From Streptomyces puniciscabiei (lineage in GTDB: Bacteria; Actinomycetota; Actinomycetes; Streptomycetales; Streptomycetaceae), in NCBI RefSeq assembly GCF_006715785.1, contig NZ_VFNX01000002.1:372001-436000 (forward strand): a stretch of DNA of 64,000 bases. The letters run 5' to 3'. The position numbers and the translations under genes are program-made. The notes below the pieces were generated by a model. The model saw only the letters and a program-made list of their open reading frames with translations, had not been told where the DNA came from and did not search any database. This document shows, piece by piece, positions 1 to 64,000 of this stretch. How positions within the stretch are numbered: position 1 is the stretch's first letter; the number at the start of each line of letters is the position of its first letter.

Positions 1-2
1 TC

Positions 3-416
3 CCGCTGTACGGCGACGGTGGCAACGTCCGGGACTGGCTGCACATCGACGACCATGTCCAGGGCATCGAGCTGGTGCGCACCAAGGGGCGAGCCGGTGA
101 GGTCTACAACATCGGCGGCGGAACCGAGTTGACCAACAAGGAGCTGACCACTCTGCTGCTGGAGGCCTGCGGTGCGGACTGGGACGACAGCGTCGAGTAC
201 GTCGCCGATCGCAAGGGCCACGACCGCCGTTACTCCGTGGACTGCGCGAAGATCCGCGCCGAGCTCGGCTACGAGCCCCGCAAGGACTTCGCCACCGGCC
301 TCGCGGAGACGGTCACTTGGTACCGGGAGAACCGTGCCTGGTGGGAGCCGCTGAAGGAGCGAGCGGCGCTCTGGTGCCGGATCCGCACTCCTTCGACCAC
401 GAGCAGGAAACCATGA
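3..416 (+). CDS. rfbB: dTDP-glucose 4,6-dehydratase, C-terminal part (cut by window edge)
   Basis: The reading frame enters from the left edge, so only the last 137 residues are visible. The sequence begins PLYGDGGNVRDWLHIDDH, which is the hallmark of RmlB/RfbB-type extended SDR dehydratases, followed by YNIGGG and a C-terminal GYEPRKDFATGLAETVTWY segment typical of the family. The enzyme converts dTDP-glucose to dTDP-4-keto-6-deoxyglucose, the precursor of dTDP-rhamnose and other deoxysugars. The NAD-binding fold and catalytic residues lie outside the window. Its TGA overlaps the ATG of the decayed rfbD-like gene (ATGA), so the two were once translationally coupled. A poorly conserved tail after the WW motif is unremarkable. 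Confidence 0.93.
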   Translation, partial: PLYGDGGNVRDWLHIDDHVQGIELVRTKGRAGEVYNIGGGTELTNKELTTLLLEACGADWDDSVEYVADRKGHDRRYSVDCAKIRAELGYEPRKDFATGLAETVTWYRENRAWWEPLKERAALWCRIRTPSTTSRKP

Positions 417-930
417 CCATCCCTTGGCTGATCACCGGCGCCGGCGGAGTGCTGGGACGGGATCTCCTCGCGCGGCTTCGGCAGGACGGCGAGCAGGCGG
501 TCGGGCCGGCCCATGGCGTCAGTGACCTCACGGACGCCGACACGGTGGACGACATGATCGATGCGAACCGGTCCCGGAACGTGGCCGACCGCGCCGCCCG
601 GTCGGCCGTCCACGACGCCGAGGCACGGGAGGCGGACGCCCTGCGGGTCGGCGGCGGACCCCGGCACCTCGCCGAGGCCCGCGCGGGCACCGGCGCCAGG
701 CTGATCCAGGTCCCGACGGCACAGCGCAGCGCGTGCGGGCCCATCGAGCCGACCGGGGAACAGGCGCTACTGGCACGGCGCTCCCGGACGCGGGGTACGT
801 CGTACGCACGGCCTGGCTGTGCCTCGCGGACCGGTTCGTACGGCTCAGGCAGCCCGTCCTCGCCGATGGGGCGCCCGCCGGGCTCCGGAACGACGCGAGC
901 GGCGGGGAGACGACCTGGTTGGGCTGCGTT
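413..930 (+). pseudogene. Decayed dTDP-4-dehydrorhamnose reductase (RfbD-like)
   Basis: From the ATG at 413 the frame reads MTIPWLITGAGGVLGRDLL, a good RfbD/RmlD Rossmann start, then LTDADTVDDMI, DAEAREADALRV and PRHLAEARAGTGARLIQV, all recognisable RfbD blocks but with eroded residues. A normal member has a DYVFDG-type block after the last of these; none is visible. The match then jumps to another frame near 795, where AGYVVRTAWL appears, and the C-terminal half is missing. The next gene starts at 967. This is therefore a frameshifted and truncated remnant with no plausible activity. If no other rfbD exists in the genome, dTDP-rhamnose would not be made from this locus. Exact breakpoints are uncertain. 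Confidence 0.82.
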
Positions 931-966
931 TCCGGCTCTCCTCAACGAGAAGAAAGGTTCCGCCTG

Positions 967-1566
967 GTGAACTTCAGGATCCAGCCGACCGCCCAGGTCG
1001 ACGAGACGGCCACGATAGGTGACGGGACGACCGTATGGGACCTGGCCCAGATACGGGAGGATGCCCGGCTGGGCAGCGGGTGCATCGTGGGCCGGGGCGC
1101 GTACGTCGGCCCAGGGGTGCGGATCGGCGACAACGTGAAGCTCCAGAACTACGCGTTGGTCTACGAACCCGCCCAGCTCGGTGACGGGGTGTTCGTCGGT
1201 CCGGCGGCGGTGCTCACCAACGACTACTTCCCCCGTTCGGTGGACCCGCAGGGCCGCCTGAAGCGTGGCGGCGACTGGGAGGCCGTGGCGGTCGTGGTGG
1301 GCGAGGGAGCGTCCCTGGGGGCCCGTTCGGTGTGTGTGGCCCCGGTGCGCGTCGGTCGTTGGGCGCTGGTCGCGGCGGGTGCCGTGGTGACCCGGGACGT
1401 GCCGGACTTCGCGCTGGTGGCGGGAGTTCCGGCGCGCCGGATCGGCTGGGTCGGCCGGGCCGGCGTCCGGCTGGTCGAGCGGAAAGGGGAAACGGGCGTC
1501 TGGGAGTGCCCGGACACGGGGGCGCTGTACGACGAGAAGGACGGCGAACTCGCCGAGCGCGCATGA
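967..1566 (+). CDS. Left-handed beta-helix N-acetyltransferase (WbpD/WlbB-like)
   Basis: A 199-residue protein dominated by hexapeptide repeats (IGDGTTVWDLAQI, LGSGCIVGRGAYVGPGV, IGDNVKLQN), i.e. a left-handed beta-helix acyl-CoA transferase. The early VWDLAQI block, the KLQNYALVYEPAQLGDGVFVG type middle and the VFVGPAAVLTND segment resemble WbpD/WlbB, which acetylates the 3-amino group of UDP-2-acetamido-3-amino-uronic acids. The GTG start at 967 is chosen because the helix begins at once and a GAAGAAAGG ribosome site lies just upstream. The longer upstream frame only covers the rfbD remnant. The 6-dehydrogenase at 3795, Gfo/Idh enzyme at 24785 and DegT enzyme at 20841 would complete the pathway; substrate is inferred. 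Confidence 0.83.
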   Translation: MNFRIQPTAQVDETATIGDGTTVWDLAQIREDARLGSGCIVGRGAYVGPGVRIGDNVKLQNYALVYEPAQLGDGVFVGPAAVLTNDYFPRSVDPQGRLKRGGDWEAVAVVVGEGASLGARSVCVAPVRVGRWALVAAGAVVTRDVPDFALVAGVPARRIGWVGRAGVRLVERKGETGVWECPDTGALYDEKDGELAERA

Positions 1567-1638
1567 CCGTTCGTCGTGCGCTCATGACTGCCGATTCTCC
1601 CAAAACGCCAATCCTCGAACACGTGCAGGCATAACATG

Positions 1639-1675
1639 TGTGCGAACTGTGCAGAGTGGGCACAGTGAGCGCACA
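1639..1675. repeat. Interrupted inverted repeat in intergenic region
   Basis: Arms TGTGCG (1639-1644) plus CTGTGC (1647-1652) pair with GCACAG (1660-1665) plus CGCACA (1670-1675), around a 7-nt loop with small internal bulges. It lies in the 289-bp gap 1567-1855 between the acetyltransferase and the toroid gene. There is no T-tract, so it may be an operator or an RNA hairpin rather than a classical terminator. The rest of the gap shows no gene. Confidence 0.55.
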
Positions 1676-1855
1676 AGCCAGTGCCCAGGGGGGGTTACCG
1701 GGTGAGCACAACCGTGTCCAAAACGGGGAGTGACGACGGCTTCGACGCCTGACGTCTGACGTTCCGACATCTGCCTTACGCCGCACGGCCATCCGCGACG
1801 CGGCGATCACGAGCCTGCGCAAAACGACCCACAGGGGGGTTGGTGTGCCCAAAAG

Positions 1856-3028
1856 ATGACGACCACACGTCTGGCGGCGCTCGGTCGTGAGGAGCCGCCG
1901 CTGCTCGCGCTCGCCCGGCGACTGCTCACGGTCGCCGAGTCGGGGCTTCCGTCGATGCTGCTCCCCGGAGGTGAGGCCTTCGCCTTCACCATGGCCGGGC
2001 GGCAGACCCCCGATGGTTCCTGGACCCTGGAGCGGCGCGGGACCAGCACCCGCTACGCGGCCATCACGGCGCTGGGGGCCCAGTTCCTGCCCGAGGACCG
2101 CCAGCGCGCGGTGCTCGGCGGGCGCACCGCCGAGGAGTTCACGGGACTGCTGGTCGAGTCACTGCCCGGGGTCGCCAACCTCGGTGACGCGGCGCTCATC
2201 GCCTGGGCCGCCGCCGAGACGGGACATCCCAAGCTGTCCGACGCTCTCGCGCGGGTCGAAGCCCTGGACGAGCAGGACCGGCCGCAGTACACCGTCGAGG
2301 CCGCCTGGGTGCTGTCCGCCCTCGCTGCGGCCCGCGACACGGTCGACGTGGAGAGACGTTTCGCCGCGGCCCGCGACCGTCTGCTGCGGGCCCGGATCGG
2401 CGACAGCCCGCTGTTCCCGCACGCCACCGCACCCGGCCTGGTGCCCTGGTACCGGGCGCACGTGAGCTGCTTCGCCGACCAGACGTATCCGCTGCAGGCG
2501 CTGGCCCGCGCCCACGCGAGCAGCGAGGGGGACGGCGATCCCGAGGCGCTGGCCGCGGCCGAGGCGTGCGCGGCGCGCATCTGCCGGCTGCAGGGCGACG
2601 GCGGGCAGTGGTGGTGGCACTACGACGCGCGCACCGGCGGTGTCGTGGAGGGCTACCCCGTCTACAGCGTCCACCAGCACGCGATGGCGCCGACCGCACT
2701 GTTCGATCTCGCCGACGCCGGCGGCACCGACTTCGGCGCGTCGGTCCGCAAGGGCCTGCGCTGGATGACGGACGTACCCGAACTGGCCGAACACCCGGAA
2801 CACCGCGAGTCGTTGATCCTGGACGAGCTCGGCACCACCTGGCGCAAGGTCTACCGGGGCGACCCGAAGAAGGCCGTACGCGCCGCCCGGGGACTCGGCA
2901 CCCGAGTGGCGCCGAACCTGCGCCTGAAGTCCCTGGACCGGATGTACCGGCCCCTCGCCGTGGACCGCGAATGCCGGCCGTACGAGTTCGGCTGGATGCT
3001 CCACGCCTGGCAGGGGGGCGGCATATGA
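1856..3028 (+). CDS. Alpha/alpha-toroid (terpenoid-cyclase-fold) protein of the polysaccharide locus
   Basis: A 390-residue soluble, mostly helical protein without signal peptide. It has QW-like motifs typical of alpha/alpha toroids: AGRQTPDGSW near residue 45 and CRLQGDGGQWWWHYD near residue 245, followed by an aromatic and histidine-rich stretch (EGYPVYSVHQHAMAP). I do not recognise a specific family. The fold class is shared by squalene cyclases, protein prenyltransferases and some sugar epimerases or lyases, so the role is open; a glycan-modifying or lipid-linked sugar function is only suggested by the locus. The ATG at 1856 starts the frame after a G-rich ribosome site near 1833. The TGA overlaps the next ATG (ATGA at 3025), so it is coupled to the glycosyltransferase. 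Confidence 0.8.
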   Translation: MTTTRLAALGREEPPLLALARRLLTVAESGLPSMLLPGGEAFAFTMAGRQTPDGSWTLERRGTSTRYAAITALGAQFLPEDRQRAVLGGRTAEEFTGLLVESLPGVANLGDAALIAWAAAETGHPKLSDALARVEALDEQDRPQYTVEAAWVLSALAAARDTVDVERRFAAARDRLLRARIGDSPLFPHATAPGLVPWYRAHVSCFADQTYPLQALARAHASSEGDGDPEALAAAEACAARICRLQGDGGQWWWHYDARTGGVVEGYPVYSVHQHAMAPTALFDLADAGGTDFGASVRKGLRWMTDVPELAEHPEHRESLILDELGTTWRKVYRGDPKKAVRAARGLGTRVAPNLRLKSLDRMYRPLAVDRECRPYEFGWMLHAWQGGGI

Positions 3029-3795
3029 GCGGGCGTCGGTCCCTCTTCGGCGTCGAGCTGGACCCGCTGACGATGGACGAGACCGTGCGGCGCTGCCTCG
3101 AGGCGGTCCGGGACGGCAGGCAGCTCGAGATCGGGGTGGTCAACGCCGCGAAGCTGGTGAACATGCGGCGGGACCCCCGGCTCGCCCGGGCCGTGGCCGG
3201 CTGCGATCTCGTCCTCGCCGACGGACAGGCCGTGGTCTGGGCCGGCCGGATCTTGCGCGCACCGCTGCCCGAACGGGTGGCCGGCATCGACCTGTTCCTA
3301 CGGCTGCTGGCCGAGGCGGAGTCGGCGGGCATGTCGGTGTACTTCCTCGGCGCCAGACAGGAAGTCCTTCAGGAGATGCTGCGCCGGGTGGCCGACCGCT
3401 TCCCCCGCCTGAAAGTGGCCGGCAGCCGGCACGGCTATTTCGACGACTCCCAGCAGGAGCCGATAGCGGACGGGATCGCCCGAAGCGGCGCCCACATGCT
3501 GTTCCTCGGCATGACCTCGCCCAAGAAGGAGATCTTCACCGCCGCCTACGGCGCGCGCACCGGCGCCCGGGTCGTCCACGGAGTCGGCGGCTCCTTCGAC
3601 ATCCTGGCCGGGGTCACCAGACGCGCCCCCGGGTCCTGGCAGCGGTGGGGACTGGAGTGGCTCTACCGCGCACTGCAGGAGCCGCGCCGTCTGGGCCGGC
3701 GCTATCTCACCACCAATGCTGCCTTCGTCCTCATGACGGCGCGAGAGTTCATCCGGCTCAACCCGTCGACCGCTCCCGCGAACAGGAGTCACTGA
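3025..3795 (+). CDS. WecG/TagA/CpsF-family glycosyltransferase
   Basis: A 256-residue GT26-type enzyme. It shows the family order: VVNAAKLV near residue 38, LADGQAVVWA near 68, an FLG(A/M) strand, LGMTSPKKEIF near 160, GVGGSFDILAG near 185 and the C-terminal RAPGSWQRWGLEWLYR block. WecG/TagA enzymes add ManNAc or ManNAcA to undecaprenyl-diphosphate-linked GlcNAc, usually as the second glycosylation on the lipid carrier. Here the neighbouring dehydrogenase and 2-epimerase (3795, 5058) could supply a ManNAc(A)-type donor, so this enzyme is a natural acceptor of their product. The ATG at 3025 overlaps the upstream stop; the TGA (3793-3795) overlaps the next start by one base. Donor identity is inferred. 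Confidence 0.92.
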   Translation: MSGRRSLFGVELDPLTMDETVRRCLEAVRDGRQLEIGVVNAAKLVNMRRDPRLARAVAGCDLVLADGQAVVWAGRILRAPLPERVAGIDLFLRLLAEAESAGMSVYFLGARQEVLQEMLRRVADRFPRLKVAGSRHGYFDDSQQEPIADGIARSGAHMLFLGMTSPKKEIFTAAYGARTGARVVHGVGGSFDILAGVTRRAPGSWQRWGLEWLYRALQEPRRLGRRYLTTNAAFVLMTAREFIRLNPSTAPANRSH

Positions 3796-5054
3796 TGCGC
3801 GTCGTCGTGGTTGGACAGGGATACGTCGGCCTGCCACTGGCCATCCGTGCCGCCGAGGTCGGCCACGAGGTGATCGGCTACGACGTCGACTCCCGCCGGG
3901 TGAAGAGCCTTTCCGCCGGTGAGTCCTTCGTCGAGGACGTCTCCTCCGAGCGGATCCGCGCGGCACTGGACAGCGGTGCCTACCGCGCGAGCGAGTCGGC
4001 GCGCGACTGCGGCGGTTTCGACGTCGCCGTCGTGACCGTACCGACGCCGCTGCACGAGGGCACCCCCGACCTGCGCTACATCAAGGAGTCGGCGGTCACC
4101 CTCGCCCGCTACCTGCGTCCCGGAGCCACCGTCGTCCTGGAGTCGACCACGTATCCCGGCACCACCCAGGAGCTGTTCGCCCCGATCCTGGAGGACGGCT
4201 CGGGCCTCACCGCCGGCAGCGACTTCCACCTCGGCTACAGCCCCGAACGGATCGACCCCGGCAACGATGTCTGGGGCTTCAAGGAGACCCCGAAAGTCGT
4301 GTCCGGCGTCGACGCTGCATCGCTCAAGGCCGTTCAGGACTTCTACGCAGGGCTCGTCGACACCACCGTGCCGGTGAGCTCGCCGAAGGAGGCCGAACTC
4401 GCCAAACTGCTGGAGAACACCTTCCGTCATGTGAACATCGCGCTGGTCAACGAGATCGCGATGTTCGCCCACCACCTGGACATCGACGTCTGGCAGGCCA
4501 TCGACGCGGCCTCCACCAAGCCCTTCGGCTTCATGAGGTTCACCCCCGGACCGGGCGTCGGCGGCCACTGCCTGCCGATCGACCCCTCGTACCTGTCCTG
4601 GCGGGTGCAGCGCGAACTCGGCCAGAGCTTCCGCTTCGTGGAGCTGGCCAACGACATCAACAACCACATGCCCGAGTACGTGGCACGCCGTATCGGCGAC
4701 CTGTTCAACGCAAGACGCCGCTCCGTGAACGGCTCGAGCATCCTGCTGCTCGGCCTGGCGTACAAGAAGAACACCGGCGACGCCCGCGAGTCGCCCGCCC
4801 TGCGCATATCGCAACTCCTGCTGGACATGGGGGCCCAGGTCAAGGCTGCGGACCCGCACGTCGTGGAGGGCCTGCCGGTGGACACCCGCCTGGTGCGGGT
4901 CGAACCGACGGCGCAGGAGCTGGCGGCCGCCGACGTGGTGGTGCTGCTCGCCGACCACGACAGCTTCGACTACGAACTCGTCGCCGCGCACGCCCCGTTC
5001 GTCCTCGACTGCCGTCGACGGCTGCCGGCCGGACCCACGATCGAGGTGCTCTGA
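3795..5054 (+). CDS. Nucleotide-sugar 6-dehydrogenase (UDP-GlcNAc/ManNAc dehydrogenase type)
   Basis: A 419-residue cytosolic enzyme that oxidises the C6 hydroxyl of a UDP-sugar to a carboxylate with two NAD+. The N-terminal Rossmann motif is VVVGQGYVGLPLA. The middle domain has the KEAELAKLLENTFRHVNIALVNE helix region and the catalytic cysteine in PGPGVGGHCLPIDP near residue 255. The C-terminal UDP-binding domain carries LLGLAYKKNTGDARESPA. The GHCLPIDP and ENTFRHVNIAL blocks favour the WbpA/WecC branch over plain UDP-glucose dehydrogenase. The ATG at 3795 with AGGAGT just upstream overlaps the previous stop. The next gene, a UDP-GlcNAc 2-epimerase homologue, follows after 3 bp. Confidence 0.93.
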   Translation: MRVVVVGQGYVGLPLAIRAAEVGHEVIGYDVDSRRVKSLSAGESFVEDVSSERIRAALDSGAYRASESARDCGGFDVAVVTVPTPLHEGTPDLRYIKESAVTLARYLRPGATVVLESTTYPGTTQELFAPILEDGSGLTAGSDFHLGYSPERIDPGNDVWGFKETPKVVSGVDAASLKAVQDFYAGLVDTTVPVSSPKEAELAKLLENTFRHVNIALVNEIAMFAHHLDIDVWQAIDAASTKPFGFMRFTPGPGVGGHCLPIDPSYLSWRVQRELGQSFRFVELANDINNHMPEYVARRIGDLFNARRRSVNGSSILLLGLAYKKNTGDARESPALRISQLLLDMGAQVKAADPHVVEGLPVDTRLVRVEPTAQELAAADVVVLLADHDSFDYELVAAHAPFVLDCRRRLPAGPTIEVL

Positions 5055-5057
5055 GCC

Positions 5058-6173
5058 ATGCCACGAGTCGTCTGCGTCGCCGGGGCGCGCCCCAACTACA
5101 TGAAGATCAAACCGGTGATGGACGCCCTGGAACGCCGGGGTGCGGACGTGGTCCTCGTCCACACCGGTCAGCACTACGACCCGGCCATGAACGACGTGTT
5201 CTTCGCCGACCTCGGCATCCGGCCGCCCGACCGCTTCCTCGGGGTCGGGTCCGGCACCCACGCCGAGCAGACCGGACGCGTGATGACCGCGTTCGAGCCC
5301 CTGCTCGGCGAGGTCCGCCCGGACATCGTCGTGGTGGTCGGCGACATCAACTCGACCCTGGCCTGCGCCGTGGTCACCGCCAAGGCCGGACCGCTGCTGG
5401 CCCATGTCGAGGCGGGCCTGCGCAGCCGCGACTGGGGCATGCCGGAGGAGGTCAACCGCGTCGTCACCGACCGCGTCAGCGACTTCCTGCTGGCCCCTTC
5501 ACCCGACGCCGCCGACAACCTGCGCGCGGAAGGGTACCGGGAGGACCAGATCCACCTCGTCGGCAATGTCATGATCGATACGCTGCTGGCCAACCTGGCA
5601 CGGGCCAGGACCTCGGACGTCGTCAGCCGGTACGGCCTGACCGCGGGCGAGTACGGCCTGGTCACCCTGCACCGCCCCGCCAACGTGGACGACCCCGAGG
5701 TCCTCGGCGGGCTCCTGAAGGCCTTGGGCGAGATCGCCGGCCGCTGCCCGCTGCTGCTGCCCGTGCACCCGCGCGCAGCGCGGCGGCTGGCCGACATCGG
5801 CGTCCCCGGAGGCGTCCAACTCGTGCCGCCGGCCGGGTACCTGGACTTCATCGCCCTGCAGGACTCCGCCCGGCTCGTGCTGACCGACTCGGGCGGCGTG
5901 CAGGAGGAGACCACCGCGCTGGGCGTGCCGTGCGTGACGCTGCGGGACAACACCGAGCGGCCCGTCACCGTCGAGCAGGGCACCAATGTGCTGGCCGGCC
6001 GGGATCCGGCACGCATCGTGACCACTGTGCACCGGGTGCTGGACGATCCGCCCGCGCCGCGTCGGCCCGAGCTGTGGGACGGGCGCGCGAGCGACCGCAT
6101 CGCCGACGTGCTGCTGGCAGGAGGCACCGCGAGCACGCGGCCCAGGCCCACCGGCCAAACGCTCCCCATATGA
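5058..6173 (+). CDS. wecB: UDP-N-acetylglucosamine 2-epimerase (non-hydrolysing, WecB/WbpI type)
   Basis: A 371-residue GT-B fold enzyme with the family signatures VAGARPNYMKIKPV, HTGQHYD, VVVGDINSTLA, HVEAGLRS, EEVNRVVTDR, LVTLHRPANVD and LTDSGGVQEET. These define the non-hydrolysing 2-epimerases that interconvert UDP-GlcNAc and UDP-ManNAc, or (WbpI) the corresponding 2,3-diacetamido uronic acids. ProFunction between these two cannot be decided from motifs alone. It lies three bases after the 6-dehydrogenase gene and is surely co-transcribed with it. The stop codon sits in one of two CATATG boxes 18 bp apart (6167, 6185). A donor for the WecG/TagA-type transferase at 3025 is the likely end use. 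Confidence 0.92.
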   Translation: MPRVVCVAGARPNYMKIKPVMDALERRGADVVLVHTGQHYDPAMNDVFFADLGIRPPDRFLGVGSGTHAEQTGRVMTAFEPLLGEVRPDIVVVVGDINSTLACAVVTAKAGPLLAHVEAGLRSRDWGMPEEVNRVVTDRVSDFLLAPSPDAADNLRAEGYREDQIHLVGNVMIDTLLANLARARTSDVVSRYGLTAGEYGLVTLHRPANVDDPEVLGGLLKALGEIAGRCPLLLPVHPRAARRLADIGVPGGVQLVPPAGYLDFIALQDSARLVLTDSGGVQEETTALGVPCVTLRDNTERPVTVEQGTNVLAGRDPARIVTTVHRVLDDPPAPRRPELWDGRASDRIADVLLAGGTASTRPRPTGQTLPI

Positions 6174-6221
6174 TCCGCTTGCAACATATGCTCGTCGAAC
6201 GTCGGTTCGCGAGGGGGAACC

Positions 6222-7058
6222 ATGGACCTGGCTGAGATCTTCCGTGTCATGCGCAGGCGCTGGTACGTTCTGCTGCCCGGACTGCTGCTGACCGCCGGTC
6301 TGATCGTCGGCGTGGCCCTGATGGTTCCGGTCACCTACCAGTCGCAGAGCACGGTGGTGCTGCTGAACTCCCAGAAGGCCACCGTCGCCTACGACGGCAA
6401 CCCCTTCCTGAGCTCCCAGACCTCGCTCACCGGGATGGCCGACAGCCTGGCCCGTAACCTCAACTCCGACGGCTCCGTCCGGGACCTCAAGTCCCGTGGC
6501 GCCTCGGGCACGTTCGCGGCCAAGCTCGCCGACAATGCGCAGGGACCGCTCCTCTGGCTCACCGTCACCGGCACCGACAAGGCCGCCGTCCTCGCCTCGG
6601 ACAAGATCCTGACCGCGTACGCCAGGGAACGGCTGGACCTGTTCCAGAAGCAGCAGTCGGTCGCACCGAAGGCCATGATCCGCATGACGACCATCGTGCC
6701 CCCGCAGAACCCGGTGGCGCAGACGAAGACCCGGATCGAGTACCTGGTCATGGCCGGGTGCCTGGGGCTGGTGCTGAGCCTGGTCGCCGTCTTCTACGTG
6801 GAGGCGCGCAAGAGGCCGCACAAGCCCGGACCGGAGCAGGAGACGACCGCCCCGGCCCCCTCGGCCGGGGAACCCGTGGTGGACGAGACGCTCGCCATCC
6901 GGCGGCCGCCGAGTTGGTCACGGCCCGCCGAGGACCGGGCGGCCGCCGCAGAGCCCACAGCGCCACGGCCCGTCATGGCCGGGGCGTCCGCCGCAGAGCC
7001 GCTCGACGAGGAGCCGACTCATGGACACCGCCCGCGCTCCGGAGAGCGAGACCGGTGA
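6222..7058 (+). CDS. Wzz/chain-length-determinant-like membrane protein
   Basis: A 278-residue polysaccharide co-polymerase-like protein. It starts with MDLAEIFRVMRRRWYVLLPG, a first membrane helix at about residues 16-36, then a roughly 135-residue extracytoplasmic domain with the VPVTYQSQSTVVLLNS motif, and a PQNPVAQ turn before a second helix at about 174-193. The cytoplasmic tail of about 85 residues is Pro/Glu/Ala-rich and contains no Walker A kinase motif. It probably controls chain length or export of the polymer. Start ATG 6222 follows GAGGGGGAA. Its 3' end overlaps the flippase gene by 38 bp. It resembles the Wzz part of the fusion at 13260, so the locus carries several co-polymerases. 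Confidence 0.86.
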   Translation: MDLAEIFRVMRRRWYVLLPGLLLTAGLIVGVALMVPVTYQSQSTVVLLNSQKATVAYDGNPFLSSQTSLTGMADSLARNLNSDGSVRDLKSRGASGTFAAKLADNAQGPLLWLTVTGTDKAAVLASDKILTAYARERLDLFQKQQSVAPKAMIRMTTIVPPQNPVAQTKTRIEYLVMAGCLGLVLSLVAVFYVEARKRPHKPGPEQETTAPAPSAGEPVVDETLAIRRPPSWSRPAEDRAAAAEPTAPRPVMAGASAAEPLDEEPTHGHRPRSGERDR

Positions 7059-8583
7059 GACGAGCGACACCCCCGCTCCTCCCCCATCCCCGGTCGCCAA
7101 CTCCCTTGAACGAAAGGTCCGTTCGGCTGCCCGGTGGAGCCTGATCAACACCGTCTTCCTGCGCCTGGGCACCTTCGCGACCGGCATCGTGCTGGCCCGC
7201 TTCGCCCTGGGCCCCGCTCAGTGGGGCGTGTACGGCATCGCCCAGACCGTGCTGCTGGTCCTGCTCTCCGCGAACGAACTGGGTGTGGGCCTGGCCATCG
7301 TGCGCTGGGAGGGGGACGCACGGCGGTTCGCTCCGACCGTGCTCACCCTCAGCACCCTCTCCAGCGGCCTGCTGTACGTGGCGCTGTTCGCGGCGGCACC
7401 GACGGTGGCCGACCTGCTCGGCTCACCGGACGCCACCGCCGTACTGCGTGTGATGTGCCTGTGCGTGGTGATCGACGGGGTGGCCCAGGTGCCCGGCGGA
7501 TTCCTCACCCGGGAGTTCGCCCAGGGCAGGCGGATGATCATCGACGGCCTCAACTTCGTGCTCGGCACCGCGGTGACGCTGCTGCTCGCCTTCGCGGGCT
7601 GGGGTGCGATGAGCTTCGCCTGGGGAGCCGTGGTGGGCAACGTCGTGACGCTGATCGGCTGCCGGCTGGCCGCACCGGGCACCCTGAGATACGGCTGGGA
7701 CGCCGGGCAGGCCAGGGCGCTGCTGCGGTTCGGGCTTCCGCTGGCGGGGGCGAGCCTGCTGGCCCTGGCGGTGGTCAACGTCGACACCATGGTGGTGGGC
7801 GCGACGCTGGGCAATGTGTCCCTGGGCTTCTACGTCCTCGCCTTCAACATCTCCGGCTGGCCGGTGCGGATCATCTCCGAGGCCGCCCGCCGGGTCTCCT
7901 TCGCCGGGTTCTCCCGTCTGGCGGAGTCGCCGCAGGCGCTCGCCCAGGGCTTCAGCCGTGCCCTGGGCGTGGTGATCACCGGCACCGTCCCGCTGTGCGT
8001 CCTGCTGGCCGGCCTCGCGGAGCCGGTCATCCAGCTGGTCTACGGCAGCCGGTGGACCCCTGCCGCCGCGGCGCTGCCCTGGCTGATGGCCCTCGGCCTG
8101 ATCCGCATCGGCAGTGAACTCGCCTACGACTGTCTGGTGGCGACCGGACAGCGCCGTTCGCTCTTCCTGGTGCAGGGACTGTGGCTGGTGGCCCTGATCC
8201 CGGTGCTGCTCGTCGCCGCCCGTCTGAACGGCATCGTCGGAGTCTCCCAGGGCCATGTCCTGGTCGCAGGCGGCCTGGTGGTGCCCGTGTTCCTGATCGC
8301 CCTCGGCCGTGGCGGCATCGGCGTCGGCCGGATCGCCAGGGCCTGCGCCTGGCCCTTCCTCGGCGGGGCCGTGATGGGCGCGATCGTCCTCGGCCTGGAG
8401 CGCCCGCTCGGCGACGGACGGCTCGCGCTCCTCGCCATCGGCACGGCGGCGCTGGCCGCCTACACGGTGTGCGTCCTGCCCAGCCGCGACTTCCTGCGCG
8501 GTGCCGACCGCGGCGCCCGGTCCCACCGCGCCCGGCACCGGGCGACCGTACCGGTTCCGTCCAACCAACAGGACATGGGGTGA
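7021..8583 (+). CDS. Wzx-type lipid-linked oligosaccharide flippase (MOP superfamily)
   Basis: A 520-residue integral membrane protein with about 12-14 hydrophobic helices and the N-terminal pattern ARWSLINTVFLRLGTFATG followed by LARFALGPAQWGVYGIAQ, characteristic of Wzx/RfbX polysaccharide flippases. It would move undecaprenyl-diphosphate-linked repeat units across the membrane for polymerisation by the Wzy domain at 13260. The ATG at 7021 has GAGGAG eight bases upstream and lies inside the 3' end of the Wzz-like gene. The first 35 residues are polar and low-complexity. The gene is followed within six bases by the lipoprotein gene, indicating one operon. Confidence 0.92.
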   Translation: MDTARAPESETGETSDTPAPPPSPVANSLERKVRSAARWSLINTVFLRLGTFATGIVLARFALGPAQWGVYGIAQTVLLVLLSANELGVGLAIVRWEGDARRFAPTVLTLSTLSSGLLYVALFAAAPTVADLLGSPDATAVLRVMCLCVVIDGVAQVPGGFLTREFAQGRRMIIDGLNFVLGTAVTLLLAFAGWGAMSFAWGAVVGNVVTLIGCRLAAPGTLRYGWDAGQARALLRFGLPLAGASLLALAVVNVDTMVVGATLGNVSLGFYVLAFNISGWPVRIISEAARRVSFAGFSRLAESPQALAQGFSRALGVVITGTVPLCVLLAGLAEPVIQLVYGSRWTPAAAALPWLMALGLIRIGSELAYDCLVATGQRRSLFLVQGLWLVALIPVLLVAARLNGIVGVSQGHVLVAGGLVVPVFLIALGRGGIGVGRIARACAWPFLGGAVMGAIVLGLERPLGDGRLALLAIGTAALAAYTVCVLPSRDFLRGADRGARSHRARHRATVPVPSNQQDMG

Positions 8584-8588
8584 GCCGG

Positions 8589-9683
8589 ATGTCACGGCGT
8601 ATCAGCCGGAGCTCGCTCGCGGGGCCGCTGCTCGCGGCCTTACTCGCGGTCGGGGGCGCGGGCTGCTCGGGCTCGGCCCGGTCCGCGTCGCCGGGCTGCC
8701 CCGACGACGCACCGACATGTCCGGCGAGGGTGTCGTCGACGTCGCCGAGCGCCACGCGGCAGTCCGCGGTCGGCGGGACGTCAGAAGAGCCCGCCGGCAC
8801 ACCGACCCCGACCGGCAAGGCCGACGTGAGCAGTTCCCCGGGCCGATCCCCGGCCACGACCGCGTGCGCCTCCCCCGGCGCCTGCGGCTTCCCCGACGCC
8901 CGCAGCACCGGCCCCCGCGTCTCCCTCGAGCCCCACAAGACCGGCTACCTGGCCGTCCGTACCAATGGGCTCGTCATCCGCGGCTGGGACATCACCGGCT
9001 CGCTCGACATCTACGCGAACGACGTCACCGTCATCGACACGAAGATCACCTCGGACAACTGGTGGGGCATCAACCTGCGCCCCGGTTACCACGGTCTGCG
9101 GGTCCTGCACTCCACCATCACGGCCGTGCCCGGAAAGGGGCCCGACAACGGCGGCGTGGACTACGCGGTGTCGAACATGGGCGGCAGTTCCATCGAGGTC
9201 GGCTGGTGCGACGTCTCCGTGTTCGGTGACGCCCTGTCGATGGGGCAGGGCGATCTGCACGACAACTACGTCCACGACATCGTCCCGTTCGTCAACCAGG
9301 GCGGCGAGTGGCAGCACACCGACGCGGTCATCAGCGGCGGCGGCAACACCGGGCAGCTGATCGTCCGCCACAACACGCTGCTGAACCCGACCGGCCTCCA
9401 GCAGGGGGCCTCGGGAAGCGTCGGCCTGTTCGCCGACACCGGAGTGGTCCGCAATGTCACCGTCGACCACAACTGGATCGCCGGCGGTGCGTACGCCCTG
9501 TACGGCGGCGACAAGGGCGCCACCGGGATCAAGGTCACCGACAACATCTTCTCGACCCAGTACCACCCCGCCTCCGGCGGCTACGGCACGGTCGCCCACT
9601 GGAACGCCGGCGGCACCGGCAACGTGTGGCGGAACAACCGGATGTCCGACGGCCGCCCGATCCAGCCCGAGCCGTCCCCGTGA
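8589..9683 (+). CDS. Secreted right-handed beta-helix lipoprotein with a TTA codon
   Basis: A 364-residue protein with a lipoprotein signal: MSRRISRSSL then LLAALLAVGGAGC with the lipobox cysteine near residue 26. A Ser/Thr/Pro-rich linker of about 70 residues is followed by repeated beta-helix rungs (NGLVIRGWDI, ANDVTVIDTKI, GLRVLHSTI, IVRHNTLLN, VTVDHNWIAGG, IKVTDNIFS). This is the parallel beta-helix fold of polysaccharide lyases and glycan-binding proteins. No catalytic set can be assigned. It may cleave, trim or anchor the polymer at the membrane surface. Leu18 is encoded by TTA (8640-8642), so translation should need the bldA tRNA. ATG 8589 follows the flippase stop. Confidence 0.85.
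   Translation: MSRRISRSSLAGPLLAALLAVGGAGCSGSARSASPGCPDDAPTCPARVSSTSPSATRQSAVGGTSEEPAGTPTPTGKADVSSSPGRSPATTACASPGACGFPDARSTGPRVSLEPHKTGYLAVRTNGLVIRGWDITGSLDIYANDVTVIDTKITSDNWWGINLRPGYHGLRVLHSTITAVPGKGPDNGGVDYAVSNMGGSSIEVGWCDVSVFGDALSMGQGDLHDNYVHDIVPFVNQGGEWQHTDAVISGGGNTGQLIVRHNTLLNPTGLQQGASGSVGLFADTGVVRNVTVDHNWIAGGAYALYGGDKGATGIKVTDNIFSTQYHPASGGYGTVAHWNAGGTGNVWRNNRMSDGRPIQPEPSP
8640..8642 (+). promoter_or_regulatory. TTA (bldA-dependent) codon in the lipoprotein gene
   Basis: In-frame Leu18 codon TTA within the signal peptide of the gene at 8589. TTA is very rare in Streptomyces genes and is read only by the developmentally regulated bldA leucyl-tRNA. It is one of three in-frame TTA codons I found in confident genes of this window. 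Confidence 0.8.
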
Positions 9684-9711
9684 GCCGGCCGCACCGCCAG
9701 GAGGGAACCAC

Positions 9712-10512
9712 ATGATGCGTCGTGTCGCGCGGGCGCCCTGGACGCTGCTCAAGGCCGCGTTCGGCTGGCTGGTGCTCTTCGAGGCCAGGAACAAGATCCT
9801 GCTGGCTCCCACCGCGGTGCGGCTGCGCCGGGTGGAGGACGCCGAGACCCGACGGCTGGCCGCCCGCCTGCCTTCCCCGCCCTCGGCACTGGTCGCGACC
9901 GTGATCGCCACCCACCGGCGCCCCGAGGCGCTGCGTGCCGCGGTGCGCTCGGCCCTGGAGCAGACCGTCCGCGACCAGGTCGTCATCGTGGTCGACGACG
10001 GCGCCGGGCTGCCCGAACTCCCCGAGGACCCACGGCTGTTCGCCGTATCGCTGGCACGCAACACCGGCGTGGCGGGCGTCGTGCGCAACGTGGGCATCCG
10101 CCTCACCCGCTCGCGGTACGTGGCGTTCCTGGACGACGACAACCTGTGGGAACCCGACCATCTGGAGCGGACCTTGGCGGTCCTGGAGTCCCCCGACGGG
10201 CCCGACGGCGTCTACACGGCGCTGCGGCGCGTCCTGCCGGACGGCAGTGAGAAGGACGTGCTGTCGGTGCCCTACGACCGGCGCCGGGCCGCTCGCGAGT
10301 CCTTCCTGGACACCAACGCCTTCGTCGCCCGCCGCACCCGCTCCCTGCGCTTCAGCCGCCTGCGCCGGACCCCGGAGGTGCTGCCCCGCGAGGACTGGGA
10401 GCTGATCCGCCGGTACGGCCGCAGGCACCGGGTGCGCCATGTGCCGCACCCCACCGTCCGGTACCTGGTGAACCCGGCCAGCTTCTACACCCAGTGGCAA
10501 CGGCCCAGTTGA
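9712..10512 (+). CDS. Family 2 glycosyltransferase
   Basis: A 266-residue cytosolic GT-A enzyme. After a basic leader of about 60 residues the catalytic domain begins with ALVATVIATHRRPEALRAA, then VVIVVDDG (first Asp motif), ARNTGVAGVVRNVGI, and FLDDDNLWEPDHL, the DXD-type nucleotide-binding motif near residue 140. A later EVLPREDWEL segment supplies the ED(W) catalytic-base motif. It would add one sugar to the growing lipid-linked repeat unit. Two in-frame ATGs (9712, 9715) follow a strong AGGAGGGA site; I take the first. Donor and linkage are unknown. It belongs to the rightward polysaccharide operon. Confidence 0.9.
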   Translation: MMRRVARAPWTLLKAAFGWLVLFEARNKILLAPTAVRLRRVEDAETRRLAARLPSPPSALVATVIATHRRPEALRAAVRSALEQTVRDQVVIVVDDGAGLPELPEDPRLFAVSLARNTGVAGVVRNVGIRLTRSRYVAFLDDDNLWEPDHLERTLAVLESPDGPDGVYTALRRVLPDGSEKDVLSVPYDRRRAARESFLDTNAFVARRTRSLRFSRLRRTPEVLPREDWELIRRYGRRHRVRHVPHPTVRYLVNPASFYTQWQRPS

Positions 10513-10574
10513 AGCGGCCGCCGACTCCGCAGGCCTCAGCTCCCCTTCCGCTCCGATGACAGGTGGTTGATCCC

Positions 10575-11252
10575 GTGCCCCGCTCCCGCGCCCTCAGAAA
10601 CAGGTTCGTCGACGCGCCCGGCTCGCTGGGCGAACGACTCCGCGTCGCCCGCTGGGAACGGTTCCGGCGCTGCTTCCCCGGCATCGAGAACATGAGTGTG
10701 GTGGACCTGGGCGGGACGGCCGAGATGTGGCTGCGCGCACCGGTGCGCGCCAAGCACGTCCACCTGATCAACCTGGAGGAACACCCGGCCGAGCTGCCCG
10801 ACTGGATCACCGCGGAGAACGCCGACGTCACCGACCCGGCGGTCGCCGCCGCACTGAGCGGCCACGGCGGCTACGACCTGGTCTTCTCCAACTCGACCAT
10901 CGAGCATGTGGGCGGCCACAGCCAGCGCCGCAGGTTCGTTGCCGCCGTCGAGCAACTGGCGCCGCTGCACTGGATCCAGACGCCCTACCGCTACTTCCCC
11001 GTCGAACCGCACTTCGTTGCACCCGGTTTCCAGTTCCTGCCGCTGGCCGCCCGGGCACGCCTGGTACGGCACTGGCCGCTCGTCCACAGCCGCCCCGACA
11101 GCCCGGAGTCGGCGATGAACGCCGTGATCAACATCGAGCTGCTGACCCGCGCCGAGATGCGCTACCTGTTCCCCCGGTCGGCGCTGCTCAGCGAGCGGGT
11201 GCTCGGTGCCCCGAAGTCGCTCATCGCCGTACGGACGGAGCCCGCATGCTGA
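10575..11252 (+). CDS. SAM-dependent methyltransferase
   Basis: A 225-residue class I methyltransferase-like protein. Motif I is degenerate (MSVVDLGGTAEMWL near residue 45) and is followed by an acidic strand end (INLEEHP), ENADVTD and the motif IV/post-IV block YDLVFSNSTIEHVGG near residue 100, where the NSxIEHV pattern is typical of small sugar or O-methyltransferases. The start is uncertain: a GTG at 10563 is in frame, but GTG 10575 has AGGTGG nine bases upstream and is preferred. The gene overlaps the next methyltransferase by 7 bp, suggesting two coupled methylations of the same glycan. Substrate unknown. Confidence 0.8.
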   Translation: MPRSRALRNRFVDAPGSLGERLRVARWERFRRCFPGIENMSVVDLGGTAEMWLRAPVRAKHVHLINLEEHPAELPDWITAENADVTDPAVAAALSGHGGYDLVFSNSTIEHVGGHSQRRRFVAAVEQLAPLHWIQTPYRYFPVEPHFVAPGFQFLPLAARARLVRHWPLVHSRPDSPESAMNAVINIELLTRAEMRYLFPRSALLSERVLGAPKSLIAVRTEPAC

Positions 11253-12229
11253 ACAACCTCGTCAACAGACACGACGCGGACCGGCTGCTGCGCAAGGTGC
11301 GCAAGCTGGACCTGGAGCCGGTGCTGGCCAAGCTGCGGGTGCGCGGTGGCGCGCGGGTGGTCCAGCACTGGTCCCGGGTCGACCCGTCCCTGACCGAGTG
11401 GTGGGCGATACCGGCGGTCATCAAGCGGTGGAACCTGCTGATGACCGGCGACGCGGACACGTCCTTTCCCGAGTACGTGGCCGCCAAGCACTTCGCGCCG
11501 CGCACCGATCTGCGCGGCCTGTCCCTGGGGTGCGGCACCGGCGGGAACGAGCTGCTGTGGGCGAAGACGGGCGCGTTCTCGCTCCTGGCGGGCGTGGATG
11601 TGGCGCCGGAGCGGATCGGCTTCGCCACCCGCGCCGCCGCCGAGCACGGTCTCGCCGACGTCCTGCGCTTCCGAGTCACCGACGTCAATCAAATGACCAG
11701 CGACGGGGAACGCTTCGACGTACTGCTGGGCCTGCAGTCGCTGCACCACTTCGACAAGCTGGACGAGACCCTGCCTCGGCTGTCCCAGCTGATCGAACCC
11801 GACGGGATGTTCGTGATCGACGAGTTCGTCGGCCCCACCCGGTTCCAGTGGACCGACGCCCAACTGGATGCGGCGAACGCGCTGCTGGCACAGCTGCCCG
11901 AGGAACGCCGGCGCATGGCCGACGGCCGGATCAAGCGCCGTGTCGTGCGGCCCAGCAGGCTGTCGATGGTGCTGGACGACCCCTCGGAGGCGGTCGACGC
12001 GGCAGCGCTGCTGCCGGGACTGCGGCGCGAGTTCGACGTTGTCGAGGAGCGGCCGTACGGGGGCACGGTGCTGCACATCGCGTTCTCCGGGATCGCGCAC
12101 AACTTCCGTGACGGCGAGCCGGAGACGCGGGAGTTGCTGGAGCGGTGTTTCGCGGCTGAGGACGCCGCGTTGCCGGAGGTGGGGCATGACTTCGTCGCCA
12201 TGGTGTGCCGGCCGAGGAGCGTTGGCTGA
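11246..12229 (+). CDS. SAM-dependent methyltransferase
   Basis: A 327-residue protein with a clear class I SAM-binding motif LRGLSLGCGTGGNELLWA at about residues 90-107, an acidic GVDVAPERI motif II, FDVLLGLQSLHHF near residue 160 and a post-motif loop IEPDGMFVIDEFVGPTRF. An N-terminal helical extension of about 85 residues (VQHWSRVDPSLTEWWAIP) precedes the catalytic domain. ATG 11246 overlaps the upstream gene. It is the last gene of the rightward arm and ends 98 bp before the hairpin at 12327. It probably methylates a sugar or a lipid-linked intermediate; that is inferred from context only. Confidence 0.86.
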   Translation: MLNNLVNRHDADRLLRKVRKLDLEPVLAKLRVRGGARVVQHWSRVDPSLTEWWAIPAVIKRWNLLMTGDADTSFPEYVAAKHFAPRTDLRGLSLGCGTGGNELLWAKTGAFSLLAGVDVAPERIGFATRAAAEHGLADVLRFRVTDVNQMTSDGERFDVLLGLQSLHHFDKLDETLPRLSQLIEPDGMFVIDEFVGPTRFQWTDAQLDAANALLAQLPEERRRMADGRIKRRVVRPSRLSMVLDDPSEAVDAAALLPGLRREFDVVEERPYGGTVLHIAFSGIAHNFRDGEPETRELLERCFAAEDAALPEVGHDFVAMVCRPRSVG

Positions 12230-12326
12230 CGGCGGCGCGGGAAGTGCCACGGTTTCCCGTCGGCCGTCTGCGGCGCCGTCCGGGTTTGTCGCGCCCACGC
12301 GGCGGAGCCGCACATCGATACAGCCC

Positions 12327-12345
12327 CGCGCCCCTTCGGGGCGCG
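12327..12345. terminator. Bidirectional hairpin between convergent polysaccharide arms
   Basis: CGCGCCCC (12327-12334) pairs perfectly with GGGGCGCG (12338-12345) around a TTC loop, an extremely stable 8-bp GC stem. It lies in the 134-bp gap between the convergent methyltransferase (ends 12229) and GT2 (ends 12364), where a two-way terminator is expected. No T-tract follows, as is usual in Streptomyces. Confidence 0.75.
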
Positions 12346-12363
12346 TCCGCATCGGGTTCGCAG

Positions 12364-13263
12364 TCACGCCCCCGGCGTCGTACGCAGGGCGCCCGGTCGA
12401 GAGAGCGCGGCCGCTGCCGCCCGGCTCGCCGGGCGGCCGAGCACTGCGCGTGAGGTCTCCCTGAGCAGGACGGCGGCGCGGAAGGCAGCTGTGGCGAGGG
12501 GGCCGTGCCTACGCCGGTACAGGCGGACTCGGTTGAGGGTCAGGAGCGTCCAGAGGCGGGGCGACACCTGGGAGTCGCCCCCCAGGTGAACGGCCTCGGC
12601 CGTCGGGTCCAGCTGTGTGGCGTAGCCCAGGTCCCGCGCCCGCAGGCAGTACTCGGTCTCCTCCGAGTAGAGGAAGAAGGACTCGTCCCACGGACCGCAA
12701 GCGGTCAGGCACTCCCCCGAGAGGGCCATGAGCGCGCCGGTCGCCCAGTCCGCGCGCGTGGGCCGCCGGTACACGGCGGGGTCGGTGACGAGCTCGCTCA
12801 GGCGCGGGAAGCGCCCGGCCCGGCGGTTGCCGATCACGGCCTCGCCGAGGGCGCGGAGCACGCTCGACTCGCGGCGCAGTGAGTAGTGGGGCGTGTCATG
12901 GCCGTCCTCGTACAGAAGGGGTACGGCGATGCCCACGCCGTCGCCGAGCGAGTCGACGAGCCGTTTGGCGCAGCCCTGCCGCATCCGGATGTCGGGGTTG
13001 CAGACGAGAGCGGCCCCGAAGTCACCGGCGGCACGCAGCGCCGCGTTGATGCCCGCGGCGTACCCGGCGTTGCGGCCGGTCTGGACGACGGTGGCATCGG
13101 GGGCCAGCGTGCGCAGGACCTCGACGGTGTCGTCGGCGGAGTCGTTGTCGGCCACGACCAGCCGCCAGTCGAGGCCGGCCATGCCGTCCGGGAGCGCGGC
13201 GAGGAACCCGGGGAGCACCGAGGCGCTGTTCCAGGTGACGACGATGACGGCGACGGTGCTCAT
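12364..13263 (-). CDS. Family 2 glycosyltransferase (rhamnosyltransferase-like)
   Basis: A 299-residue GT-A enzyme: MSTVAVIVVTWNSASVLPGF, VVADNDSADDTVE, the TGRNAGYAAGINAAL block and a CNPDIR metal/nucleotide motif near residue 88. WATGALMALSGE and WDESFFLYSEETEYCLRA follow, the last carrying the acidic catalytic-base motif. This pattern matches the WbbL/RfbF-like branch often annotated as rhamnosyltransferase, but the donor cannot be fixed, and the rfbD-like gene in this locus is broken. ATG 13263 overlaps the stop of the Wzz-Wzy fusion (ATGA), so both are translated from the leftward transcript. It is the last gene of the leftward arm. Confidence 0.9.
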   Translation of the reverse strand: MSTVAVIVVTWNSASVLPGFLAALPDGMAGLDWRLVVADNDSADDTVEVLRTLAPDATVVQTGRNAGYAAGINAALRAAGDFGAALVCNPDIRMRQGCAKRLVDSLGDGVGIAVPLLYEDGHDTPHYSLRRESSVLRALGEAVIGNRRAGRFPRLSELVTDPAVYRRPTRADWATGALMALSGECLTACGPWDESFFLYSEETEYCLRARDLGYATQLDPTAEAVHLGGDSQVSPRLWTLLTLNRVRLYRRRHGPLATAAFRAAVLLRETSRAVLGRPASRAAAAALSRPGALRTTPGA

Positions 13264-15287
13264 CGGGACTCCACGAGTTGGGGGAGTTGGGCTTCGGATG
13301 CCTTGCGAGGGGACGGGACGGCGGGCACAGCCGCCTCGCGGCGGATGAAGCCGAGGTAGCTGCCGCCGGCACCCAGGCTCAGGAAGAACATCCCGGCGTA
13401 CATGGGGAAGCTGAGTGCGTCGAAGGTGGCGCTGATGACCAGGGCGACCAGAGCCGAGGCGAGGAAGGCCTGACCGAGCTCGCGGTCCGATTCGGTGCGG
13501 GCGAGCCGGCGGATGGCACCGCCCTGGTGGATCCCGGTGACGAACAGCACGAGCAGCGCGGCCAGCCCCACGACGCCCATCTCGGCCAGGGTCAGCATGT
13601 ACTGGTTGTCGGTGAAGAAGTACAGGTCGGGGGTGAAGGTGCCGAACCCGCGTCCGAACCAGGGGCGTTCGCCGAGATAGGGGACGATCGCGCCGTACTT
13701 CACGGTGCGTGCCTGGGTGCTGCTGTCGGAGTTGGACAGGAAAGTGGCGAACAGGTTGGTGATGGTGCCGATCAGCCCCGGGATGATCACCTTGAAGCCG
13801 GCCACCGAACCCAGGATCAGCCCGATCGCGGCCCAGCGCCGCCGCGGCTTCCAGCGGGGCACCATCACCAGGATCACGATGAAGGCGCCGATGATGGACG
13901 TCCTGGACACGGTCAGCGGCAGTGCGCCGGCCATGATCGCCACCGGGGCCCAGCGGCGCAGCGCGCCTGCGTGCCGGCGCACCGGATCGAAGGCCTGGTG
14001 GACGGCGAAGGGAACCAGGATGGCCAGCATGCCGCCGAATTCCAGCGGGTGGGCCGTGGTGGAGCGCGGACGGGTGAACGAGCCGCGGTCCATGGCGCTG
14101 ATCCCGGCGGTGCTCGAGTGCAGGCCGGGGACGTGGATGGAGTCGGCGATGTTGGTCCCGGCGAAGAAGTCGTAGTAGCCGATCAGGGCGACCACCGTGC
14201 CCAGGACGACCAGCCGCCGCATCAGGGTCTCCAGCCGGCTGCGCTCCTGGATGCCGGCCGAGGCCAGCACCACCAGCGCCACCCACACCGCGAGCCCGAT
14301 GAGTCCCCGGTCGGCCCCCAGGACCTCCTCGTGCGCGCTGTCGCGTGTCGCGTCCGCGAGATACGACAGCAGCACCGCGGCGGCGAGCACACACATCACC
14401 ACGCGGGGCAGCCTGGTGCCCGGCGCCGGAAGGATGCGGCCGCCGAGCCAGGTGGCGAGGTACCACAGAAGTCCCAGCAGGGCGAAGACGTTGGCCGGGG
14501 TGCCGACGCCGCCGAGGGCGGGCAGGGTGAGGTTCGAGGGGACGAAGAAGGCCAGCACCAGATAGCCGGTGAGGATCGTCGTGGCGTCCAGCCTCCGCAC
14601 CAGCAGCCCCCTGGGCGCCCGCTCGGGGGGACGGGCGCGATGGCGCCGGGGTACGTATCCGGCCCGGGCACGGCCCCGGCGGCGGACCACCGCGACGCCT
14701 TCGGCCAGGATGGACAGCAGGAACGCGCTGACGAACCCGACGATGACGACGGCCGCGACGTCCTGGTAGCGGCTCTTCGACTGCGAGACCGGTGTCTGCG
14801 GCAGGACGACCGGCGCGGTCTGCACCACGTACGTCGCCGGCACCTTGGACGCGGCCTGCAGGGCCTTCAGCTGTTCCCCCGCGAAACCGGTGAGGGTGGT
14901 GGTCTCCCGGAGCACCTTCGCCCGGTCGGTTCCGCTGACGCTCAGGGTGAGCAGCGGGCTGTCGGCGTCCGGTGCGAAACCGACCGTGTACCGGTCCGTG
15001 ACGCCGCGGGAGTGCAGTTCCTTGGCCGAGTCGCCGGACTGGAGCGTCCTGATCAGCACGTCGGCCGTGACGACCAGCGAACCGCCCGCGTTCGACAGGG
15101 GGTTGCCGAAGGTCGGCGCCAGCTCGGCGACCGCCCTGGAGTCGAGCAGCGTGACGGAGCTCTGCGACTCGTAGGACACCGGGATGGTCCGGTACAGATA
15201 CCCGCCCGCGAGCAGACTGAGCAGGGTGAGGGGCACCATGAAGTACCAGCGCCTGCGCATGATCGACAAAAGGTCGCCGAGGCTCAT
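13260..15287 (-). CDS. Wzz-Wzy fusion: chain-length regulator joined to O-antigen polymerase/ligase
   Basis: A 675-residue membrane protein with two modules. Residues 1-200 are Wzz-like: SLGDLLSIMRRRWYF, helix 1 at about 16-33, the IPVSYESQSSVTLLDS motif, an LPQTPVSQSK turn and helix 2 at about 178-200. A basic linker (about 201-232) leads to a multi-helix O-antigen polymerase/ligase (Wzy_C-like) module to about residue 650, with the periplasmic loop containing RTVKYGAIVPYLGERPWFGRGFGTF and FTDNQYMLTLAEMG, typical of the family. ATG 15287 is chosen over GTG 15293 because GGAGG lies five bases upstream of it. Separate polymerase genes are otherwise absent here, so this is the probable repeat-unit polymerase. 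Confidence 0.88.
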   Translation of the reverse strand: MSLGDLLSIMRRRWYFMVPLTLLSLLAGGYLYRTIPVSYESQSSVTLLDSRAVAELAPTFGNPLSNAGGSLVVTADVLIRTLQSGDSAKELHSRGVTDRYTVGFAPDADSPLLTLSVSGTDRAKVLRETTTLTGFAGEQLKALQAASKVPATYVVQTAPVVLPQTPVSQSKSRYQDVAAVVIVGFVSAFLLSILAEGVAVVRRRGRARAGYVPRRHRARPPERAPRGLLVRRLDATTILTGYLVLAFFVPSNLTLPALGGVGTPANVFALLGLLWYLATWLGGRILPAPGTRLPRVVMCVLAAAVLLSYLADATRDSAHEEVLGADRGLIGLAVWVALVVLASAGIQERSRLETLMRRLVVLGTVVALIGYYDFFAGTNIADSIHVPGLHSSTAGISAMDRGSFTRPRSTTAHPLEFGGMLAILVPFAVHQAFDPVRRHAGALRRWAPVAIMAGALPLTVSRTSIIGAFIVILVMVPRWKPRRRWAAIGLILGSVAGFKVIIPGLIGTITNLFATFLSNSDSSTQARTVKYGAIVPYLGERPWFGRGFGTFTPDLYFFTDNQYMLTLAEMGVVGLAALLVLFVTGIHQGGAIRRLARTESDRELGQAFLASALVALVISATFDALSFPMYAGMFFLSLGAGGSYLGFIRREAAVPAVPSPRKASEAQLPQLVESR

Positions 15288-15367
15288 GAGCACCTCCCCG
15301 GCACACGTGATCCGGTGGCACCTTGCCCCGGTTCCTGCGAGTATCGGGGCCGACGGAAGGAATCCCC

Positions 15368-16039
15368 GTGTCGCCTCGTGATGTCGCCGAAGCGCTTCTC
15401 CGCCGCTGGTACGTGCTGGTGCTCGCGCTGCTGCTGACGGCCGCCGGAGCCTACAAGGTGCTGCACCCGGCCCCGCAGTACCTCAGTTCGGCGGTGGTGG
15501 TCCTCAAGCCGCCGGTGACAGGGAACCAGCCGAACCAGCTGACGAACCTTCAACCACCGCTCGCCACCCTCTCGTACGGGGTCATCCAGCAGCTCGAGTC
15601 TCCCGCCGGGCGCAAGGAGCTGAACGCCGCTGGCGTGCACGGGACGTACCAGCTGATCCCGCGCAACAGCGGCACCAGCGCGACGCCGCGCTATCTCATC
15701 CCCTCGGTGCAGGTGCAGGCACAGCGGAGCGAGGCCGTCGAGGCCGACACGGCGGTCCGACGGGTCATCGACGCCTACACCCGGCATGTGACGGGGCTGC
15801 AGGACGCGCAGGGAGTCGCGCCCGCGGCGCGGATCAGCGCATCCGTCCTGGTCGCCCCGAGCGCCGCCCCGGTGCAGGGCACCCGGACCCGTGCCCTGGC
15901 GGGTACGGCGCTGCTCGGCGCAATCACCGGGATCCTGGGCGCCCTGTGGTCCGACCAGTACGCGCTGCGCCGCAGGGGCAGGAAGGGGACCTCCCCGGAC
16001 CCCCGCCGCCAGGCCGACAAGCTTCCAGTGGCGGGCTGA
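15368..16039 (+). CDS. Wzz-like membrane protein on the opposite strand
   Basis: A 223-residue protein with MSPRDVAEALLRRWYVLVLALLLTAAGAYKV, i.e. the RRWY pre-helix motif and first helix at about 14-32, an extracytoplasmic domain of about 140 residues (PQYLSSAVVVLKPP) and a second helix at about 177-197 followed by a short basic tail. It is a polysaccharide co-polymerase relative without kinase domain. GTG 15368 has GGAAGG seven bases upstream. It is divergent from the Wzz-Wzy fusion with only 80 bp between, and is the only rightward gene inside the leftward arm, so it has its own promoter or a distinct history. Confidence 0.84.
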   Translation: MSPRDVAEALLRRWYVLVLALLLTAAGAYKVLHPAPQYLSSAVVVLKPPVTGNQPNQLTNLQPPLATLSYGVIQQLESPAGRKELNAAGVHGTYQLIPRNSGTSATPRYLIPSVQVQAQRSEAVEADTAVRRVIDAYTRHVTGLQDAQGVAPAARISASVLVAPSAAPVQGTRTRALAGTALLGAITGILGALWSDQYALRRRGRKGTSPDPRRQADKLPVAG

Positions 16040-16053
16040 GTCTCGCCTGGACA

Positions 16054-17100
16054 TCAGATACCGCGGCGCTTCCACGACTCCCACCACAGCCACTCCCGCC
16101 CGCGCTCGGCCACCGCCGACCACACCAGCGGCTGCAGATACGGCATGGCCTTCGGGCCGATGCGTCTGCGCAGCCGCAGTGCGCGGTACTCGGGCAGCGC
16201 CGCGTATCCCGGCAGGCACTCCTCGGCGAACGCCACGCATGCGTCGACCGGTACGACTCCGGTACGGCCCCGGTCGTAGGCCCGGTAGGCGCGGCGCAGG
16301 GCGTGGCGCGCGAGGCGGGTGCGGACCTGCTCGGCCAGGCGGTCGGCCTGGGGCAGCCGGTCGGCGCATTTGGCGAGCACCGAGTCGAAGGCCACCAGGC
16401 GCTGGCGCAGGTCGTCGAGCTGACCGCCGAAGTCGGTGGTGGACATGTTCTTGCCGTGCACGCGGTAGAAGGCCTGGTCGGCGCCGCGGATGTAGCCGAC
16501 GTCGGCGTGTGCGGCGAGCCGCATCCACATCTCGATGTCGCCGGCGTGGGGAAGCTTCGGGTCATAGCCGCCGACCGTGCGCTGGAGGCCGGTACGGACG
16601 ACGACCTCCGGCGAGGTGATGCACCCGGTGCCCTCGCGGAAGCGCCGCTCCAGCCACCACTGCCCGGGGTAGACGACCGATCCGGTGCTCCGCGTACGGG
16701 CCCGTGGCAGCGGTCCGCCGTGCTGGAAGCGCAGCGGGCGCCCGTAGGCGAACCCCGCCTCGGGGTGGGCGTCCAGGAGTGCGGCGGCCCGGACCAGCGC
16801 GCCGGGGACCAGCCGGTCGTCGGCGGAGAGCAGGGCGACGTAGTCGCCGTCGGCCCATTCCAGGAGGCCCTCGTTGTAGGTGGCGATGTGGCCCTTGTTG
16901 GTCTCGTGGACGCGGACCTCGATACGCGGGTCGGCGGCGGCCAGTTTGTGCGCGACCTCGGCCGAGTCGTCGGGTGAGGCGTCGTCGATGATGAGCACCC
17001 GGACGTCGACGCCGCTTTGCTCGTCCAGGACACTGCTGACGCAGTCGGCGAGGAAGTGGCCGTACTTGTAGCAGGGGATGACAACACTGACGGTGCTCAT
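16054..17100 (-). CDS. Family 2 glycosyltransferase
   Basis: A 348-residue GT-A enzyme: STVSVVIPCYKYGHFLADCV, VRVLIIDDASPDDSAE, NKGHIATYNEGL and ALLSADDRLVPGAL (DXD-type motif near residue 90), followed by HAGDIEMWMRLA with the acidic catalytic motif near residue 190. The last 140 residues are a helical, Trp/Arg-rich tail. Such transferases assemble lipid-linked repeat units. The ATG at 17100 gives the normal family start; a TTG at 17115 has a G-rich stretch directly upstream and could be the true start. The gene follows the terminator-like hairpin 17123-17150, so it may have its own promoter or depend on read-through. Confidence 0.88.
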   Translation of the reverse strand: MSTVSVVIPCYKYGHFLADCVSSVLDEQSGVDVRVLIIDDASPDDSAEVAHKLAAADPRIEVRVHETNKGHIATYNEGLLEWADGDYVALLSADDRLVPGALVRAAALLDAHPEAGFAYGRPLRFQHGGPLPRARTRSTGSVVYPGQWWLERRFREGTGCITSPEVVVRTGLQRTVGGYDPKLPHAGDIEMWMRLAAHADVGYIRGADQAFYRVHGKNMSTTDFGGQLDDLRQRLVAFDSVLAKCADRLPQADRLAEQVRTRLARHALRRAYRAYDRGRTGVVPVDACVAFAEECLPGYAALPEYRALRLRRRIGPKAMPYLQPLVWSAVAERGREWLWWESWKRRGI

Positions 17101-17122
17101 CGATGGGCAAGCCAATCCCCGG

Positions 17123-17150
17123 GGCGGCCTCCGAGTGGCAGGAGACCGCC
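17123..17150 (-). terminator. Terminator hairpin after the DUF4082 gene
   Basis: GGCGG-C-CTCC (17123-17132) pairs with GGAG-A-CCGCC (17141-17150), nine pairs with one mismatch and an 8-nt loop. It lies 20 bp downstream of the leftward DUF4082 gene stop (17170) and just upstream of the next leftward gene. It may attenuate read-through. Confidence 0.6.
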
Positions 17151-17169
17151 CGCGGTGCGTTCGGGTCGG

Positions 17170-20100
17170 TCAGTTCTTCTTCTTGTGGACGGTCTTGCTG
17201 GTCAGGGTCCAGCTGCGGGACGTCACCGTGTGGCGGTGCTTGTCCCGGGCCGTGACCGCGATGGTGAATCGTGTGCCGTCGGGCAGCGGGGCGGACAGGT
17301 GGACGGACACCTCGTGGGTCTTCCGGTCGTAGGAGACGACGGCCGTGACGTGGAGCTTCCTCGCAGCCCCGGAACCGCGCAGGATCGTCACCGTCGCCTG
17401 GACGGAGGACACCGCGGCCTTGTCGGGCACGGTCATGACGAGGGCGCTCGCCGCGTCGGCGGTGTGCGTCACCGAGGACGTGGTCGCCTCCGAGGCGGTG
17501 GCGGTCGACAGGGACGCGCTCGGGTTGTCGGCGGTGAAGACGGGGCCCACCCAGTAGTTCGCGGATCCGTAGGAACCGGTGGGGAAGGCCGAGTCGGTGC
17601 CGTACTTGTAGAGCCCGTTGTGGTGCGTGGTGGAGTCGGCGGTCGCCGTGAGCGGATAGGACTGGTGGGCCGCCGCGAAGTAGCCGCCGTCCACCGCGTA
17701 GTTGCCCTTCGGCGCATGGTAGGAGACGACGTACGGGGTGCCGGCGGTGATCGCCACCGGAGTGGCGAAGGTCAGGGTCTGCCAGCCGGAGGCCGTCTCG
17801 CCCGTGAAGGTGCCGCTGGCGAGCAGCGTGCCGCCGTCGGACCACAGGCTGCCGGTGTGGGTGCCCGTGTTGCCGGTGCCCTTGTAGAAGGTGACGCCGG
17901 TGACCCAGCCGTCCGCCGAGGAGGTGAACCGGGTGCCCAGCTCCACGGAGTTGGGGTCGCCGGTCATGTCGGTGGTGGCCGGTACGGTGCCGGAGTTCCA
18001 GAGCGTGCAGGGGCAGGTCACCGCGGGCGGGGTGGAGCTGGTGGTGAAGGACCACGTCACCGGGTCCGCCATGGCGTTGCCCCACAGGTCGGAGGCCTGT
18101 ACGGAGGCGGTGTACGTGGTGTTCAGCGCCAGCTGCGTCGACGGGGTGAAGGTGGCCTTGTTCGACGCGGGGAGTGTTGTGCTCCCCGGCACGGTGCTGC
18201 CGTCCGGGCCCTTCAGGGTGAACGTGAGGCTGTCGGCGTCGACGGCCGAGCTGAAGGTGGCCGACACCGGTGCCGTGATCGACACGCCGGTCGCACCGGA
18301 CGTCGGGGAGGTCGAGCTGACGGTGGGCGGGGTGGTACTGGCCGTCGAGGTGTCCAGCACCACGTCGACCCAGTAGTTGCTGCCGGAGGACTGCGAGGAC
18401 GGGAAGGCGCTCGTCGAGCCGTAGTGGTAGACGCCGTTGCCGCCGTCGGCGCCGGATTTCAGTGCCGTGAGCGGGGCGAGGCCGGCGTCGCTGTCGTTGA
18501 AGTAGCCGCCGTCGTAGGAGTATCCGCCGTTGGGGGCGAAGTACGAGGCGACGTAGGTGGTGTTGGCCTTGACGGGCACCGGGGTGGCGAAGTTCAGCTG
18601 CTGCCAGCCGGAGGCCGTCTCGCCCGTGAAGGTGCCGGTGGCCAGGCGGGTGCCGGAGGCGGTCCACAGGCTGCCAGTGTGGGTTCCGGTGTTGACGGGG
18701 GACTTGTAGAAACGGACGCCGGTGACCGAACCGGTCACCGTGGTACGGAACTTGACACCGAGTTCCACGGAGCCGCCGTCGCCCCCGTTGACGGTGCCGG
18801 GCACGGCCGAGGCCGGCCAGATGGTGCACGGGCAGCTCTGGGGGCCGACGGTCAGCGGAACGGTGGTGACGGCGCCGATGTTCACGCTGTCGTCGACCGC
18901 GCGCACCTTGACCGATGCCGGGCCCGGGGTCGTCGGGGTCCAGCTGTAGCTCCAGGACGCGAGGCCACTGGCGGCCTTCCAGGTCGTTCCGCCGTCCGTG
19001 GAGACCTCCACGCGGGCCACCACGCCGCCGGAGTCGGTGGCGGTGCCCTTGATGGTGACCGGTTTCAGCGCCGGGACGGTCACCCCGGAGGCCGGGTTCG
19101 TCACCGTGACGGCCGGTCCTGTGGTGTCGGTGGAGGCCGTCGCGGCGACGAGGTTGCTCTGCCGGGTCGCCGGCTGAACGCCCATGTCGGCGAGGATGTT
19201 CACCGTCGCCTGCTGCATCCGGGAGTCCTCGGTGACCACCGTGTCCGCCGGGTTGCTCGCCGGGACGTTGGTCAGGCCCCACGACCACTGCACGGTCCCC
19301 GCCCCGAACACCAGGGCCCCGGAGTCCTGGTCACGGAACTCGACGAGATTGTGCGTCGCCGTTCCGTTGCCGTAGATGTTGCCCCAGTCCATGCGGAGCT
19401 TGCCGTCGTTGACGTCCACCGTGGTGGACGACACGTCGATCGCCCCGGCGGGCCGGGTGCTGTTGTCGATGTCGCTGTCCCACTCGTAGCCGAGGGTGCC
19501 CGTCGGAAACGTCGCGGTCTGACCGGAGCCGAGGCCCGCGACGGAGGTGTTGCGCCAGATCCGGTTCCTGCCGTACGAGCCGGGGACGGTGATGGCGTCG
19601 CTGCGGTAACCGTTCACCTGGAACATCGAGCCGGTGAGGATGTTCGGCGGCTGGTAGGTCTGGCCGTACTGGGTGCTGGTCGGGTCCATCCAGGTGCCGG
19701 TCCAGACGCCGCTGGGGTCGGCGACGCCGTTGTTCTGCGCCATCTTGGTCATCTTGTAGCAGACCAGGGTCCGGTCCGCCGTGCTCGTACCGTCGATGCT
19801 CGGCGCCAGACGGGTCTTCCAGAAGACCTCGTTGCCGCTGAAGAAGGCCTCCCGGACGCCCGCCTTCCGGGCCGCCAGCACGTTGGAGTACTGGCTCTGC
19901 GTCCAGTACTCGTCATGGCCGGACGACATGTACACCTTGTGCTTCTTCAGCAGAGTGGCACCATTGGCGGAGGAAACGTCCACGCCGGACAGGTAGCTGA
20001 CGTCGTAGCCGTTGCGCTCCAGCCAGGCCAGCATCATGTACTCGGAGCCGTAGATGCCGTTGTCGCCGCCGATGTCCAGGGGCCGGTTGTAACTGACCTC

Positions 20101-20769
20101 GTAGGCGCGGCCGTCCGGCGCAGGCCCCGCGCCGCCGTACAGATCCTGGCCGCCGTAGTCGTTGTAGGCCTGCCAGGTCTGGTCGCTGGTCTGCACGACC
20201 ATGTCGGAGGTACTGGAGTCGTTGCGGACCACGAACGGGTACGGCATCAGGCCGTTGCCATCGGTCTGGTCCAGGTTCGCGACGTACAAGCCGGACACGG
20301 CGCCACTGGGCACCGTCCAGCTCGCGGTCACGGGCCAGTTGCCGCAGTCGACCAGCCCGGTGCTGTTCTTGGTGGTGCAACTGGCGGGCTTGGTGGCGTA
20401 GTTGGCCGGGTAGGTCACCGCCGCCTGGGCCGCGGTCGACATCTCGCGGGCGCCGTCGCCGCCGTACCAGCCCAGCCGGTAGATCTCGATGTGGTACGGG
20501 ACCGGCGACTGGACCTTGAACTGGACGGTGTCCCCGGCCTGGACGCTCTCCTTGGTGGTGAAGCCCTTGATGCCGCCGTAGGCGTTGGGCGCGAACCAGT
20601 CGGACATCGGGGTGCCCGGCTTGGAGTTCTCGCAGACGATCGGGTTCGAGCCCGTGCCGCAGGGGTCGGAGGCCGCCTGCGCGGTCACGGCCTGCGGGAG
20701 CACCGCTCCTGTCAATGCCACCACGACGGCGAGGCGGACGCCCCGGATCCGTCTGCTCCATCTGTTCAT
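17170..20769 (-). CDS. Giant secreted multi-domain protein: N,N-dimethylformamidase-like module plus two DUF4082 domains
   Basis: A 1199-residue exported protein. A Sec signal peptide (MNRWSRRIRGVRLAVVVALTGAVL, cleavage near residue 33) leads to a module of about 450 residues resembling the large subunit of N,N-dimethylformamidase (PYHIEIYRLGWYGGDGARE, SSGHDEYWTQSQ, FFSGNEVFWKTR). Next come an Ig-like segment and a first DUF4082 copy (about 595-740, CPCTIWPASAVPGT to GSNYWVDVVLDT). A Big_5-type Ig domain and a second DUF4082 copy (about 855-1000, CPCTLWNSGTVPAT to SANYWVGPVFTA) follow, then a C-terminal Ig-like tail ending in Lys-rich HKKKN. No metal or catalytic residues can be assigned with certainty. 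It is likely a cell-surface or matrix protein acting on or binding the polysaccharide; that role is inferred. Confidence 0.87.
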   Translation of the reverse strand: MNRWSRRIRGVRLAVVVALTGAVLPQAVTAQAASDPCGTGSNPIVCENSKPGTPMSDWFAPNAYGGIKGFTTKESVQAGDTVQFKVQSPVPYHIEIYRLGWYGGDGAREMSTAAQAAVTYPANYATKPASCTTKNSTGLVDCGNWPVTASWTVPSGAVSGLYVANLDQTDGNGLMPYPFVVRNDSSTSDMVVQTSDQTWQAYNDYGGQDLYGGAGPAPDGRAYEVSYNRPLDIGGDNGIYGSEYMMLAWLERNGYDVSYLSGVDVSSANGATLLKKHKVYMSSGHDEYWTQSQYSNVLAARKAGVREAFFSGNEVFWKTRLAPSIDGTSTADRTLVCYKMTKMAQNNGVADPSGVWTGTWMDPTSTQYGQTYQPPNILTGSMFQVNGYRSDAITVPGSYGRNRIWRNTSVAGLGSGQTATFPTGTLGYEWDSDIDNSTRPAGAIDVSSTTVDVNDGKLRMDWGNIYGNGTATHNLVEFRDQDSGALVFGAGTVQWSWGLTNVPASNPADTVVTEDSRMQQATVNILADMGVQPATRQSNLVAATASTDTTGPAVTVTNPASGVTVPALKPVTIKGTATDSGGVVARVEVSTDGGTTWKAASGLASWSYSWTPTTPGPASVKVRAVDDSVNIGAVTTVPLTVGPQSCPCTIWPASAVPGTVNGGDGGSVELGVKFRTTVTGSVTGVRFYKSPVNTGTHTGSLWTASGTRLATGTFTGETASGWQQLNFATPVPVKANTTYVASYFAPNGGYSYDGGYFNDSDAGLAPLTALKSGADGGNGVYHYGSTSAFPSSQSSGSNYWVDVVLDTSTASTTPPTVSSTSPTSGATGVSITAPVSATFSSAVDADSLTFTLKGPDGSTVPGSTTLPASNKATFTPSTQLALNTTYTASVQASDLWGNAMADPVTWSFTTSSTPPAVTCPCTLWNSGTVPATTDMTGDPNSVELGTRFTSSADGWVTGVTFYKGTGNTGTHTGSLWSDGGTLLASGTFTGETASGWQTLTFATPVAITAGTPYVVSYHAPKGNYAVDGGYFAAAHQSYPLTATADSTTHHNGLYKYGTDSAFPTGSYGSANYWVGPVFTADNPSASLSTATASEATTSSVTHTADAASALVMTVPDKAAVSSVQATVTILRGSGAARKLHVTAVVSYDRKTHEVSVHLSAPLPDGTRFTIAVTARDKHRHTVTSRSWTLTSKTVHKKKN

Positions 20770-20840
20770 GTGTACCTCTCAGCGGTGCTGTGCAGGACCG
20801 ACCGGTGCGGTCGGGTGGAGCGCGTGAAGCCGGTGACCGG

Positions 20841-21959
20841 TCAGCCGCGGAGAGCGTGGGCGAGCGTGTCCACGACGCGCTGCTGCTGGTCGGGAGTGAT
20901 CTGCGGGTAGAGCGGGAGCGACAGGATCCGGTCCGCCGCCTTCTCGGCGTGGGGGAAGTCGCCCCGTGTGTGACCGAGATGGCGGTACGCCGGCGTGAGG
21001 TGGACGGGGGCCGGATAGTGCACTCCCGCGCCGATGCCCTCGGCGTTCAGCTTGCCCACGACGTCGTCGCGGTCCGCACCGGCGACCTGGACGACGTAGA
21101 GGTGCCATACGTGGACGTTGCCGGCTGCCGTCGTGGGGAGCACGACGCGTCCGGCGTCCGCGAGGTCGCCGAGCAGCGCGTCGTAGCGGGCCGCTGCCGC
21201 GCGCCGGGCCGCGTTGCCGTCCGCCAGTCGCGCCAGCTTCGCGCGCAGGACGACGGCCTGCAGCCCGTCCAGGCGGCTGTTGAACCCCGGCACGTCGTGG
21301 CGGTACTTGGCGACGCCACCGTGGTTCGCGATCGCGCGCACCAGACCGGCCAGTTCCTCGTCGTCCGTCAGCACCGCGCCGGCGTCGCCGTACGCACCCA
21401 GGTTCTTGCCCGGGTAGAAGCTGGTGGCCGCGATGCCGGCGCTGCCGGGCGTCCGGCCGTCGCGGGTGGCGCCCTGGCACTGAGCGGCGTCCTCGACGAC
21501 CCGTACCCGATCGGGCAGTTGGCCGGTCAGCGTCGTCACGTCCGCCATCTGCCCGTACAGGTGCACGGGTACGACCGCGCGGGTGGCCGGGCCGACCGCG
21601 TCCAGCGCGGCCTGGGGGTCGAGGAGGTGGCTGTCGGGCAGGCAGTCCGCGAGGACCGGCCGGGCGCCGATCCTGGCCACCGCGCCGACCGTGGCGATGA
21701 AGGTGTTGGCGGGCACCACGACCTCGTCGCCGGGGCGGACCCCGCTCGCGCGCAGGGCGAGTTCGACCGCGTCGGTGCCGTTGGCGACGCCCACGCAGTG
21801 CGGGATGCCGCCGAACTCGGCGTATGCACGCTCGAATCGACGGACCTCGTCGCCGCCGACGAACGCGGTGTTGGCCAGGACCCGGTCGAAACCGGCCCGT
21901 ACCTCGTCGGCGACCTCCTCGTGGGCCGCCTTGAGGTCCACGAGCGGAATCTGGTTCAT
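20841..21959 (-). CDS. DegT/DnrJ/EryC1 PLP aminotransferase (3-amino sugar type, WbpE/FdtB-like)
   Basis: A 372-residue sugar aminotransferase. It starts IPLVDLKAAHEEV, then VGVANGTDAVELAL, VVPANTFIATVGAV, PVHLYGQMADV, VVEDAAQCQGA and the PLP-lysine motif SFYPGKNLGAYGDAGA near residue 187, followed by HGGVAKYRHDVPGFNSRLDGLQA. The VDLK start, PGKNLGAYGDAG and NSRLD blocks are those of transaminases acting on 3-keto sugars (WbpE/WlbC, FdtB, QdtB). That fits a partner role with the Gfo/Idh dehydrogenase at 24785. ATG 21959 lies one base after the stop of the PglD-like gene. A longer frame with a start at 21992 lacks family support. Confidence 0.9.
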   Translation of the reverse strand: MNQIPLVDLKAAHEEVADEVRAGFDRVLANTAFVGGDEVRRFERAYAEFGGIPHCVGVANGTDAVELALRASGVRPGDEVVVPANTFIATVGAVARIGARPVLADCLPDSHLLDPQAALDAVGPATRAVVPVHLYGQMADVTTLTGQLPDRVRVVEDAAQCQGATRDGRTPGSAGIAATSFYPGKNLGAYGDAGAVLTDDEELAGLVRAIANHGGVAKYRHDVPGFNSRLDGLQAVVLRAKLARLADGNAARRAAAARYDALLGDLADAGRVVLPTTAAGNVHVWHLYVVQVAGADRDDVVGKLNAEGIGAGVHYPAPVHLTPAYRHLGHTRGDFPHAEKAADRILSLPLYPQITPDQQQRVVDTLAHALRG

Positions 21960-21960
21960 G

Positions 21961-22647
21961 TCAGCGGTCCCCCCACTGTCGTCGCTCTGCAAGTTCGTCG
22001 AGCGCGGGCGCCTCCGCCGCGCGAAGCCGCCGGGCGGGGCTGCCCACCCAGACCTCGCCGGGCGGAACGTCGCCGAGCACGGTGCTCCCCATCCCGATCA
22101 GCGACCAGGCGCCGACCGTCGTGCCCTCCTTCACCAGCGCCCCTGAGCCGACATAGGCGCCCCGTTCCAGCCGCACTCCCCCGCCCAGACGGACACCGGA
22201 CGCGAGCGTGACGTGGTCCTCGACCCGGTCGTCGTGGGTGAGGACGACGTGCGGCATCACCGCGACATGCGCGCCCACCCGCACGGCGGCGGTCAGGACG
22301 CAGTGCGCGAGCAGAACGGAGCCCGGGCCCACCTCGGACGTCTCCGACACCGACGCCGTGGGGTGGATCACGGTGGCACAGCGGTCGGCGGCGAGATCGA
22401 GCCTGCGCACCAGGCGGGCGCGGGCCGCGTAGTCCCTGGGGTTGCCGACGCAGATCACCACCCGGGCGTCAGGCAGCTCGTGGACCAGGTCGCAGCCGCC
22501 GAGGACGGGCACGCCGTCCACCTCGGTGCCGTGCAGGGCGGGGTTGTCGTCCAGGTGCCCGAGCAGCTTGAACCCGGCCGCGTCCGTGACGGCCTGTGCG
22601 GTCTCCCGGGCGAAGCCGCCCGCGCCGATGATCAAAAGTTCGTTCAT
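21961..22647 (-). CDS. Sugar O/N-acetyltransferase with PglD-type N-terminal domain
   Basis: A 228-residue protein of the PglD/NeuD family. The N-terminal Rossmann-like domain (NELLIIGAGGFARETAQAV, then VVICVGNPRDYAAR) binds the nucleotide sugar. A left-handed beta-helix from about residue 95 (VIHPTASVSETSEVGPGSVL to LGDVPPGEVWVGSPARRL) binds acetyl-CoA, with the conserved His in LTHDDRVEDH as the probable base. PglD acetylates a UDP-4-amino-sugar. Its start overlaps the stop of a 4-aminotransferase-like DegT gene (22644), exactly the PglE-PglD pairing, so an N-acetylated 4-amino sugar is the likely product. Confidence 0.9.
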   Translation of the reverse strand: MNELLIIGAGGFARETAQAVTDAAGFKLLGHLDDNPALHGTEVDGVPVLGGCDLVHELPDARVVICVGNPRDYAARARLVRRLDLAADRCATVIHPTASVSETSEVGPGSVLLAHCVLTAAVRVGAHVAVMPHVVLTHDDRVEDHVTLASGVRLGGGVRLERGAYVGSGALVKEGTTVGAWSLIGMGSTVLGDVPPGEVWVGSPARRLRAAEAPALDELAERRQWGDR

Positions 22648-23783
22648 CTTCGGGCCTGTTCGCGCAGTACGGCCACGACCCGGTCCTGCTGGGCCTCGGT
22701 CATGGTGTGGAACAGCGGCAGGATCAGCGAGTCACGGGTGATGCGCTCGGTGACCGGCAGCGGCGGGCGCGGATGGTCCGCGTAGGCGGGTTCGAGGTGC
22801 GCGGCCATGATGCCGCGCCGGGCGGAGACACCGGCCTCGGCGAGCGCGGCGAGCAGGTCGTCCCGGCCGACGGGGAAGTCCTCTCCCAGCAGCACCCAGT
22901 ACGACTGGAAGTTGCTCTGCCCGTGCGCGGGGTCGCGGACGGGGGTGAGCCCGGGAACGTCGTGCAGCAACGCGTCGTAGCGCGCGGCGAGTTCGCGGCG
23001 GCGGTGGATCATCGTGTCGAGCTTGCCGAGCTGAACCAGGCCGACGGCGGCCTGGATGTCGGTCATCCGGTAGTTGAAGCCGACCTCGAGGTAGCTCTCC
23101 AGGACGGGCCTGTCGCTCGCGTGACGCTGCGCCGCCGAGGCGTTCATCCCGTGCTCGCGCAGCCGGCGCAGGCGTGCCGCCCACTCGGCGTCATCGGTGG
23201 TGATCATGCCGCCCTCGCCCGTGGTGACGAGCTTGCGCGGATGGAAGGACCAGGCGGCCAGCAGCGCGCCGTGGCCGACGGGCTTGCCGCCGACGGTCGA
23301 GCCGATGGCGCAGGCCGCGTCCTCGACCAGGGCCAGGTCCCAGTCGCCGCAGGCGGCGCGCAGGGCGTGCACATCGGCCGGCACGCCGCCCTGGTGGACA
23401 GCCAGGACGGCCCTGGTGCGGGGGGTGCGGACCGCGTCCACGGTGGCCGGCGTCAGGTTGCCGGTGGTGAGGTCGACGTCGGCGAACACCGGCTCGGCGC
23501 CGACGTACCGCACGGCGTTGGCGGTGGCGATGAACGACAGCGAGGGCACCACGACCTCGTCGCCGGGGCCGAGGCCGAGCGCGACGAGTGAGAGGTGCAG
23601 GGCGGTCGTGCACGAGCTGACCGCGATGCCGTGCTCGGCGCCCACCCGCTCGGCGAAGGCCCGCTCGAACCCGGCGACGCGGGGGCCCTGGGCGACCCAC
23701 CCGGACAGCACGGCGTCGGAGGCGGCCCGGGCCTCCTCCTCGCCGAGCCAGGGGATCATCACCGGGATGCGGTCGGTGGTCAC
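22644..23783 (-). CDS. DegT/DnrJ/EryC1 PLP aminotransferase (PglE/ArnB-like)
   Basis: A 379-residue PLP enzyme with IPVMIPWLGEEEARAA, SGWVAQGPRVAGFE, AVSSCTTALHLSLVAL, VPSLSFIATANAV, the VEDAACAIGS motif and the PLP-lysine block WSFHPRKLVTTGEGGM near residue 186. The SGW(V/I)xxGP and SFHxxKxxTTGEGG patterns are those of 4-aminotransferases such as PglE, ArnB and PseC rather than of WbpE. It would transaminate a 4-keto-6-deoxy or related sugar. GTG 23783 overlaps the TGA of the epimerase gene (GTGA), and its stop overlaps the PglD-like start. The large frame that continues upstream belongs to other genes. Confidence 0.9.
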   Translation of the reverse strand: MTTDRIPVMIPWLGEEEARAASDAVLSGWVAQGPRVAGFERAFAERVGAEHGIAVSSCTTALHLSLVALGLGPGDEVVVPSLSFIATANAVRYVGAEPVFADVDLTTGNLTPATVDAVRTPRTRAVLAVHQGGVPADVHALRAACGDWDLALVEDAACAIGSTVGGKPVGHGALLAAWSFHPRKLVTTGEGGMITTDDAEWAARLRRLREHGMNASAAQRHASDRPVLESYLEVGFNYRMTDIQAAVGLVQLGKLDTMIHRRRELAARYDALLHDVPGLTPVRDPAHGQSNFQSYWVLLGEDFPVGRDDLLAALAEAGVSARRGIMAAHLEPAYADHPRPPLPVTERITRDSLILPLFHTMTEAQQDRVVAVLREQARR

Positions 23784-24760
23784 CTGGCCGCCTCCCGCTC
23801 CGCGCGCCACCACTCCACCAGGTCCTTCAGCCCGGTGCGCAGGTCGATCCGCGCGGTGAAGCCGAGCCGCTCGGCGGCCTTCGAGGTGTCCGCGAGCCGC
23901 CGCCTCACGCCGTTCACCGCGCGGGCGGGCCCGTGCACCGGCTCCAGGCCCGTCGCGCCCATCGCCTCCAGCAGGCCCTCGGCGAGCTCCTTCAGTGAGG
24001 TCTCGGTCCCGCTGGCGATGTTGAACACCTCGTCGGTGAGGTCCGACTCCGCGGCCAGCACATTGGCCCGGGCGATGTCGCGGACGTCGACGAAGTCCAT
24101 GGTCTGGGTGCCGTCGCCGAGGATCAGCGGCGGTTCGCCCGCCTCGATGCGTTCCATCCAGCGGATGAGCACCTCGGTGTAGAGGCCGTGGATGTCCATG
24201 CGGGGGCCGTAGACGTTGAAGTAGCGCAGCGCCACGTAGTCCAGGCCGTACATGGCGTGGAAGCTGCGCAGCATGCCCTCGTTGAAGGCCTTCGCGGCGC
24301 CGTAGAAGGTGTCGTTGTTGTACGGATGGTGGCGCTCGGTCGTCGGGAAGGTCTCGGCCATGCCGTAGACGGACGCCGAGGAGGAGGCGATCACCTTGGC
24401 GACCCCGGCCTCGGCCGCGGCCTCCAGGACGTTGAAGGTGCCGTCGACCAGGACCTCGTTGGCGAGCCGGGGCTCCTCCGCGCACTGGGTGATGCGAATG
24501 GCGGCGAGGTGGAAGACGAGGTCGGCGCCCTCGGTGACCTTCCGTACGGTGGCGGCGTCCCGGACGTCGCCCTCGACGATCTCCACGACGCCGCTGGGCA
24601 GGGCCTGCGCGAGGTTGGCCCGCCGTCCGCGCACGAAATTGTCGAGCACGACGATCTCGCGGGCGCCGCCCTCGGCCAGGAGGTCGACGAGGTTGGAGCC
24701 GATGGTGCCGGCTCCCCCGGTGACCAGGATCTTCTTGCCTCGTACGCTGCTCAACTGCAC
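23780..24760 (-). CDS. NAD-dependent sugar epimerase (extended SDR)
   Basis: A 326-residue extended SDR: KKILVTGGAGTIGSNLVDLL Rossmann motif, VVLDNF, EGDVRD, VFHLAAI, and the active site SSSASVYG with Tyr-Lys in FYGAAK near residue 150. The serine-type SSSASVYG lacks the Asp-Glu pair of 4,6-dehydratases, so a 4-epimerase (UDP-Glc/GlcNAc or uronate) is more likely. The YFNVYGPR and DGTQTMDFVDVRD blocks are normal for the family. It lies 24 bp after the Gfo/Idh gene and is coupled to the aminotransferase. It would supply Gal- or Glc-configured precursors; the exact substrate is unknown. Confidence 0.9.
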   Translation of the reverse strand: MQLSSVRGKKILVTGGAGTIGSNLVDLLAEGGAREIVVLDNFVRGRRANLAQALPSGVVEIVEGDVRDAATVRKVTEGADLVFHLAAIRITQCAEEPRLANEVLVDGTFNVLEAAAEAGVAKVIASSSASVYGMAETFPTTERHHPYNNDTFYGAAKAFNEGMLRSFHAMYGLDYVALRYFNVYGPRMDIHGLYTEVLIRWMERIEAGEPPLILGDGTQTMDFVDVRDIARANVLAAESDLTDEVFNIASGTETSLKELAEGLLEAMGATGLEPVHGPARAVNGVRRRLADTSKAAERLGFTARIDLRTGLKDLVEWWRAEREAAR

Positions 24761-24784
24761 TTACCTCTCCGCCGATCGGATCTG

Positions 24785-25840
24785 TCAACGCCCGGCGCGC
24801 AGGCCGACGACCGCGCCCTTGAACTCGAGGCTCCGGGACGCCGCCTCGAGAATGTCCAGCACCCTGAGACCCGCCCGGCCGTCGGTCAGCGGTGCCCGCC
24901 GCTGCCGGATCGCGTCGCCGAACTCGTCGACCATGCTGCGCAGCGCCTCCTTCTCGCCGATGGCGGGCGCGATCATGTCTCCGGAGCGGTAGGAGACGAG
25001 CATGTCCCGGCGCTCGTCGGCACCGATCTCCTGGGGCGAGGACAGGTCCACGCCCCGGTCGTAAACAGCCACCCGCTGCAGAGGGTTGAGGTCGTCCCAG
25101 ATCAAGGTGCGTTTGGCGCCGCCCACCATGGTGGTGCGCACCTTGGTCGGCGACAGCCAGTTGACGTGCACGTGGGCGATGGCCCCGGTGTTGAGCTGAA
25201 GCGTCAGATAGGCCACGCAGGCCTGCCCGGCGCCGATCGGGTCGGCTCCGTGGGCGGCGACCGCGACCGGCTCGACGGCGTCGGGGAGGATGAAGTCCAG
25301 GATCGAGAGGTCGTGCGGGGCGAGGTCCCACATCACGTCGATGTCCTTCTGGACGAGCCCGAGGTTGATCCGGACCGAGTCCACGAAGTGGATCTCACCG
25401 AGTTCGCCGGAGCGGACCAGGTCCCGGATGCGGCCCACGGCGGGCGTGTAGCAGTAGGTGTGGTCGCACATCAGGGTGAGTCCGCGCTGCTCCGCCTCGG
25501 TGACCAGGCGCAGCCCGTCGGCGTAGGTCGCCGCGAGCGGCTTCTCCACCAGGACGTGCTTGCCGGCGCGCAGGGCGGCCAGGGCGATGTCGAGGTGGGT
25601 TCCGGCGGGCGTGGCCACGGCGACGGCGTCCACTTCGGGGTCGGCGAGGACAGCCGCATAGTCCGCGGTGGCCTCGACCGTCGAGTAGCCGCCGAGGACC
25701 CGCCGGGCCCGCTCCACGTCGAGGTCGCACAGCAGGCGCAACCGGAACCGCTCGCTGGCCTGGAAGTTGCGGACGAGGTTGGGTCCCCAGTACCCGGCCC
25801 CGACGACCGCGACCCCCAACGGCTCGGTGGTCTGCGTCAC
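24785..25840 (-). CDS. Gfo/Idh/MocA dehydrogenase (nucleotide-sugar 3-dehydrogenase type)
   Basis: A 351-residue two-domain oxidoreductase. The Rossmann domain has VAVVGAGYWGPNLVRNF and the EKP lysine in KHVLVEKPLAATYADG near residue 95. The catalytic half has CDHTYCYTPAVGRIRDL, GEIHFVDSVRINLG and MWDLAPHDLSILDF near residue 180. The GYWGPNLVRN and WDLAPHDLSI blocks are typical of members in surface-sugar loci, including UDP-GlcNAc(A) 3-dehydrogenases (WbpB/GnnA-like) that create the 3-keto substrate for a DegT transaminase. GTG 25840 is preceded by GGGGAGAGGAA. An upstream in-frame start at 25894 would add 18 poorly conserved residues. It follows the priming transferase gene by 53 bp. Confidence 0.88.
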   Translation of the reverse strand: MTQTTEPLGVAVVGAGYWGPNLVRNFQASERFRLRLLCDLDVERARRVLGGYSTVEATADYAAVLADPEVDAVAVATPAGTHLDIALAALRAGKHVLVEKPLAATYADGLRLVTEAEQRGLTLMCDHTYCYTPAVGRIRDLVRSGELGEIHFVDSVRINLGLVQKDIDVMWDLAPHDLSILDFILPDAVEPVAVAAHGADPIGAGQACVAYLTLQLNTGAIAHVHVNWLSPTKVRTTMVGGAKRTLIWDDLNPLQRVAVYDRGVDLSSPQEIGADERRDMLVSYRSGDMIAPAIGEKEALRSMVDEFGDAIRQRRAPLTDGRAGLRVLDILEAASRSLEFKGAVVGLRAGR

Positions 25841-25893
25841 TTGGTTCCTCTCCCCTTGGTCCTTCGGTAGGCGGTCGGTCTGCAGACGGACCA

Positions 25894-27333
25894 TCAGTAG
25901 GCCCCCGTTCCCCGCACCACGGCGGACCCGGTGCGCAGCAGGATCGACACGTCGAGGCTCATCGACCAGTTGTCCACGTATCCGAGGTCGAGCCGGACCG
26001 CCTCCTCCCAGGGCAGGTCGGAGCGTCCGCTGACCTGCCAGAGTCCGGTGAGGCCGGGCTTGACGAGCAGCCGGCGTTTGATGTCCGGGGTGTACGCCTC
26101 CACCTCCTCGGGCAGCGGCGGACGGGGGCCGACGAGGGACATGTGGCCCTTGACGACGTTGAGCAGTTGCGGCAGTTCGTCGAGGGAGCTGCGGCGCAGG
26201 AACGAGCCGACCCGGGTGATCCGCGGGTCCTCCTTCACCTTGAACAGCAGGCCGTCGCTGTTCTCGTTGAGGTGCTCCAGTTCCGCCCGCAGGGCCTCCG
26301 AGTCCGGCCGCATCGTGCGGAACTTCAGCATGGTGAAGTGGTCGCCGTACCGGCCCACCCGCTGCTGCCGGAACAGGGCGGGCCCGGAGCTGTCCAGCCG
26401 GACGATCAGGGCGATCAGCAGCATGGGCAGGGCAAGGAGCAGCAGGAGTGCCGCCGCGAGCGTACGGTCCAGCAGTTCCTTGGGCAGCCGGGAGATCCGG
26501 GAGAGGTTCGGGGCCTGGATCCGCACGAGCGGCACCCCGCCCGCGTGCCGTACCGCCAGCCGGGATGCGGAGACGTCGGTCAGCACGGGGGCCAGGAGGA
26601 AGTCGACGCCCTGCGCGGCCGCCGTCCAGGACATCCGCCGCAGCACGGAGGCGTCGGCCCCGGGTACCGGCAGCGCCACGACGGTGCTCACGCCCAGGGC
26701 CCGGACGACGTCGTCCATGTCGCCGATGCCGCCGAGGACGGGCAGTCCCAACTTGCGTATGTCCGCGGCGTTCTGCGGGTCGCTCAGGCACGCTCCGGCG
26801 GCCTGCAGTTCCTGTACGCCGCCGCGCCGCAGCACGGCGACCAGCTCCACGATGCCGTGTGACGGTCCGACCAGCAGCGTCGCACTCCGGTCCCGGCCCC
26901 GGGACCACCGCCGGTGCAGCCGGCGGCGCAGCGTGTACCGGACCGGCAGGGCGATCACGGCGGCCGGCACCGCGGACATGATCATGTCATGAAGGAGGCC
27001 TGCATCGCGCGTGCCCAGCCAGTACGCGAGGGCGGCCAGCGCCGGCAGGGCGACGGCTCCGCGCAGCACCCGCCGGTACTCCTCGGTTCCCAGGCCGAGG
27101 GCACTGCGATCGTAGGAGCGATGGGCCAGCATCGCCACGATCCAGGTCGGGGGCAGTACCAGGGCCACCGTCCAGCGGCCGTACGCCCCGTGGATCAGTA
27201 AGGCCGCGGCAACGGCTGCGAAGCCGTCCGCGACCAGCAGGGCAGTGCGGTATTTGCGTTCCCAGCGTCTTCGGCGAGCTTCTGGACGTCTGTGTTCCAC
27301 GACCAGTTGCTCATGCGTGACCTCAATGGTCAT
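25894..27333 (-). CDS. Polyprenyl-phosphate glycosyl-1-phosphate transferase (priming enzyme, WbaP/CpsE-like) with a TTA codon
   Basis: A 479-residue membrane enzyme that starts repeat-unit synthesis by moving a sugar-1-phosphate onto undecaprenyl phosphate. It has about four N-terminal helices (roughly 30-130), a nucleotide-binding-like linker, a helix at about 290-312 and the catalytic domain with FRQQRVGRYG, FTMLKFRTMR, SLDELPQLLNV, MSLVGPRPPLPEE and KPGLTGLWQVSGR (about 425-437). ATG 27333 has a GGGGGG site five bases upstream. An alternative ATG at 27348 is less well placed. Leu45 is a TTA codon (27199-27201). As the first gene of the leftward arm it controls entry into the pathway, so its bldA dependence could gate the whole polymer. 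Confidence 0.94.
   Translation of the reverse strand: MTIEVTHEQLVVEHRRPEARRRRWERKYRTALLVADGFAAVAAALLIHGAYGRWTVALVLPPTWIVAMLAHRSYDRSALGLGTEEYRRVLRGAVALPALAALAYWLGTRDAGLLHDMIMSAVPAAVIALPVRYTLRRRLHRRWSRGRDRSATLLVGPSHGIVELVAVLRRGGVQELQAAGACLSDPQNAADIRKLGLPVLGGIGDMDDVVRALGVSTVVALPVPGADASVLRRMSWTAAAQGVDFLLAPVLTDVSASRLAVRHAGGVPLVRIQAPNLSRISRLPKELLDRTLAAALLLLLALPMLLIALIVRLDSSGPALFRQQRVGRYGDHFTMLKFRTMRPDSEALRAELEHLNENSDGLLFKVKEDPRITRVGSFLRRSSLDELPQLLNVVKGHMSLVGPRPPLPEEVEAYTPDIKRRLLVKPGLTGLWQVSGRSDLPWEEAVRLDLGYVDNWSMSLDVSILLRTGSAVVRGTGAY
27199..27201 (-). promoter_or_regulatory. TTA (bldA-dependent) codon in the priming transferase gene
   Basis: The complement of TAA at 27199-27201 is the in-frame Leu45 codon TTA of the priming glycosyl-phosphotransferase, in the first membrane helix (AAALLIHGAYG). 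No other leucine of this gene uses TTA. Confidence 0.8.
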
Positions 27334-27680
27334 GTCCCCCCACCACATGCGCGGCTCCCCCTGGCCGGACGCAACCGGACCTACGGTCGCACGTGCGCAA
27401 GCCAGGGCTGGATCAGCACCGCATGTGTCTCCTCCACACCGCGGCACCGAAAAAGACGAGGAAGCCGTCAGCGGTTCCCCAACCGCCCCGTGCTTCCTGC
27501 ATGTTGGTTACTGCCTGTTTCGCATCCGGTTCACCGCGCCGCACCTTGACGTGCCGTCAAGGCCAAGTAGCCCTCCCAAACCGGCTCGGCGGAGCTCAAT
27601 CTAGACCACTGGACGCAGTCACGGGAACAGTTGGACGAAACACGCAGCGCAATGGCGACTTCGGCGCCATACTGCCGGAC
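27334..27680. promoter_or_regulatory. Divergent intergenic region of the polysaccharide locus
   Basis: A 347-bp gap between the leftward priming transferase and the rightward GT2, with lower GC than its neighbours. It must hold promoters for both arms. The clearest element is a 19-bp palindrome, CCTTGACG (27544-27551), TGC, CGTCAAGG (27555-27562). Its arm carries a TTGACG that could be a -35 box, but no good -10 follows at standard spacing. No convincing small gene is present: the long frame through here has no ribosome site and is not conserved-looking. Confidence 0.5.
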
Positions 27681-28565
27681 GTGACGAGCATCGTGATCCC
27701 GGCCCACAACGAGGCGCGCGTCATCGGCCGGCTCCTCGATTCACTGCTGGCCGAGTCCTCCGATCCTTCCGAGTCCTCCAAGTCCTCCAAGTCCTCCGAA
27801 GACGAGACCGACATCGTGGTCGTGTGCAACGGCTGCACGGACGACACCGCGCGGATCGCTGCCGCTCGCGGCCCGCGCGTGCGGGTGGTCGAGATCCCCG
27901 CGCCCTCCAAGCACGCCGCCCTTCGGACCGGGGACGACCACGCGCGCGGCTTCCCCCGTGTCTACGTGGACGCCGACGTCGTGATCACGCGTGCCGACGT
28001 ACGGGCGCTGACCGAGCCCCTGAACGACGACACCTCGGGCATCCTCGCCACCGCCCCCGAACGGCGGATCCCGCTGGCCGCCCGCCCCTGGCGGGTGCGC
28101 GCCTACTACCAGGTGTGGCAGCGGCTGCCCGCCGTACGCGAGGGGCTGTTCGGCAGGGGTGTGATCGCGGTCTCCAAGGCCGGTCAGGCCCGGATCGCCG
28201 CGCTGCCGCCGCTGATGGCCGACGACCTGGCCGCGTCCCTGGCGTTCGCCCCTGAGGAGCGGCTCGTGGTCGACGCGGCCCATGTCGTGATCCAACCGCC
28301 GCGCACCTGGCCGGACTTGATGAGACGGCGGGTCCGTGCCGCGGTGTCCACCGCCCAGGTCGAACAGCATCGCCGGCCGGAAGAGGCCTCGGCGCGCACC
28401 AGCACGGCGGATCTGAAGGCACTGCTCCGCAGGGAGCCGAGGCTCTTCGCGGCTGTCGTGGTCTTCGTCGCGGCGGCGGTCGGCGCCCGGCGGGGGGCCA
28501 GAAGGGCCATCCGGGCACAGGACTTCGGCACCTGGCTACGGGACGACAGCAGCCGGCAGAACTGA
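27681..28565 (+). CDS. Family 2 glycosyltransferase with a Ser-rich repeat insertion
   Basis: A 294-residue GT2-like protein beginning VTSIVIPAHNEARVIGRLLDSLL, then VVVCNGCTDDTARIA and a DXD-like VYVDADVVITRADV near residue 95, ADDLAASLAF (catalytic acid region) near residue 180 and a C-terminal hydrophobic helix at about 258-273 (LFAAVVVFVAAAVGA). Between the first strand and the second lies SSDPSESSKSSKSSEDE, encoded by 9-bp repeats (about 27751-27799). The GTG at 27681 marks the family start; the frame runs further upstream without a ribosome site. It is followed after 24 bp by the MFS gene. Confidence 0.85.
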   Translation: MTSIVIPAHNEARVIGRLLDSLLAESSDPSESSKSSKSSEDETDIVVVCNGCTDDTARIAAARGPRVRVVEIPAPSKHAALRTGDDHARGFPRVYVDADVVITRADVRALTEPLNDDTSGILATAPERRIPLAARPWRVRAYYQVWQRLPAVREGLFGRGVIAVSKAGQARIAALPPLMADDLAASLAFAPEERLVVDAAHVVIQPPRTWPDLMRRRVRAAVSTAQVEQHRRPEEASARTSTADLKALLRREPRLFAAVVVFVAAAVGARRGARRAIRAQDFGTWLRDDSSRQN

Positions 28566-28589
28566 TCGCACCGCACCTGGAGCCCTGTC

Positions 28590-29915
28590 TTGTATCTCAC
28601 CGACCGCTCCGCGCCCGTCGAGGCGGGCATCGACCGACGCCGAAGACGCGGCCCGGGACGGGGGGTCGCCCCGGTCGTGCTCGTGCTGGGCACGGTCAGC
28701 CTGATCACGGACATCTCCTCGGAGATGGTCACCGCCGTCCTGCCGCTCTACCTCGTCACCACGCTCGGCTTCAGCCCGCTGGGATTCGGCACCCTCGACG
28801 GTGTCTACAACGGCGTCAGCGCGCTGGTCCAGCTCACCGGCGGCCATCTCGCCGACCGGGTGCGGGGCCACAAGCTGCTGGCCGGGATCGGCTACGGCCT
28901 GTCCGCGCTGTGCAAGCCGCTGCTCCTGATCGCCGGCGGCCTCGGCACCCTCGGCACGGTCCTGGCGCTGGAACGGACCGGCAAGGGTCTGCGCACCGCC
29001 CCGCGCGACGCGATGATCTCCCTGTCCACCCCGGCCGGGAACCAGGGCCGGGCGTTCGGTGTCCACCGGGCGATGGACACCACCGGCGCGATGCTCGGCC
29101 CGCTGGCGGCGTTCCTCATCCTGCGTGCCGCGGCCGACGGTTACGACGCCGTGTTCGGCGTGAGCGCGTGCGTCGCCGCGCTGGGCGTGGTCGTACTGGT
29201 GCTGTTCGTGCCCGGAGGGCCGCACGGTCCGGGGAGACGGCAGGACGGGCGGACGCATGACGCGGAGAGGACCTACGACGCCGATGTGACGGACGGTGCC
29301 GATGTCGGGGGCGGCGAGCCGCCCGTCCGGGTTCGCGAGGCGCTGGGGCTGCTGCGGCTGCCGCGGCTGCGGGCACTCGCCGGCTGTGCCGCGCTGCTCG
29401 GCCTGACCACCGTCAGTGACGCCTTCGTGTATCTGCTCCTCCAGCGGCGGGTCGGGGTGGGCGAGGAGTGGTTCACGCTGCTGCCGCTGGGCACGGCCGT
29501 CGTGTTCCTGCTGCTGGCCGTGCCCGTCGGCGCGCTGGCCGACCGGGCCGGGCGACGCACCGTGTTCCTCGCCGGGCACACGGGTCTGCTGACCGCCTAC
29601 GCCCTCCTGCTGTGGGCCCCGGACACACCGCTCCTCGCCCCCCTCGTCCTCGCCCTGCACGGCACGTTCTACGCGGCGACCGACGGGGTGCTCCCGGCCG
29701 CCCTCGCGAGCCTCGTGCCGGAGCATCTGCGCGCCAGCGGCCTGGCCATCGTCGGCACCAGCCAGGCGCTGGCCCGGTTCTGCTGCTCGCTGGCCTTCGG
29801 CGCGGCCTGGACGGCGTGGGGCGACGGCCCGGCGCTGACCGGCTCGGCGGTCGGCCTGCTGTGCTGCGCGGCCGTCGCGGGCGTGGTGCTGCGGCCGGCC
29901 GGCGGAACCCGATGA
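28590..29915 (+). CDS. MFS transporter
   Basis: A 441-residue major facilitator with 12 predicted helices and a central cytoplasmic loop of about 50 acidic, Thr/Asp/Gly-rich residues near 205-250. The N-terminal ITDISSEMVTAVLPLYLVTTLGFS block and GHLADRVRGHKLLAGIGYGLSALCKPL loop 2-3 region (motif A variant) match the subfamily related to FSR/NreB-like drug or solute exporters. The start is a TTG at 28590, placed by a CTGGAG site eight bases upstream. It sits between a GT2 and a secreted propeller protein with short or overlapping junctions, so transport of a glycan-related compound is possible but unproven. Confidence 0.88.
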   Translation: MYLTDRSAPVEAGIDRRRRRGPGRGVAPVVLVLGTVSLITDISSEMVTAVLPLYLVTTLGFSPLGFGTLDGVYNGVSALVQLTGGHLADRVRGHKLLAGIGYGLSALCKPLLLIAGGLGTLGTVLALERTGKGLRTAPRDAMISLSTPAGNQGRAFGVHRAMDTTGAMLGPLAAFLILRAAADGYDAVFGVSACVAALGVVVLVLFVPGGPHGPGRRQDGRTHDAERTYDADVTDGADVGGGEPPVRVREALGLLRLPRLRALAGCAALLGLTTVSDAFVYLLLQRRVGVGEEWFTLLPLGTAVVFLLLAVPVGALADRAGRRTVFLAGHTGLLTAYALLLWAPDTPLLAPLVLALHGTFYAATDGVLPAALASLVPEHLRASGLAIVGTSQALARFCCSLAFGAAWTAWGDGPALTGSAVGLLCCAAVAGVVLRPAGGTR

Positions 29916-30985
29916 CCACCACAGCCACAAGGATCCGGATGACATCGCTGCGCCGCCGTCTGCTCGTACTCGTCGGAGCGGTCCTGCTGCTCGCGGGCCT
30001 GGGCGCCGGCGTGGTCCTGCACGCCGCGGCACGAGCGGACCGGGCGAACCAGCCGCACTCGGGTGAACCGGCCGTCACCGCAGGCAGGTTGACCCTCAAC
30101 GAGAAGGGCCGGCTGGCGTTCCTCAACGCGGCCGCCGGTCCGCACCGCACCGCGGTCGCCTCGGTACCGTCCACGGACCCGGGGGGCGGGCGGACCGCCT
30201 CGAACCTGCGCTGCGCACGCTTCTACGCGGCCGCCGGCACGGGCATCTGCCTCCAGTCCAACCCGGGCGTGCTCAGGCAGAGCAACCGGGCCCTGCTGCT
30301 GGACGCGGACCTCCGCACCCGGCGCACCTTCCCGCTCGCGGGCACGCCCAGCCGGGCCCGGGTCTCACCCAGCGGCCACTTCGCCGCCTGGACCGTCTTC
30401 GTGTCCGGTGAGTCCTATGCGTCCGCCTTCTTCTCCACCCGGACCTCGATCCTCGACACCCGGACCATGCGGCTGACACCCAGTCTGGAGACGTTCTCCA
30501 TCATCAAGGACGGCAGGCCCTACCACGCCTCGGACATCAACTTCTGGGGCGTCACCTTCTCCGCCGACGACGACACGTTCTACGCCACCCTCAACACCGC
30601 CGGCAAGACGTACCTGGTCCGGGGTTCGCTCTCCCGGCGCACGGTCACCACCCTGGTCGAGAACGTGGAGTGCCCGTCCCTCTCCCCCGACGGGACCCGA
30701 GTCGCCTTCAAGAAGCGGGTGCTGTCCCGTACCGACCTGTGGCACGAGTACGTCCTCGACCTGCGCACCCTGCACGAGACGCCGCTGGCCGAGCGCCACA
30801 GCGTCGACGACCAGGCCACCTGGCTCGACAACCGCACCGTCGCCTATGCCCTGCCCGCGAACGGCAAGGTCGGCGGCAGCGATCTGTGGAGCGTGCCCGC
30901 GGACGGCACGGGGACCCCTCGCCTGCTGATCGCCGACGCCTCCTCCCCTGCCCCGCTGGAGGCGAAGATCACCGGAAGTGGATGA
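29912..30985 (+). CDS. Membrane-anchored beta-propeller (TolB/PD40-like) protein
   Basis: A 357-residue protein with a basic N-terminus and one hydrophobic segment (about 16-38, LLVLVGAVLLLAGLGAGVVLHA) acting as signal anchor. The outside part has repeats of the WD40-like/PD40 kind: ARVSPSGHFAAWTVF, TFSADDDTFYATL, CPSLSPDGTRVAFKK, ATWLDNRTVAYALP and DLWSVPADGTG. Such propellers bind other proteins or glycans. ATG 29912 overlaps the MFS stop (ATGA), so they are co-translated. Its last 17 bases overlap the convergent Smr-like gene. Function in the polysaccharide locus is unknown. Confidence 0.86.
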   Translation: MTTTATRIRMTSLRRRLLVLVGAVLLLAGLGAGVVLHAAARADRANQPHSGEPAVTAGRLTLNEKGRLAFLNAAAGPHRTAVASVPSTDPGGGRTASNLRCARFYAAAGTGICLQSNPGVLRQSNRALLLDADLRTRRTFPLAGTPSRARVSPSGHFAAWTVFVSGESYASAFFSTRTSILDTRTMRLTPSLETFSIIKDGRPYHASDINFWGVTFSADDDTFYATLNTAGKTYLVRGSLSRRTVTTLVENVECPSLSPDGTRVAFKKRVLSRTDLWHEYVLDLRTLHETPLAERHSVDDQATWLDNRTVAYALPANGKVGGSDLWSVPADGTGTPRLLIADASSPAPLEAKITGSG

Positions 30986-31214
30986 GGATGCGTCCGGTGT
31001 TGCCCGTGTCGACCTCGCGCCGGACGTAGAGCTTCCTGATGTGCTTCTGGTCCAGGAACGCGAGCACCCGAGTCCTGAGCCGCCCGGATCCCTTGCCCGG
31101 GATGATCTCCGCAACGGGCTCGCCCGAGTGGTTGGCCTTGAAGAGGAACTGACGCAGCGCGAGTTCGATGTCGCGGTTGTTGCGGAAGATCGGGTGGAGA
31201 TCGAGCGACAGCAT
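30969..31214 (-). CDS. Small Smr-domain protein
   Basis: An 81-residue stand-alone Smr (MutS2 C-terminal-like) domain: LSLDLHPIFRNNRDIELALRQF, then IIPGKGSGRLRTRVLAFL, which is the HGxGxGxLR-type core with the first His replaced (PGKGSG), and a C-terminal TGNTGRILIHF strand. Smr domains bind nucleic acids and some nick DNA or cleave RNA. The DLHP near the N-terminus keeps the conserved DLHG-like motif. ATG 31214 follows a CCGGGAGG-like site on the minus strand. It overlaps the convergent propeller gene by 17 bp. Confidence 0.78.
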   Translation of the reverse strand: MLSLDLHPIFRNNRDIELALRQFLFKANHSGEPVAEIIPGKGSGRLRTRVLAFLDQKHIRKLYVRREVDTGNTGRILIHFR

Positions 31215-31322
31215 ACGGAACCTCCCGGTGATGCGACGACTCGATCAGGTCGGTCACGTCGGTGTCAATCGCCGACTCGCTTCTGACCACCTTCGACGTA
31301 CCACAATGTCGTAATGCGGAAA

Positions 31323-31328
31323 TATAAT
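31323..31328 (+). promoter_or_regulatory. Putative -10 element upstream of the transporter gene
   Basis: A perfect TATAAT hexamer lies 36 bp before the start at 31364, in a locally AT-rich stretch unusual here. No good -35 hexamer is found at 16-18 bp; TTCGAC at 31292-31297 is 25 bp away. The call rests on the -10 alone. Confidence 0.4.
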
Positions 31329-31363
31329 GCCGCCAAGCGGAAAAGACGAGGGTGGGGTTGAGT

Positions 31364-32383
31364 ATGCGGCGCCATGTCAGGACGAAGGTGCTCAGACGCG
31401 GTCCGCGGTTCGCGAGCCGCGTGCTGCGGGGGCCGGCGCAGGTCATGTTCCTCGACAGCGCATGGGCAGGCGCCGTCTTCGCCCTCGCGCTGTGGACGGC
31501 GGACTGGCGCTACGGCGTCTACGCCCTGGGCGGCGCAGCCCTCGGAACCGGCGCCGCACGCCTGCTGGGCGCTCCTCATGACCGGGTACGGGCGGGGCTG
31601 GAGGGCCTCAACTCCTGCCTGACCGCGCTCTGCGTCGCCGTGTTCCTCGGCGCGGGCCGGCCGGCCACGGTGGTGCTGGCGGCCGGGGCCTGCCTCGTGG
31701 TCACCGTCGTCACCGCGGCCGTGATCCGGCTGCTGCACGTGTGGGATCTGCCGGCCCTGACCCTGCCCTACTGCCTGCTGGTGGGCGCGGTCACCGTGGC
31801 CGCGCCCGCCTTCCGGCGGATCTGCCCCCACGGCCGGAGCATCGCCGCGCTGCCCGGCGCCGCCTCCGGATCCACCGTCCTGCACTGGAAGGACGTGGCG
31901 GGAGCGTTCTTCCGCAACGTCTCCCAGGTCTTCTTCCTGGAGCAGTGGCAAGCGGGGGTCCTGCTGCTGGCCGGCCTCTTCCTGGCCAGCCGGGCCGCGG
32001 GATGGATGGCCTGCGCCGGCAGCGCGACGGGCATCTTGACGGCGTGGGCGCTCGGCACGCCGGCCGCCCGGATCGCGGACGGCACGATGGGCTACAACGC
32101 GGTACTGGTCGCGCCGGCGCTCTGCGGGGTGTTCCTGGCCGCCACCCGGACGACGCTGCCGTACGCCCTGCTCGGCGCGGCGACCGCGACCGCCCTGACC
32201 CCGGCCGTCGCCGCACTCCTCGCCCCGTCCGGCGGCCACCCGTTCACCTGGCCGTTCGTGCTGACGACCCTCGGCTTCCTGGCGGCCGCCCGGTCCTTCC
32301 CGCGCGTCACCGACCCGACCGGGCGCCGCACCTCGAGCCGGTCCGCCCCGTCACTCCACCGCGACCAGGCCACCGCCGGCTGA
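31364..32383 (+). CDS. Urea-transporter-family membrane protein
   Basis: A 339-residue integral membrane protein with about ten helices in two related halves, each holding a UT-type motif: GLEGLNSCLTALCVAVFLG and LPALTLPYCLL in the first half, FFLEQWQAGVLLLAGLFL and GYNAVLVAPALCGVFL plus HPFTWPFVLTTL in the second. These match the urea transporter fold (channel-like passive urea permeation). Start is uncertain between GTG 31352 and ATG 31364; a G-rich site sits at the right distance for the second. No urease or urea-cycle gene lies nearby, so physiological context is open. Confidence 0.82.
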   Translation: MRRHVRTKVLRRGPRFASRVLRGPAQVMFLDSAWAGAVFALALWTADWRYGVYALGGAALGTGAARLLGAPHDRVRAGLEGLNSCLTALCVAVFLGAGRPATVVLAAGACLVVTVVTAAVIRLLHVWDLPALTLPYCLLVGAVTVAAPAFRRICPHGRSIAALPGAASGSTVLHWKDVAGAFFRNVSQVFFLEQWQAGVLLLAGLFLASRAAGWMACAGSATGILTAWALGTPAARIADGTMGYNAVLVAPALCGVFLAATRTTLPYALLGAATATALTPAVAALLAPSGGHPFTWPFVLTTLGFLAAARSFPRVTDPTGRRTSSRSAPSLHRDQATAG

Positions 32384-33061
32384 CGGGCCGGATCCGCCCG
32401 AAGCAGACCGCTGTCCCGGAGGAGCGCGCCGACAACGGCGCCTGCGGGACCGCTGAGACCAGTCCGCGCTCCGCAGGGCGGCGCTCGTCCGCGTCAGTCG
32501 CCGCGGCCGCTCTGCCAGTCGAGCAGCCTGGCCCTGCCCCCCCCAGTGTCGATGTCCGTGTGCCTGGCGCGCGCCGCCTCCCCGGCGCCGCCCGAGCAGT
32601 GTGCTGTGCCCGGCCACCGTGACCGCCGCGTGGAAGCGCTGGTCCTCGTCCACACCGAGCTGGTCACGCGGCCAGTGCCGCGTCGGTTTCGGCGAGATCT
32701 TGCCCGTGCGGCGCAGCGCGGCGAGGGCGGCGAGCTTGGTCTCCAGGGGGTCGCGGGCGTCCAGGACGTCTGGCAGCCGCCGGCGCCGGTCGATCATCGT
32801 CTCGGCCGGCCCATGGTCACGCCGGCCGGCAGCCGCGCAGCGCGGGCTTCGCGGTATCGGTAGCCCCGGCGCGGCCGGCGCGCCCCCTGTCGAACGCCGG
32901 TTGGTGCCATCCGGTGCGGGTACCCGGGCGCGCATGGAATGGCGGCGGGTGCAGGGCTCGCCGGGCGCGGTCCTCGTCACGTGCCGACCGCCCGACCGCA
33001 CGGTCCGGCCCGCGCCGGAGGTCGTCGACCTGCCACAGGGAGCACCACCCGGGAGCGCATC
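32384..33061. other. 678 bp without a confident gene
   Basis: No frame here has both a convincing ribosome site and a family pattern. The best candidate is a leftward frame from ATG 32797 whose first 37 codons read like a helical protein (DPLETKLAALAALRRTG). It then degenerates, with a plausible continuation (LAETDAALAA) in another frame near 32690. This could be a decayed small gene. The last 15 bp hold the GGGAG ribosome site of the DUF2267 gene. Confidence 0.5.
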
Positions 33062-33448
33062 ATGACGTCCACCGAATTCCTCGCCACCGTGCGGGAGCAC
33101 GGGGAGTACACCGATCGCGACGAGGCGGCCCGCGTCACCGAAGCCGTCCTCAGCACCCTCGGCGACCGGCTGCAGCCCACCGCGGCGGATCACCTCGCGG
33201 ATCAACTGCCTCTGGAGATCGGCGCCTTCGTCTCCGGCGTGGGCAACACAGGACGGACCTGGGGCGTGCAGGAGTTCGTCCGCCAGGTGGCCCGGGCCGC
33301 CGCCGAGGACGAGACCGCCGCCCGCAGGGACGCGGAAGTGGTCCTCACCGCCGTGGGCAACACCGTGTCGGGCGGTGAGCTGCACAAGCTGCTCAGCGTG
33401 CTCCCGAGCGGATACGCCGCGCTGTTCGGCCACCCCGAACTGACCTGA
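33062..33448 (+). CDS. DUF2267 protein
   Basis: A 128-residue helical protein of the DUF2267 family: VREHGEYTDRDEAARVTEAVLSTLGDRLQPTAADHLADQLP followed by a second half of the same helical pattern (VQEFVRQVARAAAEDETAARRDAEVVLTAVG) and a C-terminal LPSGYAALFG segment. The family has no established function and is frequent in actinomycetes. ATG 33062 follows GGGAG. It is convergent with the esterase gene, 35 bp apart. A second, more divergent DUF2267 gene lies at 38142. Confidence 0.88.
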   Translation: MTSTEFLATVREHGEYTDRDEAARVTEAVLSTLGDRLQPTAADHLADQLPLEIGAFVSGVGNTGRTWGVQEFVRQVARAAAEDETAARRDAEVVLTAVGNTVSGGELHKLLSVLPSGYAALFGHPELT

Positions 33449-33483
33449 CACGGCATCGCCCGGCGGTCGTGATCGCGGCGGCG

Positions 33484-34815
33484 TCACACACCCGCGGGCC
33501 AGGTCTGCTCCTCCCGGCTCCCCTCGGACCAGGGGTGCAGCGGGGTGAGCGCGTGGGTGCGGTCGAGGTAGCAGAAGGCGTCGTAGCGCTGGGCCAGAAC
33601 CGTGGGGACGTAGTTGCCGACGCGGTCGTACTGCGGCCGGTACACCACGCCGATCGCGCGGTGACCATGCTCTTCGTGGAACCATTCGCCCCGCCCGGAG
33701 GAGGGCGGATGCTGGAACTGCACATGCGGGAAGACGAACAGCGCCCGCTCGCCCGGCAGCGCCCGGTGCAGCAGATCCTCCACACTCCCCCGGCGGGCGG
33801 CCGGCACGCCCATGATCCTCGGTGCGTCGCCCCAGGCGTCCGCGGCGATCACGGTGCCGGAGTGCGAGCTGAACCCGACAAGCACCACACCCCTCCCCAT
33901 GTGCCGCTCGCGCACCAGCTGGCCGACGTTTATCTCGCCGACGTCGGCCATGTCCGTGGCACGCGCGTCGCCGATGTGGGTGTTGTGCGCCCAGACCACG
34001 GCCTTGGCCTCGGGGCCGTAATGCTCCATCAACCGGTCCAGCGTGTCGGCCATGTGGCGGTCCCGGATGTTCCACGACTCGGGGCCGCTGTCGAGCATGA
34101 CCCGGTAGTAGGCCTCGGCCCCGGCCAGCACCTCGGCGTTCTGCCGGGCGGCGAATTCCGCGAGCGAACCGTCCATGGCCGCCGCCTGCGCCGCCCGCCG
34201 CCGCAGCTCGGTGAGCAGGGACACCACCTGGGGCTCACAGCCCTCCGGCACATAGCGGGTGGCCACCGCGTAGGACTGCGGATCCCGGGCGTACGGCTCG
34301 AAGCAACGGCACGCCTCCAGGGCGTGCTCCACCTTGTCGGGATCGTGCTCGCGCAGGTGGGCCAGCACCACGTCCAGCGACTCCCACAGGCTGTAGACGT
34401 CCAGCCCGAAGAAGCCCACGCGCCGCTCGGGCGGCAGAGCCTCGTTGTGCCGGCGCAGCCACCGGGTGAAGGCGGCCACGTCGGTGTTGCCCCACATCCA
34501 CGTCGGCCAGCGCCTGAAGCCCGCCAGCACCTCGCCGGGATCCTCGGGCGCGCCCGGCGCGGCGACCACGGCGCAGTGCACGGCCTGGCAGTCCGGCCAG
34601 TCGCCCTCCACCGCGACGAAGGAGAAACCCTTCTCCTCGATCAGCCGGCGCGTCAGCAGATCGCGCACCCGGTAGTAGTCCGCGGTGCCGTGGGACGCCT
34701 CGCCGAGCAGCACATGGCGGGCGTCGCCGATGCGTTCCATCAACGGGTCCAGCGACGCCGGATCGGTCAGCGGCAGGGCCTGCCTGCGGATGCGGTCCTG
34801 GTCGGTTTCGGGCAC
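33484..34815 (-). CDS. Erythromycin-esterase-family hydrolase
   Basis: A 443-residue cytosolic protein with the EreA/EreB-like catalytic set: LLGEASHGTADYYRVRDLL near residue 30 (Glu and His), VAVEGDWPD, VGFFGLDVYSLW and VVWAHNTHIGDA near residue 285 (His). A C-terminal WFHEEHGHRAIGVVYRP to YDAFCYLDRTHAL block completes it. EreB-type enzymes hydrolyse macrolide lactones by a metal-independent histidine mechanism, but most homologues, including this broad branch, have unknown substrates; macrolide resistance should not be assumed. GTG 34815 is preceded by GGGGAG; longer upstream frame is non-conserved. It is divergent from the sigma-factor gene with 239 bp between. Confidence 0.87.
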   Translation of the reverse strand: MPETDQDRIRRQALPLTDPASLDPLMERIGDARHVLLGEASHGTADYYRVRDLLTRRLIEEKGFSFVAVEGDWPDCQAVHCAVVAAPGAPEDPGEVLAGFRRWPTWMWGNTDVAAFTRWLRRHNEALPPERRVGFFGLDVYSLWESLDVVLAHLREHDPDKVEHALEACRCFEPYARDPQSYAVATRYVPEGCEPQVVSLLTELRRRAAQAAAMDGSLAEFAARQNAEVLAGAEAYYRVMLDSGPESWNIRDRHMADTLDRLMEHYGPEAKAVVWAHNTHIGDARATDMADVGEINVGQLVRERHMGRGVVLVGFSSHSGTVIAADAWGDAPRIMGVPAARRGSVEDLLHRALPGERALFVFPHVQFQHPPSSGRGEWFHEEHGHRAIGVVYRPQYDRVGNYVPTVLAQRYDAFCYLDRTHALTPLHPWSEGSREEQTWPAGV

Positions 34816-35054
34816 GGACGCTCCCCTTTCCGCGGACGCCGCACCGGGTTCCCGCACCGCCGCGGGCCGAAACGGCGGGCATCCTCGCGCCCGCACCGGG
34901 AGCGCCCGCACCGGGAGCCGTCCCCGCGCACGGAACGCACGTGTCCCAACGCCGCGGCCGGGTACCCGCCACCATGGTCGACCCCCTCCGGAGCCACCGG
35001 GTCGACCTCCCGGCAAGCACAGAGTCGAAGCGACAGGAGTCGGAGGCCGGAACG

Positions 35055-36077
35055 ATGCCTGCCCCGGCACGATCCGCACTCGCGGATCCCCAAGAGCGCC
35101 GCCGTGCCGCCGCCCGAGCGGCCCGCCCGCGCAGCCGGGTCCCGGAGACCACCGGCGACGAGCCGGACCTGCTCGGACAGTACCTGGTCCAGATCGCCGC
35201 GACCCCCCTGCTCGACGCCGCGGACGAGGTGCGGCTGGCCCGGCACATCGAGGCCGGAGTGCACGCCACCGAGGAACTGGAGCGGGCCGGCACCGGCGAG
35301 CACGCTCTCTCCCCGTCGCGGCGCCATGAGCTGGAGGCGGCCGCGCGGGAGGGCATGCAGGCCAAGGACCACATGATCCGGGCCAACCTGCGGCTCGTGG
35401 TGTCGATCGCCAAACGGCACGCCCACCGGGGCGCGCCCCTGCTCGACCTGATCCAGGAAGGCAACCTCGGGCTGATGCGGGCGGTGGAGAAGTTCGACCA
35501 CACCAAGGGCTTCAAATTCTCCACGTACGCCACCTGGTGGATCCGGCAAGCCATCGAGCGGGGCCTGGCCCAGCACGCCCGCACCGTACGGCTGCCGATG
35601 CACGTCGTGGAGCAACTGCAGAAGCTCGCGAAGGTCGAACGGCAACTCCAGTTGCGCCTCGACCGCGAGCCGACGGACGACGAGGTGGCCCGGGAGAGCG
35701 GGTTCGCCGAGGACCGGGTCGTCTGGCTGCGCCGGGTGGGCCGGCAGGCGCTGAGCCTGGACACGCCTGTGGACGAGACGGGCGAGACCGTGGTCGGGGA
35801 CCTCATTCCCGCCACCGACGTACTCCAGGCCCCGCAGGTCGCCGAGTACCGGGCGCTCGCGGAGGACCTCAGGGACGCCCTGGGCGTGCTGGCACCCCGC
35901 GAAGCCATGATCCTCAGTCTGCGCTACGGGCTGCACGACGGGCATCCGCGCACGCTGCAACAGGTGGCCGACCAGGTCGGGCTGACCCGGGAACGCGTGC
36001 GCCAGCTGGAGAAGGAGTCCCTCACCCGGCTGCGGGCACCCGAGACGGGCGAGCGCCTGCTGGACTGGGCGGGCTGA
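35055..36077 (+). CDS. Group 2 sigma-70 factor (HrdA/C/D-like)
   Basis: A 340-residue sigma factor without region 1.1. Region 1.2 is DLLGQYLVQIAATPLLDAADEV. Region 2 is MIRANLRLVVSIAKRHAHRGAPLLDLIQ followed by EGNLGLMRAVEKFD and TYATWWIRQAIERGLA (2.1-2.4). Region 3 starts at IRLP-like VRLPMHVVEQ, and region 4 holds LAPREAMILSLRYG and QVADQVGLTRERVRQLEKESL. The set is that of HrdB-like non-essential principal-type sigma factors. ATG 35055 has GGAGG eight bases upstream; in-frame ATGs at 34974 and 34941 lack one. Its proximity to a stress-type esterase and DUF2267 genes hints at stress or stationary-phase use, which is inference. Confidence 0.93.
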   Translation: MPAPARSALADPQERRRAAARAARPRSRVPETTGDEPDLLGQYLVQIAATPLLDAADEVRLARHIEAGVHATEELERAGTGEHALSPSRRHELEAAAREGMQAKDHMIRANLRLVVSIAKRHAHRGAPLLDLIQEGNLGLMRAVEKFDHTKGFKFSTYATWWIRQAIERGLAQHARTVRLPMHVVEQLQKLAKVERQLQLRLDREPTDDEVARESGFAEDRVVWLRRVGRQALSLDTPVDETGETVVGDLIPATDVLQAPQVAEYRALAEDLRDALGVLAPREAMILSLRYGLHDGHPRTLQQVADQVGLTRERVRQLEKESLTRLRAPETGERLLDWAG

Positions 36078-36135
36078 GACGACACCGCTCGGCCGGCCCG
36101 GGCTGCCCTCTGTCCGCGCTGTCCGCGCTGTTCGC

Positions 36136-36158
36136 GCCCCGGAGCCTGGCGCCGGGGC
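36136..36158. terminator. Possible terminator between convergent genes
   Basis: GCCCCGG (36136-36142) can pair with CCGGGGC (36152-36158) around a 9-nt loop, in the 137-bp gap between the rightward sigma factor and a leftward membrane protein gene. The same gap holds three tandem copies of CTGTCCGCG (36110-36136, last with one change) and two CAGGCCCGGGC elements. Confidence 0.4.
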
Positions 36159-36214
36159 CCGGCCGCGCTCAGGCCCGGGCACGGACCCCCGGGCATCGGG
36201 TTCAGGCCCGGGCG

Positions 36215-36499
36215 TCAGGACCCCGGCGTCCCACCGAGCGTCGTGTTCCGTGTCCGGCGCGACCGGGAGCCGCGGTGGCGGCCGTTGTGTGCCGCGCCGC
36301 TCACCATGATCACCAGGCCCACGCAGAAGATGAGCGCCAGCGCGAGTCCGGAGCTGAACAGGGCGAGCCCGCTCATGGTGGCGATGTCGTGATCGAGGAC
36401 GGACACCGTGTACTCGGGCCCGCCGGACAGGTTGCCCGCGATCGCGAGGGCCGTGAAGGCGGCCGCGCCCGCGAAGAGGAGCAGTCCGATGAACCGCAT
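36215..36499 (-). CDS. Small two-helix membrane protein
   Basis: A 94-residue protein starting MRFIGLLLFAGAAAFTALAIAGNLSG with a first helix at about 3-22. A polar stretch (GPEYTVSVLDHDIATMS) is followed by a second helix at about 46-70 (LFSSGLALALIFCVGLVIMV) and a basic tail. I recognise the pattern as a common hypothetical membrane protein of streptomycetes, without known function. ATG 36499 is chosen because GAGGAG lies nine bases upstream; the in-frame ATG at 36508 would overlap that site. Confidence 0.72.
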   Translation of the reverse strand: MRFIGLLLFAGAAAFTALAIAGNLSGGPEYTVSVLDHDIATMSGLALFSSGLALALIFCVGLVIMVSGAAHNGRHRGSRSRRTRNTTLGGTPGS

Positions 36500-36612
36500 C
36501 CCAGTCATCTCCTCGCACGGGGGTGTGTCAGTCGTGCGGGTACCCCGTGCCTCTCCGGTCATCCCGTGCGGTGGGGCCGTATGCCCCCGCCCGCGCCGGG
36601 TACTCCGGTCGC

Positions 36613-37065
36613 ATGGCCGGTATCGAACTCAGAAGCGCAGCCTTCAGTGACCACAGCATGATCCCGCGCCACTACGCACATGACGCGGACAACGTGTCTC
36701 CCCCGCTCACCTGGTCCGGAGTACCGGATGACGCGGCGGAGCTGGCCCTGCTGTGCGAGGACCCGGACGCACCGTCCGGAACCTTCGTGCACTGGCTCGT
36801 CACCGGTATCGACCCCCACGCCGGGGGCCTGGACGCCGGCGAGACACCCCAGGGCAGCCAGACCCATCGCAACGGATTCGGGGAACGGGGCTGGGGCGGC
36901 CCACAGCCCCCGGTCGGCGACAACGCCCACCGGTACTTCTTCCGGCTCTACGCCCTCCCCGCCCCGGTCTCGCTCCCGGACCGGGTCAGCGCCGACGAGG
37001 CCCACGCCGTCCTGGACCGGCAGCAGCTGGCCAGCGGCACCATCGTCGGGCTGTACCAGCGCTGA
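36613..37065 (+). CDS. PEBP/YbhB-YbcL family protein
   Basis: A 150-residue phosphatidylethanolamine-binding-protein relative: GIELRSAAFSDHSMIPRHYA, then NVSPPLTWSGVPDDAAELAL with the ligand-pocket DPDAPSGTFVHWLVTGID motif near residue 45, and GDNAHRYFFRLYALP near 105. Bacterial YbhB/YbcL proteins share the fold of Raf kinase inhibitors, but their role is unclear. ATG 36613 starts directly before the first conserved strand. No clear operon partner is seen; the hydrolase pseudogene follows. Confidence 0.9.
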   Translation: MAGIELRSAAFSDHSMIPRHYAHDADNVSPPLTWSGVPDDAAELALLCEDPDAPSGTFVHWLVTGIDPHAGGLDAGETPQGSQTHRNGFGERGWGGPQPPVGDNAHRYFFRLYALPAPVSLPDRVSADEAHAVLDRQQLASGTIVGLYQR

Positions 37066-37273
37066 CCGCGGCGGCCCGCATGCGCGGGCATGGGACGGGG
37101 CTCCGGCATGGCGTGGCCTCGCGGCCCGCCGTGTCGGGAGCACGGATCTGGTGCACGGCATCGGCGACCGTACCCGCCTCGAGGGCTTCGGCCCCGGCCG
37201 GCCCGATCGGTCCGCGCCGGCCGAGCCGGTGGAGTGACCCGGCCGGATGGCGCCGCCCGGGGCGTGATGGGCC

Positions 37274-38063
37274 GTGACGCCGCAGGACGCGGCCGGCCCG
37301 CCCTTTCCCCAGGACACCGGCATCGCCTTCCACGACGGCGTGTGGGGCCGCATGCGCAGCCGTACGCAGCCGTGCCGTGGGTCGGCCGCGGCCGGCGATG
37401 CCCGAGGTCGTCCTCGTACAGGGCACGGGTGTGGCCGACCACCTGCTTCCCGGGCTGGCGACGCTCGGCATGTGGACCCGTGCGCACCTGCTGGAGCTGC
37501 CCGGCTTCGCGGGCAGCGGGGATCCGCCGCACGAACTCGACGTACCGGAGTTCGGCCGCTCGGTCGCGGACTGGCTGCGGTCACGGGGCCCCGCCCGCAC
37601 GCTGCTGATGGGGCACTCCAGCGGCACCGGGTCACCGCACGCGCGGCGGTGGGCGCGCCGAACGTCGTCGCGCCGGCCCTGGCGAGTCCCACGGTCGATC
37701 CGGTCGCGCGCACCCTGCCCCGACTGCTGCTGCGCCGGCGGCTGGACTCCCGGCGCGAGCCCTCCGGTCTGTCGGAGTCGCACCGCCCGGAGTGGAAGCG
37801 GGCCGGGCTCAGGCGCATGGTGCACACCGCGCGGGTCCATGTCGCCGACGACCTGGAGGAAGCCGTCGCCCGGCTGCGGATGCCGCTGCTGGTGAATCCG
37901 CGGCCGGGACGACCGGATCAGCACCCCCGAGTGGGGCCGGTGGCTCGTCACCCTGGTGCCGGACAGCACGTATCGCCAGGTACCGGGGGCGCACACCCTC
38001 CCCTGGCCGGTCCCCGATGCCTGGTCGCAGCCGGTGCGGGAGCCGGCCGCAAGAGCCCCGTGA
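37274..38063 (+). pseudogene. Alpha/beta hydrolase pseudogene with several frameshifts
   Basis: The recognisable protein runs through frames in this order. FPQDTGIAFHDGVWGRM starts at GTG 37274. PYAAVPWVGRG follows near 37360, and PEVVLVQGTGVADHLLPGL to LLMGHSSGT from about 37398, which contains the GHSSG nucleophile elbow. VVAPALASPTVDPVARTL to DDLEEAVARLRMPLLV follows near 37670, and finally RDDRISTPEWGRWLV (the late Asp region) with the stop at 38061-38063. At least four frame changes are needed, so no full product is made. Either this is a decayed hydrolase or a region of poor sequence quality; third-position GC remains high within each piece, which indicates recent damage. Confidence 0.85.
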
Positions 38064-38141
38064 ACCCCGCCCGTGCCTGGTACTCGGCCCGCGTCAGCAG
38101 CAGGTGAGCGTGGCCGGGGTCTGGGCGACGCGGGTGAACGG

Positions 38142-38537
38142 CTAGGAGAGCGGATCGGGTTCCGTGAACAGCGTGCCGAACTCGTCCGGCAGGGCGTCTC
38201 GCAGGTCGGCGGCCAGAGACGTGTCCTCCGCGGAGATCCGGCAGACCACCGTCCGGGCCAGGAACAGGGCCTGGTCCGGAGTCGCACCCACGGGCCGGGC
38301 CACATCGGCCAGCAGTTCGTCGAGCCGCATGCCGGAGCCCTCCGCCACGTCGGCGCCGTACTGCAGCGCGGGACGTTCGTGGGCCGGTACGGCCTGGCGC
38401 AGATGCTCCCGGTGCGGTGGGTCCAGGCGACTGCTCAGCGCCGCGAGGACCAGATGCACGGCGGCGTCCGCCGCCTCCGGGTCGTCGAGCCGAGCGCGCG
38501 ACGCCACCTCTTCCACCAGATGCCGATGGCTGATCAT
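38142..38537 (-). CDS. DUF2267 protein (second copy)
   Basis: A 131-residue helical DUF2267 relative: HLVEEVASRARLDDPEAADAAVHLVLAALSSRLDPPHREHLRQAVP, then a repeat-like second half (LDELLADVARPVGATPDQALFLARTVVCRIS) and LPDEFGTLF at the end, parallel to the LPSGYAALF of the copy at 33062. ATG 38537 is preceded by GGGAGG. Two DUF2267 genes flank the sigma factor and esterase within about 5 kb. Function unknown. Confidence 0.82.
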   Translation of the reverse strand: MISHRHLVEEVASRARLDDPEAADAAVHLVLAALSSRLDPPHREHLRQAVPAHERPALQYGADVAEGSGMRLDELLADVARPVGATPDQALFLARTVVCRISAEDTSLAADLRDALPDEFGTLFTEPDPLS

Positions 38538-38692
38538 GCTGCCTCCCGCTGGTGAGGACGGGGTCATGCCCGAGGGGTCCGAGCGGCGACCCTGGGGGCC
38601 GCGTTCCACGGGTGCCCGTGGGGCCGACGCGTACACGGGACGACGCCACGGGCGGACGTCGGCGTGGCCCTGGCGGCGTACCAGCGGGTCCG

Positions 38693-39841
38693 TCACGGCC
38701 GGCCGGAGACGGCCTTCGCCCAGCCCTGGGTGACCGTCTTCCTCGCCTTCTCCAGTTGCTCGTCCGTCGGGAACTGGGGTGTTCCCTCAACCGTCGGCAG
38801 TCGTGCGGCGGCGGCCTTGTCGAGGGTGCCGTCCTGCTTCATGACGTCCATGAGCACCGGGCGGGCGTAGCCGCGCAGCCGGAGGTTCTGGCCCTCTGTG
38901 CTGAAGAGGTACTCCTGCCACAGGCGGGCGGCCGCCGGGTGCGGGGCGTGCTTGTTGACCGCGAGGGCGAAGTACTGGGCGAAGCTGCCGTCGAAGGGGA
39001 TCGCGACCTGCCAGTCGACGCCCTTGTCGCGGAGCTGGTCGGCGTAATGGAGGTTGACGTAGTCCCAGTTGATGCTGATGGGGGTCCGGCCGTCCTCGAC
39101 GGTTGCCGTGGTGGAACTGACGGGATTGAAGTTGCCGATCTTCTCGAGCTGGGCGAAGAAGTCGAGGCCGGGCTGGATGTTGTCGAAGGACCCGTTGTTC
39201 GCCAGCGCGGCGGCGTAGACGCTGTCGAAGGCGGTGGCCGACCGGGTCGGGTCGCCTTCCAGCGCGACCTTGCCCTTGTAAGCGGGCTTCAGCAGATCGG
39301 CGAAGGTCTCGGGACAGGTCCTCACCCGGTGGGCGTCGCAGCCGATGGAGATGTAGCCCCCGTAGTTGTTGGACCAGCGGGCGTTCGCGTCCTTCTGGTT
39401 CATGGGGATCGAGTCGAAGGCGGCGACCTTGTACGGCGCGAGCAGGTTCTGCTGCGCAGCGGTCCGCGCGAACGTGTCGCCCACGTCGATCACGTCGGGG
39501 GCCGTCGGACTGTTCCCCCGCTTCCGCAGGGCGTCGATCTCGTCCTCGCTGTGGCCGTGCGGGTTGTCGACCCTGACCTTGATCCCGTACTTCTTCTCGA
39601 AGCCGTCGATCAGCCCGCCGTAGTCGGCCCAGTCACGCGGCAGCGCGATCGCAGTGAGCGCGCCCTCCCGTTTGGCTGCGGCGATCAGTGCGGGCATGCC
39701 GCCCGCGTTCTCGGCGGACGTGGCCACCGACGGCTTCTGGGGCCTGGCGGTCGGTGGTGGGTTGCCGCAGGCGCTCAGGCCCAGTGCCACGAGAGCGAAG
39801 CAGCCGGCGACGGCCGCTGCTCGGGCACGGGGTGTGGTCAC
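38693..39841 (-). CDS. ABC transporter solute-binding lipoprotein (orphan)
   Basis: A 382-residue extracellular type-2 solute-binding protein with a lipoprotein signal (ALVALGLSAC, lipobox Cys near residue 25). The mature part has GALTAIALPRDWADYGGLIDGFEKKYGIKVRV, PDVIDVGDTFA, VNKHAPHPAAARLWQEYLFSTEGQ and a long helical end, the layout of the iron(III)/thiamine/polyamine/2-aminoethylphosphonate cluster. The ligand is not predictable from motifs. GTG 39841 follows AGGAG. No permease or ATPase gene lies on either side, so it must work with a distant transporter or be a remnant of a deleted operon. Confidence 0.88.
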   Translation of the reverse strand: MTTPRARAAAVAGCFALVALGLSACGNPPPTARPQKPSVATSAENAGGMPALIAAAKREGALTAIALPRDWADYGGLIDGFEKKYGIKVRVDNPHGHSEDEIDALRKRGNSPTAPDVIDVGDTFARTAAQQNLLAPYKVAAFDSIPMNQKDANARWSNNYGGYISIGCDAHRVRTCPETFADLLKPAYKGKVALEGDPTRSATAFDSVYAAALANNGSFDNIQPGLDFFAQLEKIGNFNPVSSTTATVEDGRTPISINWDYVNLHYADQLRDKGVDWQVAIPFDGSFAQYFALAVNKHAPHPAAARLWQEYLFSTEGQNLRLRGYARPVLMDVMKQDGTLDKAAAARLPTVEGTPQFPTDEQLEKARKTVTQGWAKAVSGRP

Positions 39842-40118
39842 GACGGCTCCTGGGTGGGGAATGCGGTTGTCGCCGAAGGATGCGGCTTGTCACAGGGTGT
39901 GTCGTACCACCGCCAGGATGCGCGGTTCCGCCGTGGCGCGCGCGGTCGTGGACGTCCGAAGGCTGTCGCGGGCCGGGCCCCGGCGTACTCCGGTCCGCCG
40001 GCACATGGCCCACAGCGTCGGCGAAGTCGTCATGGGTCAGCGTACCCGGCCGCCCCGTCGGCCCAATCCCGCCCGGAAAGCCTGCGATCAGCGTGTTCTC
40101 CCTGCGGAACGCGCTCTT

Positions 40119-40154
40119 CTCACACCGCCGTGTCGTCTCACAGCGCCGTGTCGT
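40119..40154. repeat. 18-bp tandem duplication across a stop codon
   Basis: CTCACACCGCCGTGTCGT (40119-40136) is followed directly by CTCACAGCGCCGTGTCGT (40137-40154), one mismatch. On the minus strand this duplicates the last five codons and the stop of the SpoIIE-type gene (DDTAL-stop). Confidence 0.85.
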
Positions 40155-42966
40155 CCCACTGGTCAAGCAGGATGTCGCCGAGTCCCGCCGCCTCCGGAGC
40201 GGCGCCGCCGTGGAGGGACTGTTCGGCCCAGATGACCTTTCCGGTGGGCGTGTAGCGGGTCCCCCAGCGTTCGGCCAACCGGGCGACCAGGAAGAGGCCG
40301 CGGCCGCCCTCGTCGGTCTCCTTGGCGCGGCGCAGCCGCGGCGAGGTGCTGCTGCCGTCGGAGACCTCGAAGATCAGGCTGCCCGCGCCGGGACCGCTGA
40401 GTGGCACCGTACGCAGCAGCCGGACGGCGATGGGCTCGCCGCCGTAGCGGACGGCGTTGGTGATCAGCTCGCTGAGGACGAGTTCGGCGGTGAAGGCGAC
40501 CTCCTCCAGGCCCCACTCCGTCAGCCGCCGGGCGCAGGCGGCGCGCACCGGGCCCACCGCCGCCGGGTCACGGGGCACGTCCCACTCGGCGACCTGATCC
40601 GGTCCGAGCCGGCAGGTGCGGGCCACCAGGAGGGCGATGTCGTCCCTCGGCCGGTCGGACAGCATGGCCTTCATCACCGCCGTGCACGTGGCCTCCGGCG
40701 TGCGCGGGGGCCCGGACAGGGCATGGCGCAGGGCTTCCAGACCGACGTCCAGGTCTCGGGTGCGGTCCTCGATCAGCCCGTCGGTGAAGAGCACCAGCCG
40801 GGAGCCCTCGGGAACGGTGAGTTCGGCGGTCTCGACCGGCAGGCCGGCGCCGAGCCCCAGGGGTGGGGAGACGGGCAGCTGGAGGAGGTCGACGGTGCCG
40901 TCGGGCCGGACCACCGCCGGGCCCGGATGGCCGGCGGTGCCGAGGGCCAGCCGCCCGGAGGTGGGGTCGTAGACGGCGTACTGACAGGTCGCCCCGGTGA
41001 TCATCGCCTGCCCGTCCTCGGCGGCGGCGATCTCCTCGGCGTCGATCTGGGCCACCAGCTCGTCCAGCCGGACCAGCAGCTCCTCCACCGGCAGGTCGAG
41101 GCCGGCGAAGTTGTGCACGGCGGTGCGCAGCCGGCCCATGGTCGCCGCGGCATGGAGACCATGGCCGACGACGTCGCCCACGACGAGGGCCACCCGGGTG
41201 CCGGACAGCGGGATGACGTCGAACCAGTCACCGCCCACCCCGGCCTGGGCCGGCAGGTAGCGGTAGGCCACGTCGAGGGCGGACTGTTCGGGGAGCCCGC
41301 GGGGCAGCAGGCTGTGCTGCAGGGTGACGGCCATGGTGTGTTCGCGGGTGTAGCGGCGGGCGTTGTCGACGCACAGCGCCGCCCGGGCGGCGAGCTCCTC
41401 GCCGAAGGACACGTCCTCGTCCTCGAACGGCGGGGAGTCCTTCGCACGCCAGAAATCCACCGCTCCCAGCACCACGCCGCGCGCTCGCAAGGGAACCACG
41501 AGCAGGGAGTGGATGCCGTGGTCGAGGATCCGCCGGGCTCGTTCGGGGTCCTGGGCCAGCCAGCCGCCGGAGGCGTTCAGGGCTCCGACCAGGAACGGGC
41601 GGCCGTCGGCCAGCGCCATGGAGACGGGGTGCTCGGGGACGAACCGGATCAGCTCGCCGACGGGGTGGAGGAGACGGTCCGTGTCCAGGCCGGCGACCGC
41701 GCTGCGGCGCAGCTCGATGATCCCGTCGGCCGTACGGGAGCCCTCCTCGCCGCGCAGGACCGGGTCCAGCAGGTCGACGGTGACGATGTCGGCGAACCGG
41801 GGTACCGCCACCTCGGCCAGTTCCTCGGCCGTGCGCTTCACATCGAGGGTGGTGCCGATCCGCAGCCCGGCGTCGTAGAGCAGTCTCAGCCGCTCGCGCG
41901 CCAACTCCGCCCGTCCGGCGACGATCCGCAGCTCGGTGGTGTCGCGGAGCGTGACCACGCTGCCGGCCGGTCCGTGTGGTGCGGTGAGCCGCTTGTTGAC
42001 CGCGAGCAGCCGGTCGCCCGCCAGGTACACCTCGTCCGTGGCGGGGCGGTCGGAGGCCAGCAGCGCGGTGAGCTCCTCGGCGAGCCCCAGATCGGTGACG
42101 TGGCGCTGCTCCGCGTCCGTCGGCAGGTCCAGCAGCCGCCGTGCCTCGTCGTTGGCCAGCAGCAGCCGGCGGCCGTCGCCGCCGACGATCAGCACGCCCT
42201 CCCGGACCGCGTGCAGCACCGCGTCGTGGTGCTCGTACATCCGGGTCATCTCGGTGGGCCCCAGGCCATGGGTCTGCCGCCGCAAACGGCGGCTCACCAG
42301 GGCCGACCCGCCCGCGGCGACGACGAGGGCGGTGGCGGCGCCACCGAAGAGGACCGGCAGCTGCCGGTTCACCCGGTGCTGCACGGCCTCCACGGTGACG
42401 GGCACGGAGACGATGGCGATGACCGAGCCGTCGGGGGCCCTGACGGGGACCGCCGAGACCACGGAAAGGCCCAGGGAGCCCTGGAAGGTGCTGGTGAACG
42501 GCTTGCCGGACGCCGCCCGTGCGTAGGGTCCGATGACGCGTTTCCCGATCTGGTGCGGGTCGCTGTGGGTGAGGGTGATCCCGTTCAAGCCGTACACGAT
42601 GATGGCGTCGACGCCGGCGGCCTTGCGGGCCGCCTGGGCATGCGGCTGCAGCGCCGCGCTCGGGTGCGCGCTCTTCAGTGCCGACACGATCCCGGGGGAG
42701 TTCGCGAATGCCTGCGCCGTGGTGAGAGTCCGGTGGCGGGCGTCCGCCATGGTGTCGCGTCGCGCCTGCACCACGAGCGCCACCAGGGTGGCGGCGACGA
42801 TCAGCACCACGACCGCCAGCTGCAGAAGGAAGACCTGGCCGGCGAGGCTGTGCACGCTCAGCAGCGACCGCCACGCCTCTCCCCTGCGACGGGGGCGATC
42901 CGGCTCGGGGGTGCTCATGGAGACATCAGGAGCACCACGCCCGGATTGACCCGAATCTTCGCTCAC
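40138..42966 (-). CDS. Membrane sensor SpoIIE-type PP2C phosphatase with PAS, GAF and ATPase domains
   Basis: A 942-residue regulator. Helices at about 44-66 and 200-222 enclose an extracytoplasmic sensor domain of about 130 residues. Then come a PAS-like domain (HHDAVLHAVREGVLIVGGDG), a GAF domain (about 355-520), the SpoIIE/PP2C phosphatase (YLPAQAGVGGDWFDVIPL, VVGDVVGHGLHAAA, LVLFTDGLIEDR, RDDIALLVA) with its metal-binding aspartates, and a C-terminal HATPase anti-sigma-kinase-like domain (SELITNAVRYGG, DEGGRGLFLV). Such proteins both dephosphorylate anti-anti-sigma factors and can phosphorylate them, adjusting sigma-factor activity to an outside signal. GTG 42966 has AAAGG upstream. The gene lies 55 bp after lacI on the same strand. 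Confidence 0.92.
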   Translation of the reverse strand: MSEDSGQSGRGAPDVSMSTPEPDRPRRRGEAWRSLLSVHSLAGQVFLLQLAVVVLIVAATLVALVVQARRDTMADARHRTLTTAQAFANSPGIVSALKSAHPSAALQPHAQAARKAAGVDAIIVYGLNGITLTHSDPHQIGKRVIGPYARAASGKPFTSTFQGSLGLSVVSAVPVRAPDGSVIAIVSVPVTVEAVQHRVNRQLPVLFGGAATALVVAAGGSALVSRRLRRQTHGLGPTEMTRMYEHHDAVLHAVREGVLIVGGDGRRLLLANDEARRLLDLPTDAEQRHVTDLGLAEELTALLASDRPATDEVYLAGDRLLAVNKRLTAPHGPAGSVVTLRDTTELRIVAGRAELARERLRLLYDAGLRIGTTLDVKRTAEELAEVAVPRFADIVTVDLLDPVLRGEEGSRTADGIIELRRSAVAGLDTDRLLHPVGELIRFVPEHPVSMALADGRPFLVGALNASGGWLAQDPERARRILDHGIHSLLVVPLRARGVVLGAVDFWRAKDSPPFEDEDVSFGEELAARAALCVDNARRYTREHTMAVTLQHSLLPRGLPEQSALDVAYRYLPAQAGVGGDWFDVIPLSGTRVALVVGDVVGHGLHAAATMGRLRTAVHNFAGLDLPVEELLVRLDELVAQIDAEEIAAAEDGQAMITGATCQYAVYDPTSGRLALGTAGHPGPAVVRPDGTVDLLQLPVSPPLGLGAGLPVETAELTVPEGSRLVLFTDGLIEDRTRDLDVGLEALRHALSGPPRTPEATCTAVMKAMLSDRPRDDIALLVARTCRLGPDQVAEWDVPRDPAAVGPVRAACARRLTEWGLEEVAFTAELVLSELITNAVRYGGEPIAVRLLRTVPLSGPGAGSLIFEVSDGSSTSPRLRRAKETDEGGRGLFLVARLAERWGTRYTPTGKVIWAEQSLHGGAAPEAAGLGDILLDQWDDTAL

Positions 42967-43021
42967 ATCACCTTTCTATCGTTTCTGGGGCGCCACAACG
43001 AGGCGACCGGGACCGGCCACG

Positions 43022-44029
43022 TCAGGAATCCCCGAGCGGCGGGGCCGTCGTGCCCCTCACCTCCAGGAAGGGAGTGGCGAGATCGACCTCGCCCGGGCGG
43101 TCCGGTTCCTCGATCCGGTCGAGCAGCCGCTGCGCGGCGCGGCGGCCCACGTCATGGCCGGCGTTGTCCACGGTGGTCAGCCACAGATGGCGCAGGCGGG
43201 AGAGATAGGTGTTGTCGTAGCCCACCAGAGAGAGGTCGCGGGGCACCTGCAGACCGGTCTCCTCGGCGGCGGAGAGAGCGCCGACGCAGGTCATGTCGTT
43301 GACCGCGAAGACCGCGGTCGGGCGGTGCGGGCGGCTCAGGAGCCGGACGGCCGCACGGTATCCGCCCTCCTCGGTGAGGTCGCCCTGTTCCACCACCGCG
43401 GTGCCGGCGAGGCCGTGCTCGCGCATGATGGCCTCGAAGCTGCGCCGGCGCAGGTCACCGACCGCGCCATGACCGGCGATATGGGCGATGTGCCGGTGGC
43501 CGAGGCCGATGAGGTGCTCGGTGGCGAGGCGGGCTCCGTGCTCGTCGTCGCCTGCGACGAGGTCCACCCCGGGCAGCACCGGTTCCCGGGTGCCGGCGAC
43601 GACCGTGGGCACCAGTCCGGCGGCCATGCGCAGGGCCTGGGGGTCCTGGAGCGTGCCGACGGCGATCAGGCCGTCCACGCGGAGTTCGGTGAAGGTCCGG
43701 GTGAGGTCCTCGCCGAGGCGCCGGTTGAGGTGGCCGTCGGCCAGCAGCATGTGCAGGCCGTTGTCGTACAGCCGCGCGTTCAGGCCGTCGAGCAGCTCCA
43801 CGAACCAGGGATTGCGCAGGTCGTTGAGCAGCACACCCACCGTGCGGGTACGCCGCTCGCTCAGGCTGCGCGCCGCCGCGTTGGGCCGGTAACCGAGCGA
43901 TTCGACCGCCGCGAGGACGGCCTCGCGCTTCTCCGGCCTGACCCCTTCCGAGCCGCGCAGCACGAGCGAGACCAGGGACTTGGAGACACCGGCCCGCTCG
44001 GCGACGTCACGGATGGTCGGGTTGCCCAT
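43022..44029 (-). CDS. LacI-family transcriptional repressor
   Basis: A 335-residue regulator. The helix-turn-helix is NPTIRDVAERAGVSKSLVSLVLRGSEGVRP with the hinge helix NAAARSLSERRTRTVGVLL, followed by the periplasmic-binding-like effector domain (GLIAVG, VNDMTCVGALSAAEE, VPRDLSLVGYDNTYLS). It should respond to a sugar or inositol-like ligand. ATG 44029 is placed by the family start; the site TGGACCGTTCCA (44034-44045) covers the position of its ribosome site, and an inverted copy (44116-44127) precedes the divergent dehydrogenase. This suggests autoregulation and control of that gene. Confidence 0.92.
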   Translation of the reverse strand: MGNPTIRDVAERAGVSKSLVSLVLRGSEGVRPEKREAVLAAVESLGYRPNAAARSLSERRTRTVGVLLNDLRNPWFVELLDGLNARLYDNGLHMLLADGHLNRRLGEDLTRTFTELRVDGLIAVGTLQDPQALRMAAGLVPTVVAGTREPVLPGVDLVAGDDEHGARLATEHLIGLGHRHIAHIAGHGAVGDLRRRSFEAIMREHGLAGTAVVEQGDLTEEGGYRAAVRLLSRPHRPTAVFAVNDMTCVGALSAAEETGLQVPRDLSLVGYDNTYLSRLRHLWLTTVDNAGHDVGRRAAQRLLDRIEEPDRPGEVDLATPFLEVRGTTAPPLGDS

Positions 44030-44033
44030 GGCA

Positions 44034-44045
44034 TGGACCGTTCCA
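44034..44045. promoter_or_regulatory. LacI-type operator, lacI-proximal copy
   Basis: TGGACCGTTCCA, a 12-bp near-palindrome (10 of 12 positions symmetrical, central CG) that ends five bases before the lacI start. It is the exact reverse complement of the copy at 44116. Confidence 0.75.
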
Positions 44046-44115
44046 CAAGCCATCCGCCGCTGTAAAGACCCTTGACACCCGGGAGAGACGGGATCCACGC
44101 TGGGCGCCCAACCTC

Positions 44116-44127
44116 TGGAACGGTCCA
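44116..44127. promoter_or_regulatory. LacI-type operator, dehydrogenase-proximal copy
   Basis: TGGAACGGTCCA, inverted identical copy of 44034-44045, centres 82 bp apart, about eight helical turns, allowing looping. It ends 13 bp before the ATG of the divergent Gfo/Idh gene, between the start codon and a TTGACA (44072-44077) that could be a -35 box. Confidence 0.75.
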
Positions 44128-44140
44128 AAGAAGGGCGCTC

Positions 44141-45295
44141 ATGGTGAACACGCTCGGTGTCGCCGTCGTCGGATTCGGCTGGATGGGGCGGGTGCACACC
44201 CAGGCGTACGCCCGTGTGCCGCACCACTTCCCCCAGCTGTCCGTGCGGCCGCACCTGCTCACCGTCGCGGACGAGGTACCGGGCCGGGCCGAGGAGGCCG
44301 CCGGGCTGTACGGCTTCGCCGCCGCGACCCGGGACTGGCGGGAGGTGGCCGCCGATCCGCGCATCCAGGCGGTCAGCATCACCGCCCCGAACTTCCTGCA
44401 CCGCGAGATCGGCGTGGCGATGGCCGAGGCCGGCAAACACATCTGGATCGAGAAGCCGGTCGGGCTCACCGCCGACGACGCCCGGGCGGTCGCCGACGCG
44501 GTCACCAAGGCCGGCGTGCAGGGCACCGTCGGCTTCAACTACCGCAACGCGCCCGCCGTCGAGGCCGCCCGCGAGCTGATCGCCGCCGGTGAGATCGGCA
44601 CGGTCACCCATGCCCGCATCCGCCTCCTCAGCGACTACGCCGCCCACCCGGACGGCGCCCTGACCTGGCGCTACGAGCGCGCACGCGGCGGCAGCGGCGT
44701 CCTCGGCGACCTCGCCTCGCACGGCGTCGACCTGGCCCGCTTCCTGCTCGGCGACATCGCCTCGCTCATCGCCGACACCGCGATCTTCCTCCCCGAACGC
44801 GCCCGGCCGGCCGGCGCCACCGCCGGCCACACCCTCGCCACCGGCGGCGAGCCCGGTCCGGTCGAGAACGAGGACTACGTCAACTGCCTGCTGCGCTTCG
44901 CCTCCGGTGCCCGCGGCGTCCTGGAGGCCTGCCGCGTGTCGGTCGGCGAGCAGAACAACTACGGCTTCGAGGTGCACGGCACCAAGGGCGCCGTCTTCTG
45001 GGACTTCCGCCGCATGGGCGAACTCGCCGTCAGCCGCGGCACGACCTACCAGGACCAGCCGGTCAGCACGGTGTACGTCCGCCCCGGCCACGGCGAATAC
45101 GCCGCGTTCCAGCCGGGCGCGGCGACCAGCATGGGCTACGACGACCTCAAGGTCATCGAGGCGTACCGGTTCCTGCGCTCCATCACCGAGGGAACCCCGG
45201 TCGGCGCCACGCTCAGTGATGCCGTGGCCGGGGCGGCGGCGCTGGATGCCATGGAGCGCTCGGCCGAGCGGGGGACGTGGGTGAGCCTGGCCTGA
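44141..45295 (+). CDS. Gfo/Idh/MocA oxidoreductase (inositol/sugar dehydrogenase-like)
   Basis: A 384-residue NAD(P)-dependent dehydrogenase: LGVAVVGFGWMGRVHTQAYAR Rossmann start, SITAPNFLHREIGVAMAEAG, the EKP lysine in HIWIEKPVGLTADDA near residue 105, then GFNYRNAPAVEAA and GSGVLGDLASHGVDLARFLLG (catalytic Asp/His pattern) near residue 190. Members oxidise inositols or sugars. ATG 44141 follows AAGAAGG. It is divergent from lacI and downstream of the operator, so substrate induction is likely. The next, overlapping oxidoreductase frame is a remnant, implying a former catabolic operon. Confidence 0.92.
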   Translation: MVNTLGVAVVGFGWMGRVHTQAYARVPHHFPQLSVRPHLLTVADEVPGRAEEAAGLYGFAAATRDWREVAADPRIQAVSITAPNFLHREIGVAMAEAGKHIWIEKPVGLTADDARAVADAVTKAGVQGTVGFNYRNAPAVEAARELIAAGEIGTVTHARIRLLSDYAAHPDGALTWRYERARGGSGVLGDLASHGVDLARFLLGDIASLIADTAIFLPERARPAGATAGHTLATGGEPGPVENEDYVNCLLRFASGARGVLEACRVSVGEQNNYGFEVHGTKGAVFWDFRRMGELAVSRGTTYQDQPVSTVYVRPGHGEYAAFQPGAATSMGYDDLKVIEAYRFLRSITEGTPVGATLSDAVAGAAALDAMERSAERGTWVSLA

Positions 45296-45990
45296 GCACC
45301 GTACGCATCGGGGTCATCGGCGTGGGCACCCTGGGCGCCGACCACGTGCACACACCGCACCCCTGGGTGACCGGTGCGGAGGTCGTGAGCGTCGCCGACG
45401 TCGACGCGGAGCGGGCCGCGCGCGTCGCCACGGCGGCCGGAGCCCGGGCCACCGGCGACGGCCACGCGCTGATCGCCGACCCTGATGTCGGCGCCGACGT
45501 CATCGCCTCGCACGACACGACCCACGCGGAGCTCGCCGTGGCCGCCCTACGGGCGGGGAAACCGGTGATGTGCGACAAGCCGCTCGCCCCGGCGACTCGG
45601 GAATGAGTCCGGGTCGTCCGCGAGGAACGGCAAGCGAGGGCCCGGCGCTCTCGCTGGGCGTCGTCCGCCCGGTCCTCGATTCCGGCGTGCTCGGCGACAT
45701 CCACACCGTCCTGGCCGACCACGGCGGGCACTTCGCCGTCGGCCACCGCATCCTGCGCCCCGAGCTCGCCGGCGCCCCCCTCGACCTCGGCACCTACCCG
45801 CTGTCCCTGGCCACCTGGCTCCTGGGCGCCCGACCGGGATCCAGGCCGTCGGCCGGCCGGCCTCACCCCGCCGGTGTCGACGGCCTGCCGCCGGCACCCA
45901 CGCTTCAAGACCCCCGAAACCGCCCGCTGCATCGTCTCGGGCCGGCTGCAGACCCCGTACCGGACGCTGTCCGACTCTTTCGCGCCACGC
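45277..45990 (+). pseudogene. Second Gfo/Idh/MocA oxidoreductase, decayed
   Basis: From a GTG at 45277 overlapping the upstream gene, the frame reads VRIGVIGVGTLGADHVHTPHPWVTGA, a good Rossmann start, up to GKPVMCDKPLAPATRE and a stop at 45604. It continues in another frame from about 45660 with VVRPVLDSGVLGDIHTVLADHGGHFA and GTYPLSLATWLLG, and then weakly in a third near 45905 (RFKTPETARCIVSG). About 60 residues between the EKP-equivalent lysine and the catalytic half are missing. This is a deletion plus frameshift remnant of an inositol-dehydrogenase-type gene. Confidence 0.82.
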
Positions 45991-46024
45991 GGGGCGGGAA
46001 GCCGGGCAAGTACGTCAGCCGCCC

Positions 46025-46102
46025 GGCGCCACACTTCTCGGCGCGATCGTCACCGCCGTACTGAGCGCCCTGCTCCTCGGCCGGCGGATCACCCTGCGGT
46101 AA
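46025..46102 (+). pseudogene. C-terminal tail of a membrane protein (transporter remnant)
   Basis: A frame reading GATLLGAIVTAVLSALLLGR then RITLR and TAA encodes one hydrophobic helix with a short basic end, typical of the last helix of a 12-14-helix transporter. Nothing upstream in the same frame resembles the rest. It abuts the oxidoreductase remnant, so a deletion has probably fused two broken genes. Confidence 0.5.
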
Positions 46103-46161
46103 GCGTTGCCGACGGCTTCCGCCGCCGGAACCGGTCGATGGCCCGGGGCGTCCTCGTCCGC

Positions 46162-46683
46162 ATGACCGGTACATCGATCACATCGAGCAGCATCCGCCCT
46201 GCTCGTACCGAGGAGGCCCGGACCCTGGCCGTGCTCCACACCCGCACGCGGACGGCGTACTACACGGCGGGCGGCCTGCCGGCGACGGAACTGGACGGCG
46301 CGGAGCGGATCCTCCCCTACTGGGAGCGTGGGGTCGCCGAAGGCCGCGCGCTGGTCGCCGCCACCCCCGGGGGCCGTGTGGTCGGCTTCCTGATGGACGG
46401 CCCGCCGAAGTTCGACGACGTCGATGCCGCGTCGGTACGGGAGCTGCAGCAGATCGGCGTCGAGCCGGGCGGCTGGGGACGCGGTGTCGGCACCCTGCTG
46501 CACGAGGCGTTCGTGCGGCGGCTGCACGCGGACGGGCTCACCGACGGAGTGCTGGAGTGCTGGGAGGCCAACGCGCGGGCGCAGGCGTTCTACGCCCGGC
46601 ACAGCTGGCGTCCGGACGGCTCCCGCCGCCCCGGCCCGCTCGGGCGCGACTACATCCGGCTGCGGGTCACCGTTGCTCTCTGA
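46162..46683 (+). CDS. GNAT-family N-acetyltransferase
   Basis: A 173-residue GNAT protein: SIRPARTEEARTLAVLHTRTRTAYYTAGG, VGFLMDGPP, then the acetyl-CoA-binding strand and loop LQQIGVEPGGWGRGVGTLLHEAFVRR near residue 105 and CWEANARAQAFYARHSWRPDG at the end, which is the C-terminal ExNxxAxxFYxxxGF pattern. The substrate is unknown. Start is uncertain: ATG 46162 gives a normal N-terminus, while ATG 46138 has only a weak GGAA upstream. Confidence 0.86.
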   Translation: MTGTSITSSSIRPARTEEARTLAVLHTRTRTAYYTAGGLPATELDGAERILPYWERGVAEGRALVAATPGGRVVGFLMDGPPKFDDVDAASVRELQQIGVEPGGWGRGVGTLLHEAFVRRLHADGLTDGVLECWEANARAQAFYARHSWRPDGSRRPGPLGRDYIRLRVTVAL

Positions 46684-46764
46684 CCGACCTGGCGCCCCTG
46701 GCCCCACTCCATCGGGTGCCCGGCGAGAGGGTGGAAGCGGTGGATTCGCCATAGGATCCAAACC

Positions 46765-47007
46765 GTGGCAGATGTTCCCGATCGGTTGATCAAGCTGGAA
46801 CGAACCGCCGAGGAGGAGCGCGCGAAACTCGCGGGCCTCACCGGTGACGAGTACGACGCTCAGCTGCGCCGCTGGCGCGAGGCGTCCGAGGCCGTGCAGG
46901 CCGCCATCGCCGCGCACGCCGCGGCGACCGGGTCCAGCCCGCAAGAGGTTGAGCAGGCGGTGAAGAAGGCTGTGCGGTGCAGCCAGGAGGACCCGGCTGT
47001 CGAGTAG
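46765..47007 (+). CDS. Conserved small hypothetical protein
   Basis: An 80-residue, strongly helical and charged protein (VPDRLIKLERTAEEERAKLAG, YDAQLRRWREASEAVQAAI, EVEQAVKKAV) that probably forms a coiled coil or helical hairpin. GTG 46765 fits the frame start. I recognise it only as a typical short hypothetical protein of streptomycetes. No partner is suggested by context. Confidence 0.65.
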   Translation: MADVPDRLIKLERTAEEERAKLAGLTGDEYDAQLRRWREASEAVQAAIAAHAAATGSSPQEVEQAVKKAVRCSQEDPAVE

Positions 47008-47128
47008 GGCTGCGGGACCGCGTGGGGCGGGCAGGGGAACGTTCCCGACCGAGACCGAGCAGACAACGCGGGCTCGTTCAGCGATGCTGGACAAGGGTGG
47101 CACCCCTCCATGCGACAAGGAGCACGGC

Positions 47129-47344
47129 ATGCCCACAGATCCGGTCGTACGATTCCTGGCAGCCCTGGACCCCGATCACCGGGACTCTGTCGGTGCCAAA
47201 CCGCGCCAGGAGCAGGAACGGCTCGCAGCGGCCTGGGAACGGGAACTGGAATCCGACGACGAGCTCGACACCCTCGACGAGCTGTCCCCGCCCGCCGCGG
47301 AGGCCGAGGCCGCCCGCCGCGTCCTGGCCCGCGGAAGCGGCTAG
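47129..47344 (+). CDS. Small acidic hypothetical protein
   Basis: A 71-residue acidic helical protein starting MPTDPVVRFLAALDPDHRDSV, rich in Glu and Ala, with an ELESDDELDTLDEL stretch. ATG 47129 has AAGGAG eight bases upstream, which decides the start over the longer frame at 47084. Its last bases overlap the convergent membrane-protein gene by 4 bp. Function unknown. Confidence 0.65.
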   Translation: MPTDPVVRFLAALDPDHRDSVGAKPRQEQERLAAAWERELESDDELDTLDELSPPAAEAEAARRVLARGSG

Positions 47345-47730
47345 AAACCGGTGCGTGGCCTTCGTTGTCTCACCGAGCCGGCAACGGCGCAGATGATGGC
47401 GGTCGTGGCGAAGCTGCCGATCATGACCAGGCCCACGCCGATGATGAAGAGTCCGCTGGAGTCGTCCGACCAGTCGTCATAGGCGGCAAGGGTGAGGCCG
47501 ACCGTGGGGCCCAGCACGGTGCCGAGGACATGGCGCCGGGATGCCGCCCAGCACACCGGCACGAGCAGCGTGACCACCAGCCCGATCACCTGCCACGCCT
47601 CGTACGGGCCGGTCGTCGAGCCGTCGGGGTGCACGTCGCGGTGCTGGTCCCAGCCCAGCCATGCCGCCCACGCTGCCGTTGACACCCCCGCGAGCAGGAG
47701 GAACGGCAGCAGACGGGCAACGGGTCTCAT
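47341..47730 (-). CDS. Four-helix membrane protein, unknown
   Basis: A 129-residue protein with about four membrane helices (LLPFLLLAGVSTAAWAAW, VIGLVVTLLVPVCWAA, LGPTVGLTLAAY and LFIIGVGLVMIGSFATTAIICAVAG) separated by a polar WDQHRDVHPDGSTTGPYEAW loop. No family is recognised. ATG 47730 is chosen because AAGGA lies just before it; the ATG at 47745 has no ribosome site. A perfect 13-bp inverted repeat lies 55 bp upstream (47785-47816). Confidence 0.7.
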   Translation of the reverse strand: MRPVARLLPFLLLAGVSTAAWAAWLGWDQHRDVHPDGSTTGPYEAWQVIGLVVTLLVPVCWAASRRHVLGTVLGPTVGLTLAAYDDWSDDSSGLFIIGVGLVMIGSFATTAIICAVAGSVRQRRPRTGF

Positions 47731-47784
47731 CAGTCCTTGGCGCATGGCCCGAGCGTGACAGCCGACGCCGTCTGCCGGGCAGAG

Positions 47785-47816
47785 CGCAGGTACTCAGTTC
47801 CGGCTGAGTACCTGCG
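47785..47816. repeat. Perfect 13-bp inverted repeat
   Basis: CGCAGGTACTCAG (47785-47797) and CTGAGTACCTGCG (47804-47816) are exact reverse complements with a 6-nt loop. It is upstream of the leftward membrane-protein gene and could be its operator or a 5' RNA hairpin. There is no T-tract. Confidence 0.7.
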
Positions 47817-47924
47817 GACGGCGCATGGCGGTGGACAAGGGACGGCCGGGCGACGACTCCCGGTCAGGGACCGGTGCGCTGCCGGCCCCGGCCTCGGTTG
47901 CCCGCTACGAACGCGAGTATGAGC

Positions 47925-48150
47925 CGAACCGTTCGTCCCGGTCGGAGGCTGCCGCAGCAGGCGGACCGTGCGGGGCACGCCGATGCCGATCAAGGTGGCG
48001 CCGACGGGGGCCGCAACGTCGAAGGGTTCCTCGGCGACATGCCCTGCGGCGTCGCCGTGGACGGACCTGATCCGGATCCCGCCCGAGCCGCAGGCCAGGT
48101 CGAGCACGCGTGCCCCGGGCGGCGGCCCGAGCACCCGGCCGAGGAGGTCA
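47925..48150 (-). pseudogene. SAM-methyltransferase remnant
   Basis: On the minus strand the frame reads DLLGRVLGPPPGARVLDLAC then GSGGIRIRSVHGDAAGH: a normal class I motif I region that breaks off after the glycine-rich loop, with no later motifs. It begins at the stop of the MaoC-type gene and has no start codon or ribosome site of its own. The 47731-48147 gap otherwise holds only the inverted repeat at 47785. Confidence 0.5.
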
Positions 48151-48603
48151 GGCGTAGAACCGGGACAGACTCTGCAGAACCGCGGCGGGCTTGGTGCCGC
48201 CTTCCACCTCGATCGTGCCGTCGACGGTGATCTGGACGCCGCCGGGCACCTCTTCGACCGAGGTGAGCCGGGCGGCCAGCCGGATGCGGGATCCGACCTT
48301 CACCGGCGCGGGGAAACGCACCTTGTTCAGACCGTAGTTGACCTTGGTGGTCACGCCCTGCACATCCAGCAGTTCGGTGAAGAGCGGAATGAACAGGGAC
48401 AGGGTGAGGCAGCCGTGCGCGATCGGCGCGCCGAAGGGGCCCTGGGCCGCGCGCTCGGGGTCGGTGTGGATCCACTGGTGGTCGCCGGTGGCGTCGGCGA
48501 AGGTGTCGATGCGTTCCTGGGTGACCTCGATCCACTCGCTGGTGCCGAGGTCGCTGCCGGCGAGCTTCTTCAGTTCGTCCAGGCCGTTGACGGTGATGCT
48601 CAT
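48148..48603 (-). CDS. MaoC-like dehydratase (R-specific enoyl-CoA hydratase type)
   Basis: A 151-residue hot-dog-fold protein. The hydratase-2 motif appears as FADATGDHQWIHTDPERAA (Asp and His catalytic pair near residue 42), followed by FGAPIAHGCLTLSLFIPLF and the YGLNKVRFPAPVKVGSRIRL block. It should hydrate trans-2-enoyl-CoA to the (R)-3-hydroxyacyl-CoA, matching the SDR at 51025 that could oxidise it. It is the last gene of the leftward CoA operon, 15 bp after the ligase gene. Confidence 0.92.
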   Translation of the reverse strand: MSITVNGLDELKKLAGSDLGTSEWIEVTQERIDTFADATGDHQWIHTDPERAAQGPFGAPIAHGCLTLSLFIPLFTELLDVQGVTTKVNYGLNKVRFPAPVKVGSRIRLAARLTSVEEVPGGVQITVDGTIEVEGGTKPAAVLQSLSRFYA

Positions 48604-48618
48604 AACTCGCCTTTCGTG

Positions 48619-50127
48619 TCAGGGCGTTGGGGTGCCGTAGCGGTTGCGCACCCGGGATTTGAGGAGCTTTCCGGAGGCGGTGCGCGGGAGTTCGTCCGTG
48701 ACCACCACCGACTTGGGGATCTTGTACTTGGCGAGCCGTCCGGACAGTGCGGCCAGCACCTCGTCCGGGTCGAGTTCGGCTCCCGGGGCGGGGACGACGA
48801 CCGCGCGGGGCACCTCACCCCACTTGTCGTCCGGGACACCGATCACCGCGCACTCGGCTATGCCGGGGTGGGCGAGGAGGATGTCCTCGATCTCGGCGGG
48901 GTAGATGTTCTCCCCACCGGAGATGATCATGTCCTTGATCCGGTCGACGACGTACACGTAACCGTCCTCGTCGACCCGGGCCGCGTCACCGCTGCGGAAC
49001 CAGCCGTCCGCGAAGGCGGCCTCGGTCTCCTCGGGCAGTCCCCAGTAGCCGGGCATGACATGCGGTCCGCGCACCACGATCTCGCCGGTCTCGCCGACGC
49101 CGACCGGGGTGAGGTCGGGCCGTACGACCCGTACGTCGCTGAAGAAGTGCGGTACGCCCGCCGAGCCCGCCTTCCCGACCGCGTGCTCGGCGTCCAGGAA
49201 GAGCGTGCCGGGCGCGGCCTCCGTCATGCCGTATCCCTGGAGGAAGGTGAGCCCGCGCTGCTGGTAGGCGGCGATGAGCGGGGTCGGCACCGGTGATCCG
49301 CCGCAGGTCAGGATGCGCAGGGACGACAGGTCGGCGTCCGCCCAGCGGGGGTGCCGGGCGACCTGGTCGAACATCGTCGGCACCCCGAACATGAACGTGA
49401 TCCGGTGCCGTTCGACCAGGTCGAGGGTGGTCCCCGGGTCGAAGGCCTCCTCCAGGACGCAGGTGCCGCCCTTGAGCAGCACCGGCAGGGCCAGCATGTT
49501 GAGGCCCGCGGTGTGGAACAGGGGTGCGGAGACCAGGGCGCGCTCGTCGGCGATCAGGTCGTGGTCGACCAGGACGTTGACGGCGTTCCAGGTGAGGTTG
49601 CCGTGGGTGAGCATCGCGCCCTTGGGGCGGCCGGTCGTCCCCGAGGTGTACATGATGATGCAGGTGTCGTCGGGGGTGACCGGTTCGTCGATCGGCTCCT
49701 GCGACGCCGACGCCAGGGCCTCTTCGTATGCGTCGCCGATCTCGAGGAAGGTCCGTACGTCCGTCTCGTCCGCCAGTCCCGCGACGAGCCCGGCGTGCGC
49801 GGGGCCGTGGATCAGGGCCTTGGCGCCGGAGTCGGCGAGCTGGAAGGCGATCTCGGGGCCGGCGAGGCGGGTGTTGAGGGGGACGAAGACGGCTCCCAGG
49901 GTGCCGGCGGCGAACAGGGTCTCCAGGTAGGCGGGGTGGTTGGGGCCGAGGTGGGCGATGCGGTCGCCGCGCCTGACGCCCCGGGCGCGCAGGGCGTGGG
50001 CGAGGCGGGTGACGCGTGCGTGCAGGGTGCGGTAGTCGGTCGACCGCTCGCCGTGGATCAGGGCCGTGCGGTGCGGGGTCTTGCGGGCCCGGCGTGCGGG
50101 CCACGACCCCAGTCCCTCGTTGCGCAT
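48619..50127 (-). CDS. Acyl-CoA synthetase (AMP-forming, fatty/aromatic acid-CoA ligase)
   Basis: A 502-residue ANL-superfamily enzyme. Motif A3 is IIMYTSGTTGRPKGAMLTH near residue 155, A5 is QGYGMTEAAPG near 290, A7 is WFRSGDAARVDEDGYVYV near 375, A8 is RIKDMIISGGENIYPAEIE and A10 has the catalytic lysine in LPRTASGKLLKSRV near the end. It activates a carboxylic acid to its CoA thioester through an acyl-adenylate. Chain length or aromatic preference cannot be told by eye. ATG 50127 lies 10 bp after the amidohydrolase gene, and the whole set is one leftward operon. Confidence 0.93.
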   Translation of the reverse strand: MRNEGLGSWPARRARKTPHRTALIHGERSTDYRTLHARVTRLAHALRARGVRRGDRIAHLGPNHPAYLETLFAAGTLGAVFVPLNTRLAGPEIAFQLADSGAKALIHGPAHAGLVAGLADETDVRTFLEIGDAYEEALASASQEPIDEPVTPDDTCIIMYTSGTTGRPKGAMLTHGNLTWNAVNVLVDHDLIADERALVSAPLFHTAGLNMLALPVLLKGGTCVLEEAFDPGTTLDLVERHRITFMFGVPTMFDQVARHPRWADADLSSLRILTCGGSPVPTPLIAAYQQRGLTFLQGYGMTEAAPGTLFLDAEHAVGKAGSAGVPHFFSDVRVVRPDLTPVGVGETGEIVVRGPHVMPGYWGLPEETEAAFADGWFRSGDAARVDEDGYVYVVDRIKDMIISGGENIYPAEIEDILLAHPGIAECAVIGVPDDKWGEVPRAVVVPAPGAELDPDEVLAALSGRLAKYKIPKSVVVTDELPRTASGKLLKSRVRNRYGTPTP

Positions 50128-50137
50128 CTGACACCCC

Positions 50138-51025
50138 TTACGGTTTCGTCAGCCCGAGCAACCGGACCGCGTTCTCCTTGAGGATCTTCGGCCTGACCTC
50201 GTCCTTGATGGACAGCTTCGCGAAGTCGGCCAGCCATCGGTCCGGGGTGAGCACCGGGAAGTCGGAACCGAACAGGACCTTGTCCTGCAGCAGCGTGTTG
50301 GCGTACTGCACCAGTTGCGGCGGGAAGTACTTCGGCGACCAGCCGGAGAGGTCGATGTGCACGCCGGGCTTGTGGGTCGCCACCGCCAGGGCCTCGTCCT
50401 GCCAGGGGAACGACGGGTGCGCCAGGATGATCTTCAGGTGCGGGAAGTCGGCGGCCACGTCGTCCACGTGCAGCGGGTTGGAGTACTTCAGGCGGATGCC
50501 GCCTCCTCCGGGAACCCCGGCGCCGATGCCGGTCTGGCCGGTGTGGAAGAGCGCGATGGTGCCGGTCTCCTCGATCACCTCGTACAGGCCGTACGCCACC
50601 GAGCGGTCGTCGGGGAAGAAGCCCTGGATGCTGGGGTGGAACTTGAAGCCCCGCACCCCGTACTCCTCGACCAGCCGCCGGGCCTGTCGCACGCCCGCCT
50701 TGCCGCGGAAGGGGTCGATGGAGGCGAACGGGATCAGCACGTCCGCGTTCGCGGCCGCGGCCTCGGCGACCTCCTCGTTGGGGACGGGCTCGGTGCCGGT
50801 CGCGGACTGGGCGTCCACCGTGAAGACGACGGCGGCCATCCGCCGCTCGCGGTAGTACGCGGCGGTCTCCTGAAGGGTGGGCCTGCGCTTGCCCTCGACC
50901 TTGAAGTAGGCGGAGGAGGCCTCATGCAGGTCGTCGTCCAGGGAGGAGTGGCCCTTGGAGGAGACCTCCGCGTGGGTGTGGACGTCGATCGCGACCAGGT
51001 CGTCGAGCCTCAGTGCGGGTGCCAT
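50138..51025 (-). CDS. Amidohydrolase_2 (ACMSD-like) TIM-barrel enzyme
   Basis: A 295-residue metal-dependent hydrolase/decarboxylase-like enzyme: VAIDVHTHAEVSS with the HxH zinc ligands near residue 16, RGFKFHPSIQGFFPDD near 150, KIILAHPSFPWQDEA (His) near 210 and LFGSDFPVLTPDRW (Asp) near 260. The ACMSD branch decarboxylates aromatic or unsaturated carboxylates or opens ring lactones. In an operon with CoA ligase, MaoC and SDR it may process the ring or a side chain before or after CoA activation; this is inferred. ATG 51025 overlaps the SDR stop (ATGA). Confidence 0.9.
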   Translation of the reverse strand: MAPALRLDDLVAIDVHTHAEVSSKGHSSLDDDLHEASSAYFKVEGKRRPTLQETAAYYRERRMAAVVFTVDAQSATGTEPVPNEEVAEAAAANADVLIPFASIDPFRGKAGVRQARRLVEEYGVRGFKFHPSIQGFFPDDRSVAYGLYEVIEETGTIALFHTGQTGIGAGVPGGGGIRLKYSNPLHVDDVAADFPHLKIILAHPSFPWQDEALAVATHKPGVHIDLSGWSPKYFPPQLVQYANTLLQDKVLFGSDFPVLTPDRWLADFAKLSIKDEVRPKILKENAVRLLGLTKP

Positions 51026-51942
51026 CACGCCTCCGGGAACTTCGGCGCGGGGATGCCCACGGTCTGCGGCTCGGCGCCGACCGAGGTGGGCCAGGCGTCG
51101 GCCAGGGCGTCGGGGGTCCAGCCGCCGTCGGCGTACGCGGTCCTGATCTCCTGTGGATGCGACCACAGCGCCACCTTGTCGCCGCCGATGCCGATGCACT
51201 GGCCGGTGATGCCGCGGGCGGCCTCGGAGGCCAGGAAGGGGACGAGGGCCGCGCAGTCCTCGGGGGTGCCGAAGCCCTCCCCCTTGCGCAGGAACGCCGG
51301 CAGCGGTGCGCCGTTCCGCATGGCCTCGATGTACGGGGCGAAGGCGGGGATGGTCTCGGTCATCGCGGTCGCGGCGACCGGCACGATGGCGTTGACGGTG
51401 ATGTGCGCGCGGGCCAGTTCCATGGACCAGGTGCGGGCCATGGCGGCGATGCCGGCCTTGGCGGCGGCGTAGTTGGTCTGGCCGAAGTTGCCGCGCTGCC
51501 CGGCCGGGGAGCCGACGAGCACGAGGGTGCCGCCCTCGCCCTGCTCCCGCATGCGTACGGCGGCGGCGCGGGCGCAGGTGAAGGTGCCCCTCAGATGGGT
51601 GGTGAGCACCGCGTCGAAGTCGTCGTCGGTCATCTTCCACAGCACCTTGTCGCGCAGGATGCCCGCGTTGGTGACCAGGACGTCCAGCCGGCCGAACTCC
51701 TCGACGGCACGGTTGACCAGCCGGTCGGCGGCCTCGGCCGTGCCGACCGGGACGACTTCGGCCACGGCGGTGCCACCGGCCTCGGTGAGGGACTTGACGG
51801 CCTGCTCGGCCACGGCTTCGTCGATGTCGTTGACGACCACGGACGCGCCGTGGGCGGCGAGGGCGTGCGCATAGGCGAGGCCGAGGCCCCGGCCGCTTCC
51901 GGTGACGACGGCGGCCTTGCCGGTCAGATCGATGGTGGACAC
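51025..51942 (-). CDS. SDR dehydrogenase (3-hydroxyacyl-CoA dehydrogenase type)
   Basis: A 305-residue classical SDR: DLTGKAAVVTGSGRGLGLAYAHAL (TGxxxGxG), VVVNDID, LVTNAGILRDKVLWKMTDDDFDAVL, the catalytic Ser in VGSPAGQRGNFGQ and YxxxK as NYAAAK near residue 168. The GILRDK(V/L)(L/F) block is characteristic of the dehydrogenase part of peroxisomal MFE-2/HSD17B4-like (R)-3-hydroxyacyl-CoA dehydrogenases, which pair naturally with MaoC hydratases. A GGTCCCTTCGCATG-type region precedes ATG 51942. It is the first gene of the operon, divergent from marR. Confidence 0.92.
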   Translation of the reverse strand: MSTIDLTGKAAVVTGSGRGLGLAYAHALAAHGASVVVNDIDEAVAEQAVKSLTEAGGTAVAEVVPVGTAEAADRLVNRAVEEFGRLDVLVTNAGILRDKVLWKMTDDDFDAVLTTHLRGTFTCARAAAVRMREQGEGGTLVLVGSPAGQRGNFGQTNYAAAKAGIAAMARTWSMELARAHITVNAIVPVAATAMTETIPAFAPYIEAMRNGAPLPAFLRKGEGFGTPEDCAALVPFLASEAARGITGQCIGIGGDKVALWSHPQEIRTAYADGGWTPDALADAWPTSVGAEPQTVGIPAPKFPEA

Positions 51943-52033
51943 GAGCGGTCCCTTCGCATGGGGTGGGGTCGTGGAGGCAGGAGGCCTGCGCGGATCGGGC
52001 GCAGAGGTGCGGCTGCGAGATCGAAGCTAAGAG

Positions 52034-52061
52034 CAATAATTGTTGTCGTCAATAGTTGTTG
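52034..52061. promoter_or_regulatory. Tandem MarR-type operator repeats
   Basis: CAATAATTGTTG (52034-52045) and CAATAGTTGTTG (52050-52061) repeat with a 16-bp period. The first copy is palindromic at 10 of 12 positions. This is the only AT-rich stretch in the gap between the divergent SDR (51942) and marR (52081) genes. It is the obvious site for MarR control of both directions. Confidence 0.7.
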
Positions 52062-52080
52062 TCGACGTTCCGAGTGCGTC

Positions 52081-52599
52081 ATGCTGGAGTCCCCACCACC
52101 GAGACCCAGGGAGCCCGCCATCGCCCGCCAGCACACCGAGAAGCCGGCCCCGATCGACGCGGACGAGCCGTGGATGCGAGCGCTGCACGCGGACACGGGC
52201 TACCTGCTGTACCGCCTGGGCCTGCGCTCCGGTCAGTTGTTCAACACATTCCTGCAGGAGTCGGGGCTGCGACTGCGGCACTATGCCGTGCTGCGCCTGC
52301 TCGCCACGTGCGAGGGCGCACTCCAGCGCGAACTCAGCGCCCGGCTCGGTTACGACCCCAGCGCGATCGTCGGGCTGGTGGACGATCTGGAGAAACTGGG
52401 GTTCGCCGAGCGCCGCCCCGCTCCCGACGACCGGCGCAGCCGAATCGTCGTCCTCACCGAGGAGGGCCAGGCGTTCCTGCGCGATACGGACCAGGCGGGC
52501 CGGCGGGTGACCGACGAGCTGCTCACCCCGCTCGCCCCCGCCGAGCGGGAGACACTGCACACCCTTCTGCTCCGCGCCGCCGGCAACGGGCTCACCTGA
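52081..52599 (+). CDS. MarR-family transcriptional regulator
   Basis: A 172-residue winged-helix regulator: LRHYAVLRLLATCEGALQRELSARLGYDPSAIVGLVDDLEKLGFAERRPAPDDRRSRIV-type core (recognition helix in DPSAIVGLVDDLEKLG, wing in PDDRRSRIVVLTEEG), flanked by helices for dimerisation. The acid or CoA-thioester ligand would be the substrate or product of the divergent operon. ATG 52081 follows the operator repeats by 20 bp, so the transcript leader must be short. Confidence 0.9.
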   Translation: MLESPPPRPREPAIARQHTEKPAPIDADEPWMRALHADTGYLLYRLGLRSGQLFNTFLQESGLRLRHYAVLRLLATCEGALQRELSARLGYDPSAIVGLVDDLEKLGFAERRPAPDDRRSRIVVLTEEGQAFLRDTDQAGRRVTDELLTPLAPAERETLHTLLLRAAGNGLT

Positions 52600-52627
52600 G
52601 GGGGACGCGGCCTCGTAATGTATCCAC

Positions 52628-53449
52628 GTGACCGGTCCTGTCCCCCGCCCCCAGTCCCTCCTGCTCAGCTTCCTGGGTGACGAGGTGCTGGGCCGCGGGG
52701 TGTGCGTGTACACGGGGAGCGTCATCGAGGTGTTCCGGCGCGCCGGTGTCGGAGAGCAGGCCACCCGGTCCACCCTCACCCGCATGGTCGGCCGCGGTCT
52801 GCTGAGCCGTCGGCGCGAGGGCCGGCGGACCTATGTCGGTCTCACCGACCGCTCGGAGGCGATCCTGCGCGACGGCGAGCGGCGCATCTGGAAGGCGGGC
52901 GCGGTCAACCGGGACTGGGACGGCACCTGGACCCTGCTCGGCTTCTCGCTCCCGGAGTCGTGGCAGCGCCAGCGGCACGATCTGCGCTCCCAGTTGACCT
53001 GGGCGGGCTTCGGTGCGCTGTTCAGCGGGCTGTGGATCGCGCCGGGCGAGACCGACGTCTCCGGGATCGTCGCCGAGCTGGGACTGGCAGCGCATGTGAA
53101 GGTCTTCCGGGCGCACGCGGACGCCGGCATGGACATCGCCGAGATGATCGACGACACCTGGGATCTGGCTGAACTGGCCACTCGTCACCGGGATTTCGAG
53201 AATTCATGGCAGCCGTACGCGTCGGGTCGCGCGGACCTGGCCGCCGAGGACGCGCTCGCACTGCGGCTCCGGCTGACCGCCGAGTGGCTCCAGGTCATCC
53301 GCGCAGACCCCCGGTTGCCCGTACGGCACCTGCCCGCGGACTGGCCGGCGGCCGCGGCGGAGAAGACGTTCCGCACGGTCCACGCCCTGCTGGAAGCGCC
53401 CGCCCGGGATGCGGCGCGCCGGGTGATCGAGACGATTCCGGCGGCGTAG
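52628..53449 (+). CDS. PaaX-family transcriptional regulator
   Basis: A 273-residue PaaX-like protein. The N-terminal winged helix has LLLSFLGDEVLGRGVCVYTGSVIEVF, GEQATRSTLTRMVGRGLLSRRREGRR and YVGLTDRSEAIL. The middle has WDGTWTLLGFSLPESWQRQRHDLRSQLTWAGFGALFSGLWIAP, the PaaX hallmark, and the C-terminal domain ends with a helical tail. PaaX proteins repress phenylacetyl-CoA or related pathways and sense an aromatic-CoA. It lies 28 bp after marR. This supports an aromatic or similar CoA substrate for the divergent operon. GTG 52628 starts at the conserved first helix. Confidence 0.9.
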   Translation: MTGPVPRPQSLLLSFLGDEVLGRGVCVYTGSVIEVFRRAGVGEQATRSTLTRMVGRGLLSRRREGRRTYVGLTDRSEAILRDGERRIWKAGAVNRDWDGTWTLLGFSLPESWQRQRHDLRSQLTWAGFGALFSGLWIAPGETDVSGIVAELGLAAHVKVFRAHADAGMDIAEMIDDTWDLAELATRHRDFENSWQPYASGRADLAAEDALALRLRLTAEWLQVIRADPRLPVRHLPADWPAAAAEKTFRTVHALLEAPARDAARRVIETIPAA

Positions 53450-53509
53450 CGCCGTTCACGCGTGCCGCACCTCGACGCGCTCCTGCCCGAAGCGATGTTG
53501 TGCATTCTC

Positions 53510-53539
53510 TTGACCCCCGCAAGAAATCAGCCCTACATT
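53510..53539 (+). promoter_or_regulatory. Predicted promoter of the secreted hydrolase gene
   Basis: TTGACC (53510-53515) and TACATT (53534-53539) separated by 18 bp fit a principal-sigma promoter. The 185-bp gap before the hydrolase start also holds CACCTTCGCTCAG (53546-53558) and CACCTTCGTTCAG (53566-53578), a direct repeat with a 20-bp period that could bind a regulator. Confidence 0.5.
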
Positions 53540-53634
53540 CCTCCACACCTTCGCTCAGCGCCCCTCACCTTCGTTCAGTGCACTGAGCATCTTCCAGGTC
53601 TCCGCTCCGCAGCCGCCCACAAGGAGCCACCTCC

Positions 53635-55047
53635 ATGCCTGCCAGCACCCGCCCCCGAACTCCCCGCACCCGCCTGCGCGTCGCCCTGGCCACCCTGGCC
53701 ACGCTGGCGTCCGCGGCCCTCGCCACCGTCCCCGCGCCCGCCGCCCAGGCGGACACGCCGGCCACCGGCCACCTCACCGGCACCCTCTCCGACGGTGCCA
53801 CCTGGATCGCGGACGTCCCCGCCCACTGGAACGGCACCCTGCTGCTGTTCAGCCACGGCTTCGGCCCCACCGTCGCCAAGGACGCCCCGTCCGACGCCGT
53901 GCGCACCGAGCTGCTCGCCGAGGGCTACGCGATGGCCGGGTCCTCGTACGACCCCCACGGCTCGATGTGGGCCCTGAACAGCGCCGAACGCGACCAGTTC
54001 GCGACCCTCGACGCCGTCACCGCGAAGATCGGTGCCCCGCGCCGCACCCTGGCCGTCGGCCAGTCCATGGGCGGGCTCGTCAACGCGCAGATCGCCCGCG
54101 ACGGCGCCGGCCGCGTCGACGGCGCGCTCGGCCTGTGCGGCCTGGTCGCGGGCGGCACCGACCTGGACAACTACCAGCTCGACGCCGAGTACACCATCGC
54201 CCGGCTGCTCCTGCCCGGGCAGGACGTCGGCCTGGTGCGCTTCGGCTCCGCCGACGCCGCGGCCGCCACCGCCGGGAAGCTCACCGACGCCGTCACCGCC
54301 GCCCAGACCAACCCGCAGGGCCGCGCCCGGATCGCACTCGCCGCGGCCTTCCTCAACCTGCCCGCCTGGGCGCCCGGCCAGGACCGGCCCGCACCGACGG
54401 ACTGGGCGGGCCAGCAGGAGCAGCAGTACGCCTGGTTCGCCCAGGGCATCCTGTCGTTCGTCGAGGGCGGCCGGTACGCCGTCGAGCAGTCGGCCGGCGG
54501 CAACAACTCCTGGAACCAGGGCGTGGACTACGCCCGTCTGCTCGCCGGATCCGTCCATGCCCCGCAGGTCCGCGCCCTGTACCGGACGGCCGGACTCGAC
54601 CTGCGCGCCGACCTGGCGTCCCTGACCCGGGGCGCCTCGATCACCGCCGACCCCGCCGCAGTCGACGCCGCGCAGCGAACCTCCTCCGCCGGGCAGGGCC
54701 TCGGCGTACCGCTGCTGGACGTGCACACCATCGCCGACAACCTGGTCCCGGTCGAACAGGAGCGGGAGTTCGGCGACCGGGTGCGCGCCGCCGGGGACGG
54801 GGCGCTGCTGCGGCAGGCCTACGTCGAGCGGCAGGGCCACTGCACGTTCACCACCGCCGAGACCGTGGCCGCCCTGCACGCACTGGAACACCGCGTCTCG
54901 TCCGGCCACTGGGACGACGCCGCGACCCCGGCCGCGCTCCAGCGGTCCGCCACCGCGCTCGGGCTGGACGGGGCGGCGTACGTCCCCTACCGCCCGGCAC
55001 GCCTGACGGTCGGCCGCGACCGCACGGCGCACCCCACCCACCACTGA
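53635..55047 (+). CDS. Secreted alpha/beta hydrolase
   Basis: A 470-residue exported protein with a long signal peptide (RTPRTRLRVALATLATLASAAL, cleavage near the AQA of residue 37). The mature part shows an alpha/beta hydrolase fold: TLLLFSHGFGPTV (oxyanion region), the nucleophile elbow AVGQSMGGLVNAQIA with Ser near residue 144, VPLLDVHTIADNLVPVEQEREFG (acid region) near 363 and the late His in RQGHCTFTTAETVAALHALEHR. Esterase or lipase-like activity is expected; substrate unknown. ATG 53635 follows AAGGAGCC. It is 14 bp upstream of an MFS exporter gene. Confidence 0.87.
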   Translation: MPASTRPRTPRTRLRVALATLATLASAALATVPAPAAQADTPATGHLTGTLSDGATWIADVPAHWNGTLLLFSHGFGPTVAKDAPSDAVRTELLAEGYAMAGSSYDPHGSMWALNSAERDQFATLDAVTAKIGAPRRTLAVGQSMGGLVNAQIARDGAGRVDGALGLCGLVAGGTDLDNYQLDAEYTIARLLLPGQDVGLVRFGSADAAAATAGKLTDAVTAAQTNPQGRARIALAAAFLNLPAWAPGQDRPAPTDWAGQQEQQYAWFAQGILSFVEGGRYAVEQSAGGNNSWNQGVDYARLLAGSVHAPQVRALYRTAGLDLRADLASLTRGASITADPAAVDAAQRTSSAGQGLGVPLLDVHTIADNLVPVEQEREFGDRVRAAGDGALLRQAYVERQGHCTFTTAETVAALHALEHRVSSGHWDDAATPAALQRSATALGLDGAAYVPYRPARLTVGRDRTAHPTHH

Positions 55048-55061
55048 CACCGGGACCGTTC

Positions 55062-56651
55062 ATGTCCGACGCATCCGCCACCCCGCGCAGTTCCCTCCCG
55101 CTCGGCACGCTCGTCGCCGGCTGTCTCGCCGTCTGCCTGGCGCAGATCGGCCTGGCCATACCCGCCACCCTCAACGGCCTGTTCCAGGAGCACCTGCACC
55201 CTGTCGGCTCCCAACTCACCTGGATCTCCGACGCGTTCCTGCTGCCCGTCGCCGTGCTCGAACTCTCCTTCGGCGTGCTCGGCGACCTCTTCGGCCGCAA
55301 ACAACTCCTCGTCGGCGGCGCCGCGCTGCTGTGCGCGGGCGAGGTCGTCGCCGCGAGTTCCTCCGGCATCCATCAGCTGTGGGTGGGGCAGGCGCTGGCC
55401 GGGCTCGGCGCCGCCGCGCTGTTCCCCACCTCGCTCGCGATGATCGCGGCCGGTACGCACACCGGCCCGCAGCGGGCCCGCGCCATCGCCGTATGGGCCT
55501 CCAGCCTGTCCGCGGGCGGCTTCCTCGCCCCGCTGCTCGGCGGTATCACCGGCACCTACGGCTCATGGCGCTCGGCGTTCGTGGTGGTCGCCGTGCTGGC
55601 CGCGGTGAGCGCCCTGGTGAGCCTGTGGATGGCGACCAACTCCCGCTCCCCGGAGGGCCGTTCACTCGACGTCGGCGGCCAGATCACCATCGGTGTCGGT
55701 CTGTTCGCCCTGCTGTACGCCGTCATCCAGGGGCCGACGGACGGCTGGGCGTCGACTCCGGTGGTGGTGGCGTTCGTGATCGCCGCGGTGTTCGTGGGCC
55801 TGTTCGTGGCAGCCGAGAGCCGGGCCCGCTCCCCGCTCCTGCGCCTGGACCTGTTCCGCAACCGTTCCTTCGCGATCGCCTCGGTCGTCGCCGTCGTGGG
55901 CATGTTCAGCTTCCTGGGCACGGCGTACGCGGCGAGCATCCGGCTCGGCCCCATCCAGCACCAGAGCCCGATGCGCACCGCCTTCGCGTTCCTGCTTCTC
56001 AACGGCATCACCCCGGTCCTCACCCCGCTGACCTCCCGGCTGCTGCACCGGCTGCCCGCGCGGGCGCTGCTCACGACCGGTCTCGCGCTGATCGCCGCGG
56101 GCGACTTCCTGGCCGCCGGGCTCGACGTGGGCGACCGGAACCTGACCTCGCTGATCCTGCCGCTCGGGCTGGTCGGCATCGGCTTCGCCTTCACGGTGTC
56201 GTCCATCACCGCGACCGCCGTCAACACGGTGCCGCTGCCGCTGGCCGGCATGGCGAGCGCGGCGACCAACCTGCTGCGCGACTTCGGTTTCACCCTCGGC
56301 CCCGCGGTCATCGGCGCGGTCGCGCTGAGCCAGGCGGCCTCCCGGGTGACCTCCTCGCTGGCCGGCTCGTCGGCCCTGAACGCCGGGACGAAGGCCGCCG
56401 CGCACGCGGTGCTGAAGGAAGGCGGCCCGCTCGCCCTGAACTCCGTCCCCGCCAGCTCCCCGCCGGGCGCGGCCCGCGCCTACGCACTGGACGCCCTCGG
56501 CCACGGCTACGCGATCGGATTCGTGGTGTGCGGCTCGGCCGCCCTGTTCTCGGCCCTGCTGGTGGTCACCGCACTGCGCGGCCGTACGCCGGAGGAGAGC
56601 GCGTCGCCGGCGGAGGACGGCACGGAGCGGACCGCGCTGACCACGGGATGA
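55062..56651 (+). CDS. MFS exporter, DHA2 (14-helix) type
   Basis: A 529-residue permease with 14 predicted helices. Motif A is GVLGDLFGRKQLLVGG between helices 2 and 3, with motif B region ALAGLGAAALFPTSLAMIAA and motif C-like LAPLLGGITGTYGSWRSAFVVV in helix 5, the antiporter hallmark. Helix 13-14 segment ends GHGYAIGFVVCGSAALFSALLVV. It should export drugs, lipids or small metabolites with protons. It follows the hydrolase gene by 14 bp and ends 3 bp before the strong terminator at 56655, so hydrolase and exporter form a two-gene unit. Confidence 0.92.
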   Translation: MSDASATPRSSLPLGTLVAGCLAVCLAQIGLAIPATLNGLFQEHLHPVGSQLTWISDAFLLPVAVLELSFGVLGDLFGRKQLLVGGAALLCAGEVVAASSSGIHQLWVGQALAGLGAAALFPTSLAMIAAGTHTGPQRARAIAVWASSLSAGGFLAPLLGGITGTYGSWRSAFVVVAVLAAVSALVSLWMATNSRSPEGRSLDVGGQITIGVGLFALLYAVIQGPTDGWASTPVVVAFVIAAVFVGLFVAAESRARSPLLRLDLFRNRSFAIASVVAVVGMFSFLGTAYAASIRLGPIQHQSPMRTAFAFLLLNGITPVLTPLTSRLLHRLPARALLTTGLALIAAGDFLAAGLDVGDRNLTSLILPLGLVGIGFAFTVSSITATAVNTVPLPLAGMASAATNLLRDFGFTLGPAVIGAVALSQAASRVTSSLAGSSALNAGTKAAAHAVLKEGGPLALNSVPASSPPGAARAYALDALGHGYAIGFVVCGSAALFSALLVVTALRGRTPEESASPAEDGTERTALTTG

Positions 56652-56654
56652 CAC

Positions 56655-56699
56655 CTCAGCGCGCCCCGGGGCCACTCGGCGCCCCCGGGGCGCGCTGAG
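56655..56699. terminator. Rho-independent-like terminator with 17-bp stem
   Basis: CTCAGCGCGCCCCGGGG (56655-56671) pairs perfectly with its reverse complement at 56683-56699, with an 11-nt loop. It begins 3 bp after the MFS stop and lies 89 bp before the end of the convergent DUF6629 gene, so it may serve both. Confidence 0.9.
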
Positions 56700-56788
56700 C
56701 CGATCCGGCATGCGCGACCGACCTTCCCCACCTGGCAGTGCGGCGGCGGTCCACCGGGCGGCGGGCCGGGCCCTGCACGCCGAGCGAC

Positions 56789-57430
56789 TCATGCACGAAC
56801 CGTGCCTTCGCACGGACCCCACGTCCGGCGTGCGCGCACCCAGCCGAAGAGCATCACCGAGGACAGCGCGGCGACAGCGCACCAGGTCGAGACGAACTCC
56901 AGCCGCCACAACGCCCAGCAGACCGCCGCGCCCGCGGCGACCAGCATGCCCAGCAGGAACAGCCGCCGGTCACCGGACAGCAGCAGAGAGCCGACCGTGG
57001 CCAGCAAGTAGCCCACGACGAGCAGGGGTACCGGGGAGACGTGCAGGACGTACCCGACGGTGTGACCGCGGATCTCGGCCGTCACGGGTCGGTCGGCAAG
57101 GCCGTCGGCGAGCCGGGCGGCAGTCACCGCTCCCGCGGCCAGCGGGAGGAGCAGCCGGTACCGGGCGTGGGGCGGGGCCACCGACATCGCTGCGGCCGGC
57201 ACCCATACGGCCAGCAGCGGCAGGGCGATGACGGCCCAGAGGAAGGTCGCGGGTCCGCCGCCCCCGCCCGAGCGCCACACCACCGACTCCACGATCTGGT
57301 GGGCCCCCAGCAGCAACGGCACCGCAGCGAGCGGGAGATCCCGGCCGCTGCGCACGAGCGCCACACAGGCCGCCCCCACCGCCGCGACACCGCTGCCTGC
57401 CGCGAGGTCCGCCGTCGCACTCCAGCACAT
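56789..57430 (-). CDS. DUF6629-like membrane protein
   Basis: A 213-residue protein with seven predicted helices. It opens MCWSATADLAAGSGVAAVGAACV and has LLLGAHQIVESVVWRSG near residue 40, a Cys-Trp-Ser start and HQxVE motif shared by a family of actinobacterial membrane proteins of unknown function (DUF6629). Conserved Glu, His and Trp residues inside helices suggest a ligand or metal site. ATG 57430 is followed at once by the family motif. No functional link to neighbours is apparent. Confidence 0.8.
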   Translation of the reverse strand: MCWSATADLAAGSGVAAVGAACVALVRSGRDLPLAAVPLLLGAHQIVESVVWRSGGGGGPATFLWAVIALPLLAVWVPAAAMSVAPPHARYRLLLPLAAGAVTAARLADGLADRPVTAEIRGHTVGYVLHVSPVPLLVVGYLLATVGSLLLSGDRRLFLLGMLVAAGAAVCWALWRLEFVSTWCAVAALSSVMLFGWVRARRTWGPCEGTVRA

Positions 57431-57583
57431 CGCGCCACCAAGGGCTCACCGTCGAGCGGTCCCCAGGGGCCCCGCTTCTGCCGCGGACCACGCTACGTCC
57501 TTCAGCTGCGAGGCCCGATGATGATTAGCTTGCCCAGGCTTTCGCGCCACCACCCGCCCCGGCAATCAGGAGGACCCCGCACC

Positions 57584-57799
57584 ATGAGCAGTGGCTACGC
57601 GTACGAGTACAAGGTCGTCACCTTCCGGGAGTCGCTGATCGGCGACGCCCTGGACAGCGACAAGCTGGAGAAGGTCCTGAACAAGCACGCCGAGGACGGC
57701 TGGGGTCTGAAGGCCATCACCTCCGCCGACGTCAAGGGCCGCATCGGGCCCGGAGCCGTGGAGGGACTCCTGCTGACCTTCGAGCGCCCCCGGCAGTAA
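57584..57799 (+). CDS. DUF4177 small protein
   Basis: A 71-residue protein with the DUF4177 pattern YEYKVVTFRESLIG, KLEKVLNKHAEDGWGLKAITSADVKG and GLLLTFERP, a small alpha/beta fold widespread in bacteria with unknown function. ATG 57584 is preceded by CAGGAGG. It lies between a divergent membrane protein gene and a SpoIIE-type phosphatase gene, 200 bp from the latter. Confidence 0.88.
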   Translation: MSSGYAYEYKVVTFRESLIGDALDSDKLEKVLNKHAEDGWGLKAITSADVKGRIGPGAVEGLLLTFERPRQ

Positions 57800-57999
57800 C
57801 GCGCGGAGCCGGTCCGGCACGGCGCGGACGGGAGCGGGGCGGAAAGCCACCGCCGCTCCTGTCCGCATCGGCGCCGACGCGCTGCCGGCGGACCCATCGG
57901 CGCCCTCGCGCAGGACCGCTGAGCGGTACGGCGACCTGATCGCCTGTGCGCTTGCCCCGGCGGCCCGGTCCTGAGACACACCCGGGTCCATGTGAGACC

Positions 58000-60486
58000 G
58001 TGGTGTCAGTAACCCCGCCCGCGGATGCGGCCGACACGATGGATCTCAGGGATCTGGCCGACAAGCACGGGGGCGACCCGTTCGGCATCACCTCCGCCGC
58101 CGTCGCCCTCGTGGACGTGCACGGCCTGATCCGCTACTGGAGCCACCGGGCGGAAGACCTCCTCGGGTACCCGGCGCCCCGTGTGCTGGGGCGGCCGGCG
58201 ACCTCCCTTCTCCTCAGTGACCGCTCACCGGCCTCGCTGCTCACCGAGGCACAGCGGGTCGGGGAGGGCTGGGAGGGGATGATCACCGCGCGGCACCGGG
58301 CGGGCCACCCGGTCGAACTGGCCCTGCGGGTCTGTCCGCTGCACGCGGAGCAGGGCTCCGTATGGCTCGCCGTCGCCTGTGCGGCGTCCGACGCGCGGCG
58401 ATGGGACCTCGATCAGGCCGTGGTGCGCGGCCTCCTGGAGGAGTCACCGATCGGCATCGCCGTCCTCGACAGTCAGCTGCGCTTCCAGTGGGTGAACCAG
58501 GTGCTGGCCGCCATGGAGGGCCTGCCGGCCGACCTCTCCGCCCCGCGCACGGATGCGTCCGCCGGACTGGGACAGGTGCCCTCGGCCGTGGACTGGCAGG
58601 CGCGTCAGGCGTTGACATCGGGCCGCGTCACGCCCGCCGTGGAGCATGTGGCGCCCCCGCACGGCATTTCCCGCCGGAACCCCCAGGGCCAGCTCAGGCT
58701 CCGCTCGTCGTTCCCGCTGAGGGACGTCGACGGCAAGACGCTCGGGGTGTGTCACACCGCCGTCGACTTCACCGCCCAGGACCGGGCGCGCGAGCGGCTC
58801 GCCCTGGTCAACGAGGCGGCGCAGCGCATAGGCACCACCCTGGACCTCGACCGCACGGTGCAGGAACTGGCCGAGGTCCTCGTGCCGCAGCTCGCCGACT
58901 TCGCGGCGATCGACCTCTTCCAGGGCGTCCTCGCGGCCAGGAACCTCGCCCCCGGGCCGGTCACCGGCGGCACGCTCCAGCGGGCGGTGCACCTGTCGAT
59001 CCACGAGGAGCTGCCGGAGGCGATCGTCGCCGTCGGGGAGCCCACCGGGTACCCGTCGAAGTCCCCGCAACGGCGGTGCCTGACCACAGGCCGGCCGATC
59101 CTCGATCCGGTGCTGGATCCGACGACGTGGTGGCTGGCCGGGGATGAGCGGCGCCTGTCCAAGCTGCTCAGTCTCGGGGTGCACACCCACCTGGTGGTGC
59201 CGCTCCGGGCGCGGGGCGCGACCATGGGAGTGGTCACGCTGCTGCGGTGGGAGAACCCCAGCCCGTTCGACGAGGACGACCTGCTGCTCGTGGAGGAACT
59301 GGTGGCGCGGGCCGCGGTGTGCGTGGACAACGCCCGGCGGTTCGTCCGCGAGCACAACGCGGCCCTCGCCCTCCAGACCAGTCTGCTGCCGCCGGATCTG
59401 CCCGATCACTGCGCCGTCGAGGTCGCCTACCGCTATCTCCCGACCGACGCCGAGGCCGGGGTGGGCGGTGACTGGTTCGACGTCATCCCGCTCTCCGGCG
59501 CCCGCATCGCCCTGGTCGTGGGCGACGTGGTGGGCCATGGCATCCACGCGGCCGCCAGCATGGGCCGGCTGCGTGCGGCGGTACAGACACTGGCCGACAT
59601 GGACCTGCCCCCCGACGAGCTTCTCGCCCATGTCGACGACCTCGTCCTGCGCCTGGCCGAAGAGGCGGAAGCGGCCGAGAACGGGCCCGTGGTGGTCGGT
59701 GCGACCTGCGTCTACGCGGTCTACGACCCGATCTCCCGGAAGCTCAACGTGGCGCGCGCCGGACACCCCACGCCCGCCATCGCCCACCTCAGTGAGCCGG
59801 TCGAACTGCCCGACATCCCCGCCGGCCCTCCACTGGGACTGGGCGGTCTGCCCTTCGAGTCGGCCGAGATCGAGCTGGAGGAGGGCAGCGTCGTCGCCCT
59901 GTACACCGACGGGCTGATCGAGGCCTCGGACCGCGACGTCGACGTCGGCTTCGAGCGACTGTGCTTCGCCCTGGCCCACCCCGACCGGCCGCTGGAGGAG
60001 ATCTGCGACACGATGGTCCGCATCCTTCTGCCGGACCATCCGCACGACGACGTCGCCTTCCTCATCGCCCGCACCCGCGCCCTCGCCCCCGACCGGGTGG
60101 CCTCCTGGGACGTGCCCGCCGATCCCCAGGCGGTGCACGAGGCGCGCGACCACGCCGTCCGCTGCCTGGCGGCGTGGGGTCTGGAGGACCTCGCCTTCAC
60201 CACCGAGCTGATCGTGAGCGAACTGATCACCAACGCCATCAAGCACGCCTGCGGACCGATCAGCCTGCGCCTGATCCACGAGCGGACTCTCATCTGCGAA
60301 GTGTCGGACGCCAGCAACACCTCCCCGCACATGCGCCGTGCGCACACCACCGACGAGGGAGGGCGAGGCCTCTTCCTGGTCGCGCAGGTCGCCCAGCGCT
60401 GGGGCACGCGGTACACCGCCACGGGCAAGACCATCTGGGCGGAACAGCAGCTGCCGAGCGAGGTCCCTGCTGAGGTGCCCGGCTGA
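58000..60486 (+). CDS. Soluble SpoIIE-type PP2C phosphatase with two PAS, GAF and ATPase domains
   Basis: An approximately 828-residue cytosolic relative of the protein at 40138. It has two PAS-like domains (AVALVDVHGLIRYWSHRAEDLLG, then PIGIAVLDSQLRFQWVNQVLA) and a GAF domain (about 270-450). The PP2C core is YLPTDAEAGVGGDWFDVIPL, VVGDVVGHGIHAAA, VALYTDGLIEASDR, HDDVAFLIA, and the HATPase end is SELITNAIKHAC and DEGGRGLFLV. It lacks the membrane sensor. It probably adjusts anti-anti-sigma phosphorylation in response to an internal signal. Start is uncertain: GTG 58000, GTG 58003 and ATG 58039 are all in frame with weak ribosome sites. A 13-bp tandem repeat covers its stop. Confidence 0.9.
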   Translation: MVSVTPPADAADTMDLRDLADKHGGDPFGITSAAVALVDVHGLIRYWSHRAEDLLGYPAPRVLGRPATSLLLSDRSPASLLTEAQRVGEGWEGMITARHRAGHPVELALRVCPLHAEQGSVWLAVACAASDARRWDLDQAVVRGLLEESPIGIAVLDSQLRFQWVNQVLAAMEGLPADLSAPRTDASAGLGQVPSAVDWQARQALTSGRVTPAVEHVAPPHGISRRNPQGQLRLRSSFPLRDVDGKTLGVCHTAVDFTAQDRARERLALVNEAAQRIGTTLDLDRTVQELAEVLVPQLADFAAIDLFQGVLAARNLAPGPVTGGTLQRAVHLSIHEELPEAIVAVGEPTGYPSKSPQRRCLTTGRPILDPVLDPTTWWLAGDERRLSKLLSLGVHTHLVVPLRARGATMGVVTLLRWENPSPFDEDDLLLVEELVARAAVCVDNARRFVREHNAALALQTSLLPPDLPDHCAVEVAYRYLPTDAEAGVGGDWFDVIPLSGARIALVVGDVVGHGIHAAASMGRLRAAVQTLADMDLPPDELLAHVDDLVLRLAEEAEAAENGPVVVGATCVYAVYDPISRKLNVARAGHPTPAIAHLSEPVELPDIPAGPPLGLGGLPFESAEIELEEGSVVALYTDGLIEASDRDVDVGFERLCFALAHPDRPLEEICDTMVRILLPDHPHDDVAFLIARTRALAPDRVASWDVPADPQAVHEARDHAVRCLAAWGLEDLAFTTELIVSELITNAIKHACGPISLRLIHERTLICEVSDASNTSPHMRRAHTTDEGGRGLFLVAQVAQRWGTRYTATGKTIWAEQQLPSEVPAEVPG

Positions 60487-60494
60487 GGTGCCCG
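60469..60494. repeat. 13-bp tandem duplication across a stop codon
   Basis: GCTGAGGTGCCCG occurs twice in a row (60469-60481, 60482-60494). The stop TGA (60484-60486) of the phosphatase lies in the second copy. As 13 is not a multiple of three, the duplication changed the reading frame at the C-terminus. Confidence 0.85.
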
Positions 60495-60566
60495 GCTGGA
60501 GGTTTCCGGCTGCGGGTTTACGAGATCGAACGGCGCGCTCCGCCCGCGCCGACCGGTGTCCCGCCG

Positions 60567-61253
60567 CTACCGTGTCCGTTGCGCCTGCGCGTAGCACAGC
60601 CATGGCCGCAGGTCGCCGCGTCCGAGCAGCTCGAAGCCGGCGCCGGTGACGAGGGTGTCCAGCAGATCGGCCCGGTGGTGCGCCATCGCGTGGCCGACCC
60701 CGCCGTGCACGAGGAGCCGGCCGATCCGGGTCTTCGGCGGCCGGAACTCCACGACGAGCAGCCGTCCGCCGGGCCGCAGGACGCGGTGCATCTCGCGCAG
60801 GACCGTGGGCCGCAGCTCGTCCGGCAGATGGTGCAGCATCAGACTCGTGACGCCGGTGTCGAAGGAGCCGTCCGGGAGGTCGAGGGCCTCGGCGACGCCC
60901 TCGCGGTAGTCGCAGGGAGCGCTGCCCGGGCGCCGGGTACGGGTGCGGGCGTGGTCGAGCACCGGCGAGGAGGGATCCACGCCGGTCACCGCGCCGTCGG
61001 GGCCGACCCGCGCGGCCATGTGCCGGGTGAGGCAGCCGGTGCCGCAGCCCACGTCCAGCACGCGATCGCCTGATGCGGCGCCGCTCACCTCCGCCAGGCG
61101 GGAGAAGACGCGGCCACGGCGCCCGGCGAAGCAGAGGGCGCCGAAGACCTCGTACGCCCGCGGAGTCGCGATGGTCACGCCGGGCGTGTCCGCGTGTGGC
61201 CTGCCCTGCATGAGACGTCCGAGAGGCAGGACCCTCCTCCATAACTTAGTCAT
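60567..61253 (-). CDS. SAM-dependent methyltransferase with a TTA codon near its start
   Basis: A 228-residue class I methyltransferase of the UbiE/menaquinone-like type: RVLDVGCGTGCLTRHMAARV near residue 66, GVDPSSPVLDHA, the motif YREGVAEALDLPDGSFDTGVTSLMLHHL near 120, and VLRPGGRLLVVEFRPP. The substrate is unknown. The ATG at 61253 lies inside the palindrome 61245-61260 and codon 4 is TTA (61242-61244), implying bldA dependence. An alternative ATG (codon 15, 61211) lacks a near ribosome site. It is divergent from a TetR gene that probably represses it. Confidence 0.85.
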   Translation of the reverse strand: MTKLWRRVLPLGRLMQGRPHADTPGVTIATPRAYEVFGALCFAGRRGRVFSRLAEVSGAASGDRVLDVGCGTGCLTRHMAARVGPDGAVTGVDPSSPVLDHARTRTRRPGSAPCDYREGVAEALDLPDGSFDTGVTSLMLHHLPDELRPTVLREMHRVLRPGGRLLVVEFRPPKTRIGRLLVHGGVGHAMAHHRADLLDTLVTGAGFELLGRGDLRPWLCYAQAQRTR

Positions 61254-61260
61254 GACTAAG
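61245..61260. promoter_or_regulatory. TetR-type operator, methyltransferase copy
   Basis: CTTAGTCATGACTAAG is a perfect 16-bp palindrome that includes the methyltransferase start codon on the minus strand. Binding here would block initiation directly. Confidence 0.85.
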
Positions 61261-61272
61261 CACCGCTTCCAA

Positions 61273-61288
61273 CTTAGTTCCGACTAAG
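61273..61288. promoter_or_regulatory. TetR-type operator, regulator copy
   Basis: CTTAGTTCCGACTAAG has the same CTTAGT and ACTAAG arms with the same 4-bp spacing as the copy at 61245. Centres are 28 bp apart. It lies 22 bp before the tetR start, so it can serve autoregulation. Confidence 0.82.
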
Positions 61289-61310
61289 AAAAACGGCAAG
61301 GGCGCATACG

Positions 61311-61955
61311 ATGATCGGTGTGCCCGAGCCTCGATCCCGCACACGCACCCGGCTGAGCGCCACAGAGCGCCGGGCCTCGATCCTCGCCGCGGCCACCCAG
61401 GTCTTCTCCGAGTGCGGCTACCAGCGCGGCAAGGTCTCCGACATCGCCCGGCGGGTCGGGGTCACCGAGCCCGTCGTCTTCCAGAACTTCGGCTCCAAGT
61501 CCGCGCTGTACCGGGCAGTCCTCGACCGTGCGACCGACGCGGTCTCCGCGCTCCTGCACCAGACGGCCGACGCGGGCAGGCCGGTGCCCGAGGTGCTGGC
61601 GGTGTTCCTGGACCCGGCCCCCATGGACCGCTTCCACCGGCCCGGGTCGCACGGTTTCCTCTTCGCCGACGCCACCGCCCTGGCCCACGACGCGGACCTC
61701 GGCGAGGCACTCCGCCAGGTGCACCAGCACCTCGCCGACACGCTCGCCGAACTGCTCCGCCGCGGCCAGGCGGCCGGCGACGTCCGCGACGACATCGAGC
61801 CGCACACGGCTGCCTGGTGGCTCGTCTCGCTCCTCGCAGGCCGGTCCTTCCGCGCCGCAGTCGTTCCTGACCGCGAGACCGTCGAGGCGGAACTGACCCG
61901 CATGGCGTTGAAATCACTGCTACCACAGCCACCCGAAGTCCCGGCCGGGCCCTGA
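61311..61955 (+). CDS. TetR-family transcriptional regulator
   Basis: A 214-residue regulator. The helix-turn-helix is SATERRASILAAATQVFSECGYQRGKVSDIARRVGVTEPVVFQNFGSKSALYRAVL-like, with the SDIARRVGVTEPVVFQNFG recognition region at about residues 43-61. The C-terminal ligand domain includes a His/Asp-rich stretch (HGFLFADATALAHDAD). ATG 61311 follows AAGGG eight bases upstream. The twin palindromes between it and the divergent methyltransferase are its probable targets. The ligand is unknown. Confidence 0.92.
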   Translation: MIGVPEPRSRTRTRLSATERRASILAAATQVFSECGYQRGKVSDIARRVGVTEPVVFQNFGSKSALYRAVLDRATDAVSALLHQTADAGRPVPEVLAVFLDPAPMDRFHRPGSHGFLFADATALAHDADLGEALRQVHQHLADTLAELLRRGQAAGDVRDDIEPHTAAWWLVSLLAGRSFRAAVVPDRETVEAELTRMALKSLLPQPPEVPAGP

Positions 61956-62064
61956 CGGACGGCAGGCGTGTGGGAGACCTCGCCAAGTGCCGGTCTCCAC
62001 ACGCCTGTTCAAGTGGTGCGCTGTCGCATCCCAGAGATCCCAGAGAGGGATCCTGCCTTATTCA

Positions 62065-62101
62065 TTGACAGCGGAAAAGAACGTCTCTAAGTTTCCGGCC
62101 A
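62065..62101 (+). promoter_or_regulatory. Promoter giving a leaderless ROK mRNA
   Basis: TTGACA (62065-62070), 17-bp spacer, TAAGTT (62088-62093). Transcription should start about seven bases later, at the ATG at 62101. There is no ribosome binding site before that ATG, which agrees with a leaderless message. Confidence 0.6.
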
Positions 62102-63237
62102 TGACGCCGGCCGCTTGCCAGGTCTTCACCACGCTGCTCTCCCACGGTCCGCTCACCCGGGCCGAGGTGGGACGACGGACCCAGCTCTCCCCGGCCGCGG
62201 TCACCAAGGCGGTCCGTCCGCTGATGGAACTCGGCTACCTGGTCGAGGGCGTGGACAAAGAGTCACGTCCCGCCGTGGGGCGGCCGGCCAGCCTGGTGTG
62301 GGTGGACGGGGGGAGGGCACTGTTCATCGGGATCAAGGTGACAGGCGACGAGATCATCGCCGTACTGGCCGACCTGTGCTGCCGTGTCCGGCTGTCCCGG
62401 CACGTACGGCTCACGGGCCGCGACCCGGAGGCGGTGCTCCCCGTCATCACCGCGCTGGTACAGGAGTTGCTGACGGAGGCCGACGGATTCGGTGTGCGGG
62501 TCCGGGGCCTGGGCATCGCGATCTCGGGGGACGTGGACCGCGCGGAGGGCGTGGTCCGTTACTCGCCCTTCCTGGAGTGGCGGGACGTGCCGCTGGCCGG
62601 GATCGCCGGGTCCGCGACCGGACTGCCGGTCACGGTGGACAACGATGTCCGGGCGCTCACGGTCGCCGAGCACTGGTTCGGGGCCGGAGTCGGACTCTCG
62701 GACTTCGCCCTGGTGACCGTGGGTGCCGGCATCGGTTGTGGCCTGGTGGTCCATGGGCGCGTGGTGGCGGGCGCGCACGGCGTGGCCGGCGAGATCGGGC
62801 ACCTGTCACTCGACCCGCAGGGCCCGCTGTGCCACTGCGGCAACCGCGGGTGTGTCGAGGCGATCGCGGCTGATCCGGCGATAGTCCGGGCGGTGCGCGC
62901 GGCCACGGGCAAGCAGGTGAGCGACGCCGCCGGGGCGCTCGAACTGGCCCACGCCGGAGAGCCCGGTGTCAGAGAGGTCTACGCCCGGGCCGGCGAAGCC
63001 ATCGGCAAGGCCATCGGCTTCCTGGTGAACATCCTCGGTCCCCAGCGGGTGGTCATCTCCGGCGAGGGCCTGGCCGCCTACGACCTGGTCGCCGAGGGCA
63101 TCAGGGACGCGTTCGGCGTGTCCAGCTTCGGCACCGCTTCGCAGTGCGATGTGGTGACACGTCCCCTGCCCTTCACGCAGTGGGCGCGCGGGGCCGCGGC
63201 CACCGCCATCCAGTCCTTCATGGGATCGGGCATGTGA
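62101..63237 (+). CDS. ROK-family transcriptional repressor
   Basis: A 378-residue ROK repressor. A winged helix is at about residues 5-60 (FTTLLSHGPLTRAEVGRRTQ, SPAAVTKAVRPLMELGYLVE). The sugar-kinase-like domain has GIAISGDVDRAEG, the VDNDVRALTVAEHWFGAG motif, VTVGAGIGCGLVVHG and the ROK zinc site CHCGNRGCVEAIA near residue 240. Members of this kind control sugar uptake and hydrolase genes. Here a secreted alpha-galactosidase gene follows, with a relic permease segment between. ATG 62101 is supported by the promoter position; longer frames upstream are not conserved. Confidence 0.91.
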   Translation: MTPAACQVFTTLLSHGPLTRAEVGRRTQLSPAAVTKAVRPLMELGYLVEGVDKESRPAVGRPASLVWVDGGRALFIGIKVTGDEIIAVLADLCCRVRLSRHVRLTGRDPEAVLPVITALVQELLTEADGFGVRVRGLGIAISGDVDRAEGVVRYSPFLEWRDVPLAGIAGSATGLPVTVDNDVRALTVAEHWFGAGVGLSDFALVTVGAGIGCGLVVHGRVVAGAHGVAGEIGHLSLDPQGPLCHCGNRGCVEAIAADPAIVRAVRAATGKQVSDAAGALELAHAGEPGVREVYARAGEAIGKAIGFLVNILGPQRVVISGEGLAAYDLVAEGIRDAFGVSSFGTASQCDVVTRPLPFTQWARGAAATAIQSFMGSGM

Positions 63238-63280
63238 GAGGAGTAGCGATGACGTTGCGGAGCCGCAGCCCCCACGATCC

Positions 63281-63379
63281 GGCCTCGTCGCGGCAGGGCT
63301 TTTCCTGACCGCGATCCCCATGCCCCTGATGTGCTTCACGGCGCACCGCCGGTTCATCAGCGGGCTCCCCATCGGACCA
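63281..63379 (+). pseudogene. C-terminal remnant of a sugar ABC transporter permease
   Basis: A frame here reads GLVAAGLFLTAIPMPLMCFT then AHRRFISGLPIG, a close parallel to the last helix and conserved end of MalG-type carbohydrate ABC permeases, where a TAxRxFxxGLxxG pattern is normal. Nothing upstream in frame resembles the rest of a permease. It sits between the ROK repressor and the galactosidase gene, the usual place of such a transporter. A tiny frame at 63249-63308 with GAGGAG upstream overlaps it and is probably meaningless. Confidence 0.6.
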
Positions 63380-63536
63380 GGCAGGCGCCGGGCCGCCGGA
63401 CCGACGTGTCCCCGGGGCGGCCTGGCCTGTTCGGCCCTGCCTCGGGCATCGGACGAGCCCCCCACCCGGGAACGACGCCCGTCCCCCACCGGGTACCACC
63501 GCACGTTCCCCCTCACCTCACCTCAGGAGGCGACCC

Positions 63537-64000
63537 ATGCGGTCATCGCCGTACAGAGCCCTGCGCGGAGCCCTCCCCGGCTTCCCGCGCCGTACCCTTC
63601 GAGCGATAGCGGTTCTGGCCGTCACGGCCGGAGTCGGCGCAGCGGTCCCTGCCGCCGCCGGCGCGGACCGCTCGTCCAACTCCACGAGGGCGGACGTCAC
63701 TTCGGCCGTCGTCGCGCAGGACACCTCCTCCGGCCTCGCGGCCAAGCCGTACATGGGCTGGTCCAGCTGGAGCATGCAGTCCTCCCAGTACCCGGGCCTG
63801 AACCCGGACGGCAACTACAGCTACCTCACCGAGGCGAACGTCCTGAAGCAGACCGACGCCCTCGCCGCCACGCTGAAGAACTACGGCTACGACCATGTCA
63901 ACATCGACGCCGGCTGGTGGATGGACAAGAACTGGACCTCGGAGTTCGACCAGTACGGCCGGCAGACACCGGACCCGGTCCGGTTTCCCCACGGGATGAA
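63537..64000 (+). CDS. Secreted GH27 alpha-galactosidase, N-terminal part (cut by window edge)
   Basis: The frame runs off the right edge; 154 codons are visible. A signal peptide (RTLRAIAVLAVTAGVGAAVPAAAGA, cleavage near residue 42) is followed by AAKPYMGWSSWSMQSSQ, the N-terminal MGWxSW motif of GH27 alpha-galactosidases, and YGYDHVNIDAGWW, where the IDxGWW block is part of the sugar-binding site. The Asp nucleophile lies beyond the window. ATG 63537 is preceded by AGGAGG. The upstream ROK regulator probably controls it. Substrates would be galactosides from plant polymers. Confidence 0.88.
   Translation, partial: MRSSPYRALRGALPGFPRRTLRAIAVLAVTAGVGAAVPAAAGADRSSNSTRADVTSAVVAQDTSSGLAAKPYMGWSSWSMQSSQYPGLNPDGNYSYLTEANVLKQTDALAATLKNYGYDHVNIDAGWWMDKNWTSEFDQYGRQTPDPVRFPHGM

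Follow-up and report, generated by a model that had tools for sequence, protein, structure and literature searches.

Recurrent TTA codons in two genes of a Streptomyces polysaccharide locus suggest translational control through bldA

RESULTS

Gene content and organization of the locus

The window, a stretch of 64,000 nucleotides, carries a gene set for Wzx/Wzy-dependent polysaccharide synthesis, as judged from Pfam matches: a priming transferase, a flippase, a polymerase, a chain-length protein (Wzz, just under the cut-off) and glycosyltransferases (Table 1). These genes form two convergent arms. As originally predicted, the leftward arm begins with the priming gene, whereas the lipoprotein gene belongs to the rightward arm; the lipoprotein gene is, however, the seventh rightward gene counting from position 1856 and not the opener. 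The priming gene and the oxidoreductase gene are joined by a stop/start overlap, TGATG. No Pfam match to a regulator family was found among the locus genes, the gene at 1856–3028 having no family assignment. The Pseudomonas-type WbpABDEI diacetamido-uronate pathway comprises a 6-dehydrogenase, a 3-dehydrogenase-like enzyme, an aminotransferase, an acetyltransferase and a 2-epimerase. The same family types occur here, a resemblance at the Pfam level only, which may indicate the kind of sugar made.

Table 1. Features of the polysaccharide locus (positions in the window)
Feature	Positions	Strand	Evidence and remarks
WecG/TagA/CpsF glycosyltransferase	3025..3795	+	PF03808; without TTA here
UDP-sugar 6-dehydrogenase	3795..5054	+	PF03721, PF00984, PF03720
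UDP-GlcNAc 2-epimerase	5058..6173	+	PF02350
Wzz-like chain-length protein	6222..7058	+	PF02706, just under cut-off
Wzx-like flippase	7021..8583	+	PF13440; 5 bases 5' of lipoprotein gene
Putative beta-helix lipoprotein, rightward arm	8589..9683	+	Signal peptide, lipobox-like motif; PF13229 weak
Family 2 glycosyltransferase	9712..10512	+	PF00535 in longer ORF; 28 bases 3' of lipoprotein gene; start as given by gene caller
Wzy-type polymerase/ligase	13260..15287	-	PF04932
Family 2 glycosyltransferase	16054..17100	-	PF00535
Large DMFA2_C/Big/DUF4082 protein	17170..20769	-	PF20254, PF13205, PF17957, PF13313
Second DegT-family aminotransferase	20841..21959	-	PF01041
PglD-like hexapeptide acetyltransferase	21961..22647	-	PF17836, PF00132
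DegT/DnrJ/EryC1/StrS aminotransferase	22644..23783	-	PF01041
NAD-dependent epimerase/dehydratase	23780..24760	-	PF01370
GFO/IDH/MocA oxidoreductase	24785..25894	-	PF01408; top NCBIfam match UDP-GlcNAc 3-dehydrogenase, under cut-off
Priming glycosyl-phosphotransferase (polyprenyl-phosphate sugar-1-phosphate transferase), leftward arm gene 1	25894..27333	-	PF02397, TIGR03025
Inverted repeat GCGGTT-GGGG-AACCGC, candidate operator or leader hairpin 5' of priming gene	27471..27486	-	Near-invariant

The priming enzyme matches PF02397 (1e-64) and scores above the family cut-off for TIGR03025, and its start is kept across species, the N-terminus reading MTIE or MAIE in 43 of 45 orthologues. The translated lipoprotein shows a signal peptide followed by a lipobox-like LAVGGAGC. 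Its match to PF13229 is weak (E 0.0078, under the family cut-off), one homologue is annotated as a right-handed parallel beta-helix repeat-containing protein, and no relative of solved structure was found by sequence at E 0.01. The gene caller had placed the lipoprotein start at 8826, thereby omitting codon 18; it was corrected to the ATG at 8589, which is backed by homologous N-termini (M1, L15 and L19 are kept in at least 90% of 37 aligned proteins).

Two in-frame TTA codons in the window

Direct reading located an in-frame TTA at 27199–27201 (minus strand), codon 45 of the priming enzyme, and another at 8640–8642 (plus strand), codon 18 of the lipoprotein, within the signal peptide, both as originally predicted. 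Three such codons had been announced for the confident genes; no supported third was found in the window, the candidates at 44065, 61244 and 6457 lying in doubtful ORFs or 5' of the called start. With the lipoprotein start corrected, codons 18 and 45 are the sole TTA codons among the 57 called genes of the window.

TTA, a leucine codon that may serve as a switch of translation during development, is rare in this genome. The census proposed with the original prediction, carried out on genes called in 800 kb of the 9.15 Mb, found it in 13 of 680 genes, against 2 of 21 in the locus (p = 0.06). The pair in the own genome is thus weak evidence by itself, and significance is carried by the comparison across species. 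A tRNA-Leu(TAA) gene, sought by pattern search and in one 10-kb stretch, is present in this genome and in 19 of 21 genomes overall, this one included.

TTA codons recur in the same two genes across species

TTA was found in 14 of 45 orthologues of the priming enzyme (19 codons in 11 alignment columns) and in 11 of 44 lipoproteins (6 columns), as compared with 23 of 1322 background genes. Independent gains thus cluster in both genes: at least 11 and at least 6 columns, respectively, versus 6 in the 17 remaining core genes, which together hold 6 TTA among 304,525 codons. When the own genome was excluded, TTA persisted in 13 of 44 priming enzymes and 10 of 43 lipoproteins (p 8e-12 and 2e-8, uncorrected for relatedness). 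In PMC4255298, presence in at least five other genomes, on a base of 13, is taken as a level indicating adaptive value, self-described as arbitrary; both counts exceed it, the level being laxer here than with 13 genomes. Among the core genes of the locus, the two singled out by the original prediction are those rich in TTA across species.

These counts depend on several choices. Two genes were left out of the core totals as accessory. One is the methyltransferase gene at 11246–12229, which carries TTA in 4 of 19 (11 codons) and is relaxed in its codon usage, TTG making up 8.5% of the Leu codons and ATA 10% of the Ile codons; the other is the gene at 10575–11252, with TTA in 0 of 27. Rows with coverage < 0.45 or identity < 40% were dropped, namely one each for Wzz, the flippase and the gene at 31421, and five for MFS. 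For the 44 lipoproteins, starts were picked by alignment; the start-placing rule failed in 11 rows, and TTA was present in 9 of the 33 placed ones. One broken lipoprotein gene (G297) was counted in its best-match frame alone. A search of 395 relatives' genomes yielded no further orthologues at the cut-off used.

The original prediction named lack of TTA at the same positions in orthologues as counting against it, and the codon proved mostly absent there: 5 of 45 priming genes have it at column 45 and 6 of 44 lipoprotein genes at the codon-18 column, the own genome included in each. Position conservation was dropped as a test of function because the signal lies in gains at differing columns. 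Nor is a conserved position a necessary feature, since most TTA codons are poorly conserved in position according to PMC10327506. The idea that each arm carries one rare codon as a pair did not hold either, both genes having TTA in 4 of 44 species, which is the chance level (Fisher p 0.72), and production of the polymer exclusively during aerial growth was not supported.

TTA is absent from 33 of 44 lipoproteins and from 31 of 45 priming genes, so that any such control turns over fast between species. Likewise, presence or absence of TTA changed 10 times on the tree of the loci; 500 shuffles averaged 12.1 changes, and 45 of them came out as low, indicating fast turnover. In 19 of 45 loci all 21 locus genes lack TTA, at least two of these (MAG43 and G201) being only partial sequence. 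The WecG/TagA/CpsF glycosyltransferase has TTA in 3 of 43 orthologues, and all three species also carry it in the priming gene.

Codon usage and membrane targeting as alternative causes

Weak bias in third-position GC (GC3) toward the 5' end of the priming gene and in the signal peptide could let A- and T-ending rare codons, TTA included, drift in with no regulatory meaning. The fast turnover on the tree fits this reading, as does the composition of the first 100 priming codons, where GC3 is 0.81, AGA makes up 10.7% of Arg codons versus 0.9%, and ATA is raised. This stretch holds 13 of the 19 priming TTA codons (of 479 codons; p 1e-5, uncorrected for relatedness), a 5' bias like that reported for streptomycete TTA codons in PMC4255298, and relaxed 5' codon usage accounts for part of the TTA excess. 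A further point against gating is that several gains (columns 30, 45, 122 and 280) affect variable hydrophobic sites at which relatives encode Phe, Ile or Val. However, GC3-matched expectation was 2.7 TTA codons for the priming gene and 0.8 for the lipoprotein gene, versus 19 and 11 observed, while the remaining locus and flanking genes showed 8 versus 12.7 expected. Relative to the GC3-matched value, counting gains by column gave p 1.3e-4 (priming) and 2.0e-4 (lipoprotein), not 1e-11. Moreover, CTA is not raised (0.30% of Leu versus 0.36% in the background), and among background genes with 5' GC3 < 0.86 only 7 of 151 have TTA, versus 14 of 45 priming enzymes. TTA:TTG ratios were 19:94 (priming) and 11:19 (lipoprotein) versus 24:1319 in the background. 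The GC3-matched controls reject relaxed usage as the entire cause in part only; we consider it unlikely as the sole explanation.

Both proteins are membrane-targeted and many of the TTA codons are located near the N-terminus or within the signal peptide, so a slow codon might be retained to pace membrane insertion or secretion, apart from developmental control by bldA. Yet nearby membrane-protein genes are nearly devoid of TTA (flippase 0 of 42, Wzz 0 of 43, Wzy 1 of 44, MFS 1 of 40), and 17 more distant priming enzymes (42–52% identity, including one from the own genome) have none in 7,840 codons, in matches omitting up to about 50 N-terminal residues. The same genes argue against a leucine-rich membrane composition as the cause. 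Some priming TTA codons also lie far from the start, at positions 122–302. We regard pacing as very improbable.

A near-invariant inverted repeat upstream of the priming gene

The inverted repeat 5' of the priming gene was present in all 42 upstream regions examined, allowing up to three errors in a 14-base core; the genome has one further exact copy, within a called coding gene. The window contains no Rfam match at gathering level, and the leader fold reaches a z of only -1.8. The repeat suggests that the priming gene is controlled at transcription or through its leader, and the locus might obey AdpA or another bldA-dependent regulator, with little contribution from the TTA codons of structural genes; adpA itself has TTA in all streptomycetes analyzed in PMC4255298. 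Indirect control would, however, leave the accumulation of TTA in two structural genes unexplained, and a loose AdpA motif had no match in the upstream region. We regard purely indirect control as improbable.

DISCUSSION

A proposed bldA-dependent gate on polymer synthesis

Translational gating by bldA is probably the best explanation of the recurrent, position-free gain of TTA in the priming and lipoprotein genes, and the codon pattern suggests, without proving, that this switch controls the polymer. Through the two codons, production of the earliest-acting membrane enzyme of a Wzx/Wzy-type pathway, and of a surface lipoprotein, would depend on the bldA tRNA. When the charged tRNA is scarce, ribosomes would be expected to stall at priming codon 45, the lipid-linked first sugar would not be formed and less polymer would result; the coupled genes that follow in the leftward arm may be lowered through polarity. 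The TTA in the signal peptide could act likewise on the lipoprotein and its downstream neighbor. Because the codon is gained and lost fast at differing positions, selection appears to retain its presence in the gene and not its place.

More tentatively, a rare-codon brake may have been re-installed repeatedly at the committed entry steps of the polymer (priming and, in some species, the WecG/TagA-type step) and in the partner lipoprotein, the codon itself being mobile; polymer timing would then depend on bldA in some species but not in their close relatives, as a trait that evolution can switch on and off. If the gating proposed here is real, bldA control reaches as far as the entry step of surface-polysaccharide synthesis, and close species of which some carry TTA in a given gene and others lack it form a natural experiment. 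It would also show that per-gene recurrence combined with GC3-matched controls can expose TTA control that position conservation misses.

Comparison with known systems

TTA control of the bldA type is already known, the nearest precedents being SCO0381-0401 and the amf/ram cluster. SCO0381-0401, a deoxysugar/glycosyltransferase cluster of S. coelicolor, resembles the present locus in being sugar-related and in having TTA codons outside regulatory genes. Polarity was proposed for it, and four of its five detected proteins were down at least two-fold in a bldA mutant (PMC2000904). Its genes form a single putative operon in which SCO0383 and SCO0399 hold the TTA codons, whereas here two convergent arms carry the codon in the priming opener and in the lipoprotein gene. 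In the amf/ram (SapB) cluster, as here, TTA recurs in varying genes of a surface-related cluster across species; there it lies in the regulator amfR or the biosynthetic enzyme amfC, whereas the present locus has no regulator-family match. Finally, the UUA codon of adpA is a bldA-dependent gate, as proposed for the present genes, but it lies between two domains and is found in all streptomycetes analyzed (both systems as described in PMC4255298), whereas the codons described here are sporadic and mobile.

TTA codons in the polysaccharide locus

Genes in the window were called with a small gene caller of our own, in which TTA and CTA were scored as neutral. Among the 57 genes called, TTA was found only in the gene for the priming glycosyl-phosphotransferase and, after its start had been shifted to a conserved ATG, in that for a putative beta-helix lipoprotein. 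Direct reading confirmed both codons in frame, as codon 45 and codon 18, respectively. In the S. puniciscabiei genome (9.15 Mb), 13 of 680 genes called in 800 kb carried TTA; a survey of 213 species gives a mean of 177 TTA-containing ORFs per genome (PMC10327506). At the rate of 13/680, two TTA genes among the 21 of the locus correspond to p = 0.06; taken from one genome, the finding is therefore no more than suggestive.

At family level only, the enzyme set of the locus is like that which makes diacetamido-uronates for Pseudomonas O-antigens. The stop of the priming gene overlaps the start of the next gene (TGATG), and the lipoprotein gene lies 5 bases downstream of the flippase gene and 28 bases upstream of the next glycosyltransferase gene; stalling could therefore affect neighbouring genes. 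The lipoprotein gene is apparently broken in Streptomyces sp. DHE7-1 (genome G297; DNA stretches L092 and L093), where two pieces were matched, one with an internal TGA.

Features of the locus and related elements (window coordinates except for the tRNA gene)
Feature	Position (strand)	Placement	Remarks
Priming transferase	27333-25894 (minus)	opens leftward arm	PF02397; TIGR03025 above cut-off
GFO/IDH/MocA oxidoreductase		leftward, directly after priming transferase
Epimerase		leftward, next
Two DegT aminotransferases		leftward, after epimerase	flank PglD-like acetyltransferase
DMFA2_C/DUF4082 protein		leftward, after second DegT aminotransferase	1199 aa
Family 2 glycosyltransferase		leftward, next
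Wzy and another glycosyltransferase		leftward, past a plus-strand gene
First rightward gene (unassigned)	1856-3028	rightward, first
WecG/TagA-type transferase	3025-3795	rightward
UDP-sugar dehydrogenase, UDP-GlcNAc 2-epimerase		rightward, after WecG/TagA type
Wzz, then flippase		rightward, after 2-epimerase
Lipoprotein	8589-9683 (plus)	rightward, after flippase	putative beta-helix
Glycosyltransferase, gene without family above cut-off, methyltransferase		rightward, after lipoprotein, in order
Methyltransferase of this arm, an accessory gene	11246-12229
Inverted repeat	27471-27486 (minus)	upstream of priming gene	GCGGTT-GGGG-AACCGC
Second conserved block	ca. 27580-27650 (minus)	upstream of priming gene	TGTTTCGTCCAACTGTTCCCG then TGGTCTAGATTGAG
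tRNA-Leu, anticodon TAA	L224:5217-5301	elsewhere in own genome

Recurrence of TTA among orthologous loci

Forty-five priming orthologues were compared (37 from loci named in one scan, seven further ones from 295 genomes drawn within the genus, and our own), two of which are only 61% identical. TTA was present in 14, as 19 codons in 11 columns, and absent from 31. Conservation of position, which the original prediction would have led one to expect, was mostly lacking: column 45 was TTA in 5 of 45.

Stretches of the same genomes were fetched to cover whole loci, and TTA was counted in each locus gene found. The lipoprotein gene carried it in 11 of 44 species, the WecG/TagA-type gene in 3/43, the first rightward gene in 2/43, Wzy in 1/44 and two flanking genes in 1/45 and 1/40; the 14 remaining core genes had none across the fetched loci. 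The WecG/TagA-type codons all fell within codons 76-81, in three genomes (G101, G306 and G033) that also had a priming-gene TTA. The accessory methyltransferase gene was matched in only 19 of the 45 loci and contained TTA in four, those of related species, with two to four TTA codons each; its codon usage is relaxed. Counting this gene, 26 of 45 loci had TTA in some gene, versus 37% by chance. A tree from ten core genes (nine TTA-free, plus Wzy with one TTA) required 13-17 gains of TTA in the priming gene and 6-8 in the lipoprotein gene.

The two genes had also been proposed as paired control points confining the polymer to aerial growth. Joint occurrence (4 of 44) showed no excess over chance (p = 0.72, relatedness ignored), and nothing in the present analysis links the polymer to aerial growth.

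Codon usage in the TTA-bearing genes

Against a background of our genome and seven relatives (23 of 1322 genes with TTA; 24 TTA in 417,659 codons), TTA in the priming gene was about 10-fold enriched, with TTG and CTA shares of leucine near background (2.9 vs 3.0% and 0.30 vs 0.36%). The main rival to gating by bldA is drift, TTA arising under relaxed codon usage. The simple genome rate does overstate the excess, because the 5' part of the priming gene has low GC3 (third-position GC; 0.81 in the first 100 codons vs 0.90 overall in 45 species), a raised AGA share of arginine (10.7 vs 4.2%) and raised ATA. After GC3 matching on 100-codon windows, 19 TTA were seen in the priming gene for 2.7 expected and 11 in the lipoprotein gene for 0.8, and other locus and flanking genes had 8 for 12.7. 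Counting independent columns only against these matched values gave p = 1.3e-4 and 2.0e-4 for the priming and lipoprotein genes; p-values other than those by column ignore relatedness. Dropping our own genome, which had been chosen for its TTAs, made little difference. Seventeen more distant priming enzymes had no TTA in 7,840 codons of matches that omit the first residues.

Elements upstream of the priming gene

The inverted repeat was near-invariant in all 42 upstream regions examined, 89-173 bases before the priming start in the 39 with good placement in the first scan; its outer stem is kept only loosely. Such invariance would suit an operator equally with an RNA hairpin. One further exact copy occurs in the genome, within a coding gene. 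The second conserved block looks promoter-like.

A possible role for bldA

No paper on TTA codons and exopolysaccharide in Streptomyces, with or without bldA, was found among the mainly open-access papers searched. Judged by description, no function listed in table 2 of PMC4255298 is a priming transferase or polysaccharide lipoprotein, several rows being of unknown function.

The tRNA-Leu (TAA) pattern of our genome recurred in 19 of 21 genomes searched, and PMC10327506 describes most TTA codons as poorly conserved. Together with two precedents, these observations make direct gating of the priming enzyme by bldA, with polarity acting alongside, the reading that we consider most likely, with somewhat better than even confidence. 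In the S. coelicolor SCO0381-0401 sugar cluster, TTA in non-regulatory genes is accompanied by lowered or absent products in a bldA mutant, and polarity with destabilised message was proposed (PMC2000904); in the amf cluster, the gene that carries TTA varies from species to species (PMC4255298).
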